A program made the translations under genes and the position numbers. This document shows positions 1 through 33,228 of a stretch of DNA of 33,228 bases, piece by piece. Source of the DNA: a virus. The notes below the pieces were generated by a model. It was not told the DNA's origin, searched no databases, and saw only the letters and a program-made list of their open reading frames with translations. Position 1 is the stretch's first letter; each line of letters starts with the position of its first letter. The DNA is taken from positions 1 through 33,228 of the IMG/VR virus record IMGVR_UViG_3300025010_000165; one strand, 5' to 3'.

Positions 1-1208
1 GCAAGCAAGGATTTGTTAACCTCGAGGATCGGGCCGGCGCAGGCCGACATATTGTCTTTCAATATCCGGTGCGAAACGCAGAGCGACATCTGTGAGTCCC
101 TGACCTCTTCCGGCAGGCCGACGCCGGTCAGCCCGGAGTCCTCGTCCTCGGCGTAGATGAAGGCATGGTATTGGTCGGACGGCCGTTCCCCGAAGGCTGC
201 TTTCTGGGCTTTGATAATTACGTCGTCGATGAACCATAGGTCGGCGAAGACATCCTCGTCCATCTCGTCTTCTTTGATCTCAACCCCGGCTGCGGCCAGA
301 CTATGCGCTGAGATGAAGCCGAGGCCGCGGTAGACCTCATACCTGCGGGCGGTACGGTCGGAGAGGTTGGCCGTCTTAGCCAGTTGCTGCAACTCAGTCT
401 CATATGTCTTGGCGGTGTAGTTGCCTTGTGGGTGGTCCGTCAGATACTGCTTGATCATGTCCGCCATGAAGTCATCGCGTTTGGCGAGGTTGCGAAAATC
501 ATGCCGGGTCATCACCACCCGCTCAAAAACCATGTCCTGGTCGATCCAGGCCTTGGCCATCAGGTCAGGGTAGAAGTCCCAGATCCGCAGACTCTCAGGA
601 TATGGCCGCTTGACTGTCTTAGTTTTGGCTACGTAAGCACTGGTCACCGGATCGGCTTCCCAGACTCGCTCCTGCTGGGTGCGGACCATCGGGCTGCGGG
701 CGATGCCGAAGCCGTAGATGTAACCGCTGCGCACCACCCGCTTGCAGAGCTGCGGGTAATCGATCTCGGCATCGGAGAGTTGATCGGCGATCTCGATCTC
801 CATCTTGCCCTTCCTCGCCTCGGCAAAGGCCCTGACCTCCCGCTCGATCGCATCGCTGCTCATCGGCTGCCCGGATTGCTGCAGGGTGGAGAGGATATTC
901 TGCAGAGCTTCCTGCGGGATCGATGGGCTGGGGGAGACCCCGAGTGCCCAGTTGCGATCCTGGCTGGGGAACATCATCTCCATCAGCTTGGCCACCCCGC
1001 CCTTGATCTTGACCTTGGTGTCCCGGGGGTAGACATGCGACCGCTCGTCCGGGATGCCGGCGAGGATGTCCGGATCGTACTGGCCGGCGTGTTGCCGGAG
1101 GTTCTTCAACCACTGGATTTCGCACAACGCCCGGTCATTGATGAACTGCCCGAGCTGACCTTTGAGCAACGTCCCTGTCTTTGCCAGTTCTTCGTAATTG
1201 ATTTCCAT
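1..1208 (-). CDS. Portal protein (partial; C-terminus lies beyond the left edge)
   Basis: About 402 codons are open from an ATG at 1208 to the window edge. The portal forms the dodecameric ring at one capsid vertex through which DNA enters and leaves. The late motif GVGLPEEVRDSQ followed by DNMSACAGP is typical of podovirus-type head-to-tail portal proteins (known family feature), as are the mixed alpha/beta body with MEMMFPSQDRNW near residue 80 and the IWDFYPD segment. The start is supported by an AGAGGT Shine-Dalgarno just upstream. The gene lies 24 bp downstream of the terminase large subunit stop, the usual packaging-module order. Because it has no stop inside the window it is easy to overlook; a long plus-strand reading frame across it is a shadow. 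Confidence 0.85.
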   Translation of the reverse strand, partial: MEINYEELAKTGTLLKGQLGQFINDRALCEIQWLKNLRQHAGQYDPDILAGIPDERSHVYPRDTKVKIKGGVAKLMEMMFPSQDRNWALGVSPSPSIPQEALQNILSTLQQSGQPMSSDAIEREVRAFAEARKGKMEIEIADQLSDAEIDYPQLCKRVVRSGYIYGFGIARSPMVRTQQERVWEADPVTSAYVAKTKTVKRPYPESLRIWDFYPDLMAKAWIDQDMVFERVVMTRHDFRNLAKRDDFMADMIKQYLTDHPQGNYTAKTYETELQQLAKTANLSDRTARRYEVYRGLGFISAHSLAAAGVEIKEDEMDEDVFADLWFIDDVIIKAQKAAFGERPSDQYHAFIYAEDEDSGLTGVGLPEEVRDSQMSLCVSHRILKDNMSACAGPILEVNKSLL

Positions 1209-1232
1209 TACTACCTCTTGTAAGTATTTAAT

Positions 1233-3602
1233 TTAATAGCCTTCTCGCTGAGCAGGTCGGTACGGCGTGGGTTGGTTGAGGGGGTTGAAGTCAGTAACCC
1301 TAATATGCTCAGCCGGGTCATACTTGCCTGACAATAAATATAAGTCACCATATTGCCCTGCTTCGGCGATATGTGACCATTCGTTCTTCTCAGGACTGTC
1401 GGAATACTTACCGGTCATCTTCTGTTTCTGGTATCGATATTTGCTTCGCAGGGCCTCGATATACCACTTACAGGACGGATCGATCATCATCAGCGGGTCG
1501 CCATCCGGGTAGTTGCTCAGCATCTGCTCGGTCGCCTGGATCCTGGTAGTCGGATCGTTGGTCGACGCCGCCTTGACGATGGCTCCTTCCTCGTCGAAGT
1601 CTGCCTGCAGCACCTTGAACGCCGAGGACTCATCAGAGTCGGCCCGCCGCTTGCCGGCTGGATCGCCGATGAAGATCAACGGGTTGGTTGGGAAGAAGTT
1701 CTTGATGAGCGGACGCAGCTTGTTCTTGCTGAACCGCTTCATCCCCATGTCAAAAGCTACCGCCTCCCGCAGGACCCGCACTCGCCCGTCGAGATCCATC
1801 TGCTTAAAGGTCGCCGCCGGCGTTAACCCGCAGTCGAAAGAGATGATCACCGGTAGGAAAGGATCTATCTGCAGGGGAACCTGCGATACATGGCGTTCCG
1901 CCTTGAATGTAGTAGCGTAGACCGCCTTGCCTGAAAGCGATGGAGAATACATGCCATGGATGTATGTGTCGACAAAGGTCTTGGTCTCGCCCTCAGCCAG
2001 ATCGGTGTAATAATCCGGATGAAGATGGTCCCTATTCTCCGCCTCTGGGGAGATACCCGAAGGCTGCTTGAAGGCATCGACCTTGATGACGCTGTTCGGG
2101 TTCCCTTCTTCCTGGGGAAGATGCTCCATCATTTTATAAGCAGCACTGTCGATCTCCGGTGGGTTGGAGTCCATTATCAGGCCGTACCACGTTCCAGGGA
2201 CCTCAACCGGATTCGGGTATCGTCTGAGCCTGCCCTTGATCGAAGAGTAGAGCGCAACAGGCACCTCCCTGAATTCATTGATAAATGCTCCCGATAACTC
2301 CAAGCTGAGAACTCTTCCTATATCATCCTCGGTATCAAGCGGAAGGAACATTATCTCCGCATCTACTTCTCCGAAGTTCAGCCGGAACAGCATCTTGGTA
2401 TCGTGCCAGGTACCAAAGTCCTTCATCCAGTGCATCCACGTTTTGAGGGTGGTGTCGCGCAGCTGCTTATTAGTATTTCGGATGATCGCCCACCGCGAAG
2501 ACCTCTTGCCTTTGTTCCAGATTGGCACCTCCAGACAACGACGCAGGATCTCGACGCAGCAGGCCGCGCTCTTGCCAGAGTTCCCAGTTACAAAAATCGA
2601 AGTGTTATGCCTCGCGAGGAAAAACCCCGACGAGACAGTAAAACAATACTTCTTTCCGTCCGTTGTAGGAACTCGCTCGGTTACTGTGTTATCGCATCGA
2701 AACATTGAAACAGCCCGCTGAGACCCTGGCGGAGCTATATGCACGACATACGTCGATCGCCAATTCTGCTGCGAGTATGTTTGTACACTGATCGTTGCCC
2801 GCCCCCCTACGGCATGGACAGCGTACTGTATAAAATCAGCATCACACCTATTGGCAGAGTGATACCTGGTATCTGGCCCTTCAAACAAGCCATCCCAGTG
2901 AGTCATCTCGTCGACGACAATCTGTAGCTGCCGCTGAGACAGCCCCCACCAAAAGGCTCCTTCAAAAGTCTTCTCTTTGTACTCAGACTCGAATACAAAA
3001 ATCTCCTCGGTCGGACGTGTCGGGTAGCACCTACGAATGTAAGGTACTCCAGCTGCTGTTAAAAGTTCAACGATCCGGGTTTTCTTTCGATCTTTTCTAA
3101 CGCAGATTGTTGTCTGCCGCCCAACTTTGGCGTGGTACGCATCAGCATTAATGGCTACTGCGAGTCGAAGAAACGCATCAGACACTGGGTAGTCTTTGGT
3201 TGTAGGGATGAAGTTTATAGGTATCCGGTTTTTAGAGAGCTTCTTTTCCAGCCTCGCTGCTGTTTTTACCTTGAAGTTCCCCGCCCAGTCATATACAGGA
3301 ACTCTATGCTCAGCACTCAGCTGCATAGACAGGGTCCTGTTGTGGAACCATATAAGTTCGTCACACGGCAGGACTACATACGCTTCTGGTTCGACGAACC
3401 GAAGGGCTCCGGACTCATCCCACTGCGCTACTTTGTCTCCTGCCTCATACGCATCAATGCGCTTCCATCCTGTCGGAGTGAGGAACTCGGTGTCTGCGGA
3501 GGTACACCCGATCGGCCCCATGATTGCTCGATGGAAGGCGTTCGACCGCATGAACTTCGAGACGGTCGGCGACGCAGTGAATTTGAAATCAATATCAGCC
3601 AC
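1233..3602 (-). CDS. Terminase large subunit precursor, interrupted by an intein
   Basis: This 789-residue reading frame encodes the DNA-packaging motor (ATPase plus nuclease) as a precursor. Residues 1-32 and 342-789 are the extein (480 residues after splicing, a normal size); residues 33-341 are an intein. Joining the exteins restores a perfect Walker A, GPIGSGKS. After it come a region with NTNKQLRDTTLKTW, a Walker B-like segment LSGAFINEFRE, a GRLRRYPN motif and IMDSNPPEID, then a C-terminal RNase H-like nuclease domain beginning ISFDCGLTPA with IFIGDPAGKRR. The start is a GTG overlapping the end of the upstream small gene by 8 nt, with GAGGTG as ribosome site. Terminase identity is well supported by these motifs; the family within terminases was not resolved. 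Confidence 0.93.
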   Translation of the reverse strand: MADIDFKFTASPTVSKFMRSNAFHRAIMGPIGCTSADTEFLTPTGWKRIDAYEAGDKVAQWDESGALRFVEPEAYVVLPCDELIWFHNRTLSMQLSAEHRVPVYDWAGNFKVKTAARLEKKLSKNRIPINFIPTTKDYPVSDAFLRLAVAINADAYHAKVGRQTTICVRKDRKKTRIVELLTAAGVPYIRRCYPTRPTEEIFVFESEYKEKTFEGAFWWGLSQRQLQIVVDEMTHWDGLFEGPDTRYHSANRCDADFIQYAVHAVGGRATISVQTYSQQNWRSTYVVHIAPPGSQRAVSMFRCDNTVTERVPTTDGKKYCFTVSSGFFLARHNTSIFVTGNSGKSAACCVEILRRCLEVPIWNKGKRSSRWAIIRNTNKQLRDTTLKTWMHWMKDFGTWHDTKMLFRLNFGEVDAEIMFLPLDTEDDIGRVLSLELSGAFINEFREVPVALYSSIKGRLRRYPNPVEVPGTWYGLIMDSNPPEIDSAAYKMMEHLPQEEGNPNSVIKVDAFKQPSGISPEAENRDHLHPDYYTDLAEGETKTFVDTYIHGMYSPSLSGKAVYATTFKAERHVSQVPLQIDPFLPVIISFDCGLTPAATFKQMDLDGRVRVLREAVAFDMGMKRFSKNKLRPLIKNFFPTNPLIFIGDPAGKRRADSDESSAFKVLQADFDEEGAIVKAASTNDPTTRIQATEQMLSNYPDGDPLMMIDPSCKWYIEALRSKYRYQKQKMTGKYSDSPEKNEWSHIAEAGQYGDLYLLSGKYDPAEHIRVTDFNPLNQPTPYRPAQREGY
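2580..3506 (-). mobile_element. Intein inside the terminase Walker A motif, with a LAGLIDADG-like endonuclease region
   Basis: The 309-residue insertion begins with Cys1 (CTSADTEFLTPTGW, Hint block A). It has block B with the conserved His (LSAEHRVPVYDW, about residue 67), and ends with a block F/G-like YCFTVSSGFFLA then IFVTGN, followed by Ser+1 of the extein. The splice Asn is residue 309; the penultimate residue is Gly rather than the usual His. The middle (about 105-255) looks like a homing endonuclease: FLRLAVAINADAYH resembles a LAGLIDADG helix (ADA instead of ADG), and EMTHWDG is like the second motif. In-frame Hint blocks at an exact motif junction make the call strong; splicing and cutting activity are inferred. 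Confidence 0.94.
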
Positions 3603-3774
3603 ACACCACCTCAGCCTTCATCCTCTCATCCTGTACAATCTTTAGACAGTCAGCGATCGCCTTGGCCCTGACCGTCGCGTCCATCCCGCCCGGGATATAG
3701 ACCCCGGCCGCGTCCTTGGCAGGCACCCTGACAGCGCAGTCGAGTAGTTGCTTGATTCGTTCCTCAGTAGCCAT
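3595..3774 (-). CDS. Small protein of unknown function (59 aa) between TraR-like gene and terminase
   Basis: Starts at an ATG overlapping the last 11 nt of the zinc-finger gene, with GGAGAAG just upstream, and ends inside the first codons of the terminase gene. The product is a short helical protein starting MATEERIKQLLDCAVRV, with no motif I recognise. The tight overlap on both sides argues that it is translated as part of the packaging operon. A role as a packaging accessory would be a guess. Confidence 0.65.
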   Translation of the reverse strand: MATEERIKQLLDCAVRVPAKDAAGVYIPGGMDATVRAKAIADCLKIVQDERMKAEVVCG

Positions 3775-3973
3775 TCTTCTCCTCCCGCTCCTGGGCGCAG
3801 GTGACGCAGTATAAGCATCCCGGCACGTACTGCCGGCGTTTCTCCGGGATAAGCTCCTCGCAGTCCAGGCAGTGAGCGCGAGACACTCCGTCGGTGCGCT
3901 GTCTGGCAGCAGCGATGGCCTGGTTGCGGAACAGCATCTCGAGTTCTCCGGCGCGATCAAGTTGGTCTGCCAT
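3764..3973 (-). CDS. TraR/DksA-type zinc finger protein
   Basis: A 69-residue protein with the C4 zinc finger of the DksA/TraR family: CLDCEELI followed by GCLYCVTCAQERE. Small phage and plasmid TraR proteins bind in the RNA polymerase secondary channel and shift transcription without needing ppGpp (family knowledge). The N-terminus MADQLDRAGELEMLFRNQAI is a helix matching that of phage homologues such as those in P2-like phages. The start at 3973 follows the endolysin stop (TGAGATG); an upstream in-frame start would run back into the endolysin gene. Function in this phage is inferred. Confidence 0.85.
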   Translation of the reverse strand: MADQLDRAGELEMLFRNQAIAAARQRTDGVSRAHCLDCEELIPEKRRQYVPGCLYCVTCAQEREEKNGY

Positions 3974-3974
3974 C

Positions 3975-4553
3975 TCAGATCCTGTCGAACCAGCCGCGGT
4001 ACTTCTCTTTGGCCGGGTACTTGCGCATCTGCTCAATGTAATGACTGCCTTGCAAGGTATTCATCACCCGCAACAGCCGGGGGATCGACACTTCCGCCTT
4101 GGGCGGTCGCGACACACAGTACAATCGCAGGGTTTCCAGAGTCTTCCAGCCGACCTGCCCGTCGAGCACAAGGTCCGGGTACAGCCGCTTGTTAAGATTG
4201 AGCAGCGACAAGCCCTCCTGCAGGAACTGCACCCCGCGATGCACTCCGAAGTTGACTGAAGTATCGAAGACCTCAATGGCAACTTCCTCAGACCGATCAG
4301 CCAGGGCATCGCCCTGGATCCGGCACCAGAACTGCTCGTAGTAAAAATCTTCAACAGCCTGGATGATGCCTGGCGTAATATTTCCTTCTGATTGATCAAG
4401 CAGTTTCCAGCCAATCCAATATGGCCAGTTTTCTCGAGAAATCCCACTGAATGTATCCCCCCCGGGGTCAACTGGGTCGTTGGTGCGGAGGTTGCGCCCC
4501 TCCCGGTCCTGCATGACGTTGAAGGCGTCGTAAAAATGCTGGGACTTGATCAT
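3975..4553 (-). CDS. Endolysin, GH108-type lysozyme (muramidase)
   Basis: The 192-residue protein carries the signature of glycoside hydrolase family 108: a predicted catalytic Glu at residue 18 (REGRNL) followed by NDPVDPGGDTFSGIS, then EVFDTSVNFGVHRGVQFLQ and a C-terminal LDGQVGWKTL element. GH108 enzymes cut the glycan backbone of peptidoglycan. The usual EGG motif reads EGR here. There is no signal peptide, so release probably depends on a holin among the neighbouring membrane proteins. The ATG at 4553 overlaps the upstream peptidase stop as ATGA, which decides the start against a longer in-frame extension. Confidence 0.88.
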   Translation of the reverse strand: MIKSQHFYDAFNVMQDREGRNLRTNDPVDPGGDTFSGISRENWPYWIGWKLLDQSEGNITPGIIQAVEDFYYEQFWCRIQGDALADRSEEVAIEVFDTSVNFGVHRGVQFLQEGLSLLNLNKRLYPDLVLDGQVGWKTLETLRLYCVSRPPKAEVSIPRLLRVMNTLQGSHYIEQMRKYPAKEKYRGWFDRI

Positions 4554-5281
4554 ACATGCACCCCTGGCACCTTCCTCGCAAACGCGCATTCGCCGCGACG
4601 CAGGACTTCCCCGAAATCATCAAGGTCCATCACCCAGTAGCCATTCCTTCTTCTATTCCAATCCGACCAGGAATTAGGTCCACCAATGATGTTCTGATGT
4701 AAGTTGACAAAAGTACCCGCAGTACAATGTCCTCCTATCACAGCCCCCCCCGGAGTACTCAATCCATCTACCTCGCGAGGCTCCATCATTCCCTCGGTCC
4801 ACTCAAGACCAAGAATCGCACTGCCATAATAATCAAGGCCTCGGATAACCTCTTCGACTGTGTAGGCGCGGCAGGATTCGGTAATCAATCCCTCCTGCTT
4901 AGCAGTCTGCAGAATAGCGGCGATCGATGTGCCGTAACTGACAGGGTCGGACCCAGGCCGTTCAGACCCTGGCCATTGATCGTTGTCCTGAGTTCTGAAG
5001 TAGAACTCAAGTGCCCACTCGTCGCCAAGGGTGCGAATCCCTGGTTCATGCTCAAGAAAAGCTGCAAAACCAAACCCTCCGCAGGCACTCCACTGTCCTT
5101 GACTGAGTAATGGGGCACCGAACTTCTTGACCCGATACTTGCTGATCAACTCTCGCTCACTGAGATCTATGCCTCCGTCCGGCGCCGCCATAGAGAGGAG
5201 ATGCGGAGCGGTCGGGTCGGGTTGGAAGATGAGGCCGCAGCGTGGGTCTTGGGTTTCGGTCTTGCCGTCTCGTAGTAACAT
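4550..5281 (-). CDS. Papain-like (C1A family) cysteine peptidase
   Basis: A 243-residue protein with the full papain active-site order: oxyanion Gln in QGQWSACGG (Q63, catalytic Cys67), a His in VIGGHCTAG (H185) and the Asn motif PNSWSDWN followed by GYWVM (N203). The segment SYGTSIAAILQTAKQEG is also typical of bacterial C1A peptidases. No pro-region or signal peptide is evident. It sits directly upstream of, and overlaps by 4 nt, the GH108 endolysin, and starts 1 nt after the preceding membrane-protein gene. It may act in host lysis, as a virion protease or against a host protein; the sequence does not decide. Homologues in phages exist but are uncommon, to my knowledge. Confidence 0.8.
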   Translation of the reverse strand: MLLRDGKTETQDPRCGLIFQPDPTAPHLLSMAAPDGGIDLSERELISKYRVKKFGAPLLSQGQWSACGGFGFAAFLEHEPGIRTLGDEWALEFYFRTQDNDQWPGSERPGSDPVSYGTSIAAILQTAKQEGLITESCRAYTVEEVIRGLDYYGSAILGLEWTEGMMEPREVDGLSTPGGAVIGGHCTAGTFVNLHQNIIGGPNSWSDWNRRRNGYWVMDLDDFGEVLRRGECAFARKVPGVHV

Positions 5282-5282
5282 A

Positions 5283-5603
5283 TTAGTTCCCCAGGACTGC
5301 TCGTTTGACTTTTTCCCACCAACCTACGACGAATATACCACTCAGTCCGGTGAGGATGAATACAACGACGAAGCGCCTGACAATGCTCTTGCTGTCTTCC
5401 ATCGCCGCGTTGAATTTCTTGTGCGCCTCGACCATCTCCCGCAGATCCTCCGGGGCTACACCAATGAAACGACAGCCAGCGGCCGTGTGACCCTCGCGTT
5501 GCTGGATGACATCCTCAACAATGGTGGATATTGCCTCGAGGTCGCTACCTGTCAATATGCTCTGGCGTCTTTCTGAACTTGCTGTGCCAACATCTTTCGT
5601 CAT
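5283..5603 (-). CDS. Single-pass membrane protein, candidate holin or lysis accessory (106 aa)
   Basis: Soluble helical N-terminal part with CRFIGVAPEDLREMVEAH and a short coiled coil, then one hydrophobic segment (about residues 76-96, FVVVFILTGLSGIFVVGWW) and a positive tail KVKRAV. This layout is common for phage proteins next to endolysins. The ATG overlaps the upstream stop as ATGA and the stop is 1 nt before the papain-like gene, so it is in the lysis operon. Holin, antiholin or inner-membrane spanin-like roles are all possible; none is proven by sequence. Confidence 0.65.
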   Translation of the reverse strand: MTKDVGTASSERRQSILTGSDLEAISTIVEDVIQQREGHTAAGCRFIGVAPEDLREMVEAHKKFNAAMEDSKSIVRRFVVVFILTGLSGIFVVGWWEKVKRAVLGN

Positions 5604-6151
5604 TGATTCTCACCTTTCTCGTCTGCTCTGTAAAGTACATCCTCTCTGTCCTGAAACCTCTCATCGGGTTTTTCATAGTATTTCTTCCTAGCTTCCGCCA
5701 AACGACCTAGCCGGTGATGCACTGTCGGGTTCTGCATTGGATATGGATCCTCCTTACGGTCTCCGGAGAACCAGGCAAAGAACAGGACCCCGGCAGTGCT
5801 GACCGCCGCCAGGTAGACCCCGCTTACCGCTGTCAGCACCTTTATCTTCGGCCACACATCCAGATCGGCGGCGAGGATGAGCGAGGCGCAGTTCAGGAAA
5901 AACCGGCCGTTGGCAGCCAGAAACGCTCTAGGAGTTTTTGCTGAACAAGCCCACTCAACATCGTGGCAGAGGCCAGCTGGATTGAGGTAAGCCTTGCCAA
6001 AGCTGTCAGGAACGATGGTGTCTCCCCAACCACTGCCAGCACCGAGGAAGGTGGGCCATGCTTCTGGGGGGAGATCGTATGGCCAGTGCTGCTCAAGGAA
6101 GTCCGGAGCTGTGATGGTTGCGCCCCAGCAGGGGATTTTGACGAAGTTCAT
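5600..6151 (-). CDS. Membrane-anchored protein with phospholipase A2-like Cys-His-Asp motif
   Basis: The 183-residue protein has GLCHDVEWACS at residues 60-70, followed about 11 residues later by AANGRFFLNC. The Cys-His-Asp pair plus a second helix resembles the active-site helices of bacterial and viral PLA2-like domains (tentative). A hydrophobic segment spans about 103-129 (VLTAVSGVYLAAVSTAGVLF) and the C-terminus is charged. The ATG at 6151 has a good site (GGGAGAGTG) and was preferred to a longer frame start at 6223. Its place in the lysis cluster suggests a membrane or envelope role. Confidence 0.6.
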   Translation of the reverse strand: MNFVKIPCWGATITAPDFLEQHWPYDLPPEAWPTFLGAGSGWGDTIVPDSFGKAYLNPAGLCHDVEWACSAKTPRAFLAANGRFFLNCASLILAADLDVWPKIKVLTAVSGVYLAAVSTAGVLFFAWFSGDRKEDPYPMQNPTVHHRLGRLAEARKKYYEKPDERFQDREDVLYRADEKGENQ

Positions 6152-6152
6152 T

Positions 6153-6341
6153 TCACTCTCCCGGATATCGCCCACGAACGCTGTCGGGATCGACGCATGC
6201 GAGGCGTTCGAGTTGCCGGTCAATCACTCGCTCCGATCTTTTTGTGATCAGCTTCGCAACTTTGCCGAAATGCCCGTCGCCAGGCCTCCTTGACCAGAAG
6301 TCGTACCCATCGCCCTTGCCCCCCTTCCTTGATCTACTCAT
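6153..6341 (-). CDS. Small basic phage protein with YDFWSRRPG motif (62 aa)
   Basis: Short basic protein starting MSRSRKGGKGDGYDFWSRR and continuing to a helical ITKRSERVIDRQ. Small phage proteins with a GYD(F/Y)WSRRPG motif and an ER-rich tail recur next to lysis or packaging genes (recollection, not searched). The ATG overlaps the nuclease stop as ATGA. Function unknown. Confidence 0.65.
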   Translation of the reverse strand: MSRSRKGGKGDGYDFWSRRPGDGHFGKVAKLITKRSERVIDRQLERLACVDPDSVRGRYPGE

Positions 6342-6802
6342 CGCCGAATTCTCCGCCAAGTCCACGGCTGCACCGGTACTGGATCGGCCCACAAGCCTAC
6401 GCGGTTGCCGGCTGAAATTCCCTGAAGGGTAGCCCATGCGTTGCAGAATGATTTCTTGCAGTAGTCCGGATAGACCCAGGCATACCCGGAAAGAATCAGT
6501 TGTTCCTGCAGGCACTGGGTACCAAGCATGACGATTGCGACGGTACGGCCATATGTGTACTCGCCGGTCGGCAGGACATCGACCATTTCCCCCTCAACCA
6601 TCGTCTCGACAAAATCCTTCGCCGCCATGCCGTAGGCCTGTTTCTTTTCGGGGCTGTCAATACCGTAGAGCCTGACTGTGGTCAGCCCGGTCTCGTCGAT
6701 CACCTTGATCGTATCGCCATCGATCACGCTGACGACGGTGGCTGTTTTCGCCTGGACTGAAACTGCGATGAGCAGGGCGAGAAGAACTATAATTTGACGC
6801 AT
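6338..6802 (-). CDS. Exported thermonuclease (SNase/TNase family)
   Basis: The 154-residue protein begins with a signal peptide (MRQIIVLLALLIAVSVQA, cleavage expected near residue 18). The SNase fold follows: VVSVIDGDTI, the catalytic VRLYGIDSPE (R44, E52), and YGRTVAIV with the second Arg (R86). Staphylococcal nuclease relatives cleave DNA and RNA with calcium. With a signal peptide it would act in the periplasm or outside the cell, for instance on host DNA after lysis or on competing incoming DNA. Start overlaps the upstream small gene by 16 nt. Confidence 0.9.
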   Translation of the reverse strand: MRQIIVLLALLIAVSVQAKTATVVSVIDGDTIKVIDETGLTTVRLYGIDSPEKKQAYGMAAKDFVETMVEGEMVDVLPTGEYTYGRTVAIVMLGTQCLQEQLILSGYAWVYPDYCKKSFCNAWATLQGISAGNRVGLWADPVPVQPWTWRRIRR

Positions 6803-6975
6803 AACTTTACTCCTGTGGGTTGGTAGCGGAATCTATCGCAGCCTACGCCGGCCCGACCGTTGTCATCAAAGGAGAAGCATGGCCCAGGCTCCGGGCAGTA
6901 CCGATCTTTGACATAGTGCAGTCCCTCGTCATTTTTCTTGGTCATATGCAAACTGTCTTCCGCAATCACTCTCAT
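6787..6975 (-). CDS. Small hypothetical protein (62 aa)
   Basis: Starts at an ATG preceded by GGGAGGGG and ends 16 nt inside the nuclease gene. The product is Cys-, Pro- and aromatic-rich in its centre (RYCPEPGPCFSFDD, VGCDRFRY). I do not recognise it. The strong ribosome site and tight spacing support translation; it could serve mainly to couple nuclease translation to the upstream genes. Confidence 0.55.
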   Translation of the reverse strand: MRVIAEDSLHMTKKNDEGLHYVKDRYCPEPGPCFSFDDNGRAGVGCDRFRYQPTGVKLCVKL

Positions 6976-7003
6976 AACCCCTCCCAGGATTAAAGACTAT
7001 GCC

Positions 7004-7090
7004 TCAGTCGTCGCAATCCTCGTTCGGCGTCAGGCACACCGGGCAGAACCCGCCATGGTATTTATGCCCGCAATTTTTACAGGTGGTCAT
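7004..7090 (-). CDS. Tiny zinc-ribbon protein (28 aa)
   Basis: A 28-codon gene whose ATG overlaps the upstream membrane-protein stop as ATGA. The product has two CxxC knuckles (MTTCKNCG and FCPVCLT), enough for a single zinc ribbon, and an acidic end (NEDCDD). Coding is supported by the overlap and by the paired CxxC pattern. Function unknown; several other zinc ribbons of this kind occur in the window. Confidence 0.65.
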   Translation of the reverse strand: MTTCKNCGHKYHGGFCPVCLTPNEDCDD

Positions 7091-7332
7091 ATCATCCGCT
7101 TATGCTTCAGCCAGGTTCGACCAGCAACGTAAATGGCAGCAACCAGAGCCGGAGCTTGGGACGTGCTCTGCACCACTTGAATGTCGTGCTGCGACTGGGT
7201 AATCACCGCGATAACAGCGCCGAGATCAATTCCGAGCTGGTTGCTGAAATATGGGATGATCACGGCGGCGGCCATCCAGAATTCCGAGGACTTGAAACCT
7301 TTTTGGAGTAGGCCTTCGTTCATATTGGTCAC
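7087..7332 (-). CDS. Small membrane protein, candidate holin (81 aa)
   Basis: Contains GFKSSEFWMAAAVIIPYF at the N-terminal side, a polar middle (TQSQHDIQVVQS) and a second hydrophobic stretch APALVAAIYVAGRTW before a basic end LKHKRM. Two short membrane segments and a charged tail fit small phage holins; the K/S-x-FW start followed by a hydrophobic run is frequent in such proteins. The GTG start overlaps the upstream stop by 4 nt; an ATG three codons later is an alternative. Holin assignment is inference. Confidence 0.65.
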   Translation of the reverse strand: MTNMNEGLLQKGFKSSEFWMAAAVIIPYFSNQLGIDLGAVIAVITQSQHDIQVVQSTSQAPALVAAIYVAGRTWLKHKRMI

Positions 7333-8018
7333 CAGTACATAGTTACAGTTTTGCTCTTATCCCCATATGGAGCATGCAGGTAGATACCGCCGTGAGATGT
7401 TCCGGTATCGTTGTCGCCGTCACCATTTGGACCAATGCCAGGCTTATAGACGAAGCCATACATATCAGCCTTACTATTCCGACTGCAATTCTCTTGGTCC
7501 CGGCAGTTCTTCAGCGGATTCTTAACGACGAAGGTTTTCCCGGAAGAGAAGATAAATTTAATCGGCCCCGAGCCAAGTTCATCGCCCCCCTTGGGAATCC
7601 TCCAGGCCATCCGGCCCCCATTTCTTTCTCCGTAGGATGTGTACGTAGCTTTATGGTCGTAGTCGCCGTCCGGTGCATCCGGTACATCAGGCACGTTCGG
7701 CGTTGCGGCCCCAGCAACATATGAGTAGCTCTGCCCGTCAGCCATTTTGATAACCATTTTCAGCGGCCGCATGTATTGATGCCCCGAATTCTTCATCAGA
7801 AAAACCGGACAACCCTTGTACGGATTCCCTTTCCTGGCCTGCTCGTTATTGACTGTGACCGCCACGACATCAGCATCCGTCAGTGTCCGAAACAAGATAC
7901 AGGCCGCACCGTTGCCCTGGTCAGAATCGTTCTCCCATGTAACTTTGTACGGGAATGGCTTGAGAGTTGGCACTGGCGTGTCAGTCCACGTGTGCTTGCA
8001 CTTCGGACAGGTTGGCAT
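7329..8018 (-). CDS. Hypothetical protein with N-terminal zinc knuckle (229 aa)
   Basis: Starts MPTCPKCKHTWTD, a single zinc-knuckle-like CxxC pair, followed by a soluble, glycine- and asparagine-rich body with beta-rich segments (WRIPKGGDELGSGPIKF) and repeated Asp/Pro (PNVPDVPDAPDGDYD). The end, SHGGIYLHAPYGDKSK, is compact. The ATG at 8018 shares a base with the upstream stop (TGATG) and has GAGGTGGAG before it. I do not recognise a family. It may be a virion or late accessory protein judging by operon position. Confidence 0.7.
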   Translation of the reverse strand: MPTCPKCKHTWTDTPVPTLKPFPYKVTWENDSDQGNGAACILFRTLTDADVVAVTVNNEQARKGNPYKGCPVFLMKNSGHQYMRPLKMVIKMADGQSYSYVAGAATPNVPDVPDAPDGDYDHKATYTSYGERNGGRMAWRIPKGGDELGSGPIKFIFSSGKTFVVKNPLKNCRDQENCSRNSKADMYGFVYKPGIGPNGDGDNDTGTSHGGIYLHAPYGDKSKTVTMYW

Positions 8019-8359
8019 CACTCCACCTCTTCAAACTCGCCTTGTCCGGCCGGGGAGACAGCGGCAGGCTCGAAAGTGTCTTCTTTATCAACCGGCACAA
8101 CCGGAATGATGATATCCTCGCCCTTCTGCAGCGACTCAACGACCTTGCCGATATTTCCCTCTATCCAGGCTTTTGCCGCCTCGATCGCGCCGGAGAAATC
8201 GCCATCGGCTTTCTGATCGGTGTCGGTTGAGTGGGTCGCCCCAGCCGCGTCAATCCGCATGCTGGTTCCGGCTTCAAGGTGGATGTCCGTCTGCCGGTTG
8301 TTGACTGTGCAACCTGCCAGCAATCCTAATGCAATAACCCCTATCAATGTCTTTTTCAT
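8018..8359 (-). CDS. Small lipoprotein (113 aa)
   Basis: A lipoprotein signal is clear: MKKTLIGVIALGLLAGC with lipobox LAGC (Cys17). The mature part is acidic and helical (SGAIEAAKAWIEGNIGK) with a Pro/Glu-rich C-terminus. A plausible outer-membrane lipoprotein in the late operon, conceivably the lipoprotein partner of a spanin or a superinfection protein, but no spanin-like overlapping partner is seen. Confidence 0.78.
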   Translation of the reverse strand: MKKTLIGVIALGLLAGCTVNNRQTDIHLEAGTSMRIDAAGATHSTDTDQKADGDFSGAIEAAKAWIEGNIGKVVESLQKGEDIIIPVVPVDKEDTFEPAAVSPAGQGEFEEVE

Positions 8360-8372
8360 CTCTACTCCCCCC

Positions 8373-8741
8373 TTAATTTCTCTTAAACCTGCTTGGCGAA
8401 ATCAGTAACCTGACTACATTCGACGGCTCTGATCGGTCTATGATAGTCGGATCGACAGGATCAACGGAGACAGCCCGGATAAAGAATCGCTGCGTCACTT
8501 TGTCATCAAATGTTACGAGACCTGTAGCACCTCGTGCCGACTTTGGAATGCCTCCAATAACAACTACTGCATTATCCTGAGTAACAATTCCGGCATAGTT
8601 GCATATCTCAAACCCGGTTATTTCCGCTTCCTCCGCTGCCGTGTAGGTCCAACCAAATGAGAGCGTTTTCGTGATTGTCGCTGCTTGAAGAAGTGTCGGA
8701 AATGTCAGCAAGGCAATAACAAGAACCAGTATTTGTTTCAT
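8373..8741 (-). CDS. Exported beta-sandwich (fibronectin III-like) protein (122 aa)
   Basis: Signal peptide MKQILVLVIALLTFPTLLQA, then a domain of about 100 residues with SFGWTYTAAEEAEITGFEIC and a late FFIRAVSV and SEPSNVVRL, the strand pattern of an Fn3-like domain (aromatic-Trp start, FxIRAV strand, SxPSN turn). Such domains bind carbohydrates or proteins on the cell surface. Family assignment is from pattern only. Confidence 0.65.
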   Translation of the reverse strand: MKQILVLVIALLTFPTLLQAATITKTLSFGWTYTAAEEAEITGFEICNYAGIVTQDNAVVVIGGIPKSARGATGLVTFDDKVTQRFFIRAVSVDPVDPTIIDRSEPSNVVRLLISPSRFKRN

Positions 8742-8749
8742 AATTTCTC

Positions 8750-9094
8750 CTATTTGTACCCCATGCAGTGTCGCAACTCATGTTGCAATTGAAAATCAAA
8801 ACCGCTATACCAAATCTCGCATCCCTTCACCCCACCAGTATTGTCATATGAAACCATGCAGCATGCCGGGACTATGCCAAAATTAAGGAAAACCGATGCC
8901 ACTGACAGCCACGGTTTGTACGGCCAGGTCGCTTTGTGGCAGGCTATTGAGGTCGTTACAAAATTTCCTTTGTGGACAATGAGGTTCATCTCAGCAAGCG
9001 GGGTCTCGTTGGTTACTCCTTTCTGTAACGTACGCCCAGGCATCGGAGCGCAGGATGACATGAGCAGAGCGAGGATGGCTATCAGGCGGATCAT
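8750..9094 (-). CDS. Lipoprotein with C-terminal HExxH zinc-peptidase-like motif (114 aa)
   Basis: Lipobox MSSC at Cys15, then a body with several Cys (SIACHKATW, VPACCMVSY, VKGCEIW) and a C-terminal HELRHCMGYK (residues 105-114). HELRH is a perfect HExxH metallopeptidase core placed unusually close to the end. Small phage proteins with a C-terminal HExxHxxG-type element are known to me only as uncharacterised. The ATG overlaps the upstream stop as ATGA. Whether it cleaves anything is unknown. Confidence 0.72.
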   Translation of the reverse strand: MIRLIAILALLMSSCAPMPGRTLQKGVTNETPLAEMNLIVHKGNFVTTSIACHKATWPYKPWLSVASVFLNFGIVPACCMVSYDNTGGVKGCEIWYSGFDFQLQHELRHCMGYK

Positions 9095-9354
9095 GCCCCC
9101 ACCACCCGGTCATCTCTGGCCTGTCCCTCAGCGCTCCCGTCAACCGACCGAACAATCATCCCACGCGGCCCGATCCGAATCTTCGCTGTCGGCACCAGAA
9201 CCTCCAAATCGACACTGGCGTTGCCGGTGAACTCGGGGATGGCCTGGAACTCTGCACCGAGTGGGGCCTGGAAGTTGCCGGTAGGGAAGGTTGTGCCGGT
9301 GAAGGGGCCGTCTATGCCGAGGGGACCGGGGAATTGTGTTGTTACGAGTTTCAT
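9091..9354 (-). CDS. Small virion-type protein (87 aa)
   Basis: A short Gly/Pro/Thr-rich protein, MKLVTTQFPGPLGIDGPF onward, lacking membrane segments and signal peptide, located between the tailspike and the lipoprotein genes. The composition resembles small tail or capsid accessory proteins. I cannot name a family. It overlaps the downstream gene by 4 nt. Confidence 0.65.
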   Translation of the reverse strand: MKLVTTQFPGPLGIDGPFTGTTFPTGNFQAPLGAEFQAIPEFTGNASVDLEVLVPTAKIRIGPRGMIVRSVDGSAEGQARDDRVVGA

Positions 9355-9363
9355 ATTTTCCCC

Positions 9364-12054
9364 TTAGTAAATTTCTGGTGTGCCAGCATCCAACAGCGGA
9401 CTGCTTGGTAGCAACGTGTAATCACCTTGACTGAGATAATTTGCAGAATCTCCGGTAAATGCCGCGTTCGGCTCGGTGATTGCCCAGGCTCCATCAGTGC
9501 GGATAAATTCCATATATTCCGAGAAGGTCTTCGACCCTAAGCCGAATGTCTGAAGTAGGGTCTTAAAACCTGCAATGGTGCCCCCAAAAGTCGGACCAGT
9601 ACCGTGGAACAGCATGATAACGAAGTTTGGCCCGCCGCAGCACCGTGCGGCAATGGCGAACGTTTCATCATCGACATTAGGGATATTCATCTGTGTAGAT
9701 GTAAATTCGTACAGATTTACAGGATCACCATATTTATACATTACTCCGTCATTAATCGTTGTACCGTTGGCAGCAGCAGCGCCAACTATATTGGAGTTAT
9801 CCTTCAACAGTGCCTCGACACTCGCCCTGCCCGTCCCATAAGCAGTACAGTAGGTTTTGCATACGTAGGCTGGTGATGGTGGGTCGATGGTTGTTCCGGT
9901 AATTGCGTTGCTGCCGTTTCGGTCTGATCCTGTATTAACATACGCCTCAAGATCAAGAATGGATTCCGTGACTTCAAAACGATTATATGCCGTGTCGTCC
10001 CACACTGCTATGTGAGCAGTTGAGATAGATTGAGCAGTTACATTAGCAAGGCAAAGGGAGAGCATGTAGTCGCTGTTTACAGCCCCTGCGGTGATATATT
10101 TTGTGCACGTCACCACCCCATCGCCTACAGAATTTCCGTGTAATACAGTAATAATACTGACGAGAGTCGGATAGGTAGTCAGGTCGAAACCTTCTGTCAC
10201 GCCGTTTATCGTGACAGATAATGTCCCTGTCCACATCGATGAATCCCCTGTCCGTGTCCCTGCGATAGTCAGCGTTGGAGATGTTCCTGTCGCTGAAATT
10301 GTAAACGCACTTAGCGTGGAAAGGTTTGAGTGAGTTGCCCCGTGGCATCCTATTTCATTACCATCTGCAATCAACGCTCTCATCGTGTCAATTTCCAATG
10401 CAGTTGGACGAGTTTGAGATACTGCACTATGGATATCCACGTAATGTGATACCTTTATCTCAGGATTAAGCGCTGCTGCATCCGCCACCGAGATATCCAA
10501 ATTGTTACGGTCGTCAAAACGGATTACCAAATCTCCAATAGAGTCATTTTTTGGTGTTGTAAACTCTGGATCAATACTCGCAATGCTACCTGTGACGACT
10601 GATTTATTGCTCGTATCAAATGTTTTTATACTGGTTGCCTTGGGTTGCCCATGATAATAACAATTCGTTACTACCGGGGCCTTGCTGCTTGCCCCAGATT
10701 TTATCGGATGAACCCCGAAAAATATTGAATCCGATACGTTTATGGTAGTTGCAGCTGAATTTCCAATATCAAGAAAGCTCTCTGTAAGGGCAGCCCCAGT
10801 TCCCAATACAACACACTTGTTCATTCCAACTGTACTTCCAGCGGGGATACTGTTTATGCACCCTGCATGGTCAAAAACACAGTAATTTAAATACAATTCA
10901 GCGGCGGCAGTGAGATATAATGGGCGTGAGTTTTTGTTAGTCGCAAACGACTTGTGGAATTTAGATCTACTGAATGTATGCTTTCCACCGGATATAGTCG
11001 GTGGGGATGTATAGATATCCCAAGGATAAAATTGGACATCTATCCACTGTGTTTCGCCCGCTGCGCCCAGCAGCAATGGATTGATAAACTCCTGAAATGT
11101 GAATTTATGCTTGATATTTATAAACTTTGCGACACCAGCTGTATGCGTCGTTCTTATCCTCCCGTCAATCGTCACCAAACCGCTATGTCCAGCTGTTTTA
11201 CTGCCCTGAACAACAACCCCTTTAGATACATCAAAATTGGTGGTGTAGGTTTTCCCTGCTGCTCCACCTGAAACCTCTATCACATCACCAGCAGATGCGG
11301 CAGTATGGGCCAGAGCCAGGGTTGTCTTGGCGTTTGCCCAGGACAGCCCATCTCCTGTCCCGGTGGCCGCTGAATCCACATACCAATCTGGCGTAGCAAG
11401 TGGCTCGGGATCGGGCATTGGATAGGGACCGATATTGGATGGAATGGTGCCGGACGGCTCATAGCCAATCGTAAAGCGAGTCCCAATGGGGAGAAGGAAA
11501 GAGGTATCGGCGCTGCCGTAATGTGTTGCTCCATCTGCCACACTATACCCAACCTCGTTGGCATAGTTCGTTCCGCTCCCATCCACTCGCTCAGTGATAG
11601 TCGTACCAACCAACCCTGTCAGGTGATGGCCATTACCCGAAGCATCCAACTCAGTCGTCTGGCCGACATTAACGCCCGGCCAGTACGCCCACAGAACGCC
11701 ATCGAGAAACGCTCGCACATCGCAGCAATCAGGGCCGGGGAATGTAAGCGTGCCATTGACTGTGCAGGTCGGCAGATCGCCGGTTGCGGTGAATGTGTGC
11801 GCTGTGGTCAGGCCGGTTACTAGGGCACTGCCTGCGCCGGAGAAGCCGCTGGACTTTACTTGCTGGGTGGTGTGGCTCGAGGGCGGGAGGTATGCTCGGA
11901 GTTTGCTGTCGATGATGTCGGTGCGGTACCAGGCCAGCAAGTTCTCGGTATCGGGGTACAGCCCTGCGTCACCGCCGGCAGCCAAGCCGGAGCCGAACTG
12001 CTGGCCGAACGGCTCGTTGATTAAAGAGCGGAACGGGTCGAAGAAAGCAGACAT
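9364..12054 (-). CDS. Tailspike with right-handed beta-helix and inserted polysaccharide deacetylase
   Basis: The 896-residue protein starts MSAFFDPFRSLINEPFG (virion-anchoring side). Residues 222-500 look like a right-handed beta-helix: WYVDSAATGTGDGLSWANA, many Asn/Asp/Ser turns and SIASIDPEF near 495-502. A CE4 (NodB) deacetylase domain follows: RFDDR at 512-516 (metal Asp) and HGATH at 571-575 (metal His pair), and LFHG near 817. The end, NYLSQGDYTLLPSSPLLDAG, is the classic closing turn of such beta-helices, so the deacetylase is inserted before it. The ATG at 12054 follows the previous stop by one base with GGAG upstream. It probably binds and deacetylates a surface polysaccharide of the host. 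Confidence 0.88.
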   Translation of the reverse strand: MSAFFDPFRSLINEPFGQQFGSGLAAGGDAGLYPDTENLLAWYRTDIIDSKLRAYLPPSSHTTQQVKSSGFSGAGSALVTGLTTAHTFTATGDLPTCTVNGTLTFPGPDCCDVRAFLDGVLWAYWPGVNVGQTTELDASGNGHHLTGLVGTTITERVDGSGTNYANEVGYSVADGATHYGSADTSFLLPIGTRFTIGYEPSGTIPSNIGPYPMPDPEPLATPDWYVDSAATGTGDGLSWANAKTTLALAHTAASAGDVIEVSGGAAGKTYTTNFDVSKGVVVQGSKTAGHSGLVTIDGRIRTTHTAGVAKFINIKHKFTFQEFINPLLLGAAGETQWIDVQFYPWDIYTSPPTISGGKHTFSRSKFHKSFATNKNSRPLYLTAAAELYLNYCVFDHAGCINSIPAGSTVGMNKCVVLGTGAALTESFLDIGNSAATTINVSDSIFFGVHPIKSGASSKAPVVTNCYYHGQPKATSIKTFDTSNKSVVTGSIASIDPEFTTPKNDSIGDLVIRFDDRNNLDISVADAAALNPEIKVSHYVDIHSAVSQTRPTALEIDTMRALIADGNEIGCHGATHSNLSTLSAFTISATGTSPTLTIAGTRTGDSSMWTGTLSVTINGVTEGFDLTTYPTLVSIITVLHGNSVGDGVVTCTKYITAGAVNSDYMLSLCLANVTAQSISTAHIAVWDDTAYNRFEVTESILDLEAYVNTGSDRNGSNAITGTTIDPPSPAYVCKTYCTAYGTGRASVEALLKDNSNIVGAAAANGTTINDGVMYKYGDPVNLYEFTSTQMNIPNVDDETFAIAARCCGGPNFVIMLFHGTGPTFGGTIAGFKTLLQTFGLGSKTFSEYMEFIRTDGAWAITEPNAAFTGDSANYLSQGDYTLLPSSPLLDAGTPEIY

Positions 12055-12055
12055 C

Positions 12056-12373
12056 TCAATACTCCTGCTCAACCAGAGCGACGCCGATGGTGGCGCCTAC
12101 CGACTCCGTCTTGACGAACTGCAGCCTGATGGGGCTGGGGATAGTGATCGGCTGGGAGGTGGCGGTGATGGTCACCGCGGTGCCGAAGGCGTCGTAGAGC
12201 GGCAGGACGGCGGTCGCCTCCCCGACTGCATTCATCGCTGTGACGATGTTGACCGCGATCGTGTTGGCTCCGAACGGGCCGACTGCGTGGATAGTCTTCG
12301 GGAAGGGTCCACGAGTGAGGTGGATGACGTCCGAGGTCTTGGCTGTGGTCTGCGGGGTGATTATGTCGCCCAT
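12056..12373 (-). CDS. Small beta-rich virion-type protein (105 aa)
   Basis: No signal peptide or membrane segment. The sequence alternates hydrophobic strands (TIAVNIVTAMNAV, ATAVLPLYDAFG) and ends IGVALVEQEY, suggesting a compact beta protein such as a tail or head accessory. Start ATG at 12373 with GGAG upstream; the stop is one base from the tailspike start. Function not recognised. Confidence 0.68.
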   Translation of the reverse strand: MGDIITPQTTAKTSDVIHLTRGPFPKTIHAVGPFGANTIAVNIVTAMNAVGEATAVLPLYDAFGTAVTITATSQPITIPSPIRLQFVKTESVGATIGVALVEQEY

Positions 12374-12390
12374 GGGGGTGCTCCTATATG

Positions 12391-12909
12391 TTAGAAGTTG
12401 ATACTCACATTAATCTGCGTGGCGTTGGTCTGGTTGTCTTCCTTACTCTCTTTAGGGATCAGGCCGCCCCAGGCCACCGTCGACTTAATCGCTTCCAGCC
12501 GGGTGCTGGCAGGGGTGCCGTCGCTGTACACCAACTCGTCCAGGACCTCGAGGTAGGCCTCTGCCTGGATCCGGGCCTTGGCTTTGAACGGCAGACCGTT
12601 TTCGCGGACGTCGCGGATGGTCAGGGCCAGTTCTCTCCTGAAGATCGGCGAGTGGGCCAGGACCTCGTAGTCGTCAAAGGTGAGATTGTAACGAGGCAAG
12701 ACAGCGTCGAGGTCTTCCACCCCCAAGGCCAGGTCGAGGATGAGGCGAGGGTCCCAGCGGTTAGGGGTTGCAGGGGAGGTCAGGTTGAGACGGGTTGCAT
12801 TTGAGGGGATAAGTACTGCTGGGAGGTCGGGGGTCATGCCCTCGAAGTCGCTGTCCAATAAGTCGGCGAGGTCGTCTTCGAGCAAGGTGTGATGGCTTGT
12901 CAGGTTCAT
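12391..12909 (-). CDS. Probable terminase small subunit
   Basis: The 172-residue protein (from the ATG at 12909) has RLILDLALGVEDLDAVLPRY, a helix-turn-helix-like region, then a helical body YEVLAHSPIFRRELALTIRD and AKARIQAEAYLEVLDELVY, ending in an AWGGLI element. This order (HTH, then "position x FR..L" helices, then a helical oligomerisation part) matches small terminase proteins of T7/N4-like and related phages. A TTG at 12945 would add 12 residues. Neither start has a clear ribosome site, so translation may be leaderless. It is the first gene of the leftward unit, consistent with a packaging protein, though the large subunit is 9 kb away. Confidence 0.68.
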   Translation of the reverse strand: MNLTSHHTLLEDDLADLLDSDFEGMTPDLPAVLIPSNATRLNLTSPATPNRWDPRLILDLALGVEDLDAVLPRYNLTFDDYEVLAHSPIFRRELALTIRDVRENGLPFKAKARIQAEAYLEVLDELVYSDGTPASTRLEAIKSTVAWGGLIPKESKEDNQTNATQINVSINF

Positions 12910-13034
12910 ACTAAAGGTGGTAGCGTGTTTGCGGAGAAAATGCAAGAGAAAAGTAACAGGATGATACGGAGTGCGGGATTTATTTGGTAGGGTTTTCGGG
13001 GTAAGGGCTTCGGATTTTAGGTGGTTTGGGGTGC

Positions 13035-13048
13035 GTGGATTGGTTTAC
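13035..13048 (-). promoter_or_regulatory. GTAAACC element, leftward copy 1
   Basis: Minus-strand sequence GTAAACCAATCCAC fits the window-wide motif GTAAACC-N3-YCAC. It faces the leftward genes. Confidence 0.6.
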
Positions 13049-13105
13049 GGAAATTTGCTGTAAAAACACTAGGTTATATTTTGGAGGGAGGGATTTTTGG
13101 AGTAA

Positions 13106-13119
13106 GTACGGGGGTTTAC
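13106..13119 (-). promoter_or_regulatory. GTAAACC element, leftward copy 2
   Basis: Minus-strand GTAAACCCCCGTAC, matching the motif except for T in place of C before the final AC. A TATAAC on the same strand starts 27 bp beyond its end, a possible -10. Confidence 0.55.
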
Positions 13120-13181
13120 GTGGATTGGGGTCTGGGGGAAGTTTTCCTAACAGAAGGTATGAAATGAAGACCCACCGACCT

Positions 13182-13210
13182 CCCCCCTTGCCCCCCAGGC
13201 ACCCTTCCCC
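13182..13210 (-). other. Potential G-quadruplex on the minus strand
   Basis: On the minus strand there are four G runs (4, 3, 6 and 6 G) separated by loops of 2, 5 and 3 bases, all within 29 bp, a canonical G4-forming pattern. It lies in the divergent intergenic region, 270 bp upstream of the leftward genes on their coding strand. Whether it forms in vivo is unknown. Confidence 0.6.
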
Positions 13211-13334
13211 GATATCACGGAGGCCCCTACCCTCTCCCCGCCCGGCGCCCTGGTATCCTCAAACGAAATTCCCCGGCAACCGTCCATGTACGTCTGCACC
13301 TGGTCAAGTTATGATCCCGGCCCGAGCTGAGAAA

Positions 13335-13348
13335 GTAAACCGAGTATC
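13335..13348 (+). promoter_or_regulatory. GTAAACC element, rightward copy (imperfect)
   Basis: GTAAACCGAGTATC: the GTAAACC half is exact and the second half degenerate. First of three rightward copies spaced 34 and 25 bp upstream of the early promoter. Confidence 0.45.
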
Positions 13349-13368
13349 AAAGCAAACGGATTAACATT

Positions 13369-13382
13369 GTAAACCAAACAAC
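13369..13382 (+). promoter_or_regulatory. GTAAACC element, rightward copy
   Basis: GTAAACCAAACAAC, ending in the conserved AC. Second of the three copies before the early promoter. Confidence 0.5.
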
Positions 13383-13393
13383 GAAATAAAAGA

Positions 13394-13407
13394 GTAAACC
13401 CTTTCAC
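13394..13407 (+). promoter_or_regulatory. GTAAACC element abutting the early promoter
   Basis: GTAAACCCTTTCAC is an exact match to the motif and ends 7 bp before the -35 hexamer of the early promoter, the place where an activator or polymerase alpha subunit would contact DNA. Confidence 0.65.
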
Positions 13408-13414
13408 TTTTCTC

Positions 13415-13443
13415 TTGTATCTTTGTGATACATCGAATAATAT
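13415..13443 (+). promoter_or_regulatory. Early promoter with embedded inverted-repeat operator
   Basis: TTGTAT (-35) and TAATAT (-10) are separated by 17 bp, a good sigma70 promoter for the rightward genes. The spacer holds a perfect inverted repeat, TGTATC-N5-GATACA (13416-13432), which overlaps the -35 and would let a dimeric repressor block the promoter. Start of transcription is expected near 13450. Confidence 0.75.
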
Positions 13444-13493
13444 TAATTATAGAGATTGATTGAGAATAACCTCAACTTAAGGAGATGGACATT

Positions 13494-13835
13494 ATGAAGA
13501 AAGCAACCGGCCGCACTAAAGAAAGAGAGTACAGCATAATCCTAGAAAACCTTAGAATGGTCGCTAAAACAAGAGGCTATAAAGTAGATGAGTGTGAAGA
13601 GTATTTCGAGATTTACAGCCCGGTAAATCCTTTCCCATCTATGCAGGTATGGAAAGACGACACTGAGTGTGTGATTGTAAAGGCAAGGATTGACGACGAT
13701 GATCTGTTTTTCGAGGAGCAATTCAACGGACTTGAAAATGCCTTGTCCGCCTTTATGTTACTTGACCAAACGACTAAAGCAATCGCAGAACAGGTGAAAA
13801 AGAACGTACTTAACTTGTTCGGCAAACTCATGTAA
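13494..13835 (+). CDS. Early protein of unknown function (113 aa)
   Basis: First gene of the rightward unit. The ATG at 13494 lies 9 bp after AAGGAG; the ATG at 13485 touches that site and is unlikely to be used. The product MKKATGRTKEREYSIIL is alpha/beta, with acidic DDDDLFFEEQF in the middle and a helical end. No motif recognised. First-expressed early phage genes often encode small host-takeover proteins (context, not evidence of function). Confidence 0.75.
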   Translation: MKKATGRTKEREYSIILENLRMVAKTRGYKVDECEEYFEIYSPVNPFPSMQVWKDDTECVIVKARIDDDDLFFEEQFNGLENALSAFMLLDQTTKAIAEQVKKNVLNLFGKLM

Positions 13836-13845
13836 ACCCAAACAA
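13832..13845 (+). promoter_or_regulatory. GTAAACC element overlapping the first early gene's stop
   Basis: GTAAACCCAAACAA spans the stop codon of the previous gene; the second half is shifted by one base relative to the consensus. Weak copy. Confidence 0.35.
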
Positions 13846-13849
13846 CCGA

Positions 13850-13869
13850 GCCGGGCGGGATATCCCGGC
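13850..13869 (+). other. Short hairpin upstream of the 13883 gene
   Basis: GCCGGG and CCCGGC are complementary across 8 bases; the interior CGGGATATCCCG is itself palindromic. There is no T run, so it is not a typical terminator. It sits just before the next ribosome site and could affect translation. Confidence 0.45.
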
Positions 13870-13882
13870 AAAGGTGGAGAAG

Positions 13883-14116
13883 ATGAAAACGGAAACCTAC
13901 GAATTACCGAGTTTTTGGGCTGCCCCTCTTATCAATGGCGACTACTCAGGCATGGAAGATGATGATATCCAAGCGCTTGAACAATGGTTGGAGAAAGAGA
14001 AACCAGGCCATTGTTGCGATGTTTCGGAAAACTCTTTCTTTGCCTGGCGGCACGATGCGAGCGCCTATGTCCTGGCTTGCGATTGCTCGGAGTTTACCTT
14101 TATAATTGGAGATTGA
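13883..14116 (+). CDS. Small conserved-type early protein (77 aa)
   Basis: Begins MKTETYELPSFWAAPLINGD, has an acidic helix DDDIQALEQWLEKE, a Cys pair (HCCDVSENSFFAWRHDA) and ends in a strand EFTFIIGD. The LPSFWxxxLINGD start and SxxxFxWxHDA core are, as I recall, shared by many small phage and plasmid proteins of unknown function. The ATG has GGTGGAG in front. Confidence 0.72.
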   Translation: MKTETYELPSFWAAPLINGDYSGMEDDDIQALEQWLEKEKPGHCCDVSENSFFAWRHDASAYVLACDCSEFTFIIGD

Positions 14117-14120
14117 TATT

Positions 14121-14294
14121 ATGAAAATCTTATGCAAAACCCTAGGAATAAAATTCAATCTTGACCTCGAAACTATAGCAATAAATGGCAGGCTTATTAT
14201 ACGCAATCGCGGATACATTGTTACATCAATACCGGCTGACAGCAGAACCGCTATTGAATACATGAACCGCGTAAACAGGAGGATTAAATCATGA
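14121..14294 (+). CDS. Small hypothetical protein (57 aa)
   Basis: ATG at 14121 with GGAG 9 bp upstream; a TTG at 14106 is less likely. Product MKILCKTLGIKFNLDLETIA is beta-rich with a basic C-terminal helix. It overlaps the next gene as ATGA. Not recognised. Confidence 0.6.
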   Translation: MKILCKTLGIKFNLDLETIAINGRLIIRNRGYIVTSIPADSRTAIEYMNRVNRRIKS

Positions 14295-14407
14295 AGGGCC
14301 TTATCTGCATACTCCTAGCCGTTCTGCTCTATGCCGGACACTTGGCAATTATCAAGGTTTCCGCGCTTATTGAACCAATAACCTCAGCGCTTGAGGTGAT
14401 GAAATGA
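14291..14407 (+). CDS. Small membrane peptide (38 aa)
   Basis: The ATG overlaps the previous stop (ATGA) and its own stop overlaps the next gene's ATG. The product MKGLICILLAVLLYAGHLAI is one hydrophobic segment followed by an amphipathic tail. A single-pass inner-membrane peptide; function unknown. Confidence 0.6.
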   Translation: MKGLICILLAVLLYAGHLAIIKVSALIEPITSALEVMK

Positions 14408-14580
14408 ACGAAGAACAGATGAACGAAATAAGACTCATGAAAACAAGACTCCCGTTTCGCATTGTTTGGGGAATGCTCCACAAAGACCCACCACATACAT
14501 TCTCTGTACATGCAGACTATGACAACCGAAAGATGAATAAAGCCGCCCGATCTGGACATTATGTAGTCAAAGCACAATAG
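14404..14580 (+). CDS. Small hypothetical protein (58 aa)
   Basis: Starts in an ATGA overlap with the membrane peptide gene. The product has MNEEQMNEIRLMKTRLPFRI, then an aromatic/His middle (GMLHKDPPHTFSVHADYDN) and a basic end. Overlap on the 5' side is the main support. Not recognised. Confidence 0.58.
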   Translation: MNEEQMNEIRLMKTRLPFRIVWGMLHKDPPHTFSVHADYDNRKMNKAARSGHYVVKAQ

Positions 14581-14590
14581 GAGAAATGAT

Positions 14591-14800
14591 ATGAGAACAG
14601 AGCACATCAAATCAGTAACGGTGCCCGACGGTTTTCTCGGTGCAACCATTCAAATCAACCTATGTTACGATCCAGAAAGCAAGAAAACACTTGGAGTATG
14701 GACCGGCGGAACATTTACAAGTCAAGTTCCACTTGCAGTCGATGCGTCCGAAGCACTTTGGCTCATCAATAATCATCCGGCCTGCAAACAATTAAGGTAG
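14591..14800 (+). CDS. Small hypothetical protein (69 aa)
   Basis: Beta-rich protein beginning MRTEHIKSVTVPDGFLGATI. Its leader TAGGAGAAATGATATGA is repeated exactly before the next gene. No motif recognised. Confidence 0.62.
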   Translation: MRTEHIKSVTVPDGFLGATIQINLCYDPESKKTLGVWTGGTFTSQVPLAVDASEALWLINNHPACKQLR

Positions 14801-14810
14801 GAGAAATGAT

Positions 14811-14930
14811 ATGAAACACATCTTAATAAGACAAGCGCTCTCCAGGTTATTGTCCGAACCCGGTTATTACCGCCTGACCGTTGCAGCCAGGTTACAGGTA
14901 GTTCACTACTACATTTTTGAGGTGATATGA
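14811..14930 (+). CDS. Very small basic protein (39 aa)
   Basis: Preceded by the same leader as the 14591 gene. Product MKHILIRQALSRLLSEPGYY and TVAARLQVVHYYIF, an amphipathic basic helix. Its stop overlaps the next ATG. Support comes from the ribosome site and overlap only. Confidence 0.5.
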   Translation: MKHILIRQALSRLLSEPGYYRLTVAARLQVVHYYIFEVI

Positions 14931-15181
14931 TGCTAAAATGCGAAAATCCAAAAACAAACTACCGAGACATTATTGAAGACTTTAAAGTCAGTGACGAAGG
15001 ATTGCAGCACGAAAGCAATATAACTGCAGACTTTGAACACGGCCAATGGTTCATAACATGCCTGTCCTGTGGTGCTCAATGGTCCGTTAATGACGCAGAA
15101 GGAAGAGATGGAGACTACTATCAATTCGACGAAGTCTCCGCTGGGGACACTGAGCGTTGTATCAGACCTGAAGACTGTTAA
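14927..15181 (+). CDS. Acidic protein with one CxxC pair (84 aa)
   Basis: Starts in an ATGA overlap after GAGGTG. The middle ITCLSCGAQWSVNDAEG has one CxxC; other Cys are near the ends, so a zinc site is possible. The C-terminal half is rich in Asp and Glu. Function unknown. Confidence 0.65.
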   Translation: MMLKCENPKTNYRDIIEDFKVSDEGLQHESNITADFEHGQWFITCLSCGAQWSVNDAEGRDGDYYQFDEVSAGDTERCIRPEDC

Positions 15182-15243
15182 ACCATCACCGCCTGGCCCG
15201 TCGAGCCTTACATTAAACTCAAAAATTGGAAAGGGGGAATATT

Positions 15244-15693
15244 ATGGAAACAAAAAACATCATTAATGGTTTTGACTTCTCAGCACTACCTATAAGGATT
15301 GATTATGTCGGCAAGGTCGAGGATAAAGAATGGCCACACTTCCTGTGGAATGTCACCATTACAATGATGGATAAAAAAGGTTATTGGACGGTGCCATATA
15401 AAACAGGAGTTGGTAGGGTCGAGAAACCTGCAAAAAGCGCATTCAAACGCTACCATCCACAAGAGGCGAGACCCAAAATACCAACAAATGCAGATATCAT
15501 GTGTTCTCTCTTGTTGGATGCAAGTGCAGCCGATGAATCGTTTAGTACCTGGTGTGATAATTACGGATATGACGCCGACAGCATCAAAGCGCTAAACATA
15601 TATAAAGCGTGTTGTGATGAAGCTATATATCTCCGCAAGACGTTCACACGGGAGCAAATTACCAACATGCAAACAGCGCTTGAAGATTATTAG
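15244..15693 (+). CDS. Phage protein of unknown function (149 aa)
   Basis: Begins METKNIINGFDFSALPI after AAAGGGGG. Features: EWPHFLWNVTITM, a YKTGVGRVEKPA turn, PTNADIMCSLLLDASAADES and STWCDNYGYDADSIKALNIY followed by a helix. The WPHxxWxVT start and FxxWCxxxGYDxDSxKA middle resemble a protein family widespread in phages and plasmids (recollection). It is the last gene before the repeat-rich non-coding region. Confidence 0.75.
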   Translation: METKNIINGFDFSALPIRIDYVGKVEDKEWPHFLWNVTITMMDKKGYWTVPYKTGVGRVEKPAKSAFKRYHPQEARPKIPTNADIMCSLLLDASAADESFSTWCDNYGYDADSIKALNIYKACCDEAIYLRKTFTREQITNMQTALEDY

Positions 15694-15694
15694 A

Positions 15695-15831
15695 GTAACA
15701 ATCAGTTACCTAAAACATGTAGGCTCGGAGGGCAAAATCCTCAAGGTCTACATGTTTTGAGTAGTGAATTGTTACAGATGATGTAACAAGAATATACATT
15801 TGTAGTAACATTCTGTTACATAAAAAGTAAC
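15695..15831. repeat. Cluster of GTTAC/GTAAC dyads around a hairpin
   Basis: Dyads: GTAAC-N5-GTTAC at 15695-15709; TTGTTACA-N5-TGTAACAA at 15769-15789; GTAAC-N5-GTTAC at 15805-15819; and a lone GTAAC at 15827. The first and third have the same layout. A hairpin (15712-15758) sits between the first two. Such spaced palindromes are usually operators for dimeric regulators. Confidence 0.75.
15712..15758 (+). terminator. Long hairpin, possible terminator of the early operon
   Basis: AAAACATGTAG and CTACATGTTTT form a perfect 11-bp stem with a 25-nt loop holding a smaller stem (GAGG/CCTC). The 3' arm ends in TTTT, so it could terminate the preceding operon in either direction. The T run is short, so it might instead be a regulatory or DNA-binding structure. 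Confidence 0.55.
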
Positions 15832-15957
15832 AAAACTATACTGCCGCCAGGAGGTCAAATACTAGCGAGGTAGCAGAATTGAGTTAGGAAAGCGCGGATC
15901 GGACCACGCCTGAGATGATTTTTATCTGAAAAAATTTTGGTGTTTTGCTGAAAAAAT

Positions 15958-15971
15958 GTAAACCGAAACTG
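15958..15971 (+). promoter_or_regulatory. GTAAACC element (imperfect), before iteron 1
   Basis: GTAAACCGAAACTG: exact first half, degenerate second half. It lies 4 bp before iteron 1. Confidence 0.4.
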
Positions 15972-15975
15972 ATCA

Positions 15976-15991
15976 GGTCCGCAAAACGATA
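15976..15991 (+). repeat. Iteron 1 (direct orientation)
   Basis: GGTCCGCAAAACGATA matches GGTCCGCRATATGATA at 13 of 16 positions, counting R as A or G. Confidence 0.65.
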
Positions 15992-16120
15992 CGTTTCTAG
16001 GAGATCAAACACAGAGATGATGGAGCAAAAAATATCGCCTATTCTTGCCTATTCCTCTGACAGCGGAAGAAAATCACATACCACAATGTGGTGTTTTAGG
16101 AGGTCTGGCGGGAGGTCGTG

Positions 16121-16136
16121 TATCATATTGCGGACC
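16121..16136 (-). repeat. Iteron 2 (inverted orientation)
   Basis: Minus-strand GGTCCGCAATATGATA, 15 of 16 identical to iteron 3. The identity runs on into ACA beyond the 16 bases. Confidence 0.8.
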
Positions 16137-16162
16137 GAGATGAGGTGAAAATTAATTTTTCT

Positions 16163-16176
16163 GTGTCATAGTTTAC
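16163..16176 (-). promoter_or_regulatory. GTAAACT element, leftward, inside the iteron region
   Basis: Minus-strand GTAAACTATGACAC. It fits the motif with T at position 7. It is the only copy facing against its neighbouring genes. Confidence 0.45.
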
Positions 16177-16256
16177 ATGAAAAAGGGCATTTCTAGAGGT
16201 TTTAGCGGCAGCGATGGGTTCCAGCCAGGATGAGAAAATCTAATAAAATCATACCC

Positions 16257-16301
16257 CTTATATTATACTTATTAAATAATATATATATATATAGTAAAAA
16301 A
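16257..16301. repeat. AT-rich tract with (AT)n run
   Basis: A 45-bp stretch almost free of G and C with a TATATATATATA core, lying between the iteron pairs 1/2 and 3/4. It would melt easily, as the unwinding element of an iteron origin does. Confidence 0.7.
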
Positions 16302-16333
16302 AGACATAAGCACTGCCTACGCGCTGGCCATTT

Positions 16334-16349
16334 GGTCCGCGATATGATA
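16334..16349 (+). repeat. Iteron 3 (direct orientation)
   Basis: GGTCCGCGATATGATA followed by CAT, with TTT in front as in iteron 4. Confidence 0.8.
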
Positions 16350-16389
16350 CATCAGCCTAACATTGGCCTATCTACCAATTTAATTGATA

Positions 16390-16405
16390 TAGCATATTAC
16401 GGACC
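16390..16405 (-). repeat. Iteron 4 (inverted orientation)
   Basis: Minus-strand GGTCCGTAATATGCTA, 14 of 16 matches to the consensus GGTCCGCRATATGATA. Confidence 0.7.
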
Positions 16406-16534
16406 AAAATACATACAAACTGAGTATTAATTTCTTTTTTTGTGAAACTTCATCATACCGTCCCACCTAACCATCTGGAATCATTATAAATCAATCTGAA
16501 AAAACTTATTTCCACATTATTTCTTGTAAATCGC

Positions 16535-16562
16535 TTGACATTAACTACTTGCGTAGTATATT
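16535..16562 (+). promoter_or_regulatory. Promoter of the double-HTH gene, with inverted repeat in its spacer
   Basis: TTGACA is followed after 16 bp by TATATT. The spacer contains ACTAC-TTGC-GTAGT (16544-16557), a perfect 5-bp inverted repeat positioned so that a bound protein would block the promoter; autoregulation by the downstream HTH protein is a natural inference. Confidence 0.8.
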
Positions 16563-16588
16563 ATTGATACATAAGGAGGAAGAACACA

Positions 16589-16978
16589 ATGGATGGACAA
16601 CGATTGAAAGAAGTGCGACACATGGCAGGCTGGACAGTTTTCTACGCAGCCAAACAATTCAACATCTCAGAGAGCTATTATAGACGGCTCGAAAAATCAA
16701 CCAGCGTCCCGGCGCGTATAGCCGACTTTATGGAAATCAAAGCAAAGGAAGACCCAAGGTATATAAAGACAGAAAGACGAGCCACCCCAGCTCATTTAAC
16801 CGCCTTCCGCCAGGCCTTCCGCCTGACCCAGGAAAAAGCCTCCACCCTGCTGGGAGTCTCAAGGATCACCTGGAATCGCTGGGAGAACGGCCAGACGGCA
16901 ATCCCTAAACACATGCTCCACACACTGCGGGGCATGGTCGCACAACTCAAATCAGAAAAAGAGGGGGTAAACTCATGA
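16589..16978 (+). CDS. DNA-binding regulator with two helix-turn-helix modules
   Basis: The 129-residue protein carries two HTH segments: MDGQRLKEVRHMAGWTVF-AAKQFNISESYYRRLE (residues 1-35) and, after a short linker, AFRLTQEKASTLLGVSRITW with NRWENGQ (residues 75-104), the latter typical of XRE/Cro-type proteins. The ATG follows AAGGAGGAAG and a strong promoter with an operator-like repeat. It is the best candidate for the main transcription switch of the rightward genes or for a protein acting on the nearby repeats. Which site it binds cannot be read from sequence. Confidence 0.85.
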   Translation: MDGQRLKEVRHMAGWTVFYAAKQFNISESYYRRLEKSTSVPARIADFMEIKAKEDPRYIKTERRATPAHLTAFRQAFRLTQEKASTLLGVSRITWNRWENGQTAIPKHMLHTLRGMVAQLKSEKEGVNS

Positions 16979-17133
16979 GTTTTGAAATATTAAGAGACAG
17001 CAAAGGCACTCCGTCTCATGTGCATATCGATGACGGCTTTATGATGACTTCCAGACCATATGCTGAGGACACAGACGGCCGGATGGAGCACCAACTCAAG
17101 GCCGCTGTAGAGTCGCTGGGCCTGGTGTACTGA
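16975..17133 (+). CDS. Small hypothetical protein (52 aa)
   Basis: The ATG overlaps the regulator stop as ATGA. The product starts MSFEILRDSKGTPSHVHID, a short beta-rich piece, and ends EHQLKAAVESLGLVY. Translational coupling to the HTH gene is the main support. Not recognised. Confidence 0.6.
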   Translation: MSFEILRDSKGTPSHVHIDDGFMMTSRPYAEDTDGRMEHQLKAAVESLGLVY

Positions 17134-17176
17134 GCCGCCCGGCTCCTGGGGAGGGACACGCGCCCTCCTCGGCGGC
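17134..17176 (+). other. Two-part GC-rich hairpin between small genes
   Basis: Outer stem GCCGCC (17134-17139) with GGCGGC (17171-17176), inner stem GGAGGG (17150-17155) with CCCTCC (17163-17168) and a 7-nt loop. No T run follows, so it is not a standard terminator; it may stabilise RNA or act as an attenuator before the next ribosome site. Confidence 0.55.
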
Positions 17177-17216
17177 GAGGCAGCACGGACAAAACACTTA
17201 TAAACAAGGAGGACAT

Positions 17217-17396
17217 ATGCCCAAACCCTCAACAGTAGCAGACATATTTGAGCAGTTAAGGACGCACGGCATCGCGCCGTGGCAGGATGAGGATAAACCA
17301 GCAGAGGAGGACAAAAACCATGGCAATGAATACCGAAGACGTAAGAGAGTGGCTGTGCGCCCGCAAAGGCTGCAACCAGACTGTAGCCATAGATGA
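17217..17396 (+). CDS. Small hypothetical protein (59 aa), overlapping the next gene
   Basis: AAGGAGG lies just before this ATG, the best ribosome site in the area. Product MPKPSTVADIFEQLRTHGIA is acidic at first; the last third is Arg-rich and lies over the next gene in another frame, so only the first part looks selected. It could be a real gene with a tail overlap or a leader for the next gene. Confidence 0.48.
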   Translation: MPKPSTVADIFEQLRTHGIAPWQDEDKPAEEDKNHGNEYRRRKRVAVRPQRLQPDCSHR

Positions 17397-17472
17397 GGGT
17401 GGCCTGACCCTTGTCATCGTTGAGACTGGTAAATACCTCGAAATAGGTGGCACACCGGAGGACGAAGAATGA
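17320..17472 (+). CDS. Small hypothetical protein (50 aa)
   Basis: Starts MAMNTEDVREWLCARKGCNQ and continues as a two-strand hairpin-like LTLVIVETGKYLEIGG. Its stop overlaps the next ATG. The ribosome site (GAGGAC) is moderate. The longer frame from 17287 is less likely. Confidence 0.55.
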   Translation: MAMNTEDVREWLCARKGCNQTVAIDEGGLTLVIVETGKYLEIGGTPEDEE

Positions 17473-17615
17473 AATCCCTACTCCTCTACGCCGCAGCAGC
17501 ATCCCTGATAGCCCTCATGGCCTTCGCTTTCATCCACACCCTGCCGAAGGCCATCGACAAATTGACCCAGCACCAGACTGAGATAAAGGTGACCTATGAC
17601 AACGCCCAGTATTAA
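17469..17615 (+). CDS. Small membrane protein (48 aa)
   Basis: MKSLLLYAAAASLIALMAFA is a hydrophobic N-terminal segment (signal anchor), followed by a short soluble tail KAIDKLTQHQTEIKVTYDNA. Starts in an ATGA overlap and ends 20 nt inside the next gene. Function unknown. Confidence 0.62.
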   Translation: MKSLLLYAAAASLIALMAFAFIHTLPKAIDKLTQHQTEIKVTYDNAQY

Positions 17616-17967
17616 GCCAACAAGAGTCATCCATCCACCAAGACGCGTCACCCTGCCCTCCGGGCAGAAGACCTGGGAGTTTGACTGTGACGACGGTAAG
17701 ACTTACACCTCGGGCGACCTGGCAGCCCTCATCGGGCTTGCGAGGGGGGCAAGCCTGATGCAGCGGCTGTCTATGATGGACTGGGACAGCGAGTGGCTCC
17801 TCGCCCCTCCTGCCAAAAGAGGGTTCTCCCTCACCGGCGAGGCGGCTAAGAACGCAGGCAGCGCTGAGTGGGCCGCGCTGTCAGGTAAGGACAGGAGTGC
17901 AAACTTGTGGAAAATTCCTGCCGCAGGGACGTTTGAACTAACTTTATCTTGCAGCGGCGAGCGATAA
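17596..17967 (+). CDS. Hypothetical protein (123 aa)
   Basis: Starts MTTPSIKPTRVIHPPRRVTL with AAGGTG as ribosome site. The middle SGDLAALIGLARGASLMQRL looks helix-turn-helix-like, and DWDSEWLLAPP and WAALSGKDRSANLW follow. A DNA-binding role is possible but I cannot place it in a family. A GTAAACT element begins 4 bp after the stop. Confidence 0.68.
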   Translation: MTTPSIKPTRVIHPPRRVTLPSGQKTWEFDCDDGKTYTSGDLAALIGLARGASLMQRLSMMDWDSEWLLAPPAKRGFSLTGEAAKNAGSAEWAALSGKDRSANLWKIPAAGTFELTLSCSGER

Positions 17968-17970
17968 ACT

Positions 17971-17984
17971 GTAAACTGAGTCAC
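17971..17984 (+). promoter_or_regulatory. GTAAACT element before the 18012 gene
   Basis: GTAAACTGAGTCAC, matching the motif with T at position 7. It lies 28 bp upstream of the next start codon, just before its ribosome site. Confidence 0.5.
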
Positions 17985-18011
17985 ATTAACCACTACTTTA
18001 AGGAGACCACC

Positions 18012-18137
18012 ATGAAAACCTACAGCGAAGACACCCCGCTCGACAGCCTGTCATGGAAAGAAAAACTCACCTGGTTCTGTTTCACCATCGCTTGGGCTGG
18101 GTTTATTTGCGGAACTTTTGCCTGGTTGGGGAGGTAG
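18012..18137 (+). CDS. Small single-pass membrane protein (41 aa)
   Basis: MKTYSEDTPLDSLSWKEKLT then a hydrophobic segment WFCFTIAWAGFICGTFAWL. The leader AAGGAGACCACCATG is repeated exactly at 29517. Function unknown. Confidence 0.6.
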   Translation: MKTYSEDTPLDSLSWKEKLTWFCFTIAWAGFICGTFAWLGR

Positions 18138-18140
18138 AGA

Positions 18141-18356
18141 ATGAAAGACATTTCTTTTGCAGCAGACAAAACTTTGCTCGATGTAGTTGAGGACGGGTTC
18201 AGCCAAATCGAAGAAGGCGAGGGGTTTGAATACATCATCGGCAAAATCAGAGGAGGCGCCCTGAAGGTTGTTTTCGAGCCCGAATCATCTGATTTTGAAT
18301 CTGTGGTAATCGACGGTGTTGATGGGTTTGGTTACACTTTGGTCTTTGAGGTGTAG
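18141..18356 (+). CDS. Acidic hypothetical protein (71 aa)
   Basis: MKDISFAADKTLLDVVEDGF, acidic and alternating strand/helix. Separated by 3 bp from the previous gene and 2 bp from the next, in a tight run. Not recognised. Confidence 0.65.
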   Translation: MKDISFAADKTLLDVVEDGFSQIEEGEGFEYIIGKIRGGALKVVFEPESSDFESVVIDGVDGFGYTLVFEV

Positions 18357-18358
18357 TT

Positions 18359-18550
18359 ATGACCCCCGAACAAGTCAAATTCATCCGTACCACCCTTGGG
18401 CGGACCCAGCAGGACATGGCTAAGATCCTCGGGGTCTCCGTCAGCGTCTGGAAACTCTGGGAGTCAGGTGGAGGCGGACCGAAGCCGGAGAACATGACTA
18501 AACTTCTGAAACTCCACCACCACGTCGTCGGGCGGGAGGGGAGGGAATGA
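18359..18550 (+). CDS. Small XRE-type helix-turn-helix protein (63 aa)
   Basis: The segment RTTLGRTQQDMAKILGVSVS with WKLWESG is the classical XRE/Cro HTH (TQxxxAxxLGVxxxxxxxWE). The protein has little beyond it, so it is a Cro-sized regulator. Its stop overlaps the DNA polymerase ATG (ATGA), linking it to replication genes. Confidence 0.8.
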   Translation: MTPEQVKFIRTTLGRTQQDMAKILGVSVSVWKLWESGGGGPKPENMTKLLKLHHHVVGREGRE

Positions 18551-20709
18551 TCAAAGTAACCCTCGACTGGGAAACCGCCTACGGCAAACACCCAGTGACG
18601 CAGGAGAACATCACCCTGTCGAAAATGACAACGGAAGAGTATGTCCGTCACCCCCTCTTCAAAGTCCACGGCCTGGGGGTCAAAATAGAGCGTGAGCGAG
18701 CATTTTACATCTACAAGCGAGACGACCTCCTGCACTTCCTGAAGGCCCACCCCTGGCAGGACTCTTTCGTCTGCTGCCATCACACACATTTTGACGGCGC
18801 CATACTCTCCTGGCGGGCAGGGATCAAACCGGCGTTATGGGGCTGTACTCTGAGCATGGCCCGCGCCCTCTACCCGCACGAGTCAGTGAGCCTGGCCAAC
18901 ATCGCCCGTCTGCTGCAGCTCGGCGAGAAAGGACACGAGCTGGTCAACTTCGTCAATCTCTGGGAACTGACCGACGAGCAGCAGCGGATACTCGGTGGGT
19001 ATTGCTGCAACGACGTGGAGCTGACCTCCGATGCTTTTGATGCGATGAAACGGAACTTTCCGCCGTCCGAGCTACGGTTGATCGACCTGACCATCCGCTT
19101 GTTCACCGAGCCGGTGCTGCAGGTGGAGCGCAGCATTCTGATCGAGGAGTACAAACGTGAGCGTAGGAGCAAGCGGGTGCTGCTGAAGAAGTGCGCGACG
19201 GACAAGTCCGTGCTCGCTTCCAACGACCAGTTTGCCGCCCTGCTGTTGACCCTCGGCGTGGACCCCCCCAAAAAACTCAGCCCTTCAAAAGTCAAGGATG
19301 GGCGAGTGGACCCGGACAACGTCGGTGAGCCACCGCTCGGGATACTGCCTTCGTTCAAAACTGCAGGCCTGCCAGTTGGGGACCGAGTGCGGATGAAGGA
19401 GGAGAAAAACTCCTACCCTTGGGCCTACGCCTTCGGCAAGAGCGACGAGGAGTTTAAGATGCTCCTCGACCATCCGGACGAGCAGGTTCAGGCTGTGGTC
19501 GAGGCCCGCATGGGTATCAAATCGACAATTAAGGAAACCCGCAGCAAGCGGTTCTTCAAGATCGGCAAGCGCGGGGCGTTCCCGGTGTACCATAATTACT
19601 ACGGGGCGAGAACTGGCAGGGATTCCGGCGGCGACAAGCAGAACACTACCAATCTGAATCGGGTAGATCCGCGTGACCCAACATCCGGGGCGCTGCGACG
19701 GTCCCTCAATGCTCCTGAGAAGCACGTTCTTGTGGTACGCGACCTCGGACAGATCGAAGCGCGGAAGCTCTCTTATGCTGCCGGCCAAGAGGATCTGCTG
19801 GACCTGTTCCGCGCCGGCGGCGACCCTTACAATCGCCAAGCGACAAAAATCTTCGGCTATGAGGTCAATCGCAAGCTCGACGAGTTCTGGCTGGAGGGTT
19901 TGGTTGGCAAGAGCTCGACGCTCGGAAATGGTTACGGTATGGGCTGGTCAAAGTTCCAGGAGTCCCTGCGGGTCGGGTTCATGGGCGCGCCACCGTTGCT
20001 GTTTGATCAAGTTGCCGCGCAGAAGCTGGACGCTGACATTGACACATTTTGCCATCAGAGAAGCTACAAGCCTGGATACGCCTTCCTGCGAGACGAGGCA
20101 CTGGCAATGAAGCCCCTTAATGTTGACGAAGAAACTCACCTCTGGCACTGCGCAGCCGTGAAGCAGATAGTTGATAAGTACCGGCAGAGTAACAAAGCGA
20201 TCGTAGATTTTTGGGGCGAAGCACAACGAGCGCTCGACGCGATAGTGCGGGGGGAAACTATCCCAGTTGGCAAGCGTAACCTCGTGACTACCTGCCCCGA
20301 AGGGTTTCTTCTCCCTAACGGCATGAAAATCAGGTATTATAAGCTGCAGCGCAATGATAGCGGCGAGTTTCGCTACCTTTCCAATCGACGCAAAAAAGAG
20401 TGGTCGTACCTGTACGGCGGCAAGGCGGTGGAAAACATTATCCAAGCCTTGGCCCGAATCGTCCTCACTGACCAAATGCTGGAGATCAACCGCTGGCTGA
20501 AGCTGCAGCGGCAGACGGACAAAGGCAAGACATACTCGGTGGTGACCTCGACCTACGACGAAGTAGTAGCCTGTGTCCCGTTTTACCGCGCCGACGACTG
20601 CCTGCAGATGATGAAGGAAGTTATGGCCACGGCGCCGGCATGGTGCCCGGACCTGCCGTTGAAATCTTCCGGTGGGTATGCGGTGAGCTACGGGGATTGT
20701 GAAAAATAA
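18547..20709 (+). CDS. Family A DNA polymerase with 3'-5' exonuclease
   Basis: The 720-residue enzyme copies the phage genome. The proofreading domain has exo I (LDWET, D7/E9), exo II (HTHFDGAILSW, D83) and exo III (YCCND, Y152/D156). The polymerase domain has motif A VVRDLGQIEAR (D399), motif B EGLVGKSSTLGNGYGMG (K455, Y463), and motif C TSTYDEVVA (D671/E672). Motif C reads YDE instead of the common HDE. No 5'-nuclease domain is present, as in T7-type polymerases. Thioredoxin-binding insertion was not recognised. It is the first large gene of the replication block and overlaps the small HTH gene. Confidence 0.95.
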   Translation: MIKVTLDWETAYGKHPVTQENITLSKMTTEEYVRHPLFKVHGLGVKIERERAFYIYKRDDLLHFLKAHPWQDSFVCCHHTHFDGAILSWRAGIKPALWGCTLSMARALYPHESVSLANIARLLQLGEKGHELVNFVNLWELTDEQQRILGGYCCNDVELTSDAFDAMKRNFPPSELRLIDLTIRLFTEPVLQVERSILIEEYKRERRSKRVLLKKCATDKSVLASNDQFAALLLTLGVDPPKKLSPSKVKDGRVDPDNVGEPPLGILPSFKTAGLPVGDRVRMKEEKNSYPWAYAFGKSDEEFKMLLDHPDEQVQAVVEARMGIKSTIKETRSKRFFKIGKRGAFPVYHNYYGARTGRDSGGDKQNTTNLNRVDPRDPTSGALRRSLNAPEKHVLVVRDLGQIEARKLSYAAGQEDLLDLFRAGGDPYNRQATKIFGYEVNRKLDEFWLEGLVGKSSTLGNGYGMGWSKFQESLRVGFMGAPPLLFDQVAAQKLDADIDTFCHQRSYKPGYAFLRDEALAMKPLNVDEETHLWHCAAVKQIVDKYRQSNKAIVDFWGEAQRALDAIVRGETIPVGKRNLVTTCPEGFLLPNGMKIRYYKLQRNDSGEFRYLSNRRKKEWSYLYGGKAVENIIQALARIVLTDQMLEINRWLKLQRQTDKGKTYSVVTSTYDEVVACVPFYRADDCLQMMKEVMATAPAWCPDLPLKSSGGYAVSYGDCEK

Positions 20710-20721
20710 AAGGAGAAAATT

Positions 20722-20940
20722 ATGGCAAAGCAACCGTACTACCACAGGTGCGAAGGGGTAGTGCTGTTTACCGCAACACAATCGGTGACGGAGGAAGAGT
20801 TTGTCAAGGCGGTAGAAAAAGCCCTTAAACCGTTTGGCGTCGTAAAGGGTACTGTTGAAGTGGAATGTGTGACAAATGAAAACGGAATCCTGTTTTCTGG
20901 CTGGTGTGAGCCTGAGCCAGGGGACCCCTCAGATTTATAA
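20722..20940 (+). CDS. Small hypothetical protein (72 aa)
   Basis: Product MAKQPYYHRCEGVVLFTATQ with a helix EEEFVKAVEKALKPFG and a strand TVEVECVTNENG ending in an acidic Pro-rich tail. It lies 12 bp after the polymerase with AGGAG, so it is probably in the same message. Function unknown. Confidence 0.68.
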   Translation: MAKQPYYHRCEGVVLFTATQSVTEEEFVKAVEKALKPFGVVKGTVEVECVTNENGILFSGWCEPEPGDPSDL

Positions 20941-20941
20941 A

Positions 20942-20988
20942 GTAAACCCCGCAACTTTTTACTTGCAATAGTTTGTAAACCGTGTCAC
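20942..20988 (+). promoter_or_regulatory. Two GTAAACC elements upstream of the terminator
   Basis: GTAAACCCCGCAAC at 20942-20955 and GTAAACCGTGTCAC at 20975-20988. The first ends 7 bp before a -35-like TTGCAA (20963-20968), the same spacing as at the early promoter, but I see no good -10. The second carries the perfect TCAC half. Confidence 0.55.
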
Positions 20989-21007
20989 AGTGAATTGTAC
21001 AGCGCCC

Positions 21008-21065
21008 GATGCCCTCGCAGGATCGCACTCTGGCTGGGTAACTGACTGCGAGGGCATCATTTTTT
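21008..21065 (+). terminator. Rho-independent terminator after the polymerase genes
   Basis: A perfect 13-bp stem (GATGCCCTCGCAG with CTGCGAGGGCATC) with a 25-nt loop, followed by AT and TTTTT. This is a strong terminator for the polymerase operon. The sequence from the GTAAACC elements to its end is short enough for a small RNA if a promoter is present. Confidence 0.9.
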
Positions 21066-21077
21066 AAGGAGGGGAGT

Positions 21078-21278
21078 ATGAAAGATTTGCAGCGATACAC
21101 TCCTACAAGAGAGTGGGATTTGGCAGTGATGGCAGAAGACGACATCGGAGAGTACGTAAAGCTGAAGGATGTTGACGAGCTTATAAAGTTTCTTCACGCT
21201 CAGGTGCAATACCAAAAAGATCGTGCCGACGCAAACTGGAAAGCCCTGTGTGAGTGTAGAAATGAGGAGAACCTATGA
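21078..21278 (+). CDS. Small hypothetical protein (66 aa)
   Basis: Product MKDLQRYTPTREWDLAVM with a long helical middle KLKDVDELIKFLHAQVQYQK. AAGGAGGGGAG precedes the ATG. First gene after the terminator; overlaps the next as ATGA. Confidence 0.68.
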   Translation: MKDLQRYTPTREWDLAVMAEDDIGEYVKLKDVDELIKFLHAQVQYQKDRADANWKALCECRNEENL

Positions 21279-21490
21279 GAGCATGGGATAATCAAAACAA
21301 GCGGTGGCTTGAAGTTATGTCTATTTCCTTTTCTGGGGAAGACATAGTAAAAATTGAGGCTAAGGTGCCAGGAAGTAACATACTCGCTGTTGGGTGGTAC
21401 ACAGTAGAGCGCGAAGACCTTGCAAGGGTGGCTATTGTAGGGGCAGTTCTGCACAACACAGATTTATTACCCCTTCCGGAGGAAAAATGA
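21275..21490 (+). CDS. Small hypothetical protein (71 aa)
   Basis: Product MRAWDNQNKRWLEVMSISF, mixed alpha/beta, ending DLLPLPEEK. The WDNQNKRW start recalls YopX-type phage proteins (the short WDxxxKxW start), but most of that domain is missing, so this is tentative. ATGA overlap with both neighbours. Confidence 0.62.
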   Translation: MRAWDNQNKRWLEVMSISFSGEDIVKIEAKVPGSNILAVGWYTVEREDLARVAIVGAVLHNTDLLPLPEEK

Positions 21491-22191
21491 TTGAAGTTTT
21501 GAACGCCCGCGGAAAGAAGTTCTCGTGGAGCTACACCGCCCTGACCGCCTACGAAAACTGCCCGAAGGCCTACGCCGCCAACCGTTTTTACTGCACCATC
21601 CCCTGGGTAGACACTGAGGCGATCATCTACGGCAACAGGGTACATAAGGCCGCTGAGCTTTTCTTGAAAGGCATCCCACACCCGGACCTTGAGGCATTGA
21701 AACCTGTCGAGAAATACGCCGAGGCCATGCTCCGCTCCGGCCACAAGGTCGAGGCCGAGCTTGAGATCGCCCTGACCAGGCAGTTGAAGCCTGTGTCCTG
21801 GTTCGCCAAGGATGCCTGGTTCAGGGCTAAGCTCGACGTGGTGGTTACCAAGGTCAAGGAGTCCTCGGTCAACCTCTTCGACTGGAAGACCGGCGGCAAG
21901 ATCAAGGACGACGAGGACCAGCTGCGGGTCTGCGCCGCCGCCTTGTCGGTGGGCAGGCCATACCTGCAGGAGTTTGGCGGCAAATATATCTGGACTAAGC
22001 ACCAGCAGACGACCGGCATCAAGCCGATCACCAAGGCAGAGATCCCCAAGGTCTGGCAGGAGTTCCTGCCTCGGGTGCAGAGGATGGAGGACGCCTGGGC
22101 GTCGGAGAACTTCCCGGCCAGACCCTCCGGTTTATGTCCTTGGTGCCAGGTAAACGATTGCGCTTCACGGCGCGGGGAGAGGAGAGTATGA
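21487..22191 (+). CDS. Cas4/RecB-like PD-(D/E)xK nuclease with four-cysteine cluster
   Basis: The 234-residue protein has the RecB-type nuclease order: SWSYTALTAYENCPKAYAA start, GNRVHKAAEL (H53), AKLDVVV (D117), LFDWKTGG (D132/K134) and DQLRVCAAAL (Q145). Cys25 plus CPWCQVNDC (C217, C220, C225) is the 1+3 spacing of the iron-sulfur cluster of Cas4 and AddB nucleases. Such enzymes are 5' or 3' exonucleases acting on DNA ends. It starts at 21487 in an ATGA overlap after GGAGGAA. Probably serves phage recombination or replication. Confidence 0.88.
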   Translation: MIEVLNARGKKFSWSYTALTAYENCPKAYAANRFYCTIPWVDTEAIIYGNRVHKAAELFLKGIPHPDLEALKPVEKYAEAMLRSGHKVEAELEIALTRQLKPVSWFAKDAWFRAKLDVVVTKVKESSVNLFDWKTGGKIKDDEDQLRVCAAALSVGRPYLQEFGGKYIWTKHQQTTGIKPITKAEIPKVWQEFLPRVQRMEDAWASENFPARPSGLCPWCQVNDCASRRGERRV

Positions 22192-23087
22192 AAGCAAAAA
22201 CAATCAGGCGAGTGCTCGAAGCGAAAGTAAAGGACTGGGTAGAATCGGTAGACGACCAGGTAGTTGCGAAAGTCATTAAGGAAAACACAATCATAACCGG
22301 GGGCTCAATAGCCTCAATGCTCCTGCAGGAGCGGGTCAACGACTACGACGTGTACTTCAAGACCGAGTCCGCTGCGAAGACGGTGGCTCAATATTACGTT
22401 GACAAATACAATGCCGCGCACAACCCAAAGATTGTTCCCGAAGTAAAGATCCTCAACGGCAGGATCCAGATAGTTGTCAAGTCCGCCGGCATGGCAAGCG
22501 AAGAAACGGACGATAGCAAGTACCAGTATTTTGAAACTCTGCCAGAGGACAACATTGAAAGTGCGGAGTACGTCGATCCGGTCGAGGCAGACCTTGAAGC
22601 AGCAACAGAAGGCGACGATGGAGAGAAGTATCGCCCTGTGTTCATGTCATCCAACGCCATCACCCTCTCCAACAAAATCCAAGTTATCATCCGCTTCTAT
22701 GGCTCTCCGGACGAGATCCATGCAAACTACGATTTTGCCCACTGCACCAGTTGGTGGTCGTCTTGGGATGGGCATCTTGAACTACGTCCAGCGGCGATGG
22801 AAGCTTTGCTCGCCAGAGAGCTTCGGTACCAAGGCTCAAAGTATCCGCTCTGTTCGATTATTCGGACCCGTAAGTTCATCAAGAGAGGGTTTTCTATAAA
22901 TGCTGGGCAGTACCTGAAGATGTGTATGCAGCTGAGTGAACTCGACCTGACAAAAGTCGATGTGTTGGAAGACCAGCTTACTGGCGTAGATGTGGCCTAT
23001 TTTCATCAGGTCATCTCTTACTTGCGAGACGCAAAAAAGGACTTCGACGCTGCGTATATTTGTGAGATAGTCGATAAGATTTTCTAA
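22188..23087 (+). CDS. Nucleotidyltransferase-fold protein (299 aa)
   Basis: Early in the protein TIITGGSIASMLL (GGS at 38-40) is followed by NDYDVYF (D52, D54), the GG[ST]...DxD pattern of the DNA polymerase beta-type nucleotidyltransferase superfamily. A third acidic residue could be in HANYDFAHC. The rest, with PVEADLEAATEGDD acid-rich linker and RTRKFIKRGF, is not recognisable. The start at 22188 overlaps the nuclease stop as ATGA. Substrate unknown: tRNA 3' ends, proteins or second messengers are all possible for this fold. Confidence 0.72.
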   Translation: MKAKTIRRVLEAKVKDWVESVDDQVVAKVIKENTIITGGSIASMLLQERVNDYDVYFKTESAAKTVAQYYVDKYNAAHNPKIVPEVKILNGRIQIVVKSAGMASEETDDSKYQYFETLPEDNIESAEYVDPVEADLEAATEGDDGEKYRPVFMSSNAITLSNKIQVIIRFYGSPDEIHANYDFAHCTSWWSSWDGHLELRPAAMEALLARELRYQGSKYPLCSIIRTRKFIKRGFSINAGQYLKMCMQLSELDLTKVDVLEDQLTGVDVAYFHQVISYLRDAKKDFDAAYICEIVDKIF

Positions 23088-23099
23088 GGAGTGACCAGC

Positions 23100-23246
23100 A
23101 TGATCACCTCATACGAAGACTACATAGACTGGTGCTGGGACCGAGATCAGGAGCCGCTGTCCGAGGATGAGTGGGCAGCAGAGGTCGCACAAAACCGGGC
23201 CGACAGGCTCATAACCAACAAGGAGATGGATGATGCAGGGGAGTAA
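23100..23246 (+). CDS. Small acidic protein (48 aa)
   Basis: MITSYEDYIDWCWDRDQEPL, very acidic with many Trp. AGGAGTGACC precedes the ATG. Its last 17 nt overlap the DHH gene. Function unknown. Confidence 0.6.
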   Translation: MITSYEDYIDWCWDRDQEPLSEDEWAAEVAQNRADRLITNKEMDDAGE

Positions 23247-24102
23247 GCCAGTAACAGTTTTGTGGCACCATGATGCAGATGGGTTTGCCTCAGCCTACGC
23301 AGCCTGGAGAGTCTACCAGGACACGGCGACATACATCGCTGTGCAGTACAGCCAGCCGGTCCCTGAGATCCCCGAGGGCACGACGCACCTGCTCATCGTC
23401 GATTTCTCTTACGACCGTGAGACCTGCGACGCCCTCGCCGCCAAGTACGCGCTGCTGGTCATCGATCATCACCGGTCGGCGGAAGAGAATTTGCGAGGCA
23501 GCAACTATGCCATCTTCAGCATGAACAAGTCCGGCTGCGCTCTGACCTGGGAGTATTTTCATAAGCGAGAGCCGATGCCTGCCATCCTGGCTTATGTCCA
23601 GGACCGGGACTTGTGGAAGTTCGAGTTGCCCAATTCAGAAGAGGTAAGTCTCTATATCGCTACTTTACCGTTTGATTTTGAGGATTGGCACAAAGAGGCT
23701 ACTCGTTTAGACTTCTCCCCTCGCGCGTGGAAGTTCGGTAGTTACCTTCGTTCCTTCCGCAACGGCCAGATCCAAGCTGCCCTGCGCGACGTTAGGGTCA
23801 TGTTCTGGGACATCCATGAGGTGCCGGTGCTCAACTGCTCGGCCAACGTCAGCGAGGTCGGCAACGAACTCTGCCGAGCGTACCCTGACGCTCCGTTCTC
23901 CGCGACATACTGCGACAGGAAGGGGGTGCGGTCGTGGTCGTTGCGGTCGGTTGGGGGTTTCGATGTCTCTGAGATAGCTCGGCGGTATGGTGGCGGGGGG
24001 CATTCGCGAGCCGCAGGATTTGCTACGCCGATAGGCACTTGGCCTGAGAACTTCTTGCTGTCTCTGGAGCCTGCGACTGAGACGACTCATATTCTTGTAT
24101 GA
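23230..24102 (+). CDS. DHH-family phosphoesterase
   Basis: The protein (290 aa) contains all DHH motifs: HHDADGFASA (D15, D17), VDFSYD (D58), IDHHRSAEE (D79/H80/H81), YVQDRDLW (D125/D127) and a C-terminal GGGGHSRAAG, the substrate-binding DHHA1 element. Family members include RecJ, oligoribonuclease/NrnA and cyclic dinucleotide phosphodiesterases. It has no RecJ OB domain, so NrnA-like nuclease or phosphodiesterase is more likely. Two tandem ATG codons follow AAGGAG; either may start translation. It overlaps the previous small gene. Confidence 0.88.
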   Translation: MMQGSKPVTVLWHHDADGFASAYAAWRVYQDTATYIAVQYSQPVPEIPEGTTHLLIVDFSYDRETCDALAAKYALLVIDHHRSAEENLRGSNYAIFSMNKSGCALTWEYFHKREPMPAILAYVQDRDLWKFELPNSEEVSLYIATLPFDFEDWHKEATRLDFSPRAWKFGSYLRSFRNGQIQAALRDVRVMFWDIHEVPVLNCSANVSEVGNELCRAYPDAPFSATYCDRKGVRSWSLRSVGGFDVSEIARRYGGGGHSRAAGFATPIGTWPENFLLSLEPATETTHILV

Positions 24103-24120
24103 CTTTCTTTGGGAGGAGTG

Positions 24121-24351
24121 ATGTATCCATCAATCTTTCTCATAATCGCGGTGCCTTTGTTGCTGTCAGGCTGCGACTCTAAATTTTGGAAGCCTTTACA
24201 GTGCTTGGAAACAAGTAAGGTAGTAGAGATAGAAGCTATTATCTACCGGGGAGGGATTGTGCGGCTGGAGAACGGTCTAAGCGTGGACGTGGGGCAGCCG
24301 CACGAACCAGTTAAGGTAGGCAGCGAGTGGTGTGTTAAATATTCACGATGA
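24121..24351 (+). CDS. Small lipoprotein (76 aa)
   Basis: MYPSIFLIIAVPLLLSGC is a lipoprotein signal with lipobox LSGC. The short mature part is beta-rich (VVEIEAIIYRGGIVRLENG). The leader TGACTTTCTTTGGGAGGAG is nearly repeated before the next gene. Function unknown. Confidence 0.75.
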   Translation: MYPSIFLIIAVPLLLSGCDSKFWKPLQCLETSKVVEIEAIIYRGGIVRLENGLSVDVGQPHEPVKVGSEWCVKYSR

Positions 24352-24370
24352 CTTTCTTTGGGGGGAAGTG

Positions 24371-24568
24371 ATGGACGACTGGCTCAGCGAGTACAAAGAG
24401 ATGATCGATGACTGTCTGAAAACCAAGAGCAGGGAAGACCGACTGACAGAATGGGAAGCTGAGTTTCTCAACTCTGTAGAGACGCAGATGGTGTCCAAGA
24501 ATACCATTTCCCAAAAGCAGATAGATGTGCTTGAGAGGATTTGGGAAAAAGTTACTTCGAGAGGGTAG
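24371..24568 (+). CDS. Helical hypothetical protein (65 aa)
   Basis: MDDWLSEYKEMIDDCLKTKS, two amphipathic helices (WEAEFLNSVETQMVS; QIDVLERIWEKVT). The start follows a near copy of the lipoprotein gene's leader. It resembles small phage proteins with an FLxSVxxQ / QxxxLxxIWxKV layout (recollection). Function unknown. Confidence 0.66.
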   Translation: MDDWLSEYKEMIDDCLKTKSREDRLTEWEAEFLNSVETQMVSKNTISQKQIDVLERIWEKVTSRG

Positions 24569-24571
24569 AGG

Positions 24572-24946
24572 ATGACTACTCCAGAAAGCAAAATCAAATC
24601 TCTTGCGAGAGACCTCCTCGCTCGCTACGACATCCAGCCGGCCAGCAAGGCAGGGACGTTCAAGCAGGCAGCAGGCTGGTACTACTTTGCGGTACAAGGG
24701 ATAATGTCGGTGCGTGGAATACCTGACATAATAGGGCAGCATCGAGGGGTCTTCTTCGGGGTAGAATTAAAGGCCCCCGGCAAGAACCCCACCGGCTTCC
24801 AAAAACTCCAGATCGACGCCATCTCCTGCTCCGGCGGAGCTTGTTTCGTGGTGGATGGGCCTGAGACTTTGAAGGTGTTTGAGGAATGGCTGGAAGAGAT
24901 AGATGAGGGAGCCAATTTCCAAGAGTTCTTGGACTCGGAGGTTTGA
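24572..24946 (+). CDS. VRR-NUC domain nuclease
   Basis: The 124-residue protein has the VRR-NUC core: GIPDIIG (D52) followed by VFFGVELKAPGKNPTGFQK (E65/K67, Q77), then ISCSGGACFVVDGPE. Stand-alone VRR-NUC proteins are common in phages and may cut Holliday junctions or flaps, by analogy to FAN1 and known phage homologues. It lies 3 bp after the previous gene with GGGTAGAGG. Confidence 0.9.
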   Translation: MTTPESKIKSLARDLLARYDIQPASKAGTFKQAAGWYYFAVQGIMSVRGIPDIIGQHRGVFFGVELKAPGKNPTGFQKLQIDAISCSGGACFVVDGPETLKVFEEWLEEIDEGANFQEFLDSEV

Positions 24947-24947
24947 G

Positions 24948-25358
24948 ATGACTGACATCTATTTTCCTATGCTATTAGGGCATCTGGTAGGTGACTACCT
25001 GCTGCAAAATAACTGGATGGCACTCAACAAAGGAAAGGCTTCTCTGCTTGGATATAGTTCATGTACGACTCACTGTGTAATATACGCTGCAGCGGTTTGT
25101 GCTGTAATGGATGTGCTGAGACTTGACTGGTTTATTTTTGTCGCCGCAGGGCACTTCTTATTGGACAAATACAGTGTAGGTGACTGGTGGTTGAAGGTCA
25201 TTGGCGGGCGGAGCCCTTCCGTATTTGTGAGTACACCTGCAGAAGGAAACTCAATGACGTACTTACAGGCAGGGTTCACTGCAGTTGTGTATGCCGTTGC
25301 AGACAACACCATGCACTTGCTGATTATGTTTTTTGGTTGGAGGATGTTATGGGCTTGA
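24948..25358 (+). CDS. DUF3307-type membrane protein (136 aa)
   Basis: Several hydrophobic segments, with the opening FPMLLGHLVGDYLLQNNWMA and the pattern H(x)D(x)xxQxxWM-xxK plus CTTHCVIYAAAVCAV and AGHFLLDKY, all as in DUF3307 integral membrane proteins. Role unknown. The leader GGAGGTTTGAGATGA is repeated exactly at 25700. Confidence 0.78.
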   Translation: MTDIYFPMLLGHLVGDYLLQNNWMALNKGKASLLGYSSCTTHCVIYAAAVCAVMDVLRLDWFIFVAAGHFLLDKYSVGDWWLKVIGGRSPSVFVSTPAEGNSMTYLQAGFTAVVYAVADNTMHLLIMFFGWRMLWA

Positions 25359-25714
25359 ATTTTATGTTCTCGCGGGCACGTGCTGACTATCCATACCCTC
25401 CACGCCCCGGGGCTACGACGTTCCTTCCTAACCCCGATCCCAGCAAATACACCATCGTACGAAAAAACCAGATAGGCACACATTTACTAATGGAAATCCA
25501 ATATGTTGGGTGTATTAATTACGAAGGCAGAAAAATACTGGTGTTTACAAACTGCGAGTGGCGAGATCTCAAATCACAGCGCATCATAGATCCTCATTTC
25601 AGTGATAATTCATCACTTCGTTACCCGTTTGCCAGATTCGCACCAACTGCATTAGGGTGGGAGATGGCAGAAATATTGTGCTACGCCTTACTACAAAAAG
25701 GAGGTTTGAGATGA
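25349..25714 (+). CDS. Hypothetical protein (121 aa)
   Basis: Product MGLNFMFSRARADYPYPPRP, mixed, with QYVGCINYEGRKILVF and NCEWRDLKSQRI. No motif recognised. Starts 10 nt before the end of the previous gene with GGAGG in front. Confidence 0.65.
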   Translation: MGLNFMFSRARADYPYPPRPGATTFLPNPDPSKYTIVRKNQIGTHLLMEIQYVGCINYEGRKILVFTNCEWRDLKSQRIIDPHFSDNSSLRYPFARFAPTALGWEMAEILCYALLQKGGLR

Positions 25715-25974
25715 ACAACCTGTACTGCTCCTCCTGCGGCAAGAAGACCTTGCAGGAAACTGACGATGAAGACTATGAGGTCGGAACCCTCCACGCTTGC
25801 CTGTCCTGCGGAGCAGTTTACTGGATGTCTCCTGCTGTGGATGTCGAAGTAACTGCTGAGCCGGATCCGCACGATGTGTTCCAACCACTCAATTCTGTGA
25901 TCGAAGTAACTCTCGCAGCGTTGAATCTGCTGAACCATCCCAGTCTTGGGTATATCAATAGGGTGTATAAATGA
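25711..25974 (+). CDS. Zinc-ribbon protein (87 aa)
   Basis: MNNLYCSSCGKKTLQETDDE and HACLSCGAVYWM give two CxxC pairs, a zinc ribbon. The rest is hydrophobic and acidic. Starts in an ATGA overlap. Function unknown; zinc ribbons often bind nucleic acid or proteins. Confidence 0.72.
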   Translation: MNNLYCSSCGKKTLQETDDEDYEVGTLHACLSCGAVYWMSPAVDVEVTAEPDPHDVFQPLNSVIEVTLAALNLLNHPSLGYINRVYK

Positions 25975-26120
25975 CCACCATACTGCTTGCTTGGATTGAA
26001 TGCGTGTATAAGAAGGATTTCGAGCTTCTGTACATTGGTACAGTGATTATTGATGTTGTAGCGGTTATTACTTTAGCAGAGTTGGTAACAGCAGCACTTA
26101 AATTTTTGGGCAACTCATGA
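25971..26120 (+). CDS. Small membrane protein (49 aa)
   Basis: MTTILLAWIECVYKKDFELL and one longer hydrophobic stretch YIGTVIIDVVAVITLAELV. ATGA overlaps on both sides. Function unknown. Confidence 0.62.
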   Translation: MTTILLAWIECVYKKDFELLYIGTVIIDVVAVITLAELVTAALKFLGNS

Positions 26121-27679
26121 CCATCCGTGTCTTAAACGACCACTACGTCATCGAGTCCGACAACGCCGGCCAGTTCCGCGCCCTGTTCCCTGATCTCAAG
26201 GAGGCGGTGGTGCAGGGACGTCAGTTCGTCGCCGTGCCGCACACCCTCGAGGTCGCCCGGGTGCTCAATAACATCGGCTGTAAAGTTCAGTCCCCGATCA
26301 GGACACAGTACGACTGGCCCGGGAGATACACTCCGAGGTGGTATCAAATTGAGTCGGCGGAGTTTTTCACCTTTTACTCTCGCTGCTACTGCCTATCCGA
26401 GATGCGTACGGGAAAAACCCTCAGCGCCCTGTGGGCTGCCGACTACCTCCGCCGCGCCGGCAAGATCCGCCGCACCCTGATCGCCGCCCCGCTCTCCACC
26501 ATCTACGATGTCTGGGAGCAGAACATCTTCGAGAGCTTCCCGCTGCGCACCTTTGCCGTCTTGCACGGTAGCCGGCAGAAACGCCTTGAGCTACTCGCTC
26601 GGCCGCATGACTTCTACATCGTCAATCATCATGGCATGGGGCTTATTGAAGAAGCCCTTGCCGCCCGCCCGGACATCGACCTGGTGATCGTTGATGAATT
26701 AGCCGAACTTCGCTCAGCGAAAAATAAGAAGGGCGTCCTGTGGGCGCCGATGAACCGAGTATTGAACAAGCAGGGCATTGTCCGCTCCGCCTGGGGATTG
26801 ACCGGTACACCGACTCCAAACGAACCACCTGACGCCTTCGGACAATGCAAGCTGATCACCCCTGAGAACTACCGAGGCCACTTCACCAGCTTCAAGCACG
26901 AGACCATGCTGCAGTTTGGACCGTTCAAGTGGGTGCCAAAGAAAGGAGCAGAGGAGTCCGTCGCCAGGATATTGAAACCAGCCATCCGGTTCAAGCGGAC
27001 GGTCTGCTCCACCATGAAGCCATGTTTCATCGATCGGCGGGCCCAGTTGTCGGCGGAGCAGGAGAGAGCGTACAAGCAGCTGCGCAACCAGGCTGCCACC
27101 GACCTGCGAGGACAGACAGTTACAGCAGTTAATGCTGCGGTATTATTGAGTAAATTGATACAGGTCAGCTGTGGCGTAGCTTATGATGCAGAAGGTAAAC
27201 TGGTCAAGTTCGACTTCGGCCCGCGGTTGAAAGTCCTTGAGGAACTGATCGAGGCCAACAACGAGAAGGTCTTGGTCTTCGTGCCGTTCACCGGGGTTCT
27301 GAACACCCTCGCCACCGAGCTCCGCAAGCGGTGGTCGGTGGCAGTCGTCGACGGCAGCGTCTCGGCCGGCCGGCGAGCGCAGATCTTCCGGGAGTTCCGT
27401 TCGCTGCCCGATCCATGGATCATCATGGCCAACCCGGACACCATGGCCCACGGTCTCGACCTCACCGCCGCTTCCCTGTCGATCTGGTATGCCCCTTACT
27501 TGAAAGCAGCCAAGGTCCAGCAGGCCAACGCCAGGACAGATGGGTCAAAACAGTCGGCCAAAATCGACATCGCCCATATCTATGCAACAGCCGAAGAGAA
27601 ACGTGCTTACGATGTCTTGCTCGGTAAGGGGCGCTTTCAAGACGTCGTCCTGGAGATGGCAAACAAAGGAGGAAGGTAA
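26117..27679 (+). CDS. SNF2-family (superfamily 2) helicase
   Basis: The 520-residue protein carries the SNF2 motifs: I SEMRTGKT (K100), Ia TLIAAPLS, II IVDELAEL (D193/E194), III LTGTPTPN (228-235), and the C-terminal lobe with VLVFVPFTGVLNTL, motif V GLDLTAASLS and VI QANARTDGS. Phage SNF2 proteins probably move along double-stranded DNA to help replication or remove bound proteins. Motif I has an Arg where Gly is usual. It starts in an ATGA overlap and is followed by TAATG coupling to the next gene. Confidence 0.9.
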   Translation: MTIRVLNDHYVIESDNAGQFRALFPDLKEAVVQGRQFVAVPHTLEVARVLNNIGCKVQSPIRTQYDWPGRYTPRWYQIESAEFFTFYSRCYCLSEMRTGKTLSALWAADYLRRAGKIRRTLIAAPLSTIYDVWEQNIFESFPLRTFAVLHGSRQKRLELLARPHDFYIVNHHGMGLIEEALAARPDIDLVIVDELAELRSAKNKKGVLWAPMNRVLNKQGIVRSAWGLTGTPTPNEPPDAFGQCKLITPENYRGHFTSFKHETMLQFGPFKWVPKKGAEESVARILKPAIRFKRTVCSTMKPCFIDRRAQLSAEQERAYKQLRNQAATDLRGQTVTAVNAAVLLSKLIQVSCGVAYDAEGKLVKFDFGPRLKVLEELIEANNEKVLVFVPFTGVLNTLATELRKRWSVAVVDGSVSAGRRAQIFREFRSLPDPWIIMANPDTMAHGLDLTAASLSIWYAPYLKAAKVQQANARTDGSKQSAKIDIAHIYATAEEKRAYDVLLGKGRFQDVVLEMANKGGR

Positions 27680-27993
27680 TGCAAAGACACATCAATGACA
27701 TGATGGCCGGGGAGCATATCGTTCTGATTTTTCCAACATACCGAGACGCCAGAGAAGCCGCGAATAGCCGCTGCCCACCGGGGGCAATAAATATTCTGAG
27801 CGAAATACGGCTGGAGCACAGGCCATCCGCCGGATGGATTCAGTTTGGTTATGCTGGGATGAATTGTGAAAGGTTACAAGGAATCCTTGCTGACATCCGT
27901 TTTGTGTCAGACGCAGATCTCTTAGTAACCAGTCAATTTAAAGATTTCGCCCGGGAAAGGTCTGATAGGTATATCAAGCATAACGGATTATGA
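27679..27993 (+). CDS. Hypothetical protein (104 aa)
   Basis: MQRHINDMMAGEHIVLIFPT with an alpha/beta pattern, SRCPPGAINILSEIRL in the middle and a basic end. The ATG overlaps the helicase stop by one base (TAATG). Not recognised. Confidence 0.65.
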   Translation: MQRHINDMMAGEHIVLIFPTYRDAREAANSRCPPGAINILSEIRLEHRPSAGWIQFGYAGMNCERLQGILADIRFVSDADLLVTSQFKDFARERSDRYIKHNGL

Positions 27994-28886
27994 ACCTTTC
28001 ACTCATAGAAATACATCAGCGGCAGAACCTCCCGCTCGATCAAAAGATTGCCTGGGCAAGGGATCGGATAAAGGAGTGGTACGAAGCTTGGGATGGGAAG
28101 GTCTATGTCGCCGATTCTGGCGGGGCTGACTCGACAGTGCTTCGACATCTGGTTCGACAACTATACCCCGATGTACCCTCGGTATTTGTGAATACCGGGC
28201 TTGAGTTTCCTGAAATCGTCGCATTCATGAAAACCATTTCAAACATAGTATGGTTGAAACCGAAAATGCCCTTCGTAGAAGTCATCAAGCGGTATGGGTA
28301 CCCTGTGGTAAGTAAAGAGGTCGCCATGGCTATTTCTCGCTGCCGAAATACAAAGTCAGAGGATCAGCGGAGGTTGCGCCTGTATGGTGGTACGAACCCC
28401 TCCACCGGTAAAAAGCAGTCTGTCGGAGTGATTCCACAGAAGTATCATTATTTAGTCACTGCGCCTTTCAAAATCAGTGAGCAGTGTTGCGAATGTATGA
28501 AGAAGCAACCGTTCTATAAGTACCACAAAGACACTGAACAAGTTCCGTTTGTAGGAGTAATGGCGGCTGATGGCCGAAGCCGGCTGCGAAGTTACGCTGC
28601 TCATGGATGCAATATCTTTGACCGAAAGAAGATGATGTCTCGCCCGCTTTCAATCTGGACCAAGGACGATATCTGGCGATGTATTAGAGCAGGCATACCT
28701 TATAGCCCTATCTACGACATGGGCTACGACAGGACGGGCTGCGTGTTTTGCATGTTCGGGTGCCAGATGGAGAAAGAGCCTCGCTTTGTGAAACTGAAAC
28801 AAACCCACCCAAAACTCCACAGATACTGCATGGAGTATCTCGGGCTGAGAGAAGTCCTAGAGTTTATGAATATACCCTATGAATAA
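27990..28886 (+). CDS. PP-loop ATP pyrophosphatase, PAPS reductase-like
   Basis: The 298-residue protein has an adenine-binding PP-loop VYVADSGGADSTVL (43-48), where the usual SGGKDS Lys is Ala46. FVNTGLEFPEIV and SKEVAMAISRCR follow, with three C-terminal Cys in RTGCVFCMFGC (C251, C254, C258). Such proteins bind ATP and often thiolate a substrate: PAPS reductases, DndC, and phage proteins annotated as PAPS reductases share these parts. It overlaps the previous gene by 4 nt and lies directly before the tRNA-like gene; involvement in RNA or DNA thiolation is only a suggestion. Confidence 0.83.
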   Translation: MNLSLIEIHQRQNLPLDQKIAWARDRIKEWYEAWDGKVYVADSGGADSTVLRHLVRQLYPDVPSVFVNTGLEFPEIVAFMKTISNIVWLKPKMPFVEVIKRYGYPVVSKEVAMAISRCRNTKSEDQRRLRLYGGTNPSTGKKQSVGVIPQKYHYLVTAPFKISEQCCECMKKQPFYKYHKDTEQVPFVGVMAADGRSRLRSYAAHGCNIFDRKKMMSRPLSIWTKDDIWRCIRAGIPYSPIYDMGYDRTGCVFCMFGCQMEKEPRFVKLKQTHPKLHRYCMEYLGLREVLEFMNIPYE

Positions 28887-28889
28887 AAA

Positions 28890-28903
28890 GTAAACCCCTT
28901 CAC
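28890..28903 (+). promoter_or_regulatory. GTAAACC element abutting the tRNA promoter
   Basis: GTAAACCCCTTCAC, exact match to GTAAACC-N3-YCAC, located 3 bp after the previous stop and 9 bp before the -35 hexamer. Confidence 0.65.
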
Positions 28904-28912
28904 AAATAATTG

Positions 28913-28941
28913 TTGACAACCCGTTTACAAAGAGCTAAGGT
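28913..28941 (+). promoter_or_regulatory. Promoter of the tRNA-like gene
   Basis: TTGACA and TAAGGT with 17 bp between them: consensus -35 and acceptable -10. Transcription would start about 12 bp before the tRNA 5' end. Confidence 0.8.
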
Positions 28942-28960
28942 TGAGTTGAATGAGCGAAAA

Positions 28961-29062
28961 CGCAGCGTGGTGGAATTGGTAGACGCCTGACCAACCAGTA
29001 ATATGTCAGAGGAGTAAGTTGGTTGCTTACTTTTGCAGGTTCGAGCCCTGCCGCTGCGACCA
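28961..29062 (+). tRNA. Leu-like tRNA gene of unusual structure (102 nt)
   Basis: Acceptor stem CGCAGCG/CGCTGCG pairs perfectly with encoded CCA; D arm GTG-GAATTGGTAGA-CGC is of Leu type; T arm GCAGG-TTCGAGC-CCTGC is perfect. The anticodon region is not. CTGAC/GTCAG (28987-28991, 29005-29009) encloses a 13-nt loop instead of 7. The next stem AGTAAG/CTTACT has a loop TTGGTTG. That loop (TGGTTG) is complementary to CAACCA in the first loop. No anticodon can be assigned with confidence: if the GTAAG/CTTAC stem is the anticodon arm, it reads GGT. A tRNA-like RNA is more accurate than a specific isotype. Confidence 0.72.
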
Positions 29063-29085
29063 TTTAATTAAACCGGGAAGTAAAT

Positions 29086-29334
29086 ATGAAATACGAAATC
29101 AGCGGGATAAAATATGAACTCGCCAATAAGCGGGGAAAAGCACGGCGAGTGAGAAACATAAACCGCCCAGAATGTCCTGTGTGTAAGAAAAGACTGCGTC
29201 TGGTCCTGGTAAGCACACCTTGGCATGACCACCTATTTTGGGACTGCCCTTGCACGAAGCAATTATTGGAGGATATACAGGCCTGTAAACTGGTTGCGGA
29301 TAGAGACCTAGAAGATGAAGGGAGAACGGAATGA
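29086..29334 (+). CDS. Basic zinc-binding protein (82 aa)
   Basis: Basic N-terminus (KRGKARRVRNINRP), then ECPVCKKRLRLV and WDCPCTKQLL, a CxxC plus CxC arrangement that probably holds zinc. It begins 24 bp after the tRNA and may be co-transcribed with it. Function unknown; basic surface suggests nucleic acid binding. Confidence 0.68.
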   Translation: MKYEISGIKYELANKRGKARRVRNINRPECPVCKKRLRLVLVSTPWHDHLFWDCPCTKQLLEDIQACKLVADRDLEDEGRTE

Positions 29335-30080
29335 CCAAACCAGTAGGTATGATGAGTATGGCGGAGTATAAGATCCTGCACCAGGTCTGCCCGAAGTGCG
29401 GCAGGGCCCCGAACCGGCTCACCAGTGTCAACTACCCGGCCCCGCCGGACCTCAACGTCGTCGAGTGCATGTGCAACTGGATCGGCACTGTCAACGAACT
29501 GAAACCTCAAAAGAAGAAGGAGACCACCATGCGAAGCCCGAAAAAAAACAGACCCGATCCAACCGGTTGCCCGATCTGCGGCCACACAGAGTTTTCTTCG
29601 ACGTTACTTGGAAGTATTGGCGGGATAGATGCTAATATTCTGACTTGTGGTAACTGTTTGTGGAAAGGTATTCGAAGTGACCTTGGCTACACTGTGGCCA
29701 TTACTGTCGATATGGTCATCGAGAAGTACGTTGCCACTCGAGACCTGATCACGGAAAAGAAAAAGGCCCTTGACGCCGAGCTTGCCGACCTCAAGGCCCT
29801 GCAGGAGAAACGCGAGGCCTGGCTGATGTCCGAGATGACTCGGGTCGGTGCCACCTCGCTGAAGACCCCGCACGGCACCAGCTACATTGAAACCATGGAC
29901 TCTGTTTCCGTGGCTGACTGGGAGACATTCTTCACTTGGGTCCAGGCCAACGCCGAGTTTGAGTTCCTGACCCACGCGGTCTCCAAGACCGCGGTCAAGC
30001 AGCGACTCGAGGACGGGCAGGCGCCTCCTCCGGGGGTTAATTTTACAACATTCAAAGGCATTAAGGTGAGAAGATCATGA
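29331..30080 (+). CDS. Fused zinc-ribbon and coiled-coil replication/recombination-type protein
   Basis: The 249-residue frame has two zinc-ribbon parts: VCPKCGRAPNRLTS ... VECMCNW (residues 19-50) and GCPICGHTEFSS ... LTCGNCLW (about 79-113). A coiled coil (LITEKKKALDAELADLKALQ) and a C-terminal domain follow with GATSLKTPHGTSYIETMDSV and PPPGVNFTTFKGIKVRR. The C-terminal part matches, as I recall, a phage family near replication genes. An internal in-frame ATG at 29529 has a strong site AAGGAGACCACC, so a shorter product of 183 residues may also be made. It overlaps both neighbours as ATGA. Confidence 0.75.
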   Translation: MTKPVGMMSMAEYKILHQVCPKCGRAPNRLTSVNYPAPPDLNVVECMCNWIGTVNELKPQKKKETTMRSPKKNRPDPTGCPICGHTEFSSTLLGSIGGIDANILTCGNCLWKGIRSDLGYTVAITVDMVIEKYVATRDLITEKKKALDAELADLKALQEKREAWLMSEMTRVGATSLKTPHGTSYIETMDSVSVADWETFFTWVQANAEFEFLTHAVSKTAVKQRLEDGQAPPPGVNFTTFKGIKVRRS

Positions 30081-30358
30081 AATCATTTAACCCGGCTCTG
30101 GCGAAAGATCTTATCTACGAATTGAAGACTATTCAAGGAGGTCCGCGGGAGCAGGCCCTCGTAGCAGCCGAGCTGTTCAGAACTATTGATACGCATTACA
30201 AGGACCAAATCCTCGTACTCGAAGCTCGGGTACAGGTCCTTGAGCAAGACGTAATCTACACAGAGCTTCTGAAAATTAGGAATTTATCCGAAAGGATTTT
30301 AACAGCAGTGCAACCGCCCCCAGAGGGCACCGACCAATCTCAAGGAGATAACACATGA
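30077..30358 (+). CDS. Coiled-coil hypothetical protein (93 aa)
   Basis: MKSFNPALAKDLIYELKTIQ then a helix with heptads (ILVLEARVQVLEQDVIY) and an acidic, Gln-rich end. Overlaps its neighbours by 4 nt on both sides. Function unknown. Confidence 0.66.
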   Translation: MKSFNPALAKDLIYELKTIQGGPREQALVAAELFRTIDTHYKDQILVLEARVQVLEQDVIYTELLKIRNLSERILTAVQPPPEGTDQSQGDNT

Positions 30359-31461
30359 GCAATCTCGACCTGATGATCCCAGACCGCACGACCATTCCGT
30401 CATATATCCTTGATCCTACCCTCGCCAAGCAGGCCAACGACGAGGCGGCTGCCGGCATTTCCACCGGGATGCCTCCCAGAGTGAAGCTGTCGATGAAGCA
30501 GTTCAAGCTCGTTGATGCTGCTGGGGAAGAAACCCTGTTCCCGCCGAGCAAAATGATTATTGGTCCGGATGAAAATTCGTACCTGCCGGTGGTCGTGCTG
30601 CGGGCCAAGAAACCCCTGCAGAAAGCATGGTACGCCACAGCCTACAACCCGAATGAGGACGGGAAGCAGCCTGATTGTTTCTCTACCGACGGTGAGCGGC
30701 CTGACCCGACCTCTCTGGCAGTACAGAGCGACCTCTGTGCCACCTGTCCGCACAACCAGTTTGGCAGTGCGGTAGATCAGAGCGGCAACGCGATGAAGGG
30801 TAAGGCCTGCGCCGACAGCAAAATCCTGGCTGTGTTTGTCCCCGGCAGCAGGAAAGTAGAGACTGATCCGAAGATCTACCAGTTCAAACTCCCGCCCGCC
30901 AGCCTGAAGAACTTCGGTATGTACGTCAAGCAGCTGTCATCCGCTGGCATCCCGCTCGGCACCGCCCAGACCTTGGTCGGCTTCGACATGACCAAGGAGA
31001 ACCCGGTGCTCATCTTCAAATTCGGCGGTTTCCTGCCTGAAGCATCCCTGCCCAAGCTGTCCGAACTCGCAGCCCTGCCGGAGATCGAGGACATCATCGG
31101 CGGGTTCAACGCTCCTGCACTGCCGGCGCCTCCGGTTGTCCGCCAGCTTGCCGACGCACCTCCCCCGGCCACTGACTTCGCAGAAGCCCAGGCCAAAGCT
31201 GATACAGAAGCAAAAACCAAGGCCGACGAAGCCGCAGCAGCCGCCAAGTCCAAGGCCGAGAAAGCCGCGGCCACCAAGGCAGCCAACAAGAAAGCTAAGG
31301 AAGAAGCTGAGGCCAAAGCCAAGGCGGATGCCGAAGCGCAGGGTGGTGGAGAGTTGCTGGACGACCTCGGTCTTGACCTCGGCTCGGTCCCGGCCGCCGC
31401 AGCTGCAGCTTCTCCCGGCGAAGTAACCGACGACCAACTGATGATGGACCTCGGTCTGTAA
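30355..31461 (+). CDS. Candidate ssDNA-binding replication protein with Ala/Lys-rich linker
   Basis: The 368-residue protein has a globular N-terminal part with four Cys (C108, C128, C131, C152; LCATCPHNQF and KACADSK) that could bind zinc, then LKNFGMYVKQLSSAG and LIFKFGGF. Residues about 280-330 are an Ala/Lys/Glu-rich low-complexity linker, and the last residues are acidic-hydrophobic (DDQLMMDLGL), like the tail of single-stranded DNA-binding proteins. The zinc and tail arrangement is reminiscent of phage SSBs but homology is not demonstrated. Starts in an ATGA overlap. Confidence 0.6.
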   Translation: MSNLDLMIPDRTTIPSYILDPTLAKQANDEAAAGISTGMPPRVKLSMKQFKLVDAAGEETLFPPSKMIIGPDENSYLPVVVLRAKKPLQKAWYATAYNPNEDGKQPDCFSTDGERPDPTSLAVQSDLCATCPHNQFGSAVDQSGNAMKGKACADSKILAVFVPGSRKVETDPKIYQFKLPPASLKNFGMYVKQLSSAGIPLGTAQTLVGFDMTKENPVLIFKFGGFLPEASLPKLSELAALPEIEDIIGGFNAPALPAPPVVRQLADAPPPATDFAEAQAKADTEAKTKADEAAAAAKSKAEKAAATKAANKKAKEEAEAKAKADAEAQGGGELLDDLGLDLGSVPAAAAAASPGEVTDDQLMMDLGL

Positions 31462-31523
31462 GATTAACCTTCCGGCAGGGGCAGAACATCGCTCCTGCCT
31501 TCGCATAAGAGAAGAGAGCCTCC

Positions 31524-31817
31524 ATGTCAGAATCAGCGAAACAGAAAGTAGAGTTCATCTTCCGCATCATCGATGTTGCCGAAATGAAGCAGGTAGATTT
31601 CTCATTTATCACTGGCATCTCCAGGGAGACCATCCACCGCTGGAAAAAGGGTCACAACGTGGCGGACCAGCTACGGCTCACAAGGGCGTACTGGTACGCG
31701 CAGATGATCCAGAAAGGCTGCAAGGCTGGCCGGTTCCCGCTGCCTGAAAAACTCAAGACAACGGAGCGGCAGGCGCTGCTGAAGAAAATCGTTGCGGAAA
31801 TGTCACGTCCACAGTAG
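31524..31817 (+). CDS. Small helix-turn-helix protein (97 aa)
   Basis: The segment MKQVDFSFITGISRETIHRW followed by KKG is a helix-turn-helix of the phage/transposase type. The rest is basic and helical. It lies just before the primase, and GAGAGCC precedes the ATG. May regulate or load replication proteins. Confidence 0.72.
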   Translation: MSESAKQKVEFIFRIIDVAEMKQVDFSFITGISRETIHRWKKGHNVADQLRLTRAYWYAQMIQKGCKAGRFPLPEKLKTTERQALLKKIVAEMSRPQ

Positions 31818-31860
31818 GTAACGAAGCGATACATATATAACCTACAAGTGGAGGTGATGG

Positions 31861-33228
31861 ATGTTCCTACACCGGCTCCTTCCCGGAGAAGGGTATTACT
31901 GCGTCGCGATGCTGTTGCCTGGTGGTGGGTTTCGTCATTATTTCCACGACAACCTCGACGCCGCCGTAGCCAACCTCCTCGCTTTGGATAAAGGCGGCAA
32001 TACCGTATACATAACTCAGGCGGCATTCAGCCCTGAGAAGATCGAAGAGGCCCAGGCGCATAACCGATCGCTGCCACGGGGGCTGCTGAAGGACGAGTAT
32101 AAAAAACTCGCCATGAAGACCAGGAGCCAGGTCAATACCCTGACCCTGAAGAACTTCTTTTTGGACATCGACTGCGGCGAGAAGTGGCCGCTGAAGAACC
32201 AGAGCGAGGGCTGCCAAGCCCTGAAGCAGTTCATCGATGACACCGGCCTGCCGATGCCCGCCGTGGTCAACTCCGGCAACGGCCTCTATGCCCACTGGAT
32301 CCTCACTGAGCCGATCCCTACGGCGCAGTGGCAGACCGTGGCCTACACCCTGAAGAAAGTCGTAGCGGCCTACGCCCCTGCGATCGGTGCCGATTCTTCC
32401 CGCACCTCCGACCCGGCCTCGGTCCTGCGCATCCCCGGCACGACCAACCGCAAGCCCGGCAAGGAGCCCAAGCCGGTGCAGCTGATCCACGACCCAGGCG
32501 ACATCGAGTTCGAGGAGTTCACCGCCCGCCTGCTGGCCGCAGCGCAGAAGAAAAAGGTCCAGCACCAGGCTTTGCTGCCTCCGAAAGTCAACACTGATAT
32601 CAACGCCGAGTTCTTCGTCCATGACGACGTGCCCAGCGACGCCAACCTGATCGCCGACAAGTGTGCTCAGATCAGCCAGATGCGAGCAACAGGGGGCAAC
32701 ATCAGCGAGCCTGTGTGGTATGCCTGCATCGGTGTCCTGGTTCACTGTGTCAACGGGCCGGAAATTATCCACGCCTGGTCGCAAGGCTACTCCGGCTACA
32801 CCGTCAGTGAGACCGACGCCAAAATCCAGCAGTGGCGGGACGCGGGAGTGGGACCTACGACCTGCGCCAAGCTCGGCTCCGAGAACGCCGGCGGCTGCAT
32901 CGGCTGCCCGCACAATGGCAAGATCAAGAGCCCGATCGTCCTCGGTCGGCCGGAACCGGCGAAAAAGGAAGTCCCTGTCGAAGAGTGCGAACCGCCGGCC
33001 GGCTACCGCCGCACCGAGGAGGGGCTGTTTGCCGAGGAGGAGGGGCGCTGGGTACGCTTTTATGATCAGGACCTGCACATATCTTGTCTCGCTTACGACG
33101 AGTCGCTGGGCTACGAGGTGACCACCCTCCGGCACCGCTTGCCGCACGAGGGCGAGATGGAGTGTACGATCAGGTCGTCGCTGGTCCACGACCCCAAGGC
33201 GCTGATGACCATACTGTCAGACAATCAT
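31861..33228 (+). CDS. AEP-type primase (primase-helicase), partial at the right edge
   Basis: About 456 codons are open to the window edge. The archaeo-eukaryotic primase core is clear: FFLDIDCG (D102/D104), NSGNGLYAHWIL (S138, H145) and IGADSSRTSD followed by VLRIPGTTNRK (R190). A Cys-containing part GGCIGCPHNG near 345 may bind zinc. Such phage primases usually continue into a helicase domain (D5/SF3 or RepA-like), which would lie beyond 33228. The ATG at 31861 has GGAGG 6 bp before it; the ATG at 31857 is in another frame. A long minus-strand frame here is a shadow. Confidence 0.86.
   Translation, partial: MFLHRLLPGEGYYCVAMLLPGGGFRHYFHDNLDAAVANLLALDKGGNTVYITQAAFSPEKIEEAQAHNRSLPRGLLKDEYKKLAMKTRSQVNTLTLKNFFLDIDCGEKWPLKNQSEGCQALKQFIDDTGLPMPAVVNSGNGLYAHWILTEPIPTAQWQTVAYTLKKVVAAYAPAIGADSSRTSDPASVLRIPGTTNRKPGKEPKPVQLIHDPGDIEFEEFTARLLAAAQKKKVQHQALLPPKVNTDINAEFFVHDDVPSDANLIADKCAQISQMRATGGNISEPVWYACIGVLVHCVNGPEIIHAWSQGYSGYTVSETDAKIQQWRDAGVGPTTCAKLGSENAGGCIGCPHNGKIKSPIVLGRPEPAKKEVPVEECEPPAGYRRTEEGLFAEEEGRWVRFYDQDLHISCLAYDESLGYEVTTLRHRLPHEGEMECTIRSSLVHDPKALMTILSDNH

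Follow-up and report, generated by a model that had tools for sequence, protein, structure and literature searches.

The 14-bp element that recurs through the non-coding DNA of this phage is, we suggest, the operator of the phage's own regulator Xre1, a protein with two HTH domains that would regulate its own gene and time the early promoters. Judging from the sequence and from comparison with related records, we give this reading a probability of roughly 0.6. If it is true, sequence alone is enough to recognise a phage regulon, here made up of one regulator, three promoter types and a 14-bp operator. The predicted Xre1 operators would be a variant of a familiar viral control circuit.

All twelve copies listed in a preliminary description of the window (the whole stretch of 33,228 nucleotides analysed here) were found in place. 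As that description had claimed, nine of them end in AC, and eleven overlap no called gene, the copy at 13832 lying over a stop codon. GTAAACC occurs 10 times in the window against a mean of 2.78 in shuffled sequences, none of 100 of which reached 10, and the strict 14-mer GTAAACC-N3-YCAC four times against 0.01 expected. With up to two mismatches the 14-mer has 26 matches against 12.3 expected by shuffling (21 in the largest shuffle), so that about half of such loose matches are expected from chance. Ten of the listed copies carry GTAAACC exactly (16163 and 17971 have GTAAACT), and only four of the twelve match the whole 14-mer. The strict form was dropped as too narrow and replaced by GTAAAC-N6-AC, because orthologous sites in relatives break YCAC and keep GTAAAC, often with the terminal AC. 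This is the better consensus, with a strong left half and a weaker right half. It is found nine times in non-coding and once in coding DNA of the window (3,577 versus 29,651 bp; Fisher 1.7e-8), where genes called by a custom script rather than a standard caller take up 89% of the sequence. The counts are 56 and 7 in six close records including the window, and 9 and 2 in two further records. The proposed comparison bears out both an enrichment in non-coding over coding DNA and counts far above those of shuffled sequence. No non-coding 7-mer is more over-represented than GTAAACC against a second-order model (50 versus 4.4 expected); under a maximal-order model GTAAACC is unremarkable (50 versus 45.8), and GATATC outranks GTAAAC. 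Rfam gave no match at gathering scores, and the occurrences of GTAAACC shown in excerpts of PMC3483164 are ribosome-binding-site strings. The window's sites are spread over at least five places (Table 1). Copies at 13352-13365, 16526-16539 and 28915-28928 (minus strand) were absent from the earlier list.

Table 1. Copies of the element, associated promoters and candidate regulators in the window.
Feature	Sequence	Positions	Strand	Remarks
S1	GTAAACCAATCCAC	13035..13048	-	leader of leftward gene block
S2	GTAAACCCCCGTAC	13106..13119	-	leftward; 14-mer invariant in 6/6 close records
S3	GTAAACCGAGTATC	13335..13348	+	first of four sites upstream of early rightward promoter
S4	GCAAACGGATTAAC	13352..13365	+	GTAAACCC... 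in 3/6 close records; absent from earlier list
S5	GTAAACCAAACAAC	13369..13382	+	upstream of early rightward promoter
S6, U site of early promoter		13394..13407	+	ends 7 bp before -35
Early rightward promoter		13415..13443	+	-35 TTGTAT 13415-13420, -10 TAATAT 13438-13443; aligned in 8 records
Decayed D position of early promoter	GATACATCGAATAA	13427..13440	+	GTTACACCGTTTAC in G010
Weak copy	GTAAACCCAAACAA	13832..13845	+	over stop codon; no AC end
Weak copy	GTAAACCGAAACTG	15958..15971	+	no AC end; 6 close records keep GTAAAC but not the right half
Site	GTAAACTATGACAC	16163..16176	-	within long non-coding stretch
xre1 operator (predicted)	GTAAATCGCTTGAC	16526..16539	+	over -35 TTGACA 16535-16540; GTAAACCGCTTGAC in other 7 aligned records
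xre1		16589..16978	+	129-aa regulator, two HTH domains; proposed reader of sites
Site	GTAAACTGAGTCAC	17971..17984	+	41 bp before next gene; no clear promoter
xre2		18359..18550	+	63-aa single-HTH protein; rival reader
U site of post-polymerase promoter	GTAAACCCCGCAAC	20942..20955	+	-35 TTGCAA 20963-20968
D site of post-polymerase promoter		20975..20988	+	between -35 and -10 (CACAGT 20986-20991), spanning spacer and -10
U site of promoter downstream of helicase and 27990-28886 genes		28890..28903	+	ends 9 bp before -35 TTGACA 28913-28918
D site of helicase-downstream promoter	GTAAACGGGTTGTC	28915..28928	-	overlaps -35 and spacer; -10 TAAGGT 28936-28941

The element is tied to promoters at fixed distances, as the preliminary description had proposed; the gaps that it gave between a copy and a -35-like hexamer (7 bp at 13394, 7 bp at 20942 and 9 bp at 28890) are all correct. 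The common layout consists of an upstream (U) site, separated from the -35 by 7 or 9 bp, and a second, downstream (D) site that overlaps the -35, the spacer or the -10. On the xre1 promoter GTAAAYCGCTTGAC lies exactly on the -35 in all eight non-redundant records holding that promoter, and it is kept there when the surrounding DNA differs between two sub-groups. Further predicted operators occupy fixed positions on three other phage promoters (14, 16 and 8 records). Of 14 records with the post-polymerase promoter, 13 have a D site beginning at -35 +12, downstream of the helicase gene a high-scoring U site (7 or more) with a 9-bp gap is present in 13 of 16, and the early promoter has a high-scoring U site with a gap of 7 in six of eight. 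The D offsets of +2, +12 and +21 from the -35 are about one helical turn apart. The geometry scan keeps the highest score over 8 gaps and 26 offsets and is biased towards GTAAAC, so that we read its low scores as weak or no evidence; these include the U sites of G011, G013 and G015 and the D site at +12 in six of seven early promoters. No -35 was recognised after the polymerase gene in G013. The fragment G012, which stood outside the scan, has no such promoter after its polymerase gene and a single dyad-like frame, read on both strands. Within the window no promoter was recognised at 13832, 15958 and 17971, and no promoter core can be recognised at the leftward S1 and S2; at S1 GTAAACC and the DNA just upstream are conserved in six close records, the right half and downstream DNA less so. 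The clustering of four copies within 75 bp at 13335-13407 would suit replication iterons or packaging signals, but sites locked to -35/-10 geometry in otherwise differing records, at counts far above chance, make such non-transcriptional origins, or chance itself, very improbable. That the element is an operator for a protein can, on this sequence evidence, be held with considerable confidence.

The preliminary description had taken the non-palindromic form of the element to argue against a simple operator, an argument that the sequences do not support. At either end the 14-bp frame shows GT/AC, its second half often being related to the GTAAAC of the first (GTCAAG, GTTAAT or GTCAAT). At the post-polymerase promoter the copy in this frame points rightward in close relatives of the window and is inverted in G002, G006 and L090, so that we read the frame as a pseudo-dyad, yet one whose left half is much the stronger. 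The earlier observation that copies face transcription is mostly right: nine of the 11 window sites fitting GTAAAC-N6-[AT]C face the direction of the next gene, as do 61 of 77 sites in nine records, four more having been dropped as they have no next gene. D sites are found in both orientations and are inverted at several promoters.

Copies over the -35 or -10 at three promoter types suit a repressor operator. By our reading, Xre1 would be made early and bind U and D sites; at the D and -35 sites it would block RNA polymerase, so that it would limit its own synthesis and, at a set level, turn down both early and middle promoters. We consider net repression somewhat likelier than not. When its dose is low, Xre1 at the U sites may assist polymerase at mostly weak core promoters, a role that is possible but to which we give less than even odds. 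By analogy, lambda CI at PRM is a repressor that also helps polymerase from an upstream site, and here too one protein may both repress and activate. The upstream site of lambda CI is centred at -42, whereas that of this phage is centred at about -50, and activation here is a proposal.

The fixed spacing of the U sites fits an activator too. The preliminary description had favoured an activator site or promoter element; its link to promoters stands and its dismissal of a simple operator is not supported. In its fullest form that alternative holds that a phage or host protein on the upstream copies recruits RNA polymerase to weak promoters, the downstream copies being secondary. U sites face the promoter at three promoter types, leaving 7 or 9 bp to the -35, and most of the cores that have them are weak (TTGCAA/CACAGT, TTGTAT/TAATAT) and escaped a consensus scan, in which the xre1 promoter, lacking any U site, reached 11/12. 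However, copies also occupy the -35, spacer and -10, positions at which a bound activator would be in the way; G011 and G015 keep a D site without a clear U site at a strong core (TTGACT/TACAAT); and a 2-bp difference in gap is unusual for a single mode of activation. Activation as the primary function is therefore, in our view, rather unlikely.

As for the reader of the sites, which the preliminary description had left unknown, there is now a strong candidate in the phage's own HTH gene xre1, the first called gene after its promoter. Profile matches to HTH families cover both domains of Xre1 and include P22 C2 (E about 0.001) and the 434 repressor (E 0.007 to 0.04), and the structural model (pLDDT 83) has two HTH domains. 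Among the matches listed, the closest folds to the C-terminal HTH are HigA2, Aca10, Aca2 and MqsA (Z 7.6-9.1), but Z below about 13 may reflect no more than a shared arrangement of helices, and the comparison barely covers the N-terminal domain. Aca proteins repress their own operon, and autorepressors of the Aca, HigA2 and MqsA type act at one operon, whereas the sites here are phage-wide and Xre1 has an extra N-terminal HTH. A tblastn search of the phages collection gave no match to Xre1 at E 1e-3, no Xre1 relative was present among 154 candidate stretches of reference genomes, and in a fold search against viral models the best E was 4.3e-4 and the top three TM-scores were at most 0.41 over the query. 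The conserved C-terminal HTH would read GTAAAC. The N-terminal halves of Xre1 from G001 and G007 are identical to that of the window at only 32 and 25 of 64 positions, yet these phages share the window's upstream sites at 20942 and 28890. An N-terminal reader of the right half was rejected on this ground, and very different N-terminal domains with identical sites suggest that the variable HTH does something else. A second palindrome tracking the N-terminal HTH was a by-eye guess and was dropped.

We consider it probable that Xre1 reads the sites. The alternative is that the reader is xre2, a transcription factor of the host or some further protein of the phage. The gene xre2 likewise encodes an HTH protein, 94-95% identical in five other close records (G001, G004, G007, G008 and G009), and the link between sites and xre1 rests on one contrast. 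However, in G003 and G006, which carry the sites, the sole match to xre2 is xre1 itself, so that xre2 is disfavoured. Moreover, the xre1 promoter carries a site in all eight non-redundant records that have it, and the half-site varies between related phages at unchanged positions, as co-evolution of reader and phage would lead one to expect. Another reader thus seems improbable, at about the level of the activator explanation.

Parts of the U/D geometry persist in four distant relatives that have other half-sites and diverged xre1 recognition helices. In G014 the U sites are GTAACCCAAGAAAC (gap 7) and GTAACCCGCGATAC (gap 9), G011 and G015 have GTCAATCAGGTTAC or GTCAGTCCGGTTAC as D site, and G013 has GTAAACTCAGTAAC. 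The Xre1 C-terminal HTH is identical to that of the window at 39-52 of 52 positions in GTAAAC phages, against 30 in G013, 28 in G014, 21 in G011 and 19 in G015. In none of these four is an operator visible on the -35 of the xre1 homologue itself; in G015 the nearest frame is a weaker GTAAAATCAATTAC, about 250 bp upstream of the gene. In a polymerase tree the GTAAAC-rich phages form one side of one branch (support 88/99), so that the link between site type and xre1 type is a single evolutionary contrast, which other shared genes fit equally well. A small Xre1 tree does not cleanly separate the two groups (2 changes, against 1 in 24% of bootstrap trees). We had taken the plain presence or absence of the motif in close and distant relatives as co-occurrence with xre1, and that reading is weakened by the single contrast and by the frame kept in the four distant relatives.

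Among known systems, Cro/CI-type (XRE) repressors such as 434 and P22 C2 are likewise small phage HTH proteins with sites over their own promoter and several phage promoters, binding in our phage being predicted. The 434 operator is 14 bp long with conserved ends, as is the operator proposed here. In contrast to these repressors, Xre1 has two HTH domains per chain, its predicted operators are strongly asymmetric and found in at least five places in the window, and no integrase was found. Tyrosine integrase (PF00589, 0 of 9 records), serine recombinase (PF00239, 0 of 8) and ParB (PF02195, 0 of 8) gave no match in records that may be incomplete, ParA being outside the search.

Stoperators of Cluster A mycobacteriophages (L5, TipsytheTRex) are asymmetric 13-bp sites, dispersed and mostly oriented with transcription, and their repressor carries both of its DNA-binding domains, of which one is more variable than the other, on one chain (PMC9283540, PMC6550527). 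The element of our phage is similarly asymmetric (14 bp), dispersed and mostly oriented with transcription, some intergenic copies (17971, 13832) have no promoter, and Xre1 likewise has two domains in one small chain, the constant one being C-terminal. A monomeric repressor that stops elongating polymerase from scattered sites and silences a prophage is nevertheless a doubtful explanation, since the best-conserved sites lie on promoters and not inside operons, D sites occur in both orientations, and no integrase, recombinase or ParB was found in the 8 or 9 records searched. The Cluster A criterion is more than 20 sites per genome, against about 12 to 15 in this 33-kb record, which may be partial. 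The L5 and TipsytheTRex repressor (HTH plus Stoperator domain) was not among the matches listed for Xre1, which include the best 50 structure and best 60 profile matches.

It is conceivable, but in our judgment unlikely, that a lineage in which no lysogeny genes were detected independently evolved genome-wide asymmetric, transcription-oriented operators and a tandem-HTH reader whose reading HTH is constant and whose other HTH is hypervariable, with geometry outlasting sequence and half-sites changing together with the recognition helix. Such an origin would provide a natural series showing a phage rewiring a whole regulon at once. If our reading is true, promoter geometry partly outlasts operator sequence, and the related phages, with their differing operators and recognition helices, already form a set in which to test how a regulator changes in step with a dozen scattered sites. 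With U and D sites in pairs, it becomes directly testable whether a single phage protein first activates its promoters and later shuts them off, and the constant and variable HTH pair raises the question of the variable domain's target.

The 7-bp-gap promoter pattern was found in 20 stretches of viral contigs, nine of them on contigs already in the set; when the remaining 11 were compared with the group, L098 belonged to it and ten had no similarity. Reference genomes contained five polymerase relatives at 26-48%. A second promoter pattern was found in 14 stretches, all from this phage group (nine already in the set, five by comparison).

All twelve copies of the directional element GTAAACC-N3-YCAC claimed in the preliminary description were found in place in the window, a virus record 33,228 bp long. 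They recur beyond chance: 2.8 occurrences of GTAAACC are expected and 10 are present, and for the strict 14-mer the corresponding figures are 0.01 and 4. The placement of the copies outside genes or at stop codons in that description is likewise borne out, with 11 of the 12 overlapping no gene called by our own codon-pair script and the copy at 13832 lying over a stop codon. Under a second-order model GTAAACC tops the over-represented non-coding 7-mers (50 against 4.4). Under a maximal-order model GATATC ranks ahead of GTAAAC, and GTAAACC gives no gain over GTAAAC (50 against 45.8). The terminal AC is present in 28 of 56 distinct non-coding GTAAAC 14-mers from nine records, versus 8 of 75 coding ones. 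The refined consensus, GTAAAC-N6-AC, has 9 non-coding matches and 1 coding match in the window (P 1.7e-8, window alone).

Relatives were gathered with the polymerase gene (18547-20709; seven loci, 78-100% identity), with a polymerase alignment (twelve loci) and with the HTH gene xre1 (16589-16978; six loci, nine with an alignment); the polymerase and HTH-gene searches overlap, many loci being the same records. Two records were excluded from counts: G005 nearly duplicates the window (25,278/25,329 aligned bases), and G003 is identical throughout to the first part of G006. The non-coding bias extends to these relatives, with 56 non-coding and 7 coding matches to GTAAAC-N6-AC in six records including the window (G000, which is the window, and G001, G004, G007, G008 and G009; 22,194 non-coding and 194,897 coding bp). 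The counts are 9 and 2 in a second set (G006 and G010) and 2 and 3 in a distant set (G011-G015); multi-record P values are overstated, because the records share kinship.

The best-conserved sites fall at promoters; footprint alignments reveal short conserved islands in divergent surrounding DNA. We distinguish a U site, upstream of the -35, from a D site, a second site overlapping the -35, spacer or -10.

Coordinates of sites and other features (window positions unless a record is named)
Feature	Position	Arrangement
Leftward sites	13035, 13106	within conserved stretch, without clear promoter core
Early rightward promoter	13335, 13352, 13369, 13394	four sites
xre1 promoter	16526	GTAAATCGCTTGAC
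Post-polymerase promoter	20942 (U), 20975 (D)	U, 7 bp, -35, D, -10
28890 promoter	28890 (U), 28915-28928 (inverted)	U, 9 bp, TTGACA, inverted site over -35 and spacer
Palindromic 15-bp GTWWC-N5-GWWAC	12953-12967, 13417-13431, 15695-15709, 15805-15819, 31818-31832	
28890 promoter island	28870-28950	
RNA stem	21008-21058	13-bp stem, 25-nt loop, then T run; z -3.0
tRNA-like sequence	28962-29062	ends ACCA
tRNA-Ala call	32936-33022, minus	inside called gene
Stretch without called genes	15694-16588	~900 bp, AT-rich, TA runs
Tandem repeat	L007:3329-3547	22-bp unit ATGCACGAGCTGCGCCCTGGCT, ten perfect copies
Polymerase gene of G007	6301-9330	two pieces parted by ~870-bp insert

The copy at the xre1 promoter was absent from the preliminary description; the -35 of this promoter is covered by GTAAACCGCTTGAC in G001, G004, G006, G007, G008, G009 and G010. 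The D position of the early promoter is decayed in the window and intact in G010. No recognisable promoter was seen at 17971, 13832 or 15958, and the last two lack the AC end. The island of the 28890 promoter is near-identical in six records, differs in its flanks both upstream and downstream, and is present twice in G008, which gives it the look of a promoter cassette, shared or mobile, ahead of variable cargo. Behind this promoter lies the tRNA-like sequence, which ARAGORN does not call and whose relative in G009 has the same acceptor and T arms and a different middle. The sole ARAGORN call in the window, a tRNA-Ala, may be false.

Across relatives, 14-bp frames were compared at three promoters and the top-scoring one was taken, out of 8 possible gaps upstream and 26 offsets downstream. 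The score favours GTAAAC, the -35 anchors were chosen by us from alignments, and several of the records counted are fragments or close copies of each other. After the polymerase, D starts at -35 +12 in 13/14 records, no -35 being recognised in G013, and a high-scoring U (>=7) stands 7 bp from the -35 in 8 and 9 bp in 3, with none in G011, G013 and G015. Downstream of the helicase, a high-scoring U has a 9-bp gap in 13/16 records and D lies at +2 in 12, +12 in 2 and +21 in 2, offsets spaced about one helical turn. At the early promoter, a high-scoring U has a gap of 7 in 6/8 records, and +12 is the best D frame in 7/8, scoring high only in G010. G012, an 8.4-kb fragment with no such promoter within 400 bp after its polymerase, was left out.

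The distant phage G014 has the U sites GTAACCCAAGAAAC (7-bp gap) and GTAACCCGCGATAC (9-bp gap), the gaps being unchanged. The D sites of G011 and G015 are GTCAATCAGGTTAC and GTCAGTCCGGTTAC. Since the D sites of G013 are GTAAACTCAGTAAC and GTTACGGTGTTTAC, the two non-coding GTAAAC-N6-AC matches of the distant set, both in G013, are on this reading D sites and not chance. The post-polymerase D frame, GTAAACCGTGTCAC in the window, takes the inverted form GTCAATCAGTTTAC in G002, G006 and L090; such an in-place flip of the 14-bp frame is what a pseudo-palindromic operator would predict. Judged from these alignments, promoter geometry in part outlasts operator sequence.

We infer that the sites are bound by Xre1, the 129-aa product of xre1, which matches HTH families. 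A 12-sequence profile matches Aca2 (E about 1e-4) and SinR (0.006) over residues 1-52, HigA2 over 62-121 and Aca10 over 67-107. An AlphaFold2 model (pLDDT 83) has two four-helix HTH domains, their placement being uncertain at a pTM of 0.45. The modelled C-terminal fold resembles HigA2, Aca10, Aca2 and MqsA at Z 7.6-9.1, values that may reflect a common helical arrangement alone, and the N-terminal domain was barely covered in the fold search. Identity of the C-terminal HTH to that of the window is 39-52/52 in GTAAAC phages, where the recognition segment GVSRITWNRWE is invariant, and 30, 28, 21 and 19 of 52 in G013, G014, G011 and G015.

The N-terminal HTH (16589-16780) is far more variable: G007 and the window share 25/64 residues there, against 48/52 in the C-terminal HTH and 93-99% in polymerase and helicase. 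The upstream sites 20942 and 28890 are identical in phages with very different N-terminal halves, and the N-terminal HTH is therefore ruled out as setting specificity at these two sites. As for xre2 (18359-18550, + strand), whose 63-aa single-HTH product is a rival reader, G003 and G006 carry sites and their only match to xre2 is xre1 itself. Distant xre1 homologues have no operator visible at their own start. Another co-inherited protein may read the sites instead, because the polymerase tree (support 88/99) offers a single contrast linking site type (GTAAAC or other) to xre1 type, and in a small tree of Xre1 the two groups are not cleanly set apart.

With Xre1 as reader, its binding at D and -35 sites would block RNA polymerase, and the site on its own -35 would provide negative feedback, giving a timed or level-limited early programme. 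By analogy, the candidate system would work like a Cro/CI-type repressor regulon. Activation from U sites would suit their rigid spacing and the mostly weak core promoters that carry them, the xre1 promoter being strong and without a U site; co-operative repression with D would suit U sites as well. Repression is ranked ahead of activation, since what the four distant relatives (G011, G013, G014 and G015) retain is D, even in G011 and G015, which have a near-consensus core (TTGACT/TACAAT).

The candidate system is also reminiscent of Cluster A mycobacteriophage stoperators (PMC9283540; PMC6550527), which are asymmetric and oriented and are read by a single chain carrying two DNA-binding domains. 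Unlike them, the best-conserved sites here lie on promoters; for this reason, because no integrase (0/9), serine recombinase (0/8) or ParB (0/8) was found in the records searched, which may be incomplete, and because the stoperator repressor is not among the matches listed for Xre1, the sites are not classed as Cluster A stoperators.

All 5 window copies of the palindromic GTWWC-N5-GWWAC are non-coding, and G001, G004, G007, G008, G009 and G014 have 2-5 non-coding copies each; G002, G003, G006, G010, G012 and G013 have no non-coding copy, and coding copies equal non-coding ones in G011 and G015. Because it overlaps the early promoter -35 and also lies 44 bp upstream of a leftward gene start, a second regulator is likely. 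Transcription from the 20942 promoter is expected to start some 10 nt upstream of the RNA stem, which is kept in six close records and, judged by eye, shows a compensatory change (G-C to A-T) in G006; a terminator or attenuator, a small RNA and an antitermination leader are all possible identities for it. The stretch without called genes, partly conserved in relatives, is a possible replication origin. The ten-copy repeat lies directly upstream of the G006 early promoter and is absent from the other records aligned there, and an insert interrupts the polymerase gene of G007.
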